A stretch of 64,000 bases of DNA, taken from contig OZ020254.1 of the NCBI GenBank assembly GCA_963971285.1, forward strand, positions 2,294,001 to 2,358,000, written 5' to 3'. The position numbers were made by a program, and so were the translations under genes. Positions within the stretch are counted from its first letter, which is position 1. The number at the start of each line of letters is the position of its first letter. Shown piece after piece: positions 1 through 64,000 of the stretch. This stretch comes from Astropecten irregularis (Eukaryota > Echinodermata > Asteroidea > Paxillosida > Astropectinidae). The notes under the pieces were generated by a model. The model did not search any database. It was not told the DNA's origin and was given only the letters and a program-made list of their open reading frames with translations.

Positions 1-216
1 TACGAAATGAGGCTTGAGGCTAGGCTTGGGATTTATTTTGCTACCGCCATTTTGCATCCTGAATGAAATGAAGGCTTGAGATAAAATGACGAAGCTGGAG
101 CCTTTCTTCGGCTTCGTCATGTGGCCCAATCCCTTCATTTTGTTTTGTGGGCCTCAAAATGGCGGGAGTTAAATAAGTTTCAAGCCTAGCCTCAAGCCAG
201 GTTTCGTAAAGGCCCT
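1..216. mobile_element. MITE family E, copy 1
   Basis: Foldback element cut by the window edge. The left end (ACGAAATGAGGCTTGAGGCT) is repeated inverted at the right end (AGCCTCAAGCCAGGTTTCGT, about 190-208). An inner hairpin around GACGAAGC...GCTTCGTC sits near 88-118. A second copy is at 53126-53338. Confidence 0.7.
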
Positions 217-1934
217 GGCTGGCTTGAGACAGATATACAGTGTATGCTAAGTCTTACCTTTTGGAAAAACTGAAGAGTCTCCGAAGTGGTATGATAATGT
301 ATATAATATCCCTTCTTGCATTCAAGCCAATCAGATGACAGAACAAATGCATGTACCACTTGCAGCACTAATACTAGTAGGCCTATACATGTAGATGTAG
401 ATGTACTTTCAGGATCTAACTGTTATCCTCGGAATGAAGTCACACACAGCCGACCATATCGGCAGAGTACAAACAGTTCCTTATAGATTATTACATGGGA
501 GAGACCGTTGCTAAGTTGATAAAGTTTCCCAGCACCAATGGGTGTGTGAGAGAACTGCCAGTACCATCCAATGCCGAGCCTGAGCCAATCCACAACTTGA
601 TCCGGTCAAGATTACACACTAGACTAAAAAAAAACACCACACATCAAACTGCTTCTAATAGTGCAGAAATGGTCCACAGATTCTACAGAGGGTAGTGGTG
701 GGGTTGTTAGTCCATCTACATTTAGTTAGGTACAAGTTTGTTCAGGTTTGTTGCGTGTTATTACCGCCCTGCTTAGCGTGTTATCACTGTCCGTCATCTA
801 GAGTCAATCAGGGTAGAGCCTAGCAACTAGCAGTAGGGTGCATGGTGCATGGACTGTGTGAGTGCTGTACATGTGTGCACAAGGCCAGCTAAACCCAAAC
901 CAGACGAACAAACTCAAAACACCCCCTAAACCGCCTGCTGATGCTGCTGGCCTAGCCTGCGCTGCACAGTCAAACCAAAACACTGCTCCTGCTTGATATA
1001 TTATGCTCCACCACACCATACCAGTGCACACAGGGCCAAGTCCTGGCCTTGGTTTCAAAGTCGCACAGAGCTGGTTAGTGATCAACTACTTATGTTCAAC
1101 CTGGTTTCATAGACTTGCCAAAGTAGCTCGGAAAAGTGATGTTTTTTTTTCACATTTCAAAGTCAAATCAAAACCTATGACCCAAAAAACAAAAATGTCC
1201 AAAACATCAGTAATATAGTGCAATCAGCAATTAATTGCACATGTTCATAAATTTGGGTTCTAGTTCTGAATTTCTTTGTGGCAATTTGTAACCGTAAAGT
1301 TTGTCTAAATTCTGGGGTTGTTTTCGTCGTTGTTCTTGTTTCGGTCATTGTTTTGAAGTGGAGGGCAAGTTTTAAATAGTAGTTTCATAGTCAAAGAACC
1401 AATGAATGACAAGATGCAATTTGATTGGCTACTGGGTTGACTTGTTGATTGAACCAAAAACTGCTTGTGCTTGTTTTGTTTGGTTTCTTTTTGCTCTATT
1501 ATATTGGCTGATTGGACAAAATGCGGCCTCTTCTTGACCGGTAGGTTCACTGGTCAATTGTCTGGACACTTTTTTTCTACTGCTCGTTGAGTTTTTATTT
1601 GCACTGGAGAATAATTTTTCTTCTTTCAATCATTGATAATGTACGGGTTACTTTTTTATATTGCAGAGTGATATGCAATCCATCAAACTTTTCAATATCA
1701 TCTATTTATAATTTGTATTTTTCACAATTCAAACACTCGGCTTGAGCTATGCATTACAGAGGAGTACAAAAAGCCCACTTAGCTTTTTGTTGAAGTGTTC
1801 CCAAATAAATGTCCATTGATTATTCTATATTGACAAATTTACCTGACTAAACAGAAAACTTTCTATTCACAGGTTTAATTAATATACAGATCCCGATGCA
1901 ATTGTTTTTTGAGTATTGAAATAAAAATGAAAAG
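217..1934. other. No gene seen
   Basis: A+T-rich sequence with only short chance open frames (for example 495-695 on the plus strand, with no splice or similarity support). I see no repeat family or RNA gene here. Confidence 0.5.
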
Positions 1935-2046
1935 TAATAAACTGCTCACCAGCCAAAATAATGACCTGAAATTTACAAAATGCTTGGAGTAAGGGCCTCA
2001 GACATGTTTCGATCCTAGCAGGGTCAAGTTTATCAAAGGCTAAGTA
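1935..2046. repeat. Repeat family K, copy 1
   Basis: Segment with AATAAACTGCTCACCAGCC, ATGACCTGAAATTTA, and TTTCGATCCTAGCAGG. It is shared with 2068-2231, 4869-5093 and 42864-42996. The family contains inverted GATCCTAGCAGGATC / GATCCTGCTAGGATC blocks. Confidence 0.6.
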
Positions 2047-2067
2047 TTAAAAGAATTAAAAGTACAT

Positions 2068-2231
2068 GTAATAAACTGCTGCAAACTGCTCATCAGCCAA
2101 AATGACCTGAAATATATAGGAGGACCTGACGTATTTCAATCCTAGCAGGATCTTTATAGCCCTCATGTAGCCTTTGAGAAAGATCCTGCTATGATCGAAA
2201 CATGTAAGGCCCTCCTTACTCCAAGCATATA
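2068..2231. repeat. Repeat family K, copy 2 (near-complete foldback)
   Basis: Contains both arms: CAATCCTAGCAGGATCTTTA at about 2136-2155 and its inverted counterpart AAAGATCCTGCTATGATCGA at about 2179-2198, separated by a short spacer. Likely a non-autonomous foldback element; its ends are not defined. Confidence 0.6.
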
Positions 2232-2890
2232 AAAAGAATTGAGTGTACAGAACACAGAACAAAACAAAACAGATTGACTTAAGCAAGTTTAGGAACAGGG
2301 ACAAATGAAAGACAGCAGTGAAGTTCTCAAATGAACTTGGACAAGCAGGAATGGACTGCAGAGCGGAGGATTTGGCCCGACAGGGGGTACGCCACGGAGA
2401 GTCTGGGAATGAAAGACCGACTAGTCCCGGCCTCAGCTCAGGCAGCTTTGGGAACTTTGGAATAGGTTCTTTTAAACCCCGTTGTCCAGACTAACAACAT
2501 CCTCAGGTGTTGGAGGGACTCCAGCTCCGACATGAAGACCAGAGTTTCAAGAAGAAGACAAAGTCCTGAGAGTTTGGGGTTTCTCTAGCCCTTCCCGCCC
2601 GCCCGCTGGGAGGGTTGGGGAACACCACGGGTGGCGTTGAGAAACTGAATCACAGGTTCCGATAATGATGACGATGATCATGCAATGCACGACTTGATTT
2701 ATTATAGGAATCTAAGAGTATGACAAAAAGTTTGGGGCCGCTGTGTAATCTTATCTGTATTCTTTTCTTATCAAGCAAAGAACAGATTTTGTGTCAAAGG
2801 GCTAGTGTTTCAGTTTTGATTGAAGGAAGATTATATGTGTACATTAGTCATTCAATGTTTCATCAGCCTGTCACTTTTCTACTTCCAAAC
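2232..2890. other. Unassigned, G+C-richer block at 2340-2650
   Basis: The block stands out from its A+T-rich surroundings. No frame on either strand is convincingly coding. It could be 3' untranslated or exon sequence of the minus-strand gene, but I found no supported splice pair. Confidence 0.3.
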
Positions 2891-3167
2891 AGCCGCTGTT
2901 CTAGAGCCAATATCTTTCGGAGGGGCTACAAGAGCCATTCTTTTTTTTTGGGTGGGGGGCTAGAAGAGCTAATATTGGAGGGGGATACACCCTTCTTAGT
3001 AGAAAAGCAAGCACCTATAGCCTACACAACATTTTTTAATGTAATTGCTTCTTAATAACTGAAAAGATCCAGTATTTTCCAGAATTTATTATTTTTTTCA
3101 ATTGGGAGGGGGGTCTAAAAAAATTGTTGTGAGGCTCGAGCCTCCCCCCCCCAGAACCGCGCCTGTT
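2891..3167. repeat. Dispersed repeat family L, copy 1
   Basis: Shares with 15022-15296 the order GTTCTAGAGCCA, GAAGAGC..., CACCTATAGCCTACACAAC, TAACTGAAAAGATCCAG and a final G-rich tract. Low-complexity G and T runs divide it. Not classified. Confidence 0.6.
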
Positions 3168-3479
3168 GCCAAATCATATTTTCAGAGATATTTATCTTGG
3201 GCAGCATTTTGAGGAGGTCCACTGTACATGTGCCTTTCACTAGAAATATTAAATTGTTTATATACATGTCCACGAGCAGGTGTAATGTGTCTCAAGGAGA
3301 TACAAAAACAGTACCCACTCTTGTGATGGAAAAAAGTATACATACGTCATTTTTATCAAATCGTATTTATACTGACTGTAGTCCTGGAGATTAAGTCAGG
3401 TGCTCTTTCACAGGAAAAGGAAAACTTCCTGTTTATGTTCAGTTTGAATATATTTGAATGATTTTACGTCCAGCCTGTT

Positions 3480-3836
3480 TTAAAGGTCATACTTTTGTTT
3501 TGTCAAAGAAATGCAGATTTATGGGCAAAAATATCAAGGAAGATACAGTAGCAGTCATCTGTGACATTTTCAGTCCCAAACAGTGCCCATTTTTGGAGTG
3601 AAAAACACCCACAGTATTTAAACAAATCCTTTCACCGTTATTTTTTTATCTTTTAGAGATCACAATTGTTTTTGGTTAATTGGTTTTACTCTTTTCTGGA
3701 TAGATACATCATTCCAGGCAGAAACATTTTAACAGTATGTTTCTAACATTACCATCTTTATACCCTGTAAGTTATAGGTGAATCTGTGAAGATTTCTGTT
3801 TTGGTCAATGCTACCTGAGTATGATACTACCTTTAA
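3480..3836 (-). mobile_element. TTAA-MITE family A, copy A1
   Basis: Reverse-oriented copy bounded by TTAA. It carries the family interior (AATGCAGATTTATGGGCAAA, AGTCATCTGTGAC, and ACCATCTTTATACCCTGTAA) and the end GTATGATACTACCTTTAA. The 123 bp to its left (3357-3479) recur inverted beside copy A2. Confidence 0.75.
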
Positions 3837-4868
3837 ATGTCACTTATCGCGTACAGTGAACCTTTCCCTGTGTATTTGGGAAAAACAATTTACATTTCAG
3901 CATCGTTCCTCCGGGGTTTTTTAATCCTCCGATCTGTGAATTCTTGGCTTTTTTTGGTCACTTCTAGGCGATAATGAATTCCAACCGAAGAAAGGTACAA
4001 CCCAAGGCAGGTGTCCGTTAGAAAAAAACAAGGGGGACTGATGAATGGTTTGCAATCTGCAGCCTCCTATGGTAGAGAATATTGTATGAAAGGGCTAGGT
4101 ACAAATGAAAATGACCAAACAAATTCTTCACTTTTGAAAAGCACATTCTAAAAGACTAAATGCAAGTATTCTGATCTTTAAGAACTGCTTATAATTCTAA
4201 AATCTTACCAAGTTTGGTTTGGTTTCATTTCGATTGCAGATATTGTCATAATATCAAAAATGATAATTTTCTTGGTAACATCAAAGAAGATTTGAGCAAG
4301 AACTGTTGTAACCAGTGCGAGGGGCTTATAAATGAAGATAGTTCTAGAAGTAATCGCAGATTTATATAGCAAAGTGGAAATAAACGTGGAAGCATTACAG
4401 TTGTTAATCATGACATTTTACGAGTTGATAAGGGGGGAGGGGGAAAGGGGAGGGGGGCTCCCTCATGCATTACCTATCTCTCTCATGCATTACCTATCTC
4501 TCTGTCATCAGTAGAGCCTGTGATTACAGTTACACTGATATCATATGCACTGCTCATCAAGCGAGCACATGAAGGCACTAGGCAGTTTGCATATCATTTT
4601 CTTTGGGACAGTGAGCTACCATAAAAATGACTTTTGTGCCGGCATGATTTTCCTCTTGCATGCGGTGTAGTTGGTTGTCTCCAAGTTGCCTGTAAAAGTT
4701 GCCTTGTGTAACGTGGCCCTTAGACTTAAACCTAACCCCCTCGATATCCATGAGACCTGCTGAACAAATTGAGCCATCAAGACCCAAATCGATCCAATTT
4801 CCTGTAAGGGAAAAATACCTCTGCCTCCTCTCATTTTTTTCCGTTGAGCAATTATCCTAAACACAAGT
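3837..4868. other. No gene seen; short tandem duplication
   Basis: Contains a G-rich patch at 4431-4458 followed by a 20-bp unit duplicated in tandem at 4461-4500 (YCTCATGCATTACCTATCTC). The minus-strand open frames at 4578-4864 overlap in two frames and have no other support. Confidence 0.4.
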
Positions 4869-5093
4869 TAATAAATTGAGCTGCAAACTGCTCATCAGTC
4901 AAAATAATGAACTGAAATTTATAAAATGCTTGGACTTAGGAGGGCCTGGTGTGGTTTGATTCTATAGCAGGATCTTTAACGAAGGCTAAATGACAAGAGG
5001 ACAAGAACATGCAAGTAAATTTGCACGTTCTTGTCCACTTGTCAATTGGCCTTCGATAAAAGATCCTGCTAGGATCGAGATGCGTCAGGCCAT
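4869..5093. repeat. Repeat family K, copy 3, with inner hairpin
   Basis: Family K arms surround a long near-perfect inverted repeat at 4991-5043 (GACAAGAGGACAAGAACATG against CACGTTCTTGTCCACTTGTC, spacer about 9 nt). Confidence 0.6.
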
Positions 5094-6372
5094 CCATCCA
5101 GCTGCTTGTTTTCGTGTCTGCCAGGTTAAAACTGCCCCCACCCCTCCTTTCCCCCTCGCCAAATTACATGTACAGTACGTTCAAAATCAGAGAGAACTAT
5201 CTAAATTCAGCGATGATTTGTGAGCAACAGAGTGACTCTCGTTTCCTCTAACCATTACGGCCGTATCGTATATCCCAATTAAAACTGACTTGTCGGGGTG
5301 ACGGACACTTGACACTAGCATCAATTGGAGATCGCCTTCCTCCCAACAAAGTTAATGAAATATGGCAAGCCCAACCACTAAGAAAAAGAAGGGATGAATC
5401 AAGGACTTGAAGCCAAATCCTGCATCTTCACTCAATTAGGCTTAGAAATATGATTCTCTGTGCACTCAAGATACTAGCCGGAGGCGGGAGGTATGTGGAA
5501 AATAATATCTCGACACAAAATAGTTAAAAATACATTGTGTCATATTCAACAAATTGTGGGAATTAATTCAAGTAAAAAAAAAAAAGACCATCAGGAAACA
5601 TGACAGCTTTGTTCAGATTAGGTTTCGGAGTAATCATTCCTTGTTTGTTTTCATACACATCAGAAAAAGGACCTTTCCTGAGTACACAAAGCCTTAAATT
5701 TAATGGATGCCACGGCGACCACATTCGCCACAACATTCATTGCCCTGGTTCTTGGCCTTGGTGCCCCCTTCAAATGTTTCCATAGACATTATGATTTTCC
5801 AATGGAAGTGCACCCGTGCAATGGAAAAGTGGCCTTGCCCCATTCAGACCCAAATTCATGGCCTCGAAACAAATAATAAACATAAATCTATCTTCAATTT
5901 TCTGCAACTAAAATGTACCAGTTGCTTCTGATGGTACACAGTATACTGCCCTCTATAGGTCAAAACTTGCCAGTCATTGAGGAACTGAAAAATTTCACTG
6001 CATTAAGTTTGTACATGTAGGTTGCTTTTCAACTTTAATATGAATCTGCATAATACACATCTGGCATTTGCACCTAGGAATTTTGTTAGGTATGTTCACA
6101 AAACTTAGCGCAATATTTTTGCTAATATTTCAGACTGATGTTTTTCCACTATTCCTACTGTAGCTAGATAGAAATCTATTTTTAATATCTTCTCTATCAT
6201 TGGGGAATTTGTTTTACCTTACATTTTGAGAAATTATTGCCAGACCCACAATGTTCAAATCTGTAATGAATATGTGTTGCTTTGAATTTAAAGGGTGCAC
6301 ATGAATGGTATTCTATCATGTTTATAAGCAAAATCATTGAGATTGTTAAATTATGCCCAATATTGTAAAAAC
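5094..6372. other. No gene seen
   Basis: Short overlapping plus-strand open frames at 5600-5931 lack splice signals or recognisable protein features. No repeats recognised. Confidence 0.4.
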
Positions 6373-6734
6373 TTAAAGGTACTATCATACTTTGGTAGCA
6401 TACCAAAACAGAAATCTCCACAGATTTACCTATAACTTATGGGATATAAACATGATAAAGAAGATGATAGAAGAAACATATACCGTTGAAATTTTTCTGA
6501 CTGAAATGCTGTATTTATCCAGAAAAAGAGTAAAACCAATGACCAAAAACAATTTGGATCTTCAGAAGATCATGTGAAGAGATTTTTAATACTGTGGATG
6601 TTTTTCATTGTTTTCTCAAAAAGTGGCCACCGTATGGGACTGGGAATTTCACAAATGACCATTACTGTATCTGTCTTGATATTTGTACCCATGAATCTGC
6701 ATTTCTCTATCAAAAACAAAAGTATGACCTTTAA
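6373..6734 (+). mobile_element. TTAA-MITE family A, copy A2
   Basis: Forward copy: TTAAAGGTACTATCATACTT at the left and GTATGACCTTTAA at the right. The interior includes CAAAAAGTGGCCACCGTATG and the TTATCCAGAAA block. The right flank (6735-6855) matches the left flank of A1 in inverse orientation. Confidence 0.78.
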
Positions 6735-6855
6735 GACTGGATGTTAAATCATTCAAATATATTCAAACCGAACATAAACAGGAAGTTTTCCTTTTCCTGT
6801 GAAAGAGCACCTGCCTTAATCTCCAGGACTGCAGTCAGTATAAATAAGATTTATA

Positions 6856-8360
6856 GTCTAAAGTAAAGGGGATTTTGATAACTAATTCAAGCTTTCCAAA
6901 CGGAGATCAAAGTGGATTTAGAAGTGGTATCAAAAAAACAAAAAAACAACAACACTTCTAAAGGTAACATAAACTGGTAAAACTGCAGCAGTGTCAGCAT
7001 ACAACACTGTACCCGCACAGTCTTTTTCTTACCTCAAAGAGAAAAAAAATACCTGTTAACAAAGAGAAATTCAATTTGACAGATGACTGGGATGCAGACC
7101 TGAAAACTGATATTTTCCGAAGGGGGATGCATAGAGGAGAGAAAGACATTGACATTTAAGAAGTTGAGAAAGTCACCCAACTCAAAACGCCTCCAGCTTT
7201 TTTAAACAAGCAAGTTTAAGTATATACTGTACTAGCAGGATAATCTTTCCCATTAAAGTTCAAGGCTTAAATTGCTGAATCGCTGTTCATTTCTCAAGGA
7301 GAAAGGAATTTCCGGTCAGCCCATGTGGCAACTGTACACAGCACTTTATCAAATTAAAGCATCCTAACAGAATCTTTCCAAGAAGTAAAGCCTACGCTGC
7401 ATATCTACATTTCCCCCTTTAGCTACTAAACTTGTTATTCTGGAAGCTTCTATCTATCGTCAAAAACTCTCCCCCGACAGCTTCAGCATCATCATCCGTG
7501 GCATTCACCTGGGCTGAACTCCATGGATGTCTTGGCGGATCAGCTTAGCTCGAGTGGCCTGGCTTCACTTCACATTCTTGTCTCCTTGGAGTGGACGGCG
7601 CTGGTTTGTGTCAGGGACAAGTGATCCAAGAATTTGAGTCACATCACCCCTACTGAGATTTATTAGTCGGAGGGAAACCTAAGTCAGATAGGGTGTACAG
7701 TGTCTAGTGTGTATATTACGACGCTACTAACTTGCACTGTATGTATGCAGTGAAGTAGGACATAGTACATGGTATGTACAACATGTATGCATCTATCATG
7801 TCAGATTGAGTTTTAACTGCCATCGGTACTAATTGACTTCAAGTTTATGAAGCCTAGACTGATTGAAGAACATTCTACAATGCGCAAATCAAATATCAGT
7901 ACAGTTTTACTGTAAGTGAGCAATCAATAAAGATACTACTTGAAAGATAAAGGCCAGCAATTGACTGTACATTAATTGAGATGCCATAGAGGCCATGAAC
8001 TCTCATAAACTTGTCAAAGCTTTGATCTTAATTTGTCTTTACTTATATGTAAAATTCTCCTGAACAGAAGCACACATGCATTACAAATGAAAACAAAAAC
8101 AGCCTTGATGTCCCATTTTTCAAGACCATTTAAACAAATGTGATGTTACAGTGTACTGTATTGTAGTACTGTACACATGCTGTGAATGAACCTTGTTCTT
8201 ATTGGGTACACATTCTACATGATATACATGTATGGCAAGCACATTAATTACATTTGTAGGCCTATGTACAGTGTATGTAAACTTCAAGCGGCAAAGGGCA
8301 AAGCTATGAAAGGTACTACATGTACATTTTCACTGAACATTTGAGGGAATACAACCCATT
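6856..8360. other. No confident gene; G+C-richer block near 7440-7690
   Basis: On the minus strand a frame at 7652-7565 is preceded by AATAAATCTCAG and ends in TGA after 28 codons. Its phase would fit the possible exon at 10640-10582, but the evidence is too thin to call it a terminal exon. Confidence 0.25.
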
Positions 8361-9021
8361 AAGGCAATGACCAGGGGCAGCAAGAGCAAGGCAATGACCA
8401 GGAGCACCATGTACAGTAAGGCAATGACCAGGAGGTACAGAGGCAATGACCAGGGGGCACAGAGGCAATGACCATGGGGCACAGAGGCAATGACCAGGGG
8501 CATGAAGGCAATGACCGGGGGCATGAAGGCACCAAGACAATGACAAGGGGGAACCAGGGCAATGACCAGGGGGCACAGAGGCAATGACCAGGGGGCACGG
8601 AGGCAATGACCAGGGGGCACAGAGGCAATGACCAGGGGCATGAAGGCAATGACCGGGGGCATGAAGGCACCAAGACAATGACAAGGGGGAACCAGGGCAA
8701 TGACCAGGGGGCACAGAGGCAATGACCAGGGGGAACGGAGGCAATGACCAGAGGGCACGGAGGCAATGACCAGGGGGCACCAAAGCAATGAACAGGGGCA
8801 CCAGGGCAATGACCAGGGGGCACCACGGCAATGACCAGGGGACACCAGGGCAATGACCAGGGGCACAGAGGCAATGAACAGGGGGCACGGAGGCAATGAC
8901 CAGGGGCACAGAGGCAAAGACCAGGGGCACCAAGGCAATGACTGGGGGCACGGAGGCAATGACCAGGGGGCACAGAGGCAATGTCCATAGGGCACAAGGG
9001 CAATGACCAGGGGGCTCTGAG
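8361..9021. repeat. 22-bp minisatellite
   Basis: About 30 imperfect tandem copies of a unit close to GGCAATGACCAGGGGGCACA, with 1-4 bp length variation. A larger block of roughly 138 bp is itself duplicated (about 8493-8630 and 8631-8768; the marker is the variant CACCAAGACAATGACAAGGG). All three minus-strand frames are open through it, because the unit's complement lacks stops. The resulting 230-260 residue frames are repeat artefacts. Confidence 0.93.
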
Positions 9022-10581
9022 GCAATCACTCCAGGCTGGAGTCCAATGCACCATGCACAACTCTGAAGTAGAGAGGCACCAAAACCGCTGCTGTTCAAGG
9101 TTCAAGGTCCGCGCATTGACAATTCAAAATTTGCGACAATCTGCTAAGATGCCTGAGGAAATCTGAGCCTTCCAATTTTTGTACTGAGCACATAGATTTA
9201 TATATTGAACTTTATGCAAATAGGATAAATAAGACAAAGTTGCAACATATAGGCCTAAAAGTTTCTAGAAGTATAAATTCTTTGAAAAAATTTATTTGAA
9301 AAAAAAAAATCACAATTTGTCAAAGTCTGCACTATTTGCCTCTTTAGTGGAACCTTCAAAACAAATGTAAATTTCAGACATTTGGTTAGCAAATGTTTTC
9401 TGTGAATTAGAACCAACAGTTCAGAAATTGAAGACATCTAGGAAAAGACAGATATGGTTAGAGGTTCAATGCCAAATCCTGTTTTGAGATAAAAACATGT
9501 TATTTTGTGTGTGTTTTTCATTTTCTGTGGGTTTGCTGACTCGCTCACTGACAAGGACAAACACCCCCACAGCTTCTCCGATTGCAGCCTGAAGTACTAG
9601 CCATAGGCCTCAAGCACTGCTTGTCTGGGTTTTTAGTGGAGGAGTAGGGCTTAGTCATCCAACATTTAACTCACAAATTATCGCCCACGCATAAAATCCA
9701 TCCAAAAACAAACAAAAATACTGATTTATGAAAAATCAAAACCAAATCCAGTAGCATCCGGGCAGTTCCTGAAACCTTAAATGCAGGTTTGTTCTCGTCA
9801 GTTCTACGTGTGGACATCCATTCATAGAGATCACAGCTCGATTTCACGAAAGGCTAAGACAGATATCGCAACATGCGTATCAATCTGAATTGCTTTTTAA
9901 GCAAAAGGTGATGTCACAATGCTAGTTTTCTATGGAAACATGAACAACTCATCAAAAAGATAAATCGCAAATCTTTGTGAAATCGACCTCTGCTGTGTGG
10001 TGTTGTTTTGGACAGCTCCAGTTTTATGAATCAGTCAGAGACTGAAACCAACATAACAGGAACCAAAACTGACGAGGACATAATTATTAAACACACATCA
10101 GCTTGAGTCAATGTCCTATACAGAGGGGAAACGACAGAGATTTGTGACATTGTATCGTGGGCCAGAGTGAGGCTTTAACCACGGAATGAAAAAGTGTCCG
10201 ATTCAATTTGCTCATCTTTCTGTTCCCACATGTAAAGTCCAAAGAATAAAAAAAAATTATATATATTTTTTATACACTGTAAATTATTTGATCCAAGTAA
10301 GAACGGAACTGGCTTACAAATCAAGTTTAGGAACCTGGGCCTACTTTTGTGTATGCAGTTTGTACAGCACATGTATACTGTGGCTAACAATTGGGTTTCT
10401 ATTTTTTTTTTTTTTGGGGGGGGGGTTGATTAATTTGTCGGTTATAAACTATCCACAGAAAGCCAAAACAAAATTCCTTTAAGACAAGTAAATCATGTCT
10501 TTGCGGCTCCTTTCAGCAATTTGTCACGTTTCACGTTGGACGTGGGCCAAAGATGTCAAATTTCACTGTCATAAACCATAC
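9022..10581. other. No gene seen
   Basis: A+T-rich sequence with homopolymer tracts, including a T run then G9 at about 10401-10426. No repeat family recognised. Confidence 0.4.
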
Positions 10582-10640
10582 CTGAACTCTCCGGAACTGG
10601 AAAGTATTTTGAAAGCTTCAAATTTCCACCATCCATGCCA
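10582..10640 (-). CDS. Possible exon 9 (FERM F3-like fragment)
   Basis: Candidate exon of 59 nt between TTTTACCAG|TGG and GTTCAG|GTATGG, in phase 0 with exon 8. It reads WHGWWKFEAFKILSSSGEF, which resembles the mid-F3 strands of FERM domains (W-x(n)-I/F-x(3)-S-x-S-G-x-F). The strands that normally precede this in F3 are missing, so another exon would be needed between 10641 and 11370, or the match is chance. Weak evidence. Confidence 0.25.
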
Positions 10641-11370
10641 CTGGTAAAAGTAACAAACAAGTGTGTGAATGACATCGACATGTGTTTGTATGGCCTACAG
10701 TGTATGTCCACGTACATGTACACGTACGCCACAAACCTTATTCAGAAAGTATGCAAATGTACCATGCAGTATAAATGAAAAATTTGTGATAAATTTTTGG
10801 GGAAAGAAATCCATTTTTCTATTTTTTTTTTCATTCGTTAATGCCGGTGTATGTCGGCATGTGTTACATTTTATGTTGCTGTAATTTGGTTATTTTCGCA
10901 CGGAAGCTCGATTTTCCCTCAACGGTATACAATCAGACTTAAAATGTTACTACGGAAACCACCCTGGTTTGAAAAATTGACAGTACTAGCTTATATATCA
11001 CATTATACAGACCTGCCTGCTGTGTCTGCGGTTGCTGTCGAAAAAAATTTGAAATATTTTTGGGGTCCAAGATCAAAAAACAGATTATATGTTAGTAGTC
11101 ATTTCTGCAAAATGTAGGCAGACCTTCAACTGAGAAACGTCCAAGTTAAAATGACACTCATAAATTTGTCTCCACCTCAGGGTTATATAGGCCTGAAGGA
11201 ATATTTTATAATACATATTTTGAAGTGATTTTCGATGGAAAACAGGGGGAAATGAAACCCCCACCAAAAAAAATATTTTAAAGTAAAGAAATCAATTTTT
11301 AAACTTCAAATTTTTTTTAAGTTGTAAACTTTAAGAAAGAAAAATTAAAGAATTTTGTTTTTAAACTCAC
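10641..11370. other. Intron 8 or later (3' of exon 8)
   Basis: Follows the GTGAGT donor of exon 8. Two weak minus-strand candidates for extra exons lie here: TTCCTTCAG|GCC at about 11188, and a frame with LILDPKN near 11050. Neither is convincing. Confidence 0.3.
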
Positions 11371-12177
11371 CTTTTTTTTCAGTCGACTTCCGGCCATTTC
11401 CTTGACGTGGAACATCTTACTCCCATACAGAGGCAGCTGCTTACAAAACTCCACGTACATCTGTTTTGCCCTTGAATTGCTCTTGGTAGGGTCCTGCAGA
11501 TCCACAAGAGCACCGGAATAGCACTGAAAGCACCTCCTAGCGGATTTCTGGACGGCTCGGATGTTTGTGTAGCCATGCGGCAAGCATTTCTTCAAATTCT
11601 CCAGGCACACTTTGTCCGCGCCGTACTCTGGAATGTTACTGGAGTGCGTAACGATTATGTTGGGGCCAGCGTCCGATATAATTCCCTCTGTCCGTGGTAA
11701 TGGGCCGTCACTGTCATCAGCATCGGTATCGGGGACAGCTCTGAAGGACCCGGAAGTCTTGAGGTTGTGGTATCTGTCATCCAAGCAAGGAGTGTGATGC
11801 TGAAGCTGATGTTGTTGGTGAGGGGGAGGATGTTGCTGCCAGAAAAGGTGCTGACCGAGATGGAGCTGCCCATCGATGATAGGACTCGGACGGCCCGTCA
11901 TTGTCATCAGCCCGTCCTCCAGGATAAAATCGTCGATGATCGGGGTCTCCACATCCTCTGACGGGAGATCCAGCGTGACTGTCGGCAGGCCCATGGCTGG
12001 CTGGTTTGTGATGACAGCCGGCTGGTGGCGGAGAGGGTAGCGTCGGGTCTGGTTCTGGTGTTCCGTGGTCGGGACCTTGTCCTGGCCTGATGACTCAGCC
12101 AGCAGTTGGAGGGCGGCTAGTTTCACTGCATCTTCCTGGCTGCACGGGAGGTGTTCTTCAATGATGTCTCGATTCAA
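11371..12177 (-). CDS. Ankyrin/FERM-type gene, exon 8 (FERM F2 lobe)
   Basis: Internal exon of 269 codons, residues 1355-1623. Acceptor GTTCTTGCAG|TTG and donor AAAAAAAG|GTGAGT are phase 0. Two blocks look like the helical F2 lobe of FERM domains. LNRDIIEEHLPCSQEDAVKL with AALQLLAES matches the start of F2. RAKQMYVEFCKQLPLYGSKM with FHVKE matches the end (the Leu-Pro-x-Tyr-Gly signature). About 150-200 residues of His/Gln/Asp/Pro-rich, probably disordered sequence split the two. No F1 (ubiquitin-like) lobe is evident before it, since exon 7 runs straight in (DLDQLYQK-LNRDIIEEHL). FERM domains bind membrane lipids or cytoplasmic tails. The gene continues beyond the donor, so the protein is incomplete here. 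Confidence 0.86.
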
Positions 12178-14310
12178 CTGCAAGAACAAAATTTACAAAA
12201 TAAAATAAATACTACAAAACACACAGCTTACAATTCCACAATGAACTTCAGAAAGAGAACAAACTGAAACAGACCACCAATAATTGACTGCTGTCCCTGA
12301 AATTATCTTCAGTTTTGGTTTTAAAGCACTTCCTCCAAAACCATAATGAGCTGACATTGGTTCCTGGATATGTCCACAACAAATTCCATCTTGATAAAGA
12401 AACAACATTTTAAAATGAGACATCAAAGCACTTTTTTAGACAAAAAAAAAAAATATGACAAACATGTCTAGGCTGTGACATTCCTCCGTCCACCCAAAAA
12501 TCAAACTCGTCCCACGGACGAATTAAGGCGACGTGACAATTCCCCCAACTCTCTAGTCTACCCTCGCTGATTCCAACCTGACCAACTGACATTCATGACA
12601 AACAATCTCTCCCGACAAAAATATAGAAAAAATTCCGACAGCATACAAGGAACTGAAACCGATCCATTCGAGGTTTGACTGAGAGAAGAGCTGACAACCA
12701 AGTAAATAATACAGACAGGTGTACATGCAGCCAACAAGTCAATCTAGCTCTCTCTAGCTTGCTCTGGCAAAGGCAGTCGTACAGGCCGGGTCTTCTGATG
12801 AAAAAAAAGGCGCAAGTTTATTGCAACCTAACACCTCCGGGGCTAATGAGAAGATATTACAACCGATTTTTTGTCACCCCTTGAGGCAGATGCAACACAC
12901 ACACGCACAGACTCGCATCTATAACCTTTCAGGAGTTGTCGGTCTATGATCAAATCCTCGGGCATGTGTGAGCATGTTTCTTGGGAGCCCTACTTTGAGA
13001 ATGTGGTCAGTTCCATGACGGGAATTTGAGAAAGATAGAAAGCGAGAGACTGAGGGTAGAGACCTAGTCAATTGTTTCATCTCCAATGTCTTTGGGAAAT
13101 GGCATGGGCAAGGCCCGGGAGGGGAAGGGAAATTAAACTTGGGGAGGGGGAACCTTGGTAGGGGACCCGGGAAGGGGAACAGGAAAGACAGAACCGGGGA
13201 AGGGGGTCTGTACATTTCATGATCTGGTTGTGTTAATTACTGTTTTGTATTTTTGGCAGATTTCATGTGATTTCCTTTTAAATTTATCAAGCACTATAAA
13301 TGAGAAAATGATAAATTATGCAAGTTATGTAATCATAATTCTGAATAAAAGCATTTCCTGCCAAAAAAAATTATAACAACTTTTACAATAATAAAAATAA
13401 ATTACTTGAATATTAAAATTAAAATGAAATAAAAACTAAAACAAAAAGACCACAAAAATTCAATCAAAAAGCATTCTTGCCAATTCCTAAATTGTTTTCA
13501 ATATTCCCACAAGATTTTTCCCTCCCCTTTTTCATTTCCAGCCACCTCCCCTCCCCTCCCATCCCTCACAAATTAAGAAATCTGGCCTGAAGCCAAGCTG
13601 TTGACATACATGTATATCAATTAAAAGTACTAATAACCTCAAGAAGGGAATGTTTAAGTGATCCAAGTGAGTTGGTATGTATCCAACAATGTACTTTTCA
13701 AAGAAAATGATTATATGTTGATTCTCATGACCATGATACACTACCCCAGACCTCCTACCCCCACCCCCCTCCTCCTTCCTCCTTCAGTGCTCTCAGCTGT
13801 GGACGAAAAACATGTGACGTAGAATTCCTTCTTGAGAGAAATAACCAAGCAAAGAGTCACTGATTGAGACTTATATGCAGCAAACGTGTCCGACAGACAC
13901 ATTTCACACAATACACCTCAATATGCCCTGCAGTGCATTACCGGAGTTCCAACAATACCAGGCAGGACAGACGAACCAGTCAGATCATTGCTCCACCATC
14001 ATACACGCAGCCTCATCATGTCAGCCCCACAGTCATCATTCCACGAGATGATGATTAAGATTTAAAAAAAAAACTATTCATCGGCATGCATTAAATACCG
14101 TTACGTCAATCTGTTTGAACCCAACCCTGTTTTGTCTGCGTTCACATATCCCCGTTTCCTCTTTCACTTTGACAAAAACGGAGCTTTAAAAAAACAAACA
14201 ATACGTTCACCATCTATAACAAAAGCTCGATCACAATAAAGAACATACATAAGACAAACAAATAACAAGTACAACTACTGGTAAATCCAGAGTGTTACTT
14301 TCTCATTGTA

Positions 14311-14684
14311 TTATTGGTATAATACATGATTGGTAAAGGTCACAGAACATCACTCACACTTTTTCTGATCCAGCATGTCGATAAAAAATAATAAGCCGGT
14401 GAAAATTTGGGCTTAATCGGACATCTGATGAGTCATGAGAAAATAGCAAAAACCTGACTCAATGTTTCTTATAAAACATCAAGAAAGCTTTTGATCTTGT
14501 CCCAAAATGATCAAAACTGTTTTCAGCCTTTGTTTTAAATACATACCGTATAAATACACTATTTCAGGTGGAAACATTTTAACAGTATGTTTCTACCAGC
14601 ATCATCTTCATACCCAGAAAGTTATACATAAATCTGTGAAATGTTTTGTACGGGTATGTTACCAATCCTGTACTGTACCTTTAA
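14311..14684 (-). mobile_element. TTAA-MITE family B, copy B1
   Basis: Ends GGTATAATACATGATTGGTA and TTACCAATCCTGTACTGTAC plus CTTTAA form terminal inverted repeats. It begins with the family B block GGTAAAGGTCACAGAACA. The half nearest the right end (CATTTTAACAGTATGTTTCT) is shared with family A. Confidence 0.7.
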
Positions 14685-15021
14685 CATCTGTGTCTTGCTG
14701 TCTTGAGTGCAGCAAAGGGTAGGTTGAGGCAGGCAATCTGTTGTGACGCCACAGGCATTTTAAGTTAGACTTTCAGTTGGTTTTATGTACATGTACAGTT
14801 TGCATTTTGACCCCAAATGTATTAGTACAAGAACATACTGTAGCATGTATGTTTTTGTGTTGTAACCTTATTGCAGGTATCAAGATAAGGGCATGTTTAA
14901 TAACATACACTGCTTGTGCTTCTGAGAAAATGGGGTAAAAGTCTACCAGTACCACAGGAAGTATGCAACTCATGAGGGAGCTGTGTGTATTGTGCGGCTT
15001 TGTAGTAGGTACCATATCATA

Positions 15022-15296
15022 AGTTCTAGAGCCAGTTTTTTTTTGGGGGGGGGGAGGGTAGAAGAGCCATGATTTTTTTTTTTGGTGGTGGGGGCTGGGA
15101 GAGGCACTTATTTTGGGGGGCTAGAACCTTCTTTTAACACTAGCTTCGGTAAATGATGTCTTATTAGGATCGACTTGCATGCATGCACCTATAGCCTACA
15201 CAACACATTTTTCATTTAATTGGTGCAAAATAACTGAAAAGATCCAGGATTTTTCAGGATTTTTTTTGGGGTGGGGGGGAGGGGGGCTCAAGCCTT
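15022..15296. repeat. Dispersed repeat family L, copy 2
   Basis: Second copy of the 2891-3167 repeat: same order of GTTCTAGAGCCA, AGAAGAGCCA, CACCTATAGCCTACACAAC and ATAACTGAAAAGATCCAGGA, with expanded G runs. Confidence 0.6.
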
Positions 15297-15848
15297 TTAT
15301 TCCGAAACTAATTAACAGTATTGCAAGCACGCGTCACCAGCTGTAACCAGTATGATTTGTGTTTGAAATGTACTTGTGTATTAAACACTCAAACTGTTTT
15401 GTGGTGTAGGCTATACATGTATCACGCATGGACTGCATTGCACAACCAAATCCAGCAGGAGTTTAGTGAATGTGCAGGTGACTAATAAGAGGTATTTCGG
15501 GGTCAGACAGCTTGAATATCACGGTCACCAAACAGCTGAGACAAACGGAGGCAAACTGTGTGCTCTTTCTGTGGTAACATGCCTTCTCTGTGAACCTCAA
15601 GATGTTATCAGCTGTATACTGGTATAAAGAATGACTCTGCAGTGTCAAGGCTAGGTCTGTTGACCGCAAGCTCAAACTTATTGGCTAAACACTCCATGTG
15701 GCACCCTCCCCCACCCCCCACAGGGTGAATATTAGTTTAGGACTATATCTTCATAAATTTTGACATATTTCACAATTCATGCCATGGTAAATGTTGGATC
15801 GGCTGGATATGCCTGGAAGGTTAACTGTAATGGCCGGGCTGCAAGCCA

Positions 15849-16105
15849 AGTATACTCCGATCCGACGGCGCGACCATGGAGGTAGGAAACACCCGCCATT
15901 ACTGGTGTGTCCCCGCCCGTATTTTGTCAGGCAACAAAAGAATTCACGTCAGCCGCACTCTATATTGCAGGGTGTACGTCCCCTAGTGGGACATACACCC
16001 TGCAATTATAGAGTTAGGCAGAGTGTAAATTCTGTTGTTGCCGGACAAAAGGCATACGGGGACACTCCAGTAATGGTGGACAGTATATCGGATCGGTCTA
16101 TACTT
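15849..16105. mobile_element. Foldback element family I, copy 1
   Basis: About 255 bp, almost wholly self-complementary. Outer arms carry CCGATCCGA and its inverse TCGGATCGG. Inner arms GCAGGGTGTACGTCCC and GGGACATACACCCTGC meet near 15985. By eye about 88% identical to 49132-49387. No coding capacity; a MITE by structure. Confidence 0.8.
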
Positions 16106-16345
16106 GTGCTAAATATGTACTGTTCATTAAATATCATGTAAATTTTCTACATTGAATTATTCAAAGACAATTTCTTCCGAAAGCAGTTACTGCAAAAATT
16201 GTTTACAGAACTTTTCAAAATTAGGGAGGATCAAGCAAAAGTGGAAATATATTTAAGTGAACTAGTATGCATCTTTGATAGCTTGCTGGGTTTACATGTG
16301 TAAATTGTACAATTTTGTCAACACACGGATGATGGTCCATCTCTG

Positions 16346-16359
16346 CCGCCCTCTTGTGG
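16346..16359. promoter_or_regulatory. CTCF-like motif
   Basis: CCGCCCTCTTGTGG matches the CTCF core (reverse form of CCASYAGRKGGCRS) except at one position. Motif match only; no evidence of binding. Confidence 0.25.
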
Positions 16360-17213
16360 TGCTGCGCACATCGGTTGATTGAAATCACAAATTGAACCAA
16401 GACGAACCAGAACAGTCCAGAAGACAGCATGTCATAAATTATGTAAAATAAAATCAGACATTGGCTTGACCTTTAACCTCCATACGCCCTGACCTTTGTG
16501 CCGCTATTCATCCTAGCCGCTCCTCAGAAACTGAGCACGCTGCAGATCAGTGTTGGTGCTCACGTACAGGAGCTCTGCGGACAAATAAACTTGCCAACTC
16601 CCAACTTCGCAGCGAAGTCTGAATCAAATCGATTCAACGGACAACGCCGGCCTTCATTCCTCGAAATTTCATTGTCATTTTGACTTCCCCTGTTCTTACT
16701 CTAACACAGATGTAATGAAGTCTTTGTTTTGGCGACAATGCCTAGTTCAATTGAGATACGACACAGGTGTGGTACGTTGAATACATGTAATAGCAAGCAG
16801 TGAAACCACAGGTTCGCATGTCAGCATGGTCAACTATTGGTTTCAGTGGTGGGATTTTTGCAGGATATGGACGAGATTCAGGGTCTGTGCAAACGATTAT
16901 AATACATCCTGTGGAAGTATAGATAGATTACAAACTTGTAATAAAAACTGTACAATTTCATGGGAATGTACCACGGAGCATGACCTCCAATTGTCAACTT
17001 ACATTTCAAGCATTGAATATCTGAATTTTGTGATATTCAAGTCATATTAAGCACAAAGAATTTGAACATTGAAAAATGATTTGTGTTTTTTGAGAAATGA
17101 ATTAAAATGCAAATGAAAATTTGCCCATGCTTCCAAAAAAGAAAAGAAACAATATTAAATTGTTAACAATGGTTACACCAGGAATTAAGGAAATGTGATT
17201 TTAAATCCATGAT

Positions 17214-17306
17214 CTGGGGCCAATTTTATAGAGATGCTTAGCACAAAACATTGCTTAGCACAAAAATGGCTTGCCCAATAAAACAAAACCACCATTAAAA
17301 ATAAAA
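17214..17306. mobile_element. MITE family F, partial copy
   Basis: Left end only: GGGGCCAATTTTATAGAGAT, then GCTTAGCACAAAA twice. The inverted right end is absent nearby. Confidence 0.6.
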
Positions 17307-19385
17307 TAGTTTTAAGGCCTTTTTCACGACTGAGAGCTACATTACTCCTGCCACATGGTCTCCTAATCTTTTCAGTGAGGCAGAGCAGCACCAATATTGA
17401 TTGACTTTAATTCATTTGTTTTATTAACCAAAACCTATAACAAAATTGCCAAACACAGGATGGCAGAGGCCCAATCATGCTACAAGTGTCTTATCCTGAA
17501 TAGCCTGACATGGCATCTTAATGAATCTTCACTTTACTATTAAAATCTAAGACAGACAAACGCAGAAAATAATATAATAGACCTGTTGCCAACACTGCAA
17601 AAGTGCAATGCAATTGACCATGCATGTAACATGAATCACAGTGTAAAGAGGGACACTCATTTGAAATTGACCTGTATTTGAAAATATTCGAAATTTCGAA
17701 GTACATTTAATCTACAGTACCTAAAAAGAAATTAAACATTTATGATTTTCAACGTCTTGTCTTGAAAACTTGAACGCCTTTTAAACTTGCAGAGCAGTTT
17801 ATTACTTGTATTGGCCTTTTAAACTTGTTCAATATCATTTTTTTCTAAATAAAAGGGTATAGCACGTGTTCGTAACTACTGGTACATGTATGTGTGTGTC
17901 TCCACAGGGAAATTCTAAAGGTGTATAAGTCTCCACAGTAAGGTTTTCACAAAAATGATATTTGGAATTAACTCAAAAAGGAGGAATTTTCATCCTGGTG
18001 TACTTATTTTGTTGCACTAAAAGAGAAGTATTTTACAGTGTATATATTATTCAGGACGTTCAATAGAAATTTCAACCCAGGCAAGTGATTCTGGTTGAAA
18101 TGAAAGTGATGCTCTTCGGAGACTGCGTTCATTAGTTCACAAGAACAAAGCCATGTCTCCACAAGGATGCAAATTCCAGTACGTGCGTGCGTATGGTTAC
18201 ACGTTTGTGTACATCATGTGTCACATGCCAGTTGTGCAACTCACAAGGTCGGCAAATGAAATTAGCCCGAACCACACTGTACATTCGTGACAGAGGCAAT
18301 ACAATGTCAATATCCAGACAAGTTGATTTAAAATACCATTCCACAATTCAGCACAGCCATCTGGGCCAGGCACTTACATTGTATAAACTTGGGCAATGAA
18401 TTCAATGTCAACAAAATAACTGAATTGGAAAGGGAAGAGATGTGTGAGACAGGGCATTAAATTAACCCTAACGCCCCCAGGCCCTTTAAACTCCAACATT
18501 ATGTTTTGTTGGGATCTGTTAGGCTGAGGAGGGTACAGTTGTTGGAATTTGCTAAGATTGATACCATGTGTAAATGATGTTTATTTTTGCATAGGGCCTT
18601 TTGTACAGTGTCAGCCAAATCCCAACAGTAGACAACTGTTGGAACTTGATGAGCTGTGTACTGTTGTTATAGAGTAATCTGTTGGAGTATACATGTAACA
18701 GGTTGAGTACAGTGGACATTACCTGACACTCCAGGCTGTTGGAGTGTGTTAGGCTGAGAAAGGTATTGAGTACAAATGTCTAGTTAACCCTAACTGCACA
18801 CAACGACACAAATTCCAACACCAGGACAGTGTGGTATTCTTTAAAGATGCACTGCCTGCCTGTGTCTTCTATATGAAGATTACTGAGTACAATCATCTCC
18901 TTCACTCTCTTGAGTTTATACAAAAAACTTAAAACTCATTTTAAGATTGTATATTAAATTATTAAGGCTATGTGGAAATTAACGGTTTTTGATTCATGCT
19001 GTCTTACACCTGTGATGAGTTGTGTTATTTCATGTATGTCTGTCAAATTTGTCACATTATTAATTAGTTCTCTGCAAAGAGCAACAAAATTCCTCGACTA
19101 CATTTTGTTGCATTGTACAGGATTCTTAACCCTGGGAGGATGGGGGGGGTTGTAGTTGGTCACCTTGGTTGGCTAGTGACTGCCGGAAGCTGACCGCTGA
19201 GTGGGAGGATCGCATACATGTCCAATTTTGCAAGTAGAAACAAACATGTGACATACGTTTATACTTAAATAGCTAATTCGTCGTCAGAAGTACGTAGAGA
19301 ATTGTTGCTTACTGTTAAACTGCGAGCTATGAAATTGAGCCCAAGTGTTTGTAGTGAATGTTGATTAGTTAATAATACGGCTTAC

Positions 19386-19916
19386 CTTCTGGTAGAGCTG
19401 GTCTAAGTCCTCCCCGTGCACTATGCTGGATTTCTTCACCAAGGCAGCGGCAAGGCAGCCGACACTTTGCAGGGCACTGACCGACGAGCAACTGGAGCCC
19501 TGTGAGTTCAGGGAGGCATTCCGCTTAAATCTACTGAGGGCGCCAGTCCAGGCTGACCGACCGCCCGTCCGAGAGAAGCTGGATCCGACGGAGACCTCGT
19601 CATCCAGGTCGGCAGAGGCAAACCGCATGAGACCCCCGCCACCTCCTCCTCCAAGGCTCTCCGTGGAGGAGATGCTAGGGTTGTGCTGGGGAAAGTCTTG
19701 GTGTTGGAGCGAGTGGGGCTTGTCCGGGGCCTTCTTGAGTCGGGGCAGTGACTCAGAGGTTGCAAAGAACGTTTGGATCTTTTTTATGAGCGGCTGGAAG
19801 CGGTCGCTGAGAGGTGGAAGACGTCTGATTAGGCGGGAGGCTTCCCGGCGCAGGTAGAGGTTGTAGTGGAAATCTTCGGGAATGGTGTCCAACCATCTCA
19901 TGAGCATCTGAAGAAT
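19386..19916 (-). CDS. Ankyrin/FERM-type gene, exon 7 (RasGEF-N-like helices)
   Basis: Internal exon of 177 codons, residues 1178-1354. Acceptor GTGAAACAG|ATT and donor CAGAAG|GTAAGC are phase 0. The join with exon 6 reads TILE-ILQMLMRWLDTIPEDF. The pattern ILQMLMRWLDTIPEDFHYN, then LRREASRLIRRL, resembles the last helices of RasGEF N-terminal domains (Leu..Leu..Trp-Leu/Val....Asp-Phe). This is pattern similarity, not a search result. A disordered part follows, with a Gly run at about 1266-1272 and many Ser residues. No catalytic RasGEF (CDC25) domain is visible in the window. Confidence 0.84.
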
Positions 19917-20323
19917 CTGTTTCACAGAAGAATTTTAGAATTTAGTAGAAGAAAAAACTCGGCCACAACTGTAAGGCTAGAATTCCTTATGAAAGGGAAC
20001 CCATAAGTTCAGAACATAATTTGGTAAATTATGACATTTCTTATTTACTCAGCTAGCGCTGAAATTCAGTGCTAATCCTGTAAGCATAGAAATGATAATA
20101 AATTGAGCCTAAACTTTTGCGGTAAGCAAAGTCATGAAACTATACCCAGATGGCTGAGTTTCCACTTGGATACATGTAATCAATATTCTGCCGGGAGTCA
20201 AGACAAGTCTGTAATCCACTCATTTTGTGTCATAAGGCATTCAATTTATAGATAGATAGGTAACTTGTCAATTGCAGCTTGCTTGTAGTCTGGATGTACG
20301 CATGAATGTAAAGTTCTGCAAAC
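19917..20323. other. Intron 6 (407 bp)
   Basis: Short intron between exons 6 and 7; no repeats seen. Confidence 0.75.
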
Positions 20324-20749
20324 CTCAAGGATAGTGCACATTATGCTCATGTGGGTGGCTACTTTATTGAAAAGTTTTATTGTCCAAAACAGACACTTGT
20401 CACAGTGCTGCAGCCTGCTTTGGGGCAACTCTGTAATTTGAGAAAATGACAAAGCAAGCAGCAATTGATGACAGGACAACGAAAGGAAGAAGAACTCTCT
20501 TGCCTTGGACTGCAGTTCAACGTTCTCTTCCCTGGCCGATATCTCGTCATCCCGGGTCAAACTCTGGATGCAGCACAGGGACGATAGCAGGGCCTGCTCC
20601 AACAATCGCAGGAGGATGACGGGGTGAACGCTCATGGGTAGGGTCTCCAGCAAGTTGTCCTGTACGAGACAGAACCGACATCGGACGGCAGGCTGACATC
20701 GTGGGCCCTTCGTTACGTTCCTGGTGTTGAGCTGGGACTCTGGCGTGGT
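20324..20749 (-). CDS. Ankyrin/FERM-type gene, exon 6
   Basis: Internal exon, residues 1036-1177. Acceptor CTTTGTCAG|ACC and donor CTTGAG|GTTTGC are phase 0. The peptide is Leu- and Cys-rich and strongly helical (PVILLRLLEQALLSSLCCIQ, then FFFLSLSCHQLLLALSFSQI and LFWTIKLFNKVATHMSIMCT). That fits an all-alpha domain. Because the next exon resembles the end of a RasGEF N-terminal domain, this could be the first part of that domain, but I see no diagnostic motif. Intron 6 is only 407 bp. Confidence 0.8.
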
Positions 20750-23255
20750 CTGACAAAGCAATGATTGAATGAAAACAAATTTAGAATCCCAGACCTTAAC
20801 TTATATCAGTCATGTCAAATGTGTACTCATCTATATTTGCGAGCTGTTCCGTGGATATCGTAAGCTTCGTCCTTTGACTAAAATCCTAGTCATGCGATCA
20901 CAAAGGAAGTTGATTACAATAAAAATATTTAAAATTTATGCAATTTATTGCAATTTTAAGATCCTAACTTGGAAGTCTAGGTATGACAGAATAAACAGCT
21001 GCATGGTGAAATTTTCGGTTCAGCTGTACTGTGCCACCACAACATGAACACTTAAAATCATGACACCATAAAAATTCAGGGAAGATTTCCTCTGTTACTT
21101 AGTGTCGAGTGACAGACAACAGAATAAACAATGTTAACATCTTAATAATAATAATGTGACGACTTACCATGTACACTTAGACCGTTAAAATCTATGTTTT
21201 ACCTGAGGGAATACCGGAAGGCATTTGACTTAAAAAAACACTTGAAGTTGGAGAGAATTAGAATAGGAAGGCCGATCATCTAGCAGAATCTTTCTCAAAA
21301 GTCAAAACGCTACTTTGCTTTGAGAAATTTATAATAGAATTAGAAAACATTTAGAATTCTTCAGTTCAGTCCCATAGCCTTTGTGCACGAGGTGTCGATT
21401 GTTGTCCATGTATTTAAATCTTTCAGTTTTGTGTTTTAAATCCTTACAAGCAACGCAAAATTTGAACATAAACAGTTTATTAATGACTGAAACTGTTAGA
21501 AAACTCACGGCTGAATGTCGAATGGACTCCACATGGCACCACAAGATACATACAATACAGTGAGAAAGTTACCTACACTCGTGCACGATAAAAAGCATGG
21601 AAAGTGTGTGCGAAATCGTGGCACCCGACTACTTTTGATTTCAACGAGCGCGAATTTATGGGGATTCCCCTAAAAAGAACACCAACACGTGGTTCTTGTC
21701 ACGTGTGTTTGTAAGACTTTTTAAACTATCTTTGGAAGGAATTGTCCAATATTTTTTTTATGTCAATGTAAACATTAATTCTTCGTAGTATAATCCATAG
21801 TAAAAAAAAATGTAATGTATTTGGACATACTGACGATAATTAAAACAAAATACATAGGCCCTTACTGCGATAATCTAATTTTCTAGGGAAACCGAACAGC
21901 GCCCTCTAACGATAGGCGAAATGCAGTCTACACCAAGTTCCTTTACAAAGGTTACCGTAGCAAGTTTTGCAGATAACCTTGAAATATAATGACTAGATCA
22001 ATCTCTTATGATTATTATGATTTCCCCTTGGTGGTCTCGTAGTTAAATTCGACAGCTTTGTTATTTTCGGCATGCAGCATTGGACATTCTAGTTGGCAAA
22101 AAATGTTCTCCTTTAGTAGGCCTTTGAGGTTCGGTGGGATTTTTTTGTTCAAGCGGCAGTTTAAGCCGAACAGTGATTTTATCATGTCAGCCAATTTGAT
22201 ATACATTCTGTTGGGCGTCTATGGACATTTACGAAACGGCGGCTTAGGCTCAGGCTCAGGCTCCAGCTCTGTCATCCATATACTGAAAATATAAGTTGTG
22301 GTGTTTCATTGAAGCTGAAGTTGTGTTTTCCTTTTCAAACCAGAGAATCTACTTCAGAACCGCAGCCAAAAGCCTCTATTTTGATACCAATTATTTCAGA
22401 ATGGATTCACGAAATGGAGCCGGAGTCTGAGACGGAGCCTGAGCCTCCGTTTCGTAAACGCCCAATGACTCCATCCAGTCTACGAATAGAAACTCTTTGG
22501 TATCTGGTGGCATTAATTGCTCTGTGCCGTGCCGATTTCTTGTCACCTATGATGTCAGCCGGCCCTGCCTTCTATGCATAATTATGTTATGCAAAAATGA
22601 ACTGCCGTACTTGCGTATTATTTTAGTTCCCTCATGCGAGTTTTTACTTGTTTCGTTCGCTGCTTGTGTTCAAGGCTGAACTATTATGTTTTAAAATTAC
22701 AATTTATTTTGTAATTGTGGTGGTGCACGAAGCATTACATCCCGCCCAAATATCACAATGGTGTATAATATCACATCCCTGTCAAAATTATTTAAAAGAA
22801 ATTTAAATTAATTTCATTTTGTAAATTGACATCAATGAATCAATCAACTTAAAATCGTGGATTTGTTTTCAGTGTGACTGGTATGTCTCAATACAGTCAC
22901 TTAGATGGCTGAAGTCTCGGAGAAAAAGATTTCACTAGTATAAGGTTTGTAAAGGACGGTAGCTATAGGTACAAGTTGAGGTACTAGGGTGCAAGCAGTG
23001 ACATTTTGTGTTGATTATGGGAACTACCTGGGGACTGCGTCCCTTTTACTGGTGAAGTAGTCGTACATGACAGCGCCTGGGGAATCTGTTCGGTAAGAGC
23101 CAAGGAAATTGTTAGAAATCCAGACTAAAATAAGTCAAGGATCACTCAACTTCAACAACCAAATGTAACAGATTCCATTATTCATGAAGAGTGGTTATAA
23201 CAAACGAAGACCCCTTTTTCTCGGCATATAAAATGGTCAAGCGATCATCACTCAC
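20750..23255. other. Intron 5 (2.5 kb)
   Basis: Contains the D1 foldback element at 22213-22464. Otherwise A+T-rich with no gene seen. Confidence 0.65.
22213..22464 (+). mobile_element. Foldback element family D, copy D1
   Basis: The left arm TTTACGAAACGGCGGCTTAG and the right arm CTGAGCCTCCGTTTCGTAAA are inverted repeats. The interior (GAATCTACTTCAGAACCGCA, GCCTCTATTTTGATACC) is shared with 26157-26302, 26990-27221 and 32050-32302. A 9-bp stretch interrupts the very end of the left arm. Confidence 0.78.
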
Positions 23256-23476
23256 GGGATTGCACAGGCAGTGTCCATCGGCGCCTCCGGTACCTTGGTT
23301 AGTACCGATCGCCATAGAGACCAGGGACTCGAGTGTCGCTTGGGACATCCTGGGCGGCAGCAGACCGCCGTGGTTCCGCCAGTCCGTATCCGCCGCCGTT
23401 TCATGGTCATGACGATGATGTATCGTTCCGCTCGGACTCCCAGGCCACGATGTCACTTTAGCAGAGCGAACTTCAG
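23256..23476 (-). CDS. Ankyrin/FERM-type gene, exon 5
   Basis: Internal exon, residues 962-1035. A strong pyrimidine-rich acceptor (TCTCTCTCGACGCAG|CT) supplies the last two bases of an Ala codon. The donor is CCC|GTGAGTG, phase 0. The peptide is His/Asp/Gly-rich and probably disordered at first (GTIHHRHDHETAADTDWRNH), then carries one helix (RMSQATLESLVSMAIGTNQG). No motif is recognised. It is supported by splice sites and phase rather than by similarity. Confidence 0.68.
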
Positions 23477-23840
23477 CTGCGTCGAGAGAGAGAAATCAAA
23501 CCATAAAAAGACCGTAGAAAAAAAATTAACTAAACAAAAAACTGTTGAGATGTTTCATAAAAAAATATTGAAGATTACTTCACTTTTTGTTGTTGTGTGG
23601 GACCATATAATCGATCTCGGATGAACTAAAACCTTTCATTGTCAAGATGGATAGTTCTAAAAGATAGATGCATCAACGGGGCCATTATGTGGATTGGAAT
23701 TTACAATCTTGCCGCCAGAATCCCTCAAACGTGTGTCACGGGTGGTCACCAGCGGTGTATATTTAGCAGCTGCAAGCCCCTTGCGCACAAGATATTACTG
23801 TATGTCGCGGCTAGGATGCTGATGGGAATTCATTTTTGTA

Positions 23841-24180
23841 TCAAAGGTAATATCATACTTTTTTGTTTTTTGTTAAATAAATGCAGATTCGTGGGTAAAA
23901 AATCAAGACAGATACATTAAAAGTCACCTGTGAAATTCCCAGTCCCATACGGTGCCAACGTTTTGAGAAAACAGTGAAAAAGTTCACGGAATTATTTTAA
24001 TCTTTTCACCATTATTTTTTATCTTTTAAATATTTTCGGTCAATTTCTTGATAAATTTCAGGCGGAAAATGTTAACGGCATGTTTCTACCAGCACAATCT
24101 TTATACCCTGTAAGTTAAAGGTAAATCTGTGAACATTATTTCTGTTTTGGTTTCCTACCAAAGTATGATACTACCTTTAA
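23841..24180 (-). mobile_element. TTAA-MITE family A, copy A3
   Basis: Reverse copy. The left end AAAGGTAATATCATACTTTT is next to TCAA (degenerate TTAA) and the right end is GTATGATACTACCTTTAA. The interior blocks TTTATACCCTGTAAGTTAAA and ATTTCAGGCGGAAAA are typical. Confidence 0.78.
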
Positions 24181-24759
24181 GTTTAAGACTTTAAGACTTT
24201 AATTGTGATTGGTTGGTTAGCAGTTAAGTGGTGTCATTTTTTTATCATCAGATTGGGATAGATGGTGTTAATTTGGGTTGCGTTAGGTCACGTTGAAGTG
24301 GCATTGGGATGGGTAAAGGCTGGGTTGGGCTATTTGGGGTTGAACTGTGAATGGCATGGTCTGTGGTGTTAGGCTGTGGTGTGGTTGGACTGGTTTAGGT
24401 GGGCTGGGTTTGGGTTGGCCGGGCTGGGTCAGTATTTTTTTCGGGGCGATCTTTGAGACGAACCAATAATAAATTAATTATTTCTCTTTAATAATAATGT
24501 TCCATAATCAGATTGATCTTGTCTTCTTATTATCAATATCGTTATTTGGCGTGTAAGGCCTACTTTGTTCAGTTTAGAAATTGAATTAAAGGCTACGAAA
24601 ACTCATCGCCGTGTGCAAGGGTACTATTTGGAGTTAATGAATGATTGCTCTGCCACAAAATGCTCTGAATAATTAATGAAACACCGGTACATTGAAAACA
24701 ACCTGTGAATGTCTTAATAGCCTTTATGCCTGGCTACACGCACGCTGCCCATTTTTTCA

Positions 24760-24935
24760 GCCGCGTTGACGTCATTACATCTACACGCGCCTTGTATAGT
24801 TGAACCAAGTTCGTGACTTGAAGTGCCGACTCGGTCCAGTGAACAGCTGAGTGGTTTGTCGTGACCGGTCGCGCGCTTTGTCGCTGAAGCGTGACGCCGC
24901 GCGCGTGCTGATGTGACGCAAGCGTTTATGCAAAT
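24760..24935. promoter_or_regulatory. CpG-rich patch with CRE and octamer motifs
   Basis: Within intron 4. Contains a perfect TGACGTCA (24767-24774), several further TGACG half sites, clustered CGCGCG, and ATGCAAAT (24928-24935). The composition differs sharply from the rest of the intron. Could be an enhancer or internal promoter; inference only. Confidence 0.25.
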
Positions 24936-25105
24936 GACCCAAATGCAAGAATTCTCGACGCACTTTACTTTGAAAATAACTTTACTTAAAAATAAGGTCT
25001 ATACGAAAAAAAAATGGAATATCGTTAAAACAACCACGAGATCATGATTCTTGAAAAACTCGGCAGTGCTGTTCAGACGGCTGAGCAAAAATCCAATCGA
25101 ATATA

Positions 25106-25223
25106 AAAGGTAATAATTATCATACTTTGTTTTTTTTTGTGTCATACTTTTTAAATATAAATCTGTGAAGACTTCTATTTCGGTATGCTACGTACCAAAG
25201 TATGATACTACATGTACCTTTAA
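25106..25223. mobile_element. TTAA-MITE family A, internally deleted copy A4
   Basis: About 118 bp: both terminal repeats (ATCATACTTTG and CAAAGTATGATACTA) with most of the interior lost. Confidence 0.65.
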
Positions 25224-25468
25224 ATCTTAAGTCATTATATCAATTTATTATATTCATCTTTTTTTTTCCCAAATAAAACGAGCAACAAATAATGGTAACC
25301 AAACGTATTGGTGAGATCATTCTAAATGGCCAGGTTATAGGCCTACTCACAAACATGCAGTTCAGCGTGTTTGGGTATTTTGGGTAAGAAAAACAAATTT
25401 CATCCAACGATCAAACAGAGACGCCCTCTAACGACCACAGAAAAAAAAAAGTTTCGCAGACGAATAGT

Positions 25469-25603
25469 AGGCTGTGTCCAAATCTCTGGCTGCGGCTGCA
25501 AATTACACACGCACCTATATGGCAGCACTAGCCATTGACTGCAGCCGCTCCCATTGACTTGTGTGCTTTTTGCAGTCGCAGCCGGAGATTTGGGAAACAG
25601 CCT
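25469..25603. mobile_element. Foldback element family J, copy 1
   Basis: Arms AGGCTGTGTCCAAATCTCTG / GGAGATTTGGGAAACAGCCT and GGCTGCGGCTGCAAATTACA / TTTTGCAGTCGCAGCC enclose a short loop. A related copy is at 42132-42255. Confidence 0.72.
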
Positions 25604-26156
25604 TATTGTGCAGAAGCCTCCTTGAGTTTTGCAATTCACAGGCGTAAATTCAATCAAAGTGTCGCACTGCCTCGCTTGGATGATTCAACACCGCCGCTCT
25701 CAAAACAACTACAGCCGAGGTGAAAACTCTCGTGACTGAGAACTCTTTTCTCCTTTGATGTGTTTTTTTTTTAACGTGCCCGGGAATTTATATTGTACAT
25801 CTTTGCAAAAATCGACTTGAGAACCGGAACCGTATAGGAACGCTCGACTGAGCGCGTCCCGGGGCCCGTGCGCCGTTCGCCAGGCCCAAATGCCCTGTGT
25901 CAACACCGGTGTCGATGCGACATGCCGGCTCATCAGTCACCTCGTGCGTTAACCGTGGCCGAACATTCGCTCTGTAAAAACGGCAGGAAGACTAATCTGA
26001 GTTGATACAATATTGTCATGACAAGGCCGGTGGATTTAAGGGATATCGGTCTGACTTTCAGAGAATTCATCGCATTTAGAAATGGGTGTGTAGAGGTTAA
26101 TTGTAATTCCACAAGCGAAATGTTTTCACATTTTGAAGTTTTGCAAAGCTGACATA

Positions 26157-26302
26157 GGGCCTTTTCGAAACGAAGGCTCCGGCACCATTTCGTGAATTCA
26201 TTCTTAAATACGGGTATCAAAATAGAGGCTTTTCAGGCTGCGTTTCGGAAGTAGATTCTCTGGTTTGAAAAGGGAAACACAGCTTCAATGAAAAACCCCC
26301 AC
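26157..26302 (-). mobile_element. Foldback element family D, truncated copy D2
   Basis: Reverse orientation (CGAAACGAAGGCTCCGG, ATAGAGGCTTTTCAGGCTGC, GGAAGTAGATTCTCTGGTTT). It ends abruptly at about 26302 without the second arm. Confidence 0.65.
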
Positions 26303-26652
26303 CTGTAGTGCGCCAGTGCGCCACCAAGAGTTTGCAATGCTTTGACCAATCACAATTCACGGAATTTGACGACCCAATGCGCGTTGACACTATACTGATA
26401 CTACCATTTTGATGAGCAGTTTTGTTTATATCATATCGTATTTGAAAGTCAGTCTATTTCAAAGCATAGGCAAAAGCCAAAATTCAGAGCCTTAGTCAGA
26501 GCCAAAACCACAGCCTAAGCTAGAGCTTAAGCCACAACAAAAGGCAGACCTAAACCGAGGTTTCGAAAAAAAAAAAAAATCAGAGCCTCAGTCAATCGAC
26601 GGGCTTAAAAACAACAGCACTCATTTGAGAAAGCATAAAAATTACGAACAAC

Positions 26653-26929
26653 CTTCAATTCCAAGCAGGCCCTTAGCCGACCTGTGATCGTTGTGATCCA
26701 GCAGCCCGAGGTAAACCCGAATCCTGACGATGTGCAACGCCAGGAGGGACCCGAAGCCACCGCCAGACGGCTCGTCGTCTGCAGGGGAGCCGGAGCACGA
26801 CCTTTCGGTGTGGTGATGGCGGGAAATCCGGTCGATTCGCTGGGCCAGACCGGCCGTCTTCAGGGCCACGTGGTTGGTCGGGTCCAATGCAAGGACCTCA
26901 ACAACTTGTAAAACGAGACACAGGAAATC
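26653..26929 (-). CDS. Ankyrin/FERM-type gene, exon 4
   Basis: Internal exon, residues 870-961 plus one base. Acceptor TTTCACCCAG|GAT is phase 0, so the join reads EPTCDQ-DFLCLVLQVVEVLA, an unbroken amphipathic helix. The donor used is ATTGAAG|GTTGTT, which leaves one base and matches the two-base start of exon 5. An alternative donor (GATCACAG|GTCGGC) would break the phase. The rest contains a His/Ser/Gly-rich loop and a second helical stretch (LLALHIVRIRVYLGLLDHND). I infer an ARM/HEAT-like helical segment. Confidence 0.75.
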
Positions 26930-26989
26930 CTGGGTGAAATCAAATACAAGGAAACGACTGCATTAATGGCAATAGAACAGAGTCAGAGG

Positions 26990-27221
26990 GGTTTACGAAA
27001 CGGAGGCTCAGGCTCAGGCTCCAGCTCAGTGAAATCCATGCTGAAAATATTGCTTGTGGTTTTTCATTGAAGCTGAAGCTCAGTTTTCCTTTCCAAACTA
27101 AAGAATCTACTTCCGAAACGCAGCCAAAAGCCTCTATTTTGATACCCGTTATTCTAGAATGGATTCACGAATTGGAGCCGGAGCCTGAGACGGAGCCTGA
27201 GCCGCCGTTTTATAAACGCCC
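26990..27221 (+). mobile_element. Foldback element family D, copy D3
   Basis: Best preserved copy: GTTTACGAAACGGAGGCTCA at the left, GAGCCGCCGTTTTATAAACG at the right, interior as in D1. Only 61 bp upstream (on the gene's strand) of exon 4. Confidence 0.8.
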
Positions 27222-27564
27222 AGAAAACTTGCAACGCCAATGTCGAGGTATTCAGAATAATATGAGTGGAAGTATAGTAAGTTCCTCGTAATTCGAGAAA
27301 GAAGGTTATTTCTGGAGAAATTATCCACTTGTAGCTATGTTTGAAAACTGCCCCCACGTTTGATTTTAACCCCAGGCAGCTGTAGACGTAACGTCTTTAC
27401 CCTGATTCAAAAGTGCATCATCCGTACGGCCTCGTTTTCCCGTATGCCTATAAAGTGCCTCTCTCATTTATTCTGGAAATCTGATGTAAGGCCCTCAAGA
27501 TTTACACTGCCACAGGAAATAATCTTGTCTCATTCATTATGGGTCTAGGGCAGCATTATTCAAA

Positions 27565-27720
27565 CCAGGGGCCGATTTCACTATAATGCTTTGCGATCAC
27601 CACTAAAGCCCAAATCCATCGCAAATCGGAAAATCGATCGGTACTTTGCGTAGCATTTTCCCGTTTTTAGCGATGAATTTGGTCTTCAGCAATGATCGCA
27701 AAGCGTTAGTGAAATCGGTG
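27565..27720. mobile_element. Foldback element family H, copy 1
   Basis: GGGGCCGATTTCACTATAAT at the left mirrors GCGTTAGTGAAATCGG at the right; inner TTTGCGATC / GATCGCAAAG arms. The second copy is at 52005-52158. Confidence 0.78.
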
Positions 27721-28492
27721 ACATTCCGGCAAACTTCTACAGGAATTACTTCTAATGAGTTAAATTTACGAACTATAACTTAATCAAAATCAATTAAAAG
27801 GTTCAAATTGCAATTAGAATTTCAAACAGCATTGCGATAAATTGGTGAAATTGGAGTAAAACTGCATGTGTACCACGAATATGGCGTAGGTTTTAACAGA
27901 GCAAAATTATCTTCAAAGTATAGACGGAATGGAGGCTTTTTACGGTCAATTCAAAAGAAGACAATTCACCTCCATCTTCTACATGTATTTTGCTTTCTCT
28001 TTAATTAAACATTAATTAATTACATTAACTCTATGTTCAAATCACAACACTCACTAAATCAATATCAATTTGAAGCCGAAGTAATGACTGTCACAACAAT
28101 TTTCTTGTCCCCCAGTGAGGTTCTGCACTGGGGGTGCTGATGGGCCCTTGTGACCCCCAGCCAGTTAACTGCCCGTGAGACCAATAATGTGACCGTGGCT
28201 CTGACCTTCGCATTCGTGCCGATTAGCCCATTCATCACGGAATTTCCAAATGACCAAATTGGGCGACCGAGTCCCCTCTGGATAGACTCCGAAACTGATG
28301 TTAAATGTCTTTGATCTTGACCCCGTGATCTTTAAATTCCCGCCGGCGCGCCCATCAGATCACCGGGGTATATGGTCACGACGAGACGTGTATAATCAAC
28401 GCTTTCATCACCGTGCACATTATACCACACTGCGCGGCAGGCACGTGGTATGAATGCAGTATGGAGATGCCTGTTAATTTGTCCATAATGCC

Positions 28493-28817
28493 TTAAAGGT
28501 AGCATCATACTTTGGTAGCGTACCGAAACAGAAATCTTTACAGAATAACCTATATAACATGCAGGGTATAAAGATGGTGATGGTAGAAACATACCGTTAA
28601 ACCAATTTCGATCTTTTAAGCTTTTAAAGATCAAAAGTAACGAAGAAAGATTAACAACAAAATACTGTGGGCGTTTTTCACTGTTTTCTCAAATAGTGGG
28701 CACCGTATATGGGACTGAAAATTTCACAGATGACTGCTATACTGTATCTTCCTTGATATTCTGTGCCAATGAATCTGCATTTCTTTGACAAAAGCCAAAG
28801 TATGATATTACCTTTAA
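28493..28817 (+). mobile_element. TTAA-MITE family A, copy A5
   Basis: TTAAAGGTAGCATCATACTT at the left, CAAAGTATGATATTACCTTT then AA at the right. Interior GGTATAAAGATGGTGATGGT. Confidence 0.82.
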
Positions 28818-29170
28818 CGAGCGCCTAACCAGAAATACCCGGTCACAACTACCCGGTTTCTGAAACAACTTAGAAAGATTGCTATTATACTTTCCACATT
28901 TGATGTCAACATCCACCACGACACTAATTCACCCACCAGTGCACTAGCTGAAGGGAACATAAATTATGCAAGGATATTATTGAAAGTGAAAAACAATTGC
29001 CTGCAGACTTTCCCGAAATCGATATAAACCTGTGATATTTAAGCTGCATTCAGTAAAAAAGAATAATCATATCGGTCTGAAAAATCCTGCTGCGTTTTCC
29101 ATAAGGCTATGGACTTGACTCGATTTTTACAACGGCGCCACGAATAGACAAACAGACAATTATACAAACA

Positions 29171-29418
29171 CAGGGGCCAATGTCATAGAGATGCTTAAGC
29201 AAAAAAATGCTTAAGCATGAAAAGTCTTCCTTGATCAAATTGGATTACTAACAACATTTTTCCTGTGATGTTAACTGCTTTTGACTTGTATTCGGTCATT
29301 ATTTTCTGCGCATAACATTCACAAGGAGTTTTGGCTTGCAAACTGATTTTATTTACCAAGGTGTTTTGTGCTTAATCACATTTTGGTGCTTAAGCAGCTC
29401 TATGAAATTGGCCCCTGG
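29171..29418. mobile_element. MITE family F, complete copy F2
   Basis: CAGGGGCCAATGTCATAGAG and GCTCTATGAAATTGGCCCCT are inverted ends; inner TGCTTAAGC blocks. Length 248 bp, no coding capacity. Confidence 0.82.
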
Positions 29419-29905
29419 TTTTGGAGGAGAAGGTACGTGATGCCAAAAGGAATAGAACGAGAAAACTTATCAAACAAAGGCTATACAAGCCAGCGAGGCT
29501 ACATACTGGGTATCATTTGGTGTGATCAGTTTTTGTCAGATCTGTAGCCAGTATAGAATACATTTAGATTAAGGAGAATGGGGCGACTTTTATGGGCGAG
29601 GTCCATAGCGACGCTTGATGATAATAAGACGAATTTATCACAACCTTTCCTCCATTACGAGATAGCAAACGAGCACTCGGAAGGAAGCAGGGACATCGAT
29701 GAAGGACTGGTTGCCTAGTAACAATAAAATACATTCTCCAGAGCTCACTAGATAAATTACGGGTGTAAATTTCTTTTTCGCGCCATATTTTGTACGAACC
29801 AATAATTTGGTGATAATATGCTATCAAAATTATCATTTTTTCATCATTTACATCTTTTAATGCCAATATTTCTGGAAAGTCGTATATATGTACATCAGAT
29901 TTCCT

Positions 29906-30225
29906 TTATAGGTACTTTCATACTTTGGTAGCATACCAAAACAGAAATCTTCCCAGATTTACCTATAACAATACAGGGTATAAAGATGGTGATGGTGGAA
30001 ACATACCGTTAAAAATATCCATGCAGTAAAGAGTACAACCGATGACCAAAAACAGTTTCTGTTTTCCTTGAATAGACCGTGAGCATTTTCCCACTGTTTT
30101 CTCAAAAGGTGGGCACCGAACTGGGAATTTCTCAGATGACTGTTACTGTATCTTTCTTGATATTCCTGCCCATGAATCTGCATTTCTATGACAAAAAACC
30201 CAAAGTATGAAGTTTATACCTTTAA
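29906..30225 (+). mobile_element. TTAA-MITE family A, copy A6
   Basis: Left end TATAGGTACTTTCATACTTT, right end CAAAGTATGAAGTTTATACC then TTTAA. Typical interior (AAAAGGTGGGCACCGAACTG). Confidence 0.75.
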
Positions 30226-30613
30226 GCAAATGCCTAATTGCAATTTTCGTCCGTGCCGTTACATGCGATAAGAATTACATGCACGACTTACTAACCCGAC
30301 GAACTCGACTAACTCGACTAACTCGACCGACACGCATGAGTTGAGCTGAGCATATAATGAGTCTTGTAATATGACTTACACGGATGGCTTGAAACAGAAA
30401 GAGCTTGCATCAAAAAGCAAAAAATCTGGCAGAGAAACGAATTCGACTCATACACGAACGCAGTTGAAAATTATGTCTTTATAATAATTGCTTTCGCGTC
30501 CATTTCAATTATATTACCTCGACCGCTTTAATTAATTAAATTCTATAATGAAAATAACAGTGGAGTATTATGGTCTGTATGGCGTTCACTTGCTGTCTCG
30601 GAATGGAAGTCAA

Positions 30614-30920
30614 ATAATTATACAGAGCTATATAGTCATCTATGAAATTTCCACTCCCGTACGGTGTCCACTTTTTGAGAAAACAGTGAAAACCGCTCAC
30701 GGTATTTTAAAAATCTATTCACAGGAGTTTTGATCTCACCCCGAGATCAAAGCCGTTTGGGTCTTTAGTTGTACTCTTGTCTGGATAAATACAGCCTTTC
30801 AGGCAGAAACGAAATTAACTGTATGTGTCTTCTATCACCATCTTTATACCCTGTAAGCTATAAGTAAATCTGTAAAAATCTCTGTTTTGGTATAATACCA
30901 AAGTATAATACTACCTTTAA
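30614..30920 (-). mobile_element. TTAA-MITE family A, truncated copy A7
   Basis: Reverse copy with the right end CCAAAGTATAATACTACCTT then TAA. The left terminal repeat is missing or unrecognisable. Confidence 0.65.
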
Positions 30921-31436
30921 AAATCTATCTCACATACACACTGCAATTTGGCTGCTTGTAGTCATTTCCCATCCTATACTCCTCAAAGATAATGTTCTCA
31001 AGAGTTAACCATCTCATTTCCCTCGACAAATCCAAGACAATTGCTTGCCGTGCCTTCAAGCTTAGCAGAAAAAACTATATAGTATTTCCCAAGCTCGATT
31101 GAAAAAAAAAATATATAAACACGACCGTTAAGAATGAAGATTGTGTAGCAGGCTCCCCGCCTGCGACATTAAGATATAATCTTCTACCAGGCACGATACT
31201 GGCATTAGTGCGAAAATCTCGTAATCGCTTTGCAAAATTAACAGTCCCGCCAGCGGGTATTCTGAACTTAAAGACTGCTGCTATGTAAACTGCTCTGAGG
31301 CTGCCAGCGGGGAGGCAAACATGCTGATGCAACTAACGTCACGGGAACACAACCTTTACTTCGTCGCGAGGGAGTCCTTATTGTGGGGTTGGGTAGGTAT
31401 AGGGGTTGGTGGAAAGAGGCACTCGCGGTGGATCTT

Positions 31437-31454
31437 GGGGGGGGGGGGGGGGGG
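31437..31454 (+). repeat. G18 homopolymer
   Basis: Eighteen consecutive G preceded by several GGGG/GGG runs (31384-31412); could form a G-quadruplex or be a length-error site in assembly. Confidence 0.9.
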
Positions 31455-31518
31455 TGGTGTAGGCTTCAGTGCAGGGGACTCGCTAGATAAATCTACATTT
31501 TGAATCAGCCAGATCTAA

Positions 31519-31618
31519 AATGAAAGTAAGTTTGCGGTGACACCATGTAATCTCTTCTGTGAGAGTGTGTGGTTCTGAGAAGAACCGTTAGTAGTATCTC
31601 TCAGCCAGATCTAAGAAG
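31519..31618 (-). mobile_element. Short insertion with histone-type stem-loop
   Basis: About 82 bp lie between two copies of TCAGCCAGATCTAA (31505-31518 and 31601-31614). The 14-bp direct repeats look like a target-site duplication. On the minus strand the segment contains GGTTCT-TCTC-AGAACC followed by ACACAC and preceded by AAC (stem-loop 31571-31586), which fits the histone mRNA 3' stem-loop consensus GGYYYU-UYUC-ARRRCC. No histone frame is near it. Probably part of, or next to, the SINE headed by 31679-31750. Confidence 0.55.
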
Positions 31619-31678
31619 GAATATCAAACGTTTTTTTACCAGCATTTTATTTTATTGAAAGGTGAACAAAGAAAAATT

Positions 31679-31750
31679 GACTGGAGCAGGATTCGAACCG
31701 GTGACCTCCTGAATACCGTACAGGCGTTCTACCAACTGAGCCATCCAGCC
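31679..31750 (-). mobile_element. tRNA-like SINE head (tRNA pseudogene)
   Basis: The 72-nt minus-strand sequence folds as a cloverleaf with a 7-bp acceptor stem (GGCTGGA / TCCAGTC, one G-U). It has a pol III A box (TGGCTCAGTTGGTAGAACG) and B box (GGTTCGAATCC). Base 33 is C rather than U, and the D, anticodon and T stems each have mismatches, so a working tRNA is unlikely. It is followed on the minus strand by A+T-rich sequence and then the stem-loop segment at 31519-31618, an arrangement that suggests a SINE. Confidence 0.65.
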
Positions 31751-32049
31751 CTACGTTGGTGGTGTCCCAAATAGTCAATTATCTTTGTTCGTTTGGCAGT
31801 CAGAAGCTATGAGCGTTACTATTTGGTATTGGTATTTGTTCCGGATGATACACCATACATTCAAGAGCGAGATAGAACTAATAACCAGCCTTGTTTTTTT
31901 AATTAAGCCACTAGCTCCCTCATTATCATATAAGTCAATGCAAGAAGCGTCAGATCTATATTGGCGCGAAAACCTCATTACATAATTAAGTATACAATCG
32001 ATGCAGTGTATAAAATGTTCGTCTGCTATAAATTAAAATGAAACATTGG

Positions 32050-32302
32050 GGTTTACGAAACGGATGCTCAGGCTCCATCTCAGGCCCCAGCTCAATTTCG
32101 TGAATCCATTCTTAAATAACGGGTATCATTGAAAATAGAGGCTTTTGGCTGCGATTCGGAAGTAGATTCTCTGGTTTGAAAAGGAAAATAGAGATCCAGC
32201 TTCAATGAAAAACCACAACCTATATTTTCAGCTTATATTCAACCTATATAGATGTCAGAGCTGGAGCATGAGTCTGATCCTATGCCTCCGTTTCGAAAAG
32301 GC
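32050..32302 (-). mobile_element. Foldback element family D, copy D4
   Basis: Ends GTTTACGAAACGGATGCTCA and TATGCCTCCGTTTCGAAAAG; interior in reverse orientation (ATAGAGGCTTTTGGCTGCGA). Confidence 0.75.
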
Positions 32303-32539
32303 GCAAAGACTGTCTGAACCTTTTTATATGGACTATAGGTTTCCATTAAAAATAATGAAAAGAAGAAAAACTTTAAACTATATTTACATATTCATATTAA
32401 TAACCACACAAAGACTGTGGTATTTTGTATAGATAATTATAGATAATTAATTAGAGGTGTTACGTAACAAACTCAGCCACTTTGACAATTTCAATGTATC
32501 GTCTTGACGTTCCGATCATAATTATGGAGAAGTCTTTCT

Positions 32540-32590
32540 CAGAGGCTAAATTGAGAAAGATCCTGCCAGGTTCGAAACGTCAGACCATTC
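32540..32590. repeat. Repeat family K, fragment
   Basis: Only the arm AGAAAGATCCTGCCAGGTTC plus GAAACGTCAG is recognisable. Confidence 0.4.
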
Positions 32591-32692
32591 GAACGAGTCA
32601 GCAGAAGATAGGCATAGAGTTATAGATCAAGTAGACGATAAATATAAGGTTAGTGCAAAGCTTGTTTTATGGTATGGAAAAGAAAATCCTAC

Positions 32693-33616
32693 CTGATCAC
32701 AAGTTGGTTCCAGCACTGCCAGTAGTCTCCACATATATTCCGGGCGCATAAGGGCTCGTCTTGTGGACGGCAAGCTAGAGATGGTCAGCAGAGCTTTGGC
32801 CGCAAGTCGCTGGGCCTGCTTGACCCGCGACAGCCCCATCTCGGATCTACACCTCTTGGGCGACAATCTGTCGTTGTCGCTGGACGACGACGACGAGTCG
32901 CCGCTGGAGTCCGACTTGGACACGCTCTGGAGGCAATCCAGGAGCATGTCGACGTCCACGGTGGTCAAGAGACGCACCGCGCTGTGCGAGGAAGGTTGGG
33001 ACGAGGCCGGCTTCGTCTTGGCACTCCGGCCGATGCTCCGGGCGAACTTGCCCAGCTTGGTATGCACGCTCTTCCTCAGCACCAGTCTCTTGGCGTAGAA
33101 GGAGTTGGAGCTGTAGCGAAAACTTGGCTTCCTTGAGAGTCCGGGCGATGAGGTCTTGGTCTTGTGGCCCTCCACCTTCATCCGGAATCGATCCAGGTTA
33201 GGGCTGGTCGGGACAGAGTGGGTCTCGCTCCCCTTGGGGTTCGACTGGCTTCCGCTGACGGCAAGATTCGTGCCACTTTGCCCGTTCACGCTGCTTCCCC
33301 TTCGATGCGACGGGGTGCGTTTATGAGTCCCACTGTCCGTAACCTGCTGCTGATGGTGGCCCTTCTTTGGGCTGCCCGCGACATGACAAGATGTCCTACT
33401 CTCCTCCATCTTCAGGTGAAGCTTCAAAACGGTGTTGACGACGCTCAGCGCGGCGTCTCGGACGCAGTCACCACACCGGACGAACTGCAGAGCGATGCGG
33501 AACAACTTGCCCAGTCGCTCTCCTCGGATGCCCTCCAACGGGCCAATGCCATGGTGATTCCCGTCAGCATCAACATCCTCCAAGGCTCCCTCAGTACCAG
33601 CTGGCGCCGTACACGC
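32693..33616 (-). CDS. Ankyrin/FERM-type gene, exon 3
   Basis: Internal exon of 308 codons, residues 562-869. Acceptor AACACTTAG|GCG and donor GATCAG|GTAGGA are both phase 0. The first 55 residues include a helical segment (GKLFRIALQFVRCGDCVRDA). A long basic, Ser/Thr-rich and probably disordered region follows, with a Ser run (DSSGDSSSSSSDN). The exon ends in another helical pair (AQRLAAKALLTISSLPSTRR and MWRLLAVLEPTCDQ) that continues directly into exon 4. I infer helical-repeat segments split by a disordered loop. The reverse strand is also open for 161 codons; I read that as a shadow of base composition. Confidence 0.82.
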
Positions 33617-34354
33617 CTAAGTGTTCAAAAGAGCGCAACGGCAAGATAAAACCGCGGTTATTTATTAAAACTTCGCTTCAAATTAAACCATTCCAAATTG
33701 AGAAACCAAACCTGGAATCTAAATCGATTTCTTTGGTACTAACTACATTCTCCTTATGGGTGTTACCGCGTTTCCAACGAGGCCTTCGCACCAAAACGTC
33801 TGAGACTCCCGATGGCTTTTACAAACTACAGGCTTCGCAGTACGCCCAGACGTTATTAACATCAACTATATTCAGATGTCCTTACTGCTATTATAAAAAG
33901 AAAAGGTTTAGGCATCAGCCAACAGTGTTAATTTATATTGCTTCGCAGCAAAATCAACCTTATGCAGTACCGGTCTACAATGATGGTTTATATGTATCAG
34001 ACCGTCGCATATTCAAACTCAATCGTTGTTACATCCCGAACGCTCGGCTTGATTTAGCCAGAAACGCGCGTGTCCATGAGCTTAAATCATACCATTTGAA
34101 TGTTTGTTTTTTCATTGGAACGCGCCATAGAAACCAATTCACATTGCTTCAATCAAAAGCCAGTCTATGTGACCAAACAAAAAAAAAAGAGAGAAAAGAA
34201 ACCAGACAAGCCCTCCGTTATTAAAATCGGCAGAAGGGAGTTTTTTAATCTGCAAATATTTGGTTCCGTTGAAACGGAAGAGGGCATCAAAGTGACATTG
34301 TTTGATCAACTCGCTGGCAACCAGCGCGCGACACCTGTCGGATATTTTTTTTCT

Positions 34355-34710
34355 TTAAAAGGTAATATCATACTTTGGTATTAATCAAAGAAATACAGAT
34401 TCATTGGCAAAAATATCAAGACAGATACAGTAACAGTCATCTGTGAAAATTTCAGTCCCATACGGTGCCCACTTTTTGAGAAAACAGTGAAAAACGGCCA
34501 CAGTATTTCTTAAGTCTGTTCTCTTTTATTTCTTATCTTTTAAAAGATCAAAAAGATTTTCGGTCGTTGTTTTACTAATTTCTGGATGGATACACCATTT
34601 CAGTTTTAACGGTATGTTTCTACCACCACCATCTTCATACCCTGTAAGTTATAGATAAATCTGTGAAGATTTCTGTTTTGGTTTCTTACCAAAGTATGTA
34701 CTACCTTTAA
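34355..34710 (-). mobile_element. TTAA-MITE family A, copy A8
   Basis: Reverse copy: AAAGGTAATATCATACTTTG at the left, CAAAGTATGTACTACCTTTA at the right. It includes the inner palindrome around ATCTTTTAAAAGAT. Confidence 0.82.
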
Positions 34711-35213
34711 AGGCGACGCTTGTGCCGAATGGCTGTGGTGGAGTGGAGGTTTGGTAAGTCGCAGGCCAGTTGGCACGGAAGTTGTGCAGTACTGATGCAA
34801 AGTTATCTCATCGGTTTGAGTACTACTCAGGTAAGGCTCTCATAATTTCAAGGGCGATGAGGGGAAATTTAATTTCCATACACGAAAACTAAAGGACCAG
34901 ACGTTTTGAGCGCGAAATGTATGTAGTCGAGTAGATGATTGAATTTTTTGTCACTCCAATTTTTCACTGAACTGGCTATTTTAATAGCAAATGATTTTAT
35001 CCCAAATTTTGTATCCCAAAGGTCTATTACACCCCATAATGAATACATCACTATATAATTGCCTCTTTTTTGGCACCGAGCTGAATATGATCTAATGTTG
35101 ATTTAGAAGAACGCGTAAACAAATTGCAAACACAATGCATGATACAATATTAGGACAATGGATTGCACGTCTGCTTATGTAATAGTGGACGTGTGTAATC
35201 GATCAGGGGCCAA

Positions 35214-35800
35214 TTTCAAAGAGCTGCTTAGCACAAAAAAAATGCTAAGCATGACATTTCTGCCTTAAAGGTAATATCATACTTTGGTTTTAGTCAAAGA
35301 AATACAGATTCATGGGCAAAAATATCAAGGACGATACAATAAAAGTCATCTGTGAAAATTTCAGTCCCATACGGTGCCTACTTTTTGAGAAAACAGTGAA
35401 AAACGGCCATAGTATTTCTTAAGTCTTTTCTCTTTTATTTTAGATCAAAAAGATTTTCGGTCGTTGTTTTACTCATTTCTGGATAAATACACCATTTCAG
35501 GCGGAAACATTTTAACAGTATGTTTCTACCACCACCATCTGTATACCCTGTGAGTTATACGTAAATCTGTGAACATTTCTGTTTTGGTGTCTTACCAAAG
35601 TATGATACTACCTTTAATAAAAATAGGATTAACAACCAACATTCCTTTTGTTGTATATCGCTTGCAATTGTTCTTTGGCTGTTGTTCGCTTACCATGAAT
35701 ATCAAATGGAATTTTCAATGGAGGGTTTGTTTTATTGGGCAAGCTATTTTTGTGCTAAGCATTTTTTTGTACTAAGCATCTCTATGAAATTGGCCCCAGG
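35214..35800. mobile_element. MITE family F, copy F3, split by a nested insertion
   Basis: Left end CAGGGGCCAATTTCAAAGAG at 35214, right end CTCTATGAAATTGGCCCCAG at about 35780-35799. Copy A9 of family A sits at 35265-35617, so F3 was there first. Confidence 0.82.
35265..35617 (-). mobile_element. TTAA-MITE family A, copy A9 (nested in F3)
   Basis: Both TTAA ends are intact (TTAAAGGTAATATCATACTT and GTATGATACTACCTTTAA). Removing it and one TTAA restores a continuous F element, which supports TTAA as the target site. Confidence 0.85.
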
Positions 35801-36160
35801 GCCCAATTTCATGGAATCCGTTACCGTTACCAAAAATTATTTGCTTACGGTAGCAGACGTTAAGTTTGGTTAAGGTTCACGGAGAGTTTTCTTTTTGGTA
35901 ACGGAGTGAGCAAGGATTTTCTGCCGATGCTTACGACAAGGCGTTAGCAGAAAATAATCACGGTTAATACCCTAGAAATTTTTCGCTAACCGAAAGTCTT
36001 GCTTACGGATTAAGCCTACATGAAATAGATTTCACGCATACTAGCAGTGCCCGTAAGCACAAAAATAGGCTGTAACGGATTCCGTAAAATAGATTTCACG
36101 CGCAGCAGTGCCCGTTAGCACAAAAATAGGCCGTAATAACGGATTCCATGAAATTGGGCC
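35799..36160. mobile_element. Foldback element family G
   Basis: GGGCCCAATTTCATGGAATC at the left mirrors GATTCCATGAAATTGGGCC at the right, with inner CCGTTACC / GGTAACGG arms and a partly duplicated right arm (GTAACGGATTCCGTAAAATA at 36071). It abuts F3 directly. Confidence 0.75.
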
Positions 36161-36681
36161 AGCCCTCACCCTAAGAATGACTATACAATGAAACAGATCC
36201 ACTGTGCTAATATCTGCGTACACTCTACCTTTAAGGAACATTTCTCCACTGATGTAATAATGTACATAACTAGTCATATACAGACCCCCATCCCCCCGGG
36301 GATTCGATTGCTGCTGGTGGCCAGTGGTGTTTACTTATTTTCACACATCAGCAAATCACACAGAAACTGCCATACGTAATTGCATTTATAATTAAATTCC
36401 ATGCACAGTCGGCCTCATTGTCCATGGAGTTATTAATTGGCGTATACGCGGACAGACATCAGGCCTTGACTGGATGACATGGATCTTGAAATAATTAAAT
36501 GAAAAATAATATCCTTAAAATCAAGCGAAATGAAGGTGTCTGGTGTATAGCAAGCTGACATCACGCGATAAAGTATGACATGGAGGGTGCACGGCCGGCG
36601 TGCGTGACACCGAAGGAAACACGGTTTAGATAGGTTGTCTGAAAATTCTTATGCACCACGAGAGCCTGTGTTTCAAAATAG

Positions 36682-36753
36682 CCAATGAACGATGGAATGC
36701 GGTCACGATGGATGCGGTCACGTGATGGCCAGCCAATAGCGACGTGCCACGTG
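36682..36753. promoter_or_regulatory. E-box / CCAAT cluster in intron 2
   Basis: Two CACGTG E-boxes (36719-36724 and 36748-36753) and two CCAAT boxes (36682-36686 and 36733-36737) within 72 bp, in a locally CpG-richer stretch. On the minus strand this lies just upstream of exon 3's side of the gene and could drive a shorter transcript. Motif evidence only. Confidence 0.3.
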
Positions 36754-37192
36754 TACTGGTCTAACATCGAAATGTACCAAAGTAAGCAAATTTTGTTTTT
36801 AAAGATAAATGCTGGCTGATACAACCGGAATCAGCGATCTTCAGGTTTGCAAGTGCCGTTTCCCCGAACATGGCAGTATTTTGAGAAAGAAACGATTCAC
36901 AAAATGTTGATAACAGAATGATTTGAGCTTGTACATCGATACTTTAATTCGTTTTGATCCTTACGATGTACGTTCTTTGAAAACCTATAAACTCCCTTCA
37001 ATCCTCATGAAAGTTTTGGAGAATTTCGCAGAAGTCAAAGTTTGTTATGCAGCAATAGTCCAGGCGTGGTGACAAATCTTCGTTTAACAACAAACACAAA
37101 ACCAAGATGGTCCAAATGATTTTGATCGTATTGTTACAACTTTCTAGATAATTGTATTCGGCTCTTAGATCAAAGAAAAAAAATAAGCCAAC

Positions 37193-37383
37193 CTGTAGGA
37201 TATTTCGAAGCATCTTGCCGACTCCTACGCCCATCTGTCCGCCTAGGCTGGCAGTCAGGGGCTGGAGTTTGGGAAGGCACACCGGCAGTCGCTCCAAGAG
37301 AAGATGAAGACATTCCCGGTTGGAGGAGAGACGCTGCAGGACTTGGACGCTCCTCTCCGCCGCAAACGTCTCGCAGCAAGCAT
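37193..37383 (-). CDS. Ankyrin/FERM-type gene, exon 2
   Basis: Internal exon, residues 498-561. Acceptor TCTTCGTAG|AT completes the Asp codon begun by exon 1. Donor CTACAG|GTTGGC ends in phase 0. The peptide (ETFAAERSVQVLQRLSSNRE, then a Leu-rich stretch with CLHLLLERLP) reads as paired amphipathic helices of ARM/HEAT type. That is an inference from pattern only. Both frame and phase fit the exons on either side, which is the main evidence that it is real. Confidence 0.8.
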
Positions 37384-37439
37384 CTACGAAGATTGGGAAT
37401 GAAAACAAAATGGAGTGGGACCGGGGTCATGTTCTTTAT

Positions 37440-37599
37440 GTTTTAAGAAAAATTGAGTCGAGTTTTCGCTATTTTCTCGTGACTCAGATGTCCGATCGAG
37501 CTCAAATTTTCTCCAGTTTATCATTTCAAGTACATGCTGAATTAGACAAAGTGTGAGTGCTGTTCTGTGACCTTTACCAATCATGTATTATACCTTTGA
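37440..37599. mobile_element. TTAA-MITE family B, partial copy B2
   Basis: Matches the family B end CTGTGACCTTTACCAATCAT then GTATTATACCTTTGAA, and the GACTCAGATGTCCGATCGAG interior. The other half is missing. Confidence 0.6.
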
Positions 37600-38183
37600 A
37601 ACATGTCTTCGCAAGGTACAGCCGCGATCTCTACCAGGCTAATGATATAATGAATAATAGAGATAAAGCATTAGAGATGGAATCACTTCAGTAGCGTCCA
37701 CATTGTGATTGTATAATACGCAACATAGTCGGCGTGGTGCGTTCCTCAGTGTGGTTTAAAACCTAATCAACGTTTCTTCTCCACTTGTTGATTAACTCAA
37801 TCTGCATTTTACACCATTTCTAGGCATTTTGCCTCTCTGTATTTCCTGGGAATTACGGTCCAGTTGGTAAATCACCTTAATGTGCCTCCATTTTTTTGGG
37901 TCTCAATTTCCGTACTCTCCAGGCTCCAGGATTCATTTCCGGAAATTAAATTGTCTAAATTAATTGGATTCACATCGGGGGGATCTACCGATGCTATAAT
38001 TACTGTACAGAACGTCTTCAGGTGCTGCTTTGATTCTGAGGGAAAGTCTCAAAATAGTTCCTGACACTGGTTTGGTTTTTATACGATAAATGTATGAATG
38101 AATATACAAAATATCAGAACCAAAACAGTAAAGTAATGTATATGAAATCAAATTTGCAAACATGACAATGATAATATACAGCA

Positions 38184-38580
38184 CGTCTCAAAAGAACGCA
38201 ACACTTTGTGTCGAGAACCATTATATCAAAATTAAACTGTTTATCACTTCAAGATTCGGATTTATGATACAACCACGTCTTGGCTATCATCGTGCAGAAT
38301 TTGAGCAAAATTGGACCGAAATTGAGGGAAAAAAATAATGACTGAATTATCCCATCCTCAAAAACGAATTTCCATCTTTCTGTCATACACATTATGTGTG
38401 TATTGGCCACTTATTTCAATTGGTGACATGTTCGCCAATTACAGCCCGATTTTGCTTAGATGCTTACATGGCAATAGCCAAGACATGTTTGTATTACATA
38501 TCTGAATATTGAAGTGATAAACGGTTTAATTTTAACATAAATGGTTCCCAACACAGTGTTGCGGTTTTTTGGGGGGGACA
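38184..38580. mobile_element. Foldback element family M
   Basis: Left CAAAAGAACGCAACACTTTG, TCGAGAACCATTATATCAAA and AACTGTTTATCACTTCAA are mirrored at the right by TTGAAGTGATAAACGGTTTA, TAAATGGTTCCCAACACAGT and GTTGCGG. Inner CCACGTCTTGGCTAT / ATAGCCAAGACATG arms. About 390 bp with no coding capacity. Confidence 0.72.
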
Positions 38581-38897
38581 CAAAATATATTTTAGGTGGA
38601 TGAGAACTCGAAAGAAATTGTCACATGGTTATTTTGTCACTGGAATCAAAAGAAAGAGTCTTATTCTTGGATGTATGGATTTGAGTCTTTCAATGATTGT
38701 CACTGACCATGTCAGTATGGCTTCCAGCTTAGTTGTCAGGAAAGTGTCTGAAACATGATGATCACTACATGAAAATAACAGCCAGGTGCTGCATGAAGCG
38801 CTACATCAATCAGCCACAAGCTATACACAAACATACAGCAGCATTCATACAGACTTCGCCTGTCAACGATATACTTGTGTATCAAGGTTCGAAATGT

Positions 38898-39343
38898 ACG
38901 GAGCTCCACAAGTGCCATTCCACTTATCCAGATAACCACATAATTGTATCTTGCCAAGTCGACTTTTGGCGCGGTAAAAGTCGTCTCAATAATTATATGA
39001 ACAAGATGACTTCAAGCAAAAACGAGAAGTCGACTTATCCTTACAATTTATCAGGATAAGTCAACGAAGTGCATCTACTAAAAATCGCCTTATACCTTAA
39101 GTTACCTCGGATTTAGCAAGTCGTTTTTCCAAGGTAAACTTTCAAGACAAGTCGACTTCATTCTTTCAGTATAAAGTCGTCTTGGCGGGATAGATTATCA
39201 GGATATGTAGACTTCGTAAGCCATCTTGCACGGATAATTATTATCTAGATAAGTCTACTTTTAGGGCTTAATAAGTCGACTTGGCGAGAAAAATCATTTG
39301 TATGGTTATCTTGATAAGTGGTATGGCACCCGTGGAGCTCCGT
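38898..39343. mobile_element. Foldback element family N
   Basis: Terminal arms of about 70 bp: ACGGAGCTCCACAAGTGCCA at the left, TGGCACCCGTGGAGCTCCGT at the right. The interior carries the 10-bp palindrome AAGTCGACTT four times (38956, 39027, 39149, 39273). Confidence 0.8.
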
Positions 39344-39794
39344 AAAAATGCTACTCAACGATGTATCTTCCCAATTCAGCCTAAAAATAACAGCGTTGGA
39401 ATTTTGAAGTGCTTTGCTACGAGATGTAAAGGTAAGGCCTACAGGTTTTTTGTTTTAGACCGAAAATTTTCCTGTCAAGAATGAAGTGAATGCAGCTGAT
39501 TTGAAAACAAAACTCCATGAAATGTTGCCTCAGTCTATACCCTGTTAGTTAGCCAATCGGAGTTATTTGTTATCTCAAGTTCCTAACTTCATAAATTTTG
39601 TATTCGTTTTCACTTTGTTATTTTTTCGTGGCAAAAATTTATAACCTTTATAAATTCATCCGATCGAGATTCTTTTGAAATCCTTTTCCCCTATCATCAC
39701 GGGAAATAAACTTAAAGGATTTCGTTGTGGATCGAAAGAGATCTGTACCTAGAATCAACTATCCTGGCAAGCCCCAAACTTCTCTCATTTGCAG

Positions 39795-40093
39795 TGACCA
39801 TTTGTCAGGTTGGCGTAGATGTTCCTTTCTCGCCTTTCACCTCTGGCGGCCTGGGGTTCGAGTCCAGCTCGGTCCACAAGTGGTTTGGGTTTTCAGTCCC
39901 TATCTGATTCTGTGGGTTTTACCCAGAATATTACTCTGGGGTTTTCCTCCCACCTCTAAAACTGTATCTTCTTCTCATGATCGTATTTCCATAAGAGGTT
40001 TCATCAGGCTTTCGAGCTACACAGTGCCTATGGTGCTTTTGAGGAATCCTTGGATTCATAACCAGAAATAGATAATAATAATAATATAATGTG
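39795..40093 (+). mobile_element. tRNA-derived SINE
   Basis: Plus-strand element with a pol III A-box-like CAGGTTGGCGTAGATG (about 39807) and B box GGGGTTCGAGTCC (39853-39865). A body with ACTCTGGGGTTTTCCTCCCA, of a type common in invertebrate SINEs, follows, then an ATA/AAT tail (40070-40090). It ends about 50 bp from the donor of exon 1. Confidence 0.72.
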
Positions 40094-40141
40094 TACAATG
40101 CTATTTCATCATAAAATTCTATTTTCGTAATTCGTCATTAC

Positions 40142-41633
40142 CTTCTTCGATATCGTCCATCGTGTTGGTCCTGGATCTGATGGTTTTCACGGGTTCCGTG
40201 CTAGTACCAGACGTACTGCATGGCTTCGTCTTCTCCACAGGCGATCCGGGAGTCGAGTCAGCCTGTTCAGGGTCGGTCTTGGATGCCGGTTCCTCCCTGG
40301 ATCTTCGCCGTCGGTCCAGCCAGTGCCACAGTCCAAGGCTCATCTTCCGGTTGCGCTTCTCGGCCATCTGGTCCGAGCTGGGTTCCCTCTCCGCGATGGC
40401 CGCCTCCTGCGGGATGCAGACTGTGGCGCACCGGTCCCGGGCGTTGGGGGACCGGGACCGGGCCACCTTGGCCACGAAGCGAGGGAGGGCCAGGAGTCCC
40501 AGGGACACCTTGCGGTTGTCCCGAGCCGAGTTGATCCTCTGCTGCAGAACGTCCTCCTCGGGATCGTCCGGGCTCTTGTCGGGATAGAACACATCCAGGG
40601 TCTCCTGGACGACCTTCTGCTGGAGGACTTCCAGCCCAGGGGCGATGTCCACCGGGCGCTGACCTTTTTTGTCAGCCTTAAATATCCTTGCACCGTGCTC
40701 GATGAAGATGGCGGCGCATTCCCACCTCTCGAGGGGAGATTGAGCGGCCACGTGGAGGGGTGTGGCGCCGTTCTCGTCCTCGATCTCTGGATCCGCGCCG
40801 TATCGGAGGAGAGTCTTGATGACCAGGCAGTTGGCCATGCGTGTGGCCAGATGCAGGGCCGGCTTGACGAACCACTCCCGGACGGAGTTGACCTGGTTGG
40901 TGAAGTACTGCAAACCTTCCGGGTCCGTCCCGTTGGTCTGCCGATTCAGCATCAGGTCGGCCGGTGGGTCCACACCTTCGCAGTTGGGATCCACGCCCCA
41001 CTTGACCAGCAGGCGTACCACCTCGGTGGAGCCGCAGGCGATGGCCAGATGCAAGGCGTTGGAGAAATCGCAGGGCTTGGGCTTGCCGCGGTGAGGTCCA
41101 GGGGAGTCCTCGTGGTTCCTCTCCCAGTTGCTGATGAGAGCCGTGCTCTGGTTCAGCAAAACCTGGACGGTGAGGCTGTCACTCCGAGGTCGGGCCTTCT
41201 TGCTTGCGCCCAGTCCGACCACATCATAGTTGACGTTGAACAGGCTGAAGTGGGCGTGGAGAACCCGCGACACGGTGGCACCATCGTTGAAGAGAATGGC
41301 CATTCGCAAGACGTCTGCGTCCACCATCGGGTTGCCGGACACGGACTGCAGCTGCCTGACCAACAAGGACATGTTGATGGTCAAGGCAGTGATACAGGGA
41401 AGGGTCCTCAAGTTGGACAGGGAGGCTTTGCGAAGTCTGGACGGGAGGTTCCTGGAGTTGAGCAGGGGGCTCCTCAGCTCAGCCCTACTGTCCCCGGACA
41501 GCAGCGCCTTGGGGACGAGGGAGGTCGAGCGGCGATGACTCAGGAGGGTCGGCTGGAGGGAAGCTCGTCGACACGGCAGGTCCTTCGTGGTCGGGTCAAC
41601 TTCGTCAATTCTCATCGTTATGACTTCTACCAT
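40142..41633 (-). CDS. Ankyrin/FERM-type gene, exon 1 (ankyrin repeats)
   Basis: First recognised coding exon, residues 1-497. At least three ankyrin repeats are visible: about 191-217 (SNALHLAIACGSTEVVRLLV), 257-286 (KPALHLATRMANCLVIKTLL) and 288-318 (NGATPLHVAAQ). They are followed by a basic, Ser/Arg-rich tail to 497. Ankyrin repeats bind protein partners; the partner here is unknown. The ATG at 41633 was chosen because an in-frame TGA lies 8 codons upstream (41657-41655). A CAG at 41645-41643 could instead be an acceptor, which would make this an internal exon. The donor is GAAGAAG|GTAATG, leaving one base of the codon finished by exon 2. The exon is strongly G+C-rich compared with its flanks. 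The family is not recognised; only the ankyrin content is certain. Confidence 0.85.
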
Positions 41634-42131
41634 TCGCCGTGCCTGGATGCAATGTCAACCAGAAAGAAAAACACCGGTATATCAATGGTATCATCCCATG
41701 CACGTTTAAACCAAAATCAAAACCTCACTGTAATAGTAGACTTAAAATCGAGTCTGGTATTGAGCAGTCTTATCGCGTCCACGGCGCTCAGCCACTCGCT
41801 ACGCCAGGGGGCACGGTCTGCATTATGTCCTACTGGCGGGGACGCGACGACGGTACGTATACATCCTCGACCCCTAATGGACCACGATTCTGTCTCAGTA
41901 TACCAATAACAAACCTAGACGAACTTGGCGATTTTGGCGAGATACACATACAACAGTTCAATGATTTCCGCACTATTATAAACGTTGCATAAACGACGGT
42001 GGTATGTAAAATTTTTGCGGCGTTTTCGGACCAAACACGAATGCCCAACGACTTGTCACCACGTCTACACTAAAACGTGGTCACGCGGCTTATAGTGATA
42101 TCAAAAAAGTAAAACTTGGCCTAGGTAGGCT

Positions 42132-42255
42132 AAGGCTGTGTCCCAATTCTTTGGCTGCGACCGCAAATAACACAAAAGTCTATGGAAATGGCTGCAGTCA
42201 CTGGCTAGTGGATGGCATGCGTAATTTGCAGCCGCAGCCAGAGAATTGGGACACT
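42132..42255. mobile_element. Foldback element family J, copy 2
   Basis: AAGGCTGTGTCCCAATTCTT at the left, AGAGAATTGGGACACTC at the right; inner GCAAATAACACA / GTAATTTGCAGCCGCAGC arms. Confidence 0.7.
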
Positions 42256-42863
42256 CATGAAAAATATCCGAATCATTTTACTCAGTATAAGTACCGTATC
42301 CACACAAGCCAAATCACTAGGTATACCGAGCGACCTTAACCTTGATAAAAAAGAACATGTGGGGAAAAGGGGACGTGGGCGAAAACAAAATCCCGGACGG
42401 GTTTGTAATGGGCTACCAATTACCGTCGGAAACAATCCAATTCCATTGAGTGTGTGAGTTTACTGGAGGAATACATACAGAGCAGCTAGGGAAAAGGACT
42501 CATTGGCTTAGAACAAGACAAGTCAAAGGTTATAATATACTGCATTCTACAGCAAATTCATGTGTCAGACGGATGTAGAAGGTAGGCAATAGACATTGTG
42601 AAAATCACTGTCTTACAAAGATCGAAATAATATTCAAACATACGTGTAGCCCATTCAAGTGCAATTTCTATACTAGAAGGTATTTCTCTCTAAAGACGCT
42701 CTGTCCTTGGTGTCGTCAGTCGGTGAGTGAAATTGCACTTAAAATATAACATGTTCAGAGAATGTCAGAACGGTTGCCGATATTAACGGCATTATCGTCA
42801 ACAACACTTTTCGAAGTGATAGCAAGCCAGCTTAATGGCAAATCAAAACAAAATAAATAGATA

Positions 42864-42996
42864 AATAGATTTTAGCCTTTTTCCTGCTAGGATCGAAACA
42901 AGCCAGGCCCTCCTAACACCAAGCATTTGATATATTTCAGGTCATTTTGGATGATAAGCAGTTTGCAGCAGTTTATTACTTGTATTAAAAAGATAG
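42864..42996. repeat. Repeat family K, copy 4
   Basis: Reverse-oriented: CCTGCTAGGATCGAAACAAG, GGCCCTCCTAACACCAAGCA, ATTTCAGGTCATTTTGGATG, then GCAGCAGTTTATTACTTGTA. Confidence 0.6.
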
Positions 42997-44224
42997 CAAT
43001 ACAAAGAAGGCGGGAAAGTAACTTCCAGTTGTCTAATTCACCGATTGACCGTATAAGGGACAATCATTTTACCAGAACAGAAAAAAACATCATTTCTGAT
43101 GACACACACCCTTTAAGAGATGTGCTGGTATAGAGACAAGATGTCTCTCACTGCATGTATTTCTCAAAATTGAAAATGTTAGCAGAGTATGCAAATTGAA
43201 AACACCTCTAAATCAACTTGGCTTCCGTATGGGTTTTGACACGCTAATAAAAATGGATATCAAAGCGTATATACCTGCTTATGTATACAAGACAGAGAAT
43301 TCATTATTGGGTAGATATGATATAGCGCACCATATGAACCTCAATGATTGCAATGGGTTCTTCCTCATCCTGGTTATACTATGGGACCACCATCTTGATC
43401 GTCCCCAGCGGCGTAACCGAGGGAAAACGGCGCCCGGGGCAAGTTCTAAAATTGCGCCACTTACTCCAACTTCTGATATTGCAGCCTTACGTAGGATAAG
43501 ACATCCTTCGTAACTCGAGTTACGATCGATCGTAGGGCTTCGTGAAATAGACCCATGGACTGGGACACATTGGTCGAAGTAATCTTTTTTCTTTTCTTAT
43601 AGTTTCCACTGTATCTAAACATTTGAAATTGTCACTTAGGCACAAAGCTTGTTTCGCACTACCACAGGTCACTAGTAAGCAGTTACAAGAAATCTCATTC
43701 ATATTCTTTACTTATCATATTCTTCATTATTTCAACGCTGAAAATTTAGGGTCAGAGGAAAAGATTTACGAACTCCACCTACAGAGGGCGCCAGAATTTT
43801 CAACCCGCGCAAAAATTGATTAAAGCATCATATCCTTAATTCTCATGGGTTTATTGTATGTCCCAAAATAGCACTAGTAGGCACATTTGTTGAAATGAAG
43901 TAGGCGTCATACTTCCTATGGGTAGAGGAATGATGTATTTATATGTCTAGCTATAGTGAGTTTCTGTCCCCTTTTTTGGCAAGCAGTATTTTGGGTGATA
44001 AATCTGACGACTGAGAGCCATAGGCAATTTCATTTTCAATGGCATAAAGAACATGAAGTGTAGGCTTATAATGTAGTGTTTGCTTGCTCAGTTCATAATT
44101 ATGAAAACGTGGACGTGAGTGACAAGACTGTGAATGAAATGGCCATCGCTTCCCTGGTGATTCGTGGTACTGCGGGCTGTGATAAAACAAATCTGTCAAG
44201 TGCTATGCACATGTATTGAGCCCC

Positions 44225-44551
44225 TTAAAGGTAATACATGTATCATACTTTGGTTTTTTTTGGTCAAAGAAATGCAGATTCATGGGCAAAACGTCAAGGA
44301 AGATACAGTAACAGTCATCTGTGAAATTTCCAGTCCTACGGCGCCCACTTTTTAAGAAGACAGTGAAAAACGACCACGATATTTTTTGTTTTTGTTTTGT
44401 GTTCAAATTTTTTTATCATTGGTTTTACTCTTTTCCTGATAAATACAGCATTTCAGGCAGACATTTGTTAACGGTATGTTTCTACACCATTCCTGGGTAA
44501 ATCTGGGGAGATCATTCTGTATATGCTACCAAAGTATGATACTACCTTTAA
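44225..44551 (-). mobile_element. TTAA-MITE family A, copy A10
   Basis: Reverse copy with TTAAAGGTAAT and CAAAGTATGATACTACCTTT ends and a shortened interior. Confidence 0.78.
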
Positions 44552-45915
44552 AGTTTCCATTGAGATATAAACAGCACAAAGGAATAGACGGATCATAGTC
44601 GTCGGAATAAAGCGTCTCAGATGGAATGACCGGGCGAATCGCTATCCACAAATCGCCCGGGGCGGGTAAGCTGTGCTCACGCTCTGCCCTCAACCAACGG
44701 ACTAACGCCATCGGAAATATTTTCATAGCAAATTGTTTAAAGGTGTTTACAATACAAATTCGCCAGACAATGTTTTTTTTAATATTGGCTGCGGACTCTG
44801 TCAGAGTCAACACATACCTACACGGACTGTTTTTGCAGTCCACCTATACACAGTGTTAGGACATGAGACGTGTGAATAATCCAGAGACCGTCTTTCTGTA
44901 AACTTTACTGATACTATACGGTTTATTTTCTAAAGGGTTCCATGATATAGGTATAAGTACCTACCGAATGGGCTGAATGGAAGACCGGTAAGAGACATCA
45001 TATAAAGTCCAGCGAGGGGCAAAATGAGTCAGTCCTGTTCCGGTTGTCAATCCCCCAAAAACCTCGCGACGAAAGAGCAACGGAAAGACCGGAACGCCGA
45101 ACAACAGTCGGATCATCTAACGCCGTGTAACGAAACACCGTCGTCCATTTTTCTTGCGATACTTCTTTTTTTTTTTTCATAATAGTACACAAAATAGCGC
45201 CCCCATTCCGTCTGACCGCATATTAGGGGTCCCACTACACACCAACCTACACACATAACACACGCACGGCTGGAATGCCATTCAACTGGTAAATAGTGGT
45301 TTCTTCATACATTTCTACTTCTTCTTCTTCTTCTTTAAAATGGCGACCGAAAAGAGAAAAAAACTGTTTGCTCCGTGGATCGCACGCCAGGCGGCTTATT
45401 TGTCACAGAAATTCTCGAGACGGGCACAGTCGGTGGGATGTCGGGGGAGCATCAGCGTAAATTGGAGCCGACAGGACCGGTGTTTGGGAGGGATAGCGTG
45501 CCCGGTGTCGTCGGCCCAAGTCCCTGTATCAATCATGCAAAATTACACGCTCATATTTGAAGAGGGGGGTTCGGGTCAGGTTGTATGCACCATTTTCATT
45601 CCCTGGGAAAAAAGTGGAACAATCTTGGACGAGCATCCGGTGAAAAGACAGAGGGACTGTGGTAAATCAGGTCAATGTCACGAAAACAAAAATTGATAAA
45701 AACTGAAAAATCTGCAGATGTATCTCATACCATTTTTTGAACACAAATGCAACAATTGGTGTCCGTAAGCAATCAGAGGATGTTTGTTCAAAAAAGAGAG
45801 AGGAACTGCACTGCTTCTTATTAATGTAGAAATCTGGGTCAAAGGACCAGTGGCTAAAACTGCAGTAGTGCATTTATGACTAAAAAGAAAATGAGTAAAA
45901 AAGTGTAATGTGTCA
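44552..45915. other. No confident gene; CpG-rich patches
   Basis: G+C-rich stretches at 44570-44720 and 45000-45560 carry overlapping open frames on both strands. They include one at 45340-45696 beginning AAAATGGCGACC (also a YY1-like motif) after a CTT repeat (45315-45334). No domain is recognised and no splice partner was found. Confidence 0.3.
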
Positions 45916-46270
45916 TTAAAGATTGTGCAGTACAACGTTCGTAAAGGTCACAGAACAGCACTCACACTTTGTCTAATCCAGCATGCACATGAAATAATGA
46001 GCCTGGGAAGATTTTATCTCAATCGGACATCATTCTGAGTCACGAGAAAATAGCGAAAACCCGACTCAGTCTTGTTTATAAGACATAAAGAAGAATTTTT
46101 GGTGTAAAATCAAAAATGTTTTTGGTGTTTGGTTTTACTCTTTCTGGATAAATACACCAATTCATGCGGAAATAATACAACAATATGTGTCTACCAGCAC
46201 CATCTTCATAACCTGAACGTATATCTGTGAACATTTTTGTTGAGTTACCAATGTTGTACATGCCCTTTAA
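45916..46270 (-). mobile_element. TTAA-MITE family B, copy B3
   Basis: TTAAAGATTGTGCAGTACAA at the left, GTTACCAATGTTGTACATGC then CCTTTAA at the right; family B block AAAGGTCACAGAACAGCACT. Confidence 0.7.
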
Positions 46271-46443
46271 ACTTATTGTATTGAAAACACCCCTGAACAA
46301 TTATAATAATACCAATAAAGAAATTAATCAAGATATTAATAAATTAATGATAACAAATTGATAAATTAATATAAAATATCACTATTTATTTATGAATAAT
46401 GATAAAAAAGGAGACATTAGGGAGATATTCCCAAAGTATGTGC

Positions 46444-46798
46444 ATAAGGGCAGTATCATACTTTGGTATACCAAAACAGAACTCTTCACAGATTTACCAA
46501 AAACTTACAGGGTATAGCTGGTGATGGTAGAAACATATCGTTAAATCGTTTTTGCCTGAAATGCTGTATTTATCCAGAAACGAGTAAAAGCAATGACCAA
46601 AATTATTTTTGTTCTTTTAAAGATAAAAAATAAAAGAGAAAATACTTAAGAAATACTGTGGCCGTTTTTCACTGTTTTCTCAAAAAGTGGGCACCGTATG
46701 GGACCGAAATTTTCACAGATGATTGGCACTGTATCTTCCTTGATATTTGGCGTCATGAATCTGTATTTCTTTGACAAAAACCAAAGTATGACCTTTAA
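46444..46798 (+). mobile_element. TTAA-MITE family A, copy A11
   Basis: Forward copy: GGCAGTATCATACTTTGGTA at the left, CAAAGTATGACCTTTAA at the right. Confidence 0.8.
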
Positions 46799-47515
46799 AA
46801 ATGTCTTTATAGTTTAACCCTTTCCCTCCCTCGTCTCCCAAGGCCCTTTTCTAATCATGATTATCTTCCAGACAAAATGGGTCTTTTATGGAACCCAGTA
46901 AAATGATATCATCCCATTTACCTAGCTTTAATGATTTTCCGAAATAGGTTTTTGTGGAATTGTAATATCGAGACACTGAGCATATTTCCCCGGTGGCCCG
47001 TCTCTTAAATTGCATATAACCACGGTCCTCTTTTTAGTCTTCCCAAGGAGCTCTTAAAGATTGTAATAACTAATATCGGGATGCTTTTTCTTTCTTTACA
47101 GTCTGGCTTGCAAATTATGACAGCGAAACTCCTTCAATGTGACTGCTTACGTGGACGGTCCTGTGTGTGGGCCGTCTCTGGCGGGGGGGATGGGGGTGTT
47201 GGTAGACCCTTTGCATTTTCGTCCGGCACGTGGCGAGGAAACGAAACTAACACCGTCACCAAAATAGCTCCGAATAAAAAGTACGGGAATTTTTTTCTGC
47301 TGCGTTGTCGAGACTTGAGACAGCAATATTTTGCACCGGGCATAATTTCGAGTCTGCCCGGGTATAAAGGCCTATTCACGGCCATCACAGGTCGGAGTCG
47401 ACATAGCAGACGGAAATGTTTCGTAACCGTATGCTAATGGCAAATTATTTCTGAATTTGTTATAGTCCCAACATTGGCCCGAAATCCGAGTAAGAGTTAT
47501 GGCCAGACTCTCTAA
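46799..47515. other. Ambiguous open frames at 47081-47437
   Basis: Both strands are open. The minus-strand frame (47388-47134) contains a basic stretch then a hydrophobic segment (RSRKKFPYFLFGAILVTVLV), like the anchor of a type II membrane protein. The plus-strand frame follows a good acceptor (TTCTTTCTTTACAG). Neither can be confirmed. Confidence 0.25.
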
Positions 47516-47867
47516 TTAAAGATAGTGTATAATACTTTGGTAGCATATCGAAACAGAAATCTTCACAAATTTACGTATAACTTACAGGGTATGAAGATGG
47601 TGGTGGTAGAAACATACCGTTTAAATATTTCCGCCTGAAATGGTGTATATCCAGAAATTAGTAAAACAACGACCGAAAATCTTTTTGATCTTTTAAAAGA
47701 TCAACAATAAAAGAGAAAAAGACTTTAAAAATAGTGTGGCTCTTTTTCACGATTTTCTCAAAAAGTGGGCACCGTATGGGACTGAAATTTCAACAGATGA
47801 CTGTTACTGTATCTTCCTTGATATTTTTGCCCATGAAACTGCATTTCTTTGACAATTTTACCTTTAA
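47516..47867 (+). mobile_element. TTAA-MITE family A, copy A12
   Basis: TTAAAGATAGTGTATAATAC at the left, TTTTACCTTTAA at the right; interior ATGAAGATGGTGGTGGTAGA and CAAAAAGTGGGCACCGTATG. Confidence 0.78.
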
Positions 47868-48218
47868 ACCCCAGAAATGCCCTACTGCAACTGCCGGAGT
47901 ATGGCTTAGCATCTCTCAGTTTTAAAGAACAAATTCATGTACAAGGGAGCCAACATCAGCTATACGACAAGACAAATTAGTATAGGTTTCTTCCTCATAC
48001 TCTATGGTAGGCCTATATCACTGGCCGACCGTTTACCGCCGCTCGTGCCGAACCCAATATTGTCTTAAGCGCTCCATCGAGCCGCGACAACGGAACTTAA
48101 TTGAATTGTCCACACTGCATGACGATGCACCATACACGCATACTTATGCATACAGTAAAATAAATCAACATTCAGACGACTGAACGCATTAGTTTCACTT
48201 CAAACGTCGCGGGGAATC

Positions 48219-48595
48219 TTAAAGGTACAGTACTTGGTAACATACCCGAACAAATATGTTTTCAGATTTATGTATAACTTTCAGGGTATGAAGATGGTGA
48301 TGGTAGAAACATACCGTTCAAATATTTTTGCCTGAAATGGTGTATTTATCCAGAAATTAGTCAAAGAACGACCGAAAACAGTTTTGATCTCGGGGTATGG
48401 ATCAGAACCTTTTTTAAAGTTTTATTATAAAAAAATAAATGAGTTGTTTTTTTCCTGTTTTCTCGTGACCCGGATGTCCGAATGAGCTCATATTTTCACA
48501 GGTTTATCATTCTATACACATGATGGATCAGACAAAGTGTGAGTGCTGTTCTGTGACCTTTACCGATCAGGTATTATACCTTTAAGGTTCTCTGC
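48219..48595. mobile_element. TTAA-MITE family B, complete copy B4
   Basis: TTAAAGGTACAGTACTTGGT at the left, ACCGATCAGGTATTATACCT then TTAA at the right. Half of the interior (GGGTATGAAGATGGTGATGG, TATTTATCCAGAAATTAGT) is shared with family A. Confidence 0.78.
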
Positions 48596-49131
48596 TTCCC
48601 GTTGCTTTTAGGCCTAACCCTTCTCTAACATCCGATCCCCCCTCCCTCCGTGAAAGACATCTCAAGACATCCTCTCCCTTCCTGTTGTGTTACGTGGAAA
48701 ACGCACCGCGCTTTCACGGAAACTGAGCCGAGTGGCGCGGCAGCACAGCTACTTAAGATACCGGGCGAGCCTCAGCATTCTATCACCACAACGCGGCGGG
48801 TATAATGAGATTGGGGAGGGCATCAATGTTTGCTAGGCAAGGCTCGCAGAGCGATAACATTCGCAGGCCGGATGATGAGATGATGAAATTGACATCGACA
48901 GCAGCTGACTATGCTGCGAGCCCGTAGGTATAGCTTACAGCCGAGCGACTAATGGTGACCCCAAAGAGCGCCCTCTCTGTTGGCTCTTGCTACTAACCGC
49001 AAAGAGCGATAGAATAAATGTATGTCAGTTGGTGTCGACATTGCTTGGGACATACATGGAGAATCCTATGGGAACCGATGGATAATACCATGCAATTCCA
49101 TGGGAATGCTTAGGCAATCATTATGAGATTA
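48596..49131. other. No gene seen
   Basis: A G+C-rich patch at 48690-48900 has no supported frame. From 49050 short CCTATGGGAA-like units begin and continue beyond the I2 element. Confidence 0.35.
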
Positions 49132-49387
49132 TATACACAGATCCGACGGCGCGACCATGGAGGTAGGAAACCGCCATTACTGGTGTGTCCCCGCCCGTAT
49201 TTTGTCCGGCAACAAAATAATTTACGTCCGCTGCACTCTATAGTGCAGGGTGTATGTCCCCTAATCATGGGACATACACCCTGCAATAGAGTGCGGCGGG
49301 GCATAAATTCTGTTTTTGCCGGAAAAAAGGCAGGCGGGGACACTCCAGTAATGGCGGACAGTATAGTGCCGTCGGATCCGTCTATAG
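49132..49387. mobile_element. Foldback element family I, copy 2
   Basis: Better preserved copy. The central stem GTGCAGGGTGTATGTCCC / GGGACATACACCCTGCA has an 8-nt loop; the outer arms are GATCCGACGG / CCGTCGGATC. The whole element can fold on itself. Confidence 0.82.
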
Positions 49388-49620
49388 GGACCCTATGAAA
49401 ACCCATAGGAACTTCCCGGGGACCCTCATAAAGGAATTCAAACCGTAAAGAATCCCACGTGGTCTGTCTATGTCATGAATATCCGGCCCATATGAACATA
49501 CCCATGGAATTCCATAGGAACCCTGTGGAACCCTGTGGAAAATCCCATGGGTTTCCTCTGGGAATCCTATAGACATCCTATAGGAAATCCCATGGGAAAT
49601 CAAACGAACAATGAGAGACC
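49388..49620. repeat. Degenerate CCCATAGGAA-type repeats
   Basis: Many near-copies of short palindromic units such as CCCATGGGAA, CCTATAGGAA, CCATAGGAAC (also at 49050-49100 on the other side of I2). They show no regular period. Confidence 0.6.
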
Positions 49621-50195
49621 AAGGAACCCCAAGTAAGGAATCTTGTGGAAATAAAAAATGTAAATTTCATGAAAAACAAATTACATTAAAACACAAACAA
49701 AAACAATAAAAACCACAACAAACAACAACAGCAGTAAGCACATCGAGTTCAACATGGAATTTCATGTAAGTTTTTTTTTGCTAAAGTGCTACATCTTACT
49801 TTTTTCAGTTGATAGTTAACGATAGGGGCCTCCCCAGTGGGCAGTTCCCTCAAAAGACGTAAAACGTTAGAAAATAACACTACAATTTTAAAGATGAGTA
49901 AAAAAATTAATAAATAAACATCAACATCAACACATGTGTCTCCTTTTAGTGGCACGTGTCGTAATTTCAACGATGAAGATCACTCAGTGGCGCAAAAGCA
50001 TTAAAAGAGAAAAAAGGGGGAAATGTTACGCCTCCATGGCAACGCAGAATTGACGTCACAGATTGTGTAATCAGAAAAAGAGTGTTTCTTTGACCAAGCA
50101 AACCTTGCGGATCATATCAACACAATAATATTATGTACACTAGTTCTAGGGATATTACACTTTAGGCCGGGCGGGACGGGGTGTATGTACGCCTT

Positions 50196-50557
50196 TTAAA
50201 GGTAATATACTTTGGTTTTTATCAAAGAAATACAGATTCACGGGCAAAGATATCATGACAGATACAGTCACAGTCATCTGTGAAAATTTCAGTCCCACAC
50301 GGTGCCCGCTTTTTGAGAAAACGGTGAAAAACAGCCACCGTATTTCTTAAGTCTTTTCTCTTTTATTTTTGATCTTTTAAAAGATCAAAAAGATTTTAGT
50401 TCGTTATTTTACTAATTTCTGGATAAATAAACCATTTCAGGGGGGAAATGTTAACGGTATGTTTCTACCACCATCATCTTCATACCCTGTAAGTTATGGG
50501 TAAATATGTGAACATTTCTGTTTTGGTTTCTTACTAAAGTATGAATACTACCTTTAA
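50196..50557 (-). mobile_element. TTAA-MITE family A, copy A13
   Basis: Reverse copy; TTAAAGGTAATATACTTTGG at the left, AGTATGAATACTACCTTTAA at the right; central palindrome GATCTTTTAAAAGATC. Confidence 0.82.
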
Positions 50558-50906
50558 ATGCACGCTCGCGACTCGAGCCCTCCAGCTCACACGAAGAAGC
50601 CTATAACGCATGGTCGAATGTACAAACGATATTTTATTCACGACTTGGATGGCTAGGAATATACTTTGGGTTATATAATTAAAACAAAATGGCGAACACA
50701 ACAGAGGAAAACTCATTTTGTATAGTTGGGCAAGATTAGGGTACAAATATGGATATATCTTTTTAAAATGTTGAATTTGAGAGCAGAAAATCGACACGGG
50801 AAGAACAATCTCAGTTTATGTTATAGGCCTATACTCGCGGAGCAGCTCAATAAGAGAGTAAAAAAATCCATAAATTAATTAAATGTTTCATTGGTGAGGT
50901 GCCAAG

Positions 50907-51267
50907 TTAAAGGTAATAAATATCATACTTTGGTTTTTGTCAACGAAATACAGATTCATGTGCAAAAATATCAACGAAGATACCGAAACATTTATCTGGG
51001 ACATTTTCAGCCCCATACGGTGCTTACAATTTGAGAAAGCAGTGAAAAGCGGCCACATTATTTCTTAGTCTTTTCTCTTTTATTTTTTATCTTTAAAAGA
51101 TCCAAAAACAATTTCGGTTACTGGTTTTACTCTTTTCTGGATAAATACAGCATTTAAGGCAGAAAAATTGTAACGGTACATTTCTACCATCACCATCTTT
51201 ATACCCTGTAAGTTATAGGTAAATCTGTGAAGATTTCTGTTTCGGTATGCTACCAAAGTACCTTTAA
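50907..51267 (-). mobile_element. TTAA-MITE family A, copy A14
   Basis: Reverse copy; TTAAAGGTAATAAATATCAT at the left, CTACCAAAGTACCTTTAA at the right (short deletion in the right arm). Confidence 0.8.
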
Positions 51268-52004
51268 CGGTTTGTCGGGGTGCTGGGATGTTTGTTTGTT
51301 TGCTTATTGACTTTTATGGTGAAAATATTATTTCATATATTCGTTATTATCACGTGGGCTTTCCCATTAAACAAGTCGTCATGCAAAAATCTATATTTAC
51401 TTTAATACATAATAAACAAAATGTTGATAATCGTTTATTTGTGGAGGGCACATAACGACAAAATAAAGAAGAAAATGGAGAGCATCTAAACAGGTTAGTT
51501 GGCCGTAATATGCATTGGCGCCAAGCCGTAAATCATGTTTTTACAGCACGGGACCGCAGTGAAGTACACGCCTCGATGACTTAACCAAATCACCAGCAAG
51601 TTCCCACGCACACAAAATGTGATTGTAAATTGGCGCGCGCCTATTCTATGATACAAACAGCACCCATTCACACGTGGATAAATCGTTGGGTTGTTTTCCT
51701 ATTGGAAAAAGGAACGTGAATACGAAATGGAAATGCCTATAGGGAATGCAGAGTGCACCTTTCAGAGAATCTCGTTATGCCCTCCTTTAGGAAACAAAAA
51801 AACCTCGCGGTTATTTTCCTCTCCGTCCGATGGGCTGAAGTCATCCTTCAAACCCCTTAAAGATAGCGACTTGCCCGCCCTTTGCACACCCACACACCCA
51901 CGCTTCGTTCATCGAGGCGTGTTATCAGGTATAGACGAAAACCCAGCGGGGGAAAACTGGAAACCATTATCATGCTCGAGTGAAAATGTAATGTCTTTAC
52001 ACTC
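51268..52004. other. No confident gene
   Basis: A plus-strand frame of 110 codons at 51691-52023 runs into the H2 element. It has no recognisable domain or splice context. Confidence 0.3.
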
Positions 52005-52158
52005 CAGGGGCCGATTTCAATAACACTTTGCGATCATCGCTATGCCCAAATACATCGCTAAACAGAAAATTCCTACACAAAGTAGCGATCAATTTTCGGT
52101 TATGCGATGGATTTGGGCTTTACGATGATCGCAAAGCGTTAGTGAAATCGGCCCCTGG
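52005..52158. mobile_element. Foldback element family H, copy 2
   Basis: CAGGGGCCGATTTCAATAAC at the left, GTTAGTGAAATCGGCCCCTG at the right, with long inner arms (TTTGCGATCATCG / CGATGATCGCAAA). Confidence 0.82.
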
Positions 52159-52658
52159 TCATGGAAGTGAAATTGTGCGAGCCAGAAGAAAACGGGTTTA
52201 TATTGGAGATGGTTTTTTTTGGGGGGTACAATCAATGAAAGACCACACTCGACTACCATTTTGTTTTAAATCCAGACCAAGCGTACATTGGAAATGGTGG
52301 AACTGGAATTCTTAATGCACGGCCTACTTTACACAATCAAGTTCGTTCTGCATTTTGAATGGAGAGCTTTGTTATAATCAATTATTGTTAATATCAAGCA
52401 ATTTTGCCGCGCCGGGAGCGTCGGCGTTGAGGGCGATTTCAATTAGTTTTATAGAGTGAAATATTTAACTCTATGGTTAGTTTACAGATTGACGGGGTCT
52501 ACAGTGTGTTAGGTTTAAAATAGACGGACCGTCTATCAAGAGGTTGTGCTCATGAATTGAGTGTTTGCTAGATTGTACTGACGTGATTACAAATCAGGAA
52601 GACGTCTGGGTTCACGACCAATAGACAATATTATGAGATGCTCAATCATAGATATATA

Positions 52659-52783
52659 AGGGCATGTTTGTTTAACGCACAGGATCACGGATCTTGCTGA
52701 TCCGAATCCTAAGTTAGCGTATCCTGCATGGGACGTGCATCCGCAGATCTGTGATCCCGTGCGCGAAACAAACAAGCCCATGC
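52659..52783. mobile_element. Foldback element family P
   Basis: About 125 bp: GGGCATGTTTGTTTAACGCA and CAGGATCACGGATCT mirrored by AGATCTGTGATCCCGTGCGC and AAACAAACAAGCCCATGC. Confidence 0.72.
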
Positions 52784-53125
52784 GCTCAATGCTATAGTTA
52801 TTTTGCTACATGAGAGTAAATTTTCGCCCAACAGTCAAACGTCTTTTGTACATCAGCAAACGTCTGATTTGCTATGGGGCAGCCGTTAGCCATAGACCTT
52901 ATGACTTACGTTACCACAGCGCCATCTCATCATCTTAAAGGCAAAGTGATGCTGAAACGATAATGAAAACAAATGATCTCCATCGAAATCCATTAATGAA
53001 GGAGCTTAATCATGATGAAAGTGCACTCCCAGTCCCAGCCGAGTCATGCACGCACAGCACGCAGAATCATGGGCCAACGAGCTCGCTTCTTTTGACCCCT
53101 AGTCTAGAGGGCGCCCTCATAATAT

Positions 53126-53338
53126 AGGGCTATCACGAAATTAGGCCTGAGGGGATTTGCTACCGCTAGTTTGTGTCTTATAATGAAAATGAAAGGTTTG
53201 AGATACATGGCGATGCTGGAGCCTTTCTTTGGCTTTGTCATGTGGTCCAATCCAATTCTTTTCGTTTTGTGGGCCTAAAAATGGCGGTAGCAAATAAGTC
53301 CCAAGCCTAGCCTCAAGCCTGGTTTCGTAAAGGCCCTA
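53126..53338. mobile_element. MITE family E, copy 2
   Basis: Complete copy; AGGGCTATCACGAAATTAGG at the left, CTGGTTTCGTAAAGGCCCTA at the right, interior as at 1-216 (GCTGGAGCCTTTCTTTGGCT). Confidence 0.72.
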
Positions 53339-53356
53339 TACTTCATATAACTTTAT

Positions 53357-53724
53357 CTTAAATGTATATTACATGTACATGATTGGTAAAGGTCACAGAA
53401 CAGCACCCACTCTTCTGATCCAGCGTGTACATACAATGATTAACCTGAGAAAATTTGAGCTCAATCGGACATCTGATTCACGAGGAAAAAGCAAAACACT
53501 TTTATAATACCACACTTCAATTTTTCTTAGAAAACATAGGTTTTGATCTTACTCCAAGAACAAAAACGGTCTTTGTTTTTACTAATTTCTGGATAAATAC
53601 ACCATTTCAGGCAGAAGTATTTTAACGATATGTTTCTACCAGCACCATCTTCATACCAGAAAGTTAAACATAAATATGTGAACATTTCTGTTTGGGTATG
53701 TTACCAATCCTGTACTGGACTTTT
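53357..53724 (-). mobile_element. TTAA-MITE family B, copy B5
   Basis: ACATGATTGGTAAAGGTCAC near the left, TTACCAATCCTGTACTGGAC near the right; the right terminal bases have decayed. Confidence 0.65.
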
Positions 53725-54962
53725 GCACAAATAAAAAGACCGCGCATTGTGTTGGCAGTTGCAAGTGAAAACGACTTCCTTCGTGGGCAACTGTCTTTTT
53801 GACGTACGGACCTAATGGCAGCGACGTGGCGACCTTTTGACAAGCTGAAGATTTGACAAACAAGCAAGACCAAACTGAATTGTAAAAGCCAAGTCCATTC
53901 CCGTCCATGCTGACTTGTCTGTCATCAAAATGAGATTATACAATATACACAGACACACACGCCCACCGTCTTGTGTACACCTACATCGCGTGAGTCCTAT
54001 CGTCTCGCAATAATTCAGGTTTCTGCATCGGATGGATGCCAGCGGTGAGGTTTGCCCACAAACAACAAACAAGAAACATCTGAGAGTGCAAGATGGGGAT
54101 TATGTTAAACCATTATTTTGTGTGTTTAAGCTAATCAATCTTAGCTTATAGGAGACTCAGTAAGCCATCGTTTCGTCAATTTTGGTGATTATTTAGATTA
54201 TCTCTTCGTTCATTTCCACGTTGTCATCCTTTTAATGTAGGCTATTCTACGAATACGCATGACGTTCCCTACATCGCAGACTAAAATTTGATATTTTAAT
54301 CTACCGTCAAATCGGGTCCTAAATACCGGGTAATGCGTCTTTAACTAGCTGAAATACGCACGGATTTTACCTTCTGAGTCGGATTACATCGCAATCCGGA
54401 AACATCATCCTGGAAGCTCCGGTCGCCCTGCGGCGGCTCTTGGACTGGGGGGATCTAGTATTCTACAAAGTTCAGTTCATACATGGCGTTAGGCAGCTGG
54501 GAACGTCCGATTGATGGTGGATCAGTTCTCGGAATGAGACGAAAATAAAAGGTGGTTGCCGTGCCGTGGGGAGACCGAACTATGCCCAAGGATCCCTCGC
54601 CACAATAGACGTGTTTCATCAGTGAAGGAAAGAAAACATAAATCTGCGATAATCACCACAACCTTCCGGATCAAGAGACATAATTTGCGTTAATTGCCCG
54701 GGGGGTCTTAATAATACAGTAGAGGCATAAATAGATTATAATAATATCATATAATTCCATCATTATAACTTAGGCTTCGTGGGGAATCATAGGAACAAAA
54801 AAAATGGTTATTTTTGCCTGAAATTAATCCCTGTCTCAAAGCAGTATATTAATTTGGAAAAGAGAATAGTATAGTTCCACTTCCTTTCCCAGAATCCAAA
54901 ATAAACGGATTTCGAGTAATTATCTAGACTCACGGATGGATGGCAATAATTAAGGGACATAC

Positions 54963-55000
54963 CACGCAGTTATTAGTACGCGCGTACTAATAACTGCGTG
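54963..55000. repeat. Perfect 38-bp palindrome
   Basis: Each half reads CACGCAGTTATTAGTACGC toward the centre, with no spacer and no mismatch over 19 bp. It could extrude as a cruciform. Confidence 0.95.
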
Positions 55001-55220
55001 TATGTATACGCATTACAAAATTATTTTATTAAACTACCTGGGGAGTATACAGCCCCGGTTACCATGAACTGAGGCTAGTATTAAACCACACAACCATCTG
55101 TACCCTTACAGGTACACATTTACACATGGGTGAAGAGGAGCAATATGTGACAAAGCGTCTTGCTCAAGGACGCAAGCAACTCTAGCCCATGGCTGGTTCG
55201 AATCCACAACAGGGTCACGC

Positions 55221-55280
55221 CAGGGACCAATTTCATAGAGCTGTTTAAGCATCAAAATTTGCTTTAGCACCAAAATCCTT
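55221..55280. mobile_element. MITE family F, fragment F4
   Basis: CAGGGACCAATTTCATAGAG then CTGTTTAAGCATCAAAA; only one end remains. Confidence 0.55.
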
Positions 55281-55924
55281 GTTAAATAGAGAAAATCTTA
55301 CAATTTTTTTTTGTCGTAAGGTGTGCGAAATATCTTCTTTCTCCATTTTATCGGTTAGATTTGTTCCAGTCCTTTCGCACAAATCCGGAAACCTCATGTC
55401 TGTATAAAGTATCCACACTTTCAATGAACAGACAAAACGCTTCCATCTTTGAGAAAAAAAAGGTTAGAAAAAACCCGCGGGCGCACTTTATTGTTTCGTT
55501 TGGTTTGCACACCTCGCAAACCTTTAAATGTAAAGGAAATATTCTGGAATTGATTTTCCATCAACACTCAACTGAGCCTGCTATTTGGTCGGGTGCTGGA
55601 TGAGCAAAGAAACCGTGCTCTTCAAGGGCAAGAGCCGATGTTTCATAGAAATAGAGACCGTGTATAATGGTTAAACCGTAGACGGATTGGAAAGGGAGTA
55701 AAACCTGAGCAAGGCAAGCTCCGGTTACGCCTTGACTCGATTTCACCGCTGCATATACGGCAGCAACCCGTCTCATACATTATACTGCACTACACAATGC
55801 AAATACTTGCGCACTTTATGGGCTACTTTGGGAATGATTTGCGAAAGCATTTTTAAAAAGGGCAGGCTTAACTCTCAATAACATCCCAAAGTAGCAGAAT
55901 TGGTGAAAGAAAATCAGAGACATA

Positions 55925-56250
55925 AAAAAGGTAGTATCATACTTTGGTAAGAAACCAGAACAGAAATGTTCACAGATTTATGTATAATAACAGGGTATGA
56001 AGATGGTGGTGGTAGAAACATACCGTTAGAATTTTTCCGCCTGAAAATGGTGTATTTATCCAGATATTAGTAAAACAACGACCGGAAATCTTTTTGATCT
56101 TTTAAAAGATTAAAAATAAAAGAGAAAATACTGTGGCCTTTTTCACTGTTTTCTCAAAAGGTAGGCACCGTATGGGATAGATGACTGTTGCTGTATCTGT
56201 CTTGATATTTTTGCCCATGAATCTGTATTTCTTTGATAAAAACCTTTATA
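55925..56250 (+). mobile_element. TTAA-MITE family A, copy A15
   Basis: AAAAAGGTAGTATCATACTT at the left; the right end is shortened (GATAAAAACCTTTATA). Interior typical. Confidence 0.75.
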
Positions 56251-57091
56251 CGTGATGCATCTGATGCATCTGTGCGCCAATAAATCAACTTATAGAAGCC
56301 TAATTTCTGCCACCATCAAAAGTGTATACAGATCAAACATTAAAACAAAACGCCCACGAAATCAGAGAAATTAATGTATACATGCACGGCAGTGAATGTC
56401 GATCTGCCCCACTGTGTGAATAGCGAGTACCGCTGTGATATATGCTCGAGGTGTACAGCAACGCCCATTACTATACTGCATTAATTCGCACGTATACCTG
56501 CGGTATATACGACGGGCAAAACTGATGTCTTCACTCGCTGCCTGCTAGCTGCATCCCTGAAGAGTTGCCTCGAAACGGCAAAGAAGAAAAAAGACCTTCT
56601 TGCGAAAAGATCAAGTCGTTTATTCTTTGAGTAAAGCCTTGCCTCCGAGTCAAAGCCCCCCGGTGAGCAAGCCGGCCGTGTCACGCTGATTGATGGAGTA
56701 TATACCGTGGATATACTTATAATATCACCGTGACTTTTTTTGCTCCTTCTCAGGCACGCAATGCAAGAGTATACTAAAAAAAAGAATCATTCAGCAAAAT
56801 AGCTTTCACCTCTAACCACTGGCCTGCCTCCTGCGACACGAAACGAAGACTAAGGTCCAGTTTCAAACCCGAGAGGGCGCGTTAATGTCTGCCATATTTG
56901 TGGTAAAAAAAAACAGTATGAAAATCATTCCAAAGGTCACTCCGTAAACATGTATTAAACTCGTGAAATTTGAAATGATTGATTTCAATACATTTGCATA
57001 TTTTCATAATTCAAAATAATAATAGATTCATGGATCTTTTGTTTGACTCTCGGGATGTGGCGTCCGAAACGGTATGCCTAATTGACTAATC
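56251..57091. other. No gene seen
   Basis: No repeat or coding signal recognised apart from one AGAGGGCG motif at 56872-56879. Confidence 0.4.
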
Positions 57092-57428
57092 TAAACAGAT
57101 TTATCTATAACTTACAGGGTATAAAGATGGTGATAGTAGAAACATATCGTACAGGTTTTTCTGCCTGAAATGCTGGATTTATTCAGGAATAAGTAAAACC
57201 AGTGACCAAAGTCAATTTTTTTATCTTTGGAAGATCAAAAATAACGGTGAAAAGATTTTTAAAATACCCCAGGCGTTTTTCACTGTTTTCTCAAAAAGTG
57301 GGCACCGTATGGGACTGAAATTTGCACAGATGACTGTTACTGTATCTGTCTTGATATTTTTGCCCATACAGATTCATGGGCCATGAATCTGCATTTTGTA
57401 TGACAAAAACTATGAAATTACCTTTTAA
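57092..57428 (+). mobile_element. TTAA-MITE family A, copy A16
   Basis: Left terminal repeat lost; begins ACAGATTTATCTATAACTTA and ends CCTTTTAA. The ATGAATCTG block near the right is partly duplicated in inverted form (57367-57394). Confidence 0.68.
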
Positions 57429-59109
57429 GAATAATGGTGACATCATGTGAAAGTTTGACGTGGAATCTACATCTAAAAGGGGCAAGATGCACTGTTATGT
57501 TCGTGGTTTGCATTATGGATTCAAGTCAAAGGCGCGGTAGGTTTCATTCCTGTCCAAGACGACCTACTACAACGACAACACGTCTCTATACACGCACACG
57601 CCAGACAATTATTTAGATGTTTTAGATGTAATCGTATCTTGTCCGAAGAAGAAGACGAAAGAAAAAAAAACCAAGTCCATACACAGCACAGCAGGTAACC
57701 GCTGTGGTCTCCAGTGATCACGCCAAGTAACCAGACACTTACACGGGCTTTTTGCTCCCATCCTAATCGTTTTACAAGCACGGTCTGAAATTACTCTTCC
57801 GAAGGACCTTGGTGGGCCCGTCTCATCAGAGCTCAAGATGTGTCGCGGCCTGCGTCCGGAGGATGCACTGGCGGTGCAATTGGGAGAGGGCGCTATTTTT
57901 TAATGGCCCAGCAAGTGGCAATCTCTTTGAGAGGGTGGGGGGGGGGACGTGGGGGTGGGGACGTCACTGTGGCTGCAGGAATTCCAGGCCATGTACTCTT
58001 GAGTCGCTTCGCACTCGCTGCATGGATTCGAAATGCTGATAAATAGTGCTTGGCTATATCGTATGTCACTCCTTATCGCCCGAGCAAGGGTCTTGCAAAG
58101 AATGCCACTAGACGAGGTCATTATTAAAGACTCCTGAACGGTGCATGACGATACTGAACATCAAGTTCAAGCGAAGTTTCGGCTTCTCTGATCAGCACAC
58201 GATCCAGGAGAAGAAGGAAAGACACTACGCACGGAACAGCTGGCATCAAGTCTTCACCTCTATTATGCCAAGACTTGTTGGCTAAGAGACTTGAAGACTC
58301 GAAGTCAATCACCGCAGCAAACATAACGATTATCATGCTAACCATCAACATAGGACTACACGTTATGCTGTCAACATTACTCATCAGCTGTCCTATCACT
58401 GCTACCAACAACCCTTCCTCACCTCCTGGTCACTGCCCTTTACACAACAACACGATCGTAAAAACCAATCCTTAAAGAAAAATGCAAACTCATATAGATT
58501 CGTTAAATAAGGAAAGGTTGTCATCTCAAAATGTTTATCTTATACAGCCCACGTACGCGAGTGTGTATGTTATCTCTCTGATAATCACCATAAGTGATAT
58601 ATTGCAGTTTCTCGCTAAAATACACGACCTATACAGTTAAAAAGGCGACAGTGTAATTAGCATTGGAGATAGTGAAAATTGATCTTAAACACCATCCGGT
58701 CCTTTATAGCTAACTACTCAGTGATGTTACATAGCGTCAAAAGCTCTTTTTAACATTACAACAAGCCTCCCAGTGGCATGAGTTTGCAGTTTCCATTATG
58801 CTGGAGCATTCCAAGTCCTGGGTGTAGATAAGATATCTACCGCGGGGAGCTCTTATTCTTCACTCCTTGGTCGAGCTAAGCAAACACGGTACATGTATAT
58901 GGCTCCATCTTCCATCCAGCCCACGCACCAGAGTGGCTTAAATCACTGTGTTATCAACTCAATGGCATCAGCAACCCCCAAGCGTGGCTGCTGTGTGAAG
59001 ATGGCCACCCATAGGAAGAGCTCACAGGAAGAGGAATCTAAATCGGCCATACGATAAGAGCATCACCACACCCTCCCCTAGGTGTCGATTATGTTGACAT
59101 TATTTTATA
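57429..59109. other. No gene seen
   Basis: Overlapping short frames on both strands at 57434-58475. A G-rich patch is at 57939-57961. Nothing with splice or domain support. Confidence 0.4.
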
Positions 59110-59464
59110 CTTAAAGGTAGTACCATACTTTGTTTTGTTATTTTCAAACAAATACAGATTCATGGGCTTCAAAATATCAGGGCAGATACAATAACAGTCA
59201 TCTGTGAAATTTTCAGTCCCAAACGGTGCCGACTTTTTGAGAAAACAGTGAAAAACGCACACAGTATTTCTTATTTCTTATTTTTTGTTTTGGTCATTGG
59301 TTTCATTTACTCTTTTCTCGAGAAATACAGCATTTTAGGCAAAATATTTTAACGGTATGTTTCTACCATCTTTATATTGTAAATATATTATACTGTATTA
59401 GTTATAGATAAATCTGTGAAAATGTCTGTTTCGGTATGCTACTATAGTATGATACTACCTTTAA
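59110..59464 (-). mobile_element. TTAA-MITE family A, copy A17
   Basis: Reverse copy with both ends: TTAAAGGTAGTACCATACTT and AGTATGATACTACCTTTAA. Confidence 0.82.
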
Positions 59465-59542
59465 AGCTAACGACAAAAACCTGTAAGAAACGAGTGTTCG
59501 TTTTCTAGCTATACCCTGATGTGTCTATGGTGTTAGTTTAGT

Positions 59543-59916
59543 TTAAAGGGATGGTACAGAATAGGTTAGACAAAATACACTTCAAGACCACAGATTCACA
59601 TAAAACTTACACAGTATACTGGTGATGATGGGAGAAAACATCCCATGAAATGTTTTTGTCTGAAATGCTATATTCGTTGAGAAATAAATGAAACTATTCT
59701 CCGATTGGAATAAATCGCTTCGAAGCGTTTTATTATGAACGCATGGTATCGTTGAAATGTGTAAACGGGTTTTCACTATTTTCTCGTGACCCAGATGGCT
59801 GATTGACCTCAAACTTCTACAGGTTTGTCAGTTAAGGTATATGATGGATTACATAATGTGCTTTCACTGTCAGCAACGGTTTTGTTGCATAAACCAGTTC
59901 TGTACCATCCCTTTAA
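59543..59916 (+). mobile_element. TTAA-MITE family C
   Basis: Terminal repeats TTAAAGGGATGGTACAGAA and TTCTGTACCATCCCTTTAA are perfect inverses. The interior is a diverged relative of families A and B (ACAGATTCACATAAAACTTA, GTCTGAAATGCTATATTC, TTCTCGTGACCCAGATGGC). Confidence 0.85.
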
Positions 59917-60644
59917 CAAGACTTACTGCAATAGGATGTCCGTAAAACATCTTAATTGATGATATTTTCGACAGTCGCGCGTGCCGCGTTTCTGTCTAGC
60001 ATCGATTTACCACGACCCTGCTGGGATATCAACCGTCCACTGGGCCGTTTAAATTGCTAGTTTATTCAGCACTTTTTCTTCACTCCACAAATCAGCATCA
60101 CAGTCAAGAAGACACGAGATTTCTTATATACTATACAATGTCTTCCTGACAAGGAAGAAAGAAGAAGAAAAAATATCGTCCTTGGTTTATTTACATAATT
60201 TCTTTAGCGATGTCCCCTCGTCCCGGCGGGTGCTAAATGCCAGCAGGCTCGAGTTTCTGTCCAGGATAAGAGGGAAAAGCCGAGTCGACTTTCGCTTTTT
60301 TTTTATGGTCAAGCTTAATTGAAATTCCCTTGAAAGTCCTCTGCTGCCTTTGCCGGCTCAAGCGTATAAAAGGAAGAAGGTTGTAGATCTTTGCTGTTCA
60401 GAACTGTGTCAGTGCTATGTATATAGCCAAGTGCAGTCATGGAAAAGAAATACGGGGTCCACCATAATAAGGACTCGTGGAACAACAACGGCATGGAATA
60501 GCCTGTGATGTTATCAAAAGGGAGCATGGGAAATCATAAAGGTTTAAAATGAAGAGGATTACCGGTTAAGTCTGTGTACTTTAGGAGTCGGTCGTTCCAG
60601 TGATGGTTTTGACCGCAGTTTGGTCAGACAGAGTAAACGACACG

Positions 60645-60780
60645 TTAAAGGTAGTATCATACTTAGTTAGCATACCAAAACAGAAATCTTCACAGATTTA
60701 CATATAACTTGAGGTATAAAGATGGTGATGGGAGAAATATACTGTTTCTCCCAGAAACGAAAAAAGATCAAATAAACGCC
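60645..60780 (+). mobile_element. TTAA-MITE family A, truncated copy A18
   Basis: Left end TTAAAGGTAGTATCATACTT and about 100 bp of the interior; then interrupted, with LINE-derived sequence just beyond. Confidence 0.7.
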
Positions 60781-60806
60781 AATGAAAAAAGTACCAATAT
60801 TTAACG

Positions 60807-60952
60807 GGACTTGAAAGCTTCAAATCCGGCCTCAAAACCTATCTCTTTCAGCAATTTAGTGATTAATAACTGTTGGTGGAGCCAGCGCCTTTGAATGTGT
60901 TTACACAGAAAAATGGCGCTACATAAATGATGTGCATCATCATCAATATCCA
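60807..60952 (+). pseudogene. 3' tail of a CR1/L2-type LINE
   Basis: The frame at 60807-60866 reads GLESFKSGLKTYLFQQFSD then stop. This is the usual C-terminus of CR1/L2-like ORF2 (SLKTHLF-type motif). It is followed by a 3' UTR stretch with GGCGCTACATAAATGATG, widely seen in such LINEs. The reverse transcriptase and endonuclease are absent, so it is a 5'-truncated, dead insertion. Confidence 0.7.
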
Positions 60953-62390
60953 ACTGCAATGAGCCCCACTAACTATAACAGTTTTTAACGACAGAGGGCG
61001 CTGTATGTCAAAACGCACTAATTTGGGGTTCGGGTATATGAAGTGTTTGTTACAGAGGATGCTGACGTTGTACGTATGTATTTTGTTTGGTTATAAATGA
61101 CGTCACATCGAGCAAACGGCGTCAGTCTTTTTCCGAATCGGTAACGGGAAAAATGTACCCGCGCAAAAAAAAGGACAACGCCAGCCAGCCAAACAAACAG
61201 GACCGAGCAATTCTCAGATAAAATACCATTATCACTGGAAGCCGTTTTACAGTGCTTGATACACAGTTCGAATCTTGACGGCGCGCGGGCGCAGACACGT
61301 CTCCTCCACTTTGTCACAAGCAAAAAATTCAACATCAGATTCGATCAAAAACAATTTCTAGACAATTAATAGTCGGCAATTTTTTCATCCTTCTTGGGAA
61401 ATATTACATCTTCAGTGTACGTGTCGTGTCACCTATAGGCCGCCGCGGGTTCGATACGGTGCCAACAAGAAAGCGGTTATAGCTTTGTCACGACTGACAG
61501 CCTATAGGTCGGCCGCTAATTTATCAATCAATCGGGCTTTTTTCAGTACCATTTGGGGGACTTTTTAACGACCGGCATTACAGGTGACGTGTTCGATCTG
61601 ATGGGAGACAGTAGACATACATTTTACATCTGAAAAATCGCCGCGCCGTCTGACATTTTGAGTAATTTAGCCCACAGCAGAACTGGCAAATTATTCAAAC
61701 TAGAATCGGCTTACATTTTAGTTCCCCTGAATTTGAAAATGGCTTTTACTGATTCATTGTCTGGTTTTCATCGAAGAATTGGTATTGTCATTGAAGTTGT
61801 CTTTCCTTTACCTCTCACTTCATTGAAAAAATATACCATTTCAGTCAGGAGGTTTGAGAAATGAAATAGCTTGTATTAGTTTAAAACAGATTGATTCATG
61901 TCCAAATCTGTTTGCTAAATTCGCGTCTTTTTGAGGAGGTTGCTCTACTTATGGCCGTGCATTTTAACTGCGGAGTAAGATGGCCCGGGCTCGGTTGTAA
62001 ATCCCAGCCTGGGATGAGATGGAGTTTCCAGGCTTATGTGGGCCCACCTGTCCACGAATCAATACGAGCAAGACACCTCGGCGCACGGGGTCGGATGAAC
62101 GAGGCGCCCCTACGGGGTAAGAGGACACGGCGTCAATGCCACAGGAGACCCGTATCGAGTCCCATCTTACTGTCATTCGGGCATCCGGCTTGCGGAGACG
62201 AGTCGTATAATCGGCCATCCTGCATTATAGTAACTCACACTCTCCCTCACGTATGTTCCGTAGCATGCACGGGGACGGTGGGTGAAAAGGAAACGGCATT
62301 TTGATAAAACAATGGCGAGAAGGCCATTAACGGTACAAATTGAACGTTGACCGTAATTCTGGAAGCCTCTCTTGGCGTTATTAATTCTTG
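60953..62390. other. No confident gene
   Basis: Open frames on both strands at 61891-62304 and on the minus strand at 61335-61018. The latter has a hydrophobic segment (CSVLFVWLAGVVLFFARVHF), and a TGACGTCA site lies inside it (61098-61105). No domain is recognised and no exon partner found. Confidence 0.3.
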
Positions 62391-62513
62391 ATAAAGGTAG
62401 TAGCATACTTTGGTAGCATACCGGAACAGAAATCTCCACAGATTTACCTATAACTCATAGGGTATAAAGATGGTGATGGTAGAAACATACTAACATGCTG
62501 CCTGAAATGCTGT
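62391..62513 (+). mobile_element. TTAA-MITE family A, truncated copy A19
   Basis: Left end AAAGGTAGTAGCATACTTTG and the GGTATAAAGATGGTGATGGT block; ends near GCCTGAAATGCTG. Confidence 0.7.
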
Positions 62514-64000
62514 CGTGAAGATGTGGAATGTGAAGATTACAAGCCAGCCGTGAAAAGCTCGTGCACAGTATGAACGGTAAAAGACGATTATTAGAGTATA
62601 CATCCCAAAGCAATGCTGAAGGTGACACGGTTATTGACGTTTTCCCAAAAAGAGATGGAGGGAAAACGAGCATGAACGTGAATAAAAATAACCCCAAGTA
62701 TAAACGTATCCCTTGGGTTGAAGTGGCAGGCATTTCCCGTCCTATCTCGCCTATTATACAAATGAAGAGTGTCTGGTTGTGTGCCTTCCGGACAAACACT
62801 CTAGCAGGTGGGGCCAGGAAAAGATTAATCTATCGTGAAAATATCTGTAGGACAAACTTCAGAAAGCAGCAGTAAAGGTCTTGTGCTGGCCAAAAAGAAA
62901 GTTCGTATGCCTATAGAGAACACCATCCTTTATGTCTAATGTGGACGGAGCTTGGCCAACACCCACGCATGTTACATTCGCATTTACCAGATGTTGTCAT
63001 ATTAGCCGCCCGCAATATAAGCCGCAGATACATTTTTCAGGGTGAGAATCAACACATTAGCCGAGAGCTATATTTCAAAAATTACGGTAGCTCTATTTAT
63101 GTCTTAAAGGCATTGCATACGTTTGGTAATGACTCTGAAAATTTATGGCAATAAAAACTTACTTGGTGAGAAGTACAGCTGCTTTGGATAGTATAATGCA
63201 TATTGAGAAACGTTCAATTCGAAGTACCGCGGTTATGGAAAAATATGTCACTTTTTATCTCCAAAAATTATGAATCTGAGAAGCGTTATGGTCGTAACGC
63301 ATCTCAGCTATTGACTAACTGTTCTCTGGCGTGAAATAACCGCTCTCGTTTGTCGCCAAAATCTCAAAAACGCTACCACCTTTTGAATTGAAACTTTCAC
63401 AGGTTAGTTTTATGGTATATATATACAATTATATTGGTTTGAAACAAACGGTAGGCTCAAATTACCAAACGTATGCAGGCGCGGATCCAGGATTTTTCAA
63501 GACGGGGGGCACACTCAAAGTGAAACACCTGAATGTAAATTTTTCCTACCTACATGGTACATGGACGAAGATCCAATGTAGGCCTATACATACATGTATT
63601 GTATTGTCACAAATTTGCAGTGGTATCCTATCGGTCGAAGTTTGACGATAATCCTTTGAAGCATAAATAACTGTCAAGACATACAATTTGTTATGCGTGT
63701 CATACTGGGGAGCAGTGGCGTACACAGGATTTTTCCAAGGGTGTGTTTATAAAAAAACTTAAAAAAAACTTGCGAAGCCACGGCGTGGGGTGCGGGGCCC
63801 GCTTAAGGGCCCCGGAAATTTTTTGGATATTAGATGTTCTCTGATGAATTCTAGAGTATTTCCGGGCCCTTTTTGATAGCTTTTTGCCATGGAAATAGAA
63901 TGGAATTTTTTCTTTTCATTTTTAATTTAGGATTTTAGAGACAAAGGATTTTTATATTTTGGGATGGCAAAATTGTTTTCATACAGTTTTCAGTTTGACG
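62514..64000. other. No gene seen; repeat-like debris near the end
   Basis: GGCGCGGATCCAGGATTTTT (63479) and GTGGCGTACACAGGATTTTT (63716) resemble each other and look like ends of an unclassified dispersed repeat. The 104-codon frame at 62561-62875 has no recognised domain. Confidence 0.35.

Follow-up and report, generated by a model that had tools for sequence, protein, structure and literature searches.

The 64,000-nucleotide window of the sea star Astropecten irregularis genome analyzed here probably holds the 5' half of a single gene of ~101 kb, in which phospholipase C epsilon appears to carry an ankyrin-FERM N-terminal extension. The order of the mitochondrial genes in the assembly also indicates a sea star. 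The predicted product is most likely a protein of ~3,440 residues, comprising ankyrin repeats, a helical segment, RasGEF-N-like helices, FERM lobes F2 and F3, a CDC25 domain, the PLC core and a pair of RA domains.

The second half of the protein is encoded to the left of the window, where the exon assigned to the F3 lobe is followed by a CDC25/RasGEF domain, a PH-like region, an EF-hand-like region, PI-PLC X, PI-PLC Y, C2 and two RA stretches, in that order. A search for CDC25 (RasGEF) in this direction had been advised by the original prediction, and the domain is present (PF00617, E 9e-21), ~44 kb from the last exon of the window. The lipase core was recognized by Pfam in all its parts (EF-hand-like, 8.1e-10; PI-PLC-X, 1.7e-45; PI-PLC-Y, 9.1e-30; C2, 2.4e-8), as were the two C-terminal RA stretches (PF00788, 1e-13). 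The X-domain motifs SSHNTYL, located in a separate exon, and SIENHCS, located in the gene model, are presumed to be the catalytic histidine motifs of the PLC X domain. Compared with the PDB at E<=1, the PH-like exon returned two matches, both of them PLCE1 chains (9ax5 and 9b13; 1.4e-26). Since no other protein came up in that comparison, the second half is identified as phospholipase C epsilon.

The window itself contributes eight minus-strand exons (Table 1) that join in phase into 1563 codons with the preferred end of exon 6, a GC-AG donor (AAG/GCAAGA at 20504) beyond which the sequence is intron-like. The 1623 codons originally claimed for eight exons in phase are recovered exactly if exon 6 is extended to 20324; that extension was rejected, as its GT donor is poor (score -0.9) and the added codons look intronic. 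The end of exon 4 and the starts of exons 7 and 1 were set by hand, the limits given by the chaining script being replaced for exon 4 (end 26682 to 26653) and exon 7 (start 19907 to 19916). Weak splice sites occur at the exon 4 donor (AAG/GTTGTT, -1.8) and the exon 3 acceptor (-0.8). Both chaining runs also inserted exons at 64646-64526, 54444-54371 and 25996-25941; the lower-penalty run alone added 9062-8705, w-5244 to -5332 and w-55374 to -55481. All of these were rejected as chance and removed by hand. A possible first exon had no Pfam match and one PDB match (E 1). Within the 475.7-Mb assembly the ankyrin exon has one match (E<=1e-6), and the REM-FERM exons have three matches at their own locus, besides a weak one elsewhere, on C28 (E 1.38).

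Table 1. Positions of the exons and predicted protein features within the window.
Feature	Position	Strand	Remarks
Exon 1 (ankyrin exon)	40142..41633	-	ATG at 41633, in-frame stop upstream; with an exon further upstream, acceptor at 41642 instead
Ankyrin repeats	40641..41072	-	Extent from PDB alignments; Pfam Ank 2.8e-16; ankyrin chains in PDB
Exon 2, helical segment	37193..37383	-	No family match
Exon 3, helical segment, Ser-rich middle	32693..33616	-	No family match
Exon 4, helical segment	26653..26929	-	Weak donor
Exon 5	23256..23476	-	
Exon 6	20504..20749	-	GC-AG donor preferred; RasGEF_N-like match begins in last residues
Exon 7, RasGEF_N-like helices, low-complexity linker, start of F2 lobe	19386..19916	-	PF00618 E 0.032 / 0.048
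Exon 8, FERM F2 lobe and first F3 strand	11371..12177	-	FERM_M 1.2e-12
Insert of ~150 residues in F2 lobe, inside one exon	11602..12075	-	FERM_M match spans insert; limits approximate

The order of parts read originally from the window (ankyrin repeats, helices, RasGEF-N-like helices, FERM F2) was correct, and the F2 call was borne out by a match above cut-off to PF00373 (FERM_M), which stands at 8.2e-11 with the insert omitted. The ankyrin exon, searched against NCBIfam, matched only ankyrin-bearing and other families, all far below their own cut-offs. The segment that had been described as ARM/HEAT-like is helical by eye, but no ARM/HEAT family match was found: Pfam gave zero families at E<=5, and the two PDB matches at E<=10 were both Rrs1 (best 0.051), with no ARM/HEAT proteins among them. 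For the RasGEF-N label, the PF00618 matches on the joined exons score 14-15 bits against a curated cut-off of 28.3, which they do not reach, and a six-frame genome search with PF00618 gave 10 matches, none at this locus; the label gains weight because the CDC25 domain was found to the left, placing the helices upstream of it. The helices may have a REM fold and function.

One further exon, left of the window, appears to extend the FERM lobe into F3. When the F2-F3 piece without the insert was compared with the PDB (E<=10), FERM proteins accounted for 28 of 44 matches and filled the top 26 places, with talin, myosin VII and PTPN21. Alignments to talin, with talin-1 at E 3.6e-4, start in the last residues of exon 7, and the three F2-F3 alignments examined, those to talin and myosin VII among them, continue 34-38 residues beyond the point where exon 8 joins the F3 exon. 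By itself the F3 exon had no Pfam match and four PDB matches, none to a FERM protein; its AlphaFold model (pLDDT 46) gave 292 Foldseek matches at E<=10 and none at 0.001, the best being an initiation factor (0.10), with talin F3 fourth (0.49). As for an F1 lobe, the candidate exons above the listing threshold between exons 7 and 8 are three of 13-38 nt, with no FERM_N match in the Pfam searches, and the FERM piece had no matches in NCBIfam. The reading as an ankyrin-FERM protein that stands alone, in the manner of KRIT1, was rejected, given that the chain most likely continues into CDC25 and PLC and that talin and myosin VII lead its FERM matches; KRIT1 chains are absent from the 44 PDB matches.

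Whether the two halves form one gene turns on the junction between the F3 and CDC25 exons. The joined model is a 36-exon chain of 3,404 codons with its sole stop at the end. The F3 exon leaves phase 1, and the CDC25 exon is open in phase 1 only, of the three, an agreement that at a single junction would arise by chance one time in three. Chaining with the higher penalty runs from exon 8 to F3 and directly to CDC25. Against one gene, the lower-penalty run separates exon 8 from F3 by a pair of weak exons, and the first run, in which the threshold for donors was stricter (2.5), gave a broken chain in which the F3 and CDC25 exons were both skipped. The F3 exon donor is also imperfect (TCA/GTAAGT, 1.6), and the unspliced frame stops two codons later. 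A rival reading is of tandem neighbors: an ankyrin-REM-FERM scaffold gene ending in the F3 exon, with its stop (an in-frame TAG right after the exon if unspliced) just past ...SPLSK, followed by a phospholipase C epsilon gene whose short first exon went undetected in the 16.7-kb gap. The gap does contain 22 AATAAA sites, though this is about the level expected from AT-rich DNA, and the N-terminus of human PLCE1 differs. However, the CDC25 exon needs an upstream coding exon, because it starts at a phase 1 acceptor with no in-frame Met ahead of the domain, and no upstream coding exon of note is present in the gap; over its 16,680 bp, in a region with zero N, there are 98 stop-free stretches of 40 or more codons with a top codon score of 1.1, the scoring having been trained on the exons of this chain. 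It would also be odd for a scaffold to have REM-like helices yet lack CDC25, and two tandem genes are considered quite improbable. The one-gene reading is preferred, and the phase and the absence of other coding stretches would suggest a single transcript spanning the ankyrin-FERM and CDC25-PLC exons.

Two further possibilities are compatible with one gene. The locus could have two promoters, yielding a long form with the ankyrin-FERM front and a shorter one of phospholipase C epsilon alone, in keeping with mammalian PLCE1, whose splice variants are unlike at one of their ends, and with the room that a 16.7-kb intron offers for a second start; a candidate first exon was not found in the gap, and this arrangement is judged rather unlikely. 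The other concerns distribution: each part maps clearly to a single genomic position and lies in long open exons, and the chances are about evenly balanced that phospholipase C epsilon ordinarily has the ankyrin-FERM front in echinoderms or many invertebrates and that this has gone undescribed. Among the papers listed in a literature search, none reports ankyrin or FERM modules in phospholipase C epsilon. By the refutation test set originally, the second half is an orthologue of a known family, but the ankyrin-FERM front is absent from the descriptions of that family that were found.

If the single-gene structure is correct, the ankyrin repeats and talin-like F2-F3 lobes might anchor the enzyme at the membrane or an adhesion site, with F2 contacting acidic lipid and F3 perhaps a membrane-protein tail. 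The REM-like helices would steady the CDC25 domain downstream of them, which would load a GTPase at the anchoring site (Rap or Ras, by analogy with mammalian phospholipase C epsilon), and the loaded GTPase would bind the RA domains and switch on PIP2 hydrolysis. The sea-star front thereby offers a concrete hypothesis of anchoring at adhesion sites or receptor tails, and the gene is relevant to the question of how one chain came to unite a lipase with an exchange factor for Rap. Tentatively, and with considerable doubt, phospholipase C epsilon may have begun as a cortex-anchored enzyme, a single chain in which the lipase was combined with a receptor scaffold (ankyrin-FERM) and an exchange factor (REM-FERM-CDC25), its front being lost or replaced in vertebrates. 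In such an ancestor adhesion would have been linked without intermediates to the loading of Rap and the release of calcium, and the vertebrate loss or replacement would explain why the mammalian N-terminus resists assignment.

Among known systems, rat and human PLCE1 share the identical order of CDC25, PH-like, EF-hand-like, X, Y, C2 and two RA stretches, and the catalytic histidine motifs, whereas the predicted sea-star protein adds ankyrin repeats, REM-like helices and FERM F2-F3 before CDC25. Residues 1-508 of human PLCE1 (an approximate query) had no match at E<=10 on either strand of 204 kb; the enzyme core is not defined by a vertebrate-type N-terminus. Mammalian PLCE1 ahead of the PH region is described as essentially uncharacterized except for CDC25 (PMC7427993). 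The talin and myosin-VII FERM domains resemble the sea-star lobes in F2-F3 sequence continuity (E 3.6e-4 and 5.1e-4), but the sea-star protein has no visible F1, carries an insert of ~150 residues in F2 and has very different neighbors. KRIT1, in which a Nudix domain and NPxY motifs precede the ankyrin repeats and F1-F2-F3, likewise has ankyrin repeats upstream of FERM lobes; the sea-star protein differs in its REM-like helices between ankyrin and FERM, and in the CDC25 and PLC that follow. In Epac and PDZ-GEF the order is REM, an RA-type module and CDC25, and the likeness lies in a ligand-binding module between a REM-like region and CDC25, except that in the sea star a FERM F2-F3 pair takes the place of that module and the evidence for REM is weak.

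The CDC25 domain that the original prediction suggested seeking left of the window is present: in a 204-kb region with no N, made up of the window plus 100 kb on its left and 40 kb on its right, codon-usage scanning and the exon list gave a dense row of exons that, joined from w-32247, matches RasGEF at 9e-21. Because the strongest exons found here also served to train the codon scores, the scores rank coding sequence rather than prove it. The joined exons also match EF-hand-like (8.1e-10), PI-PLC-X (1.7e-45), PI-PLC-Y (9.1e-30), C2 (2.4e-8) and, in two stretches, RA (1e-13) domains. At E<=1 the PH-like exon has two PDB matches, both PLCE1 (1.4e-26). The SIENHCS motif is in the exon model, and a 105-nt exon absent from the automated chain encodes the catalytic SSHNTYL.

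Positions of features (the window spans C18:2294001-2358000; plain numbers, window positions; w, C18 position minus 2294000, with a minus sign left of the window; L, stretches fetched around it)
Feature	Position	Strand	Remarks
Candidate first exon	w69484-69074, right of window (L012:5074-5484)	minus	open, coding-like, ACCATGG start, strong donor
Exons 1 to 8	41633 to 11371	minus	
GC-type donors	20504; w-45286 (L006)		AAG/GCAAGA; AAG/GCAAGC
Insert within F2	11602-12075		
Repetitive DNA	8316-9123		three open minus-strand frames
F3 exon	w-15266 to -15566 (L003:4434-4734)	minus	codon-usage scan and exon list
Near-copies of AQPEFTKQITKASLVL... stretch	w-20287 to -20409; w-24821 to -24943; w-28391 to -28513	minus	
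CDC25-PLC exon row	w-32247 (L005:7753) to stop codon at ~w-59382 (~L007:618)		
PH-like exon	w-37398 to -38103		
SSHNTYL exon	w-45539 to -45643		
RhoBTB-like stretch	w-99554 to -99754 (left end of L011)	minus	coding-like

Within the window, the eight exons of the ankyrin-FERM front have compatible phases at every join. Pfam bore out the ankyrin repeats (2.8e-16) and the FERM F2 lobe (FERM_M, 1.2e-12), each within a single exon. The RasGEF_N label given to the helices of exons 6 and 7 (REM) fared less well; Pfam matches it at E 0.032 and 0.048, but both are below the cut-off, and none of the 10 RasGEF_N matches in the genome falls at the ankyrin-FERM locus. The predicted 1623 codons return exactly if exon 6 is extended to 20324, but 1563 codons are preferred, with a GC-AG donor at 20504, one of two GC-type donors in the gene model. 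For the helical segment between the ankyrin repeats and REM, Pfam gave no match at E<=5 and PDB gave Rrs1 only (0.051 and 0.28). The repetitive DNA in the window translates as Cys/Pro/Leu-rich repeats.

The F2 lobe very likely continues into F3 across a 26.6-kb intron, because talin and myosin-VIIb alignments cross the junction between exon 8 and the F3 exon. A PDB query built from exon 8, the tail of exon 7 and the F3 exon (F2 insert omitted) gave 44 matches at E<=10. FERM proteins were 28 of these and filled the top 26 places, led by talin-1 (3.6e-4), myosin-VIIb (5.1e-4), talin-2, myosin-VIIa and PTPN21; pyruvate carboxylases and ABCE1 accounted for the remaining 16, none better than 0.58. 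The three alignments displayed (two talin, one myosin-VIIb) reach 34 to 38 residues beyond the junction, both talin alignments starting 7 residues upstream of the exon 7/8 junction. Against this, the F3 exon by itself finds nothing in Pfam at E<=10 and four PDB matches, none a FERM protein; the joined piece gives just a PH-like Pfam family, below cut-off at 0.061. A single-sequence model of the F3 exon, of low confidence (pLDDT 46), has strands and a final helix ordered as in F3, and Foldseek with this model gave no meaningful result. No F1 lobe is visible. The F2 insert, of about 150 residues within one exon, is partly His/Gln/Pro-rich.

Judged from sequence, the front and the CDC25-PLC half quite probably form one gene. 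Automated chaining with hand edits, starting at exon 1, linked 36 exons and 3,404 codons with a sole stop at the end (by arithmetic, adding the SSHNTYL exon makes 37 exons and 3,439 codons). The F3 exon exits in phase 1, and the CDC25 exon is open in phase 1 alone of the three, in a frame without a Met ahead of the domain; in the 16,680-bp gap between them no coding-like stretch was found (98 stop-free stretches of 40 or more codons, best score 1.1). Against a single gene stand the imperfect F3 donor (TCA/GTAAGT), the F3 frame, which would stop right after LSK if unspliced, and the one-in-three chance of phase agreement at a single junction; a stricter chaining run left out the F3 and CDC25 exons alike, and a lower-penalty run linked exon 8 to F3 through two weak exons. 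The gap between F3 and CDC25 holds three near-copies of a 41-codon stretch, a few kilobases apart, which looks like a repeated unit.

For this probable single gene two starts are possible, exon 1's own ATG, preceded by an in-frame stop, or the candidate first exon, perhaps the true one, whose phase-0 donor may join the likewise phase-0 acceptor at 41642. The chaining script inserted two weak exons between them, and the candidate has no Pfam family and nothing in PDB better than E 1. Far to the left, a stretch that resembles the start of a RhoBTB-type GTPase is likely a neighboring gene.

Across the 475.7-Mb assembly, the PH-like exon has one match (E<=10) and the ankyrin exon one (E<=1e-6), the REM-FERM exons have three at this locus and one weak place elsewhere (E 1.38), and RasGEF domains are common (31 matches, one at the PLC epsilon locus). 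By eye, translated frames of the 16,335-bp mitochondrial contig read COX1-ND4L-COX2-ATP6-COX3-ND3-ND4-ND5-ND6(-)-CYTB with ND1 and ND2 on the opposite strand; among echinoderms, such an order with the ND1-ND2 block inverted marks sea stars. Its COX1 has 10 internal TGA. Two further COX1 matches lie on a 102,890-bp contig (C131, L022; 552-residue frame, no TGA), perhaps from a bacterial companion or contaminant, and on a 14-Mb contig (C25, L024; 7 TGA), where mitochondrial DNA may have been copied into the nucleus.

Comparison of the PLC epsilon N-terminus was with a provisional human sequence only. The locus is matched by the PH-like part of that sequence (8e-27) and by three pieces of its CDC25 (4e-12, 3e-9, 6e-4); residues 1-508 gave no match at E<=10 on either strand of the 204 kb, and in a Pfam search of this human N-terminus no family went below E 0.22. 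The sea-star locus has ankyrin repeats, and a probable F2-F3 pair between the REM-like region and CDC25, neither of which was found in the provisional human sequence. A structure paper describes the 836 residues before the PH domain as highly conserved and essentially uncharacterized except for CDC25 (PMC7427993); a 2025 review lists CDC25, PH, EF, X-Y, C2 and RA, the words FERM and ankyrin being absent from the passages covered (PMC12195575). Among the open papers listed, judged by title or abstract start, none pointed to a PLC epsilon with an ankyrin or FERM module, and the front is "undescribed" only in the sense of this open literature.

The CDC25 domain of mammalian PLC epsilon acts by loading Rap1, and the binding of loaded Rap1 or Ras to the RA domains then increases PIP2 hydrolysis (PMC7427993, PMC12195575). 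The simplest working of the sea-star front would be local anchoring of the enzyme, with the ankyrin repeats as a putative protein handle; FERM binding might additionally alter REM-CDC25 geometry. In Epac and PDZ-GEF, RA-type modules shift this geometry, and by analogy FERM F2-F3 may here play a like role.
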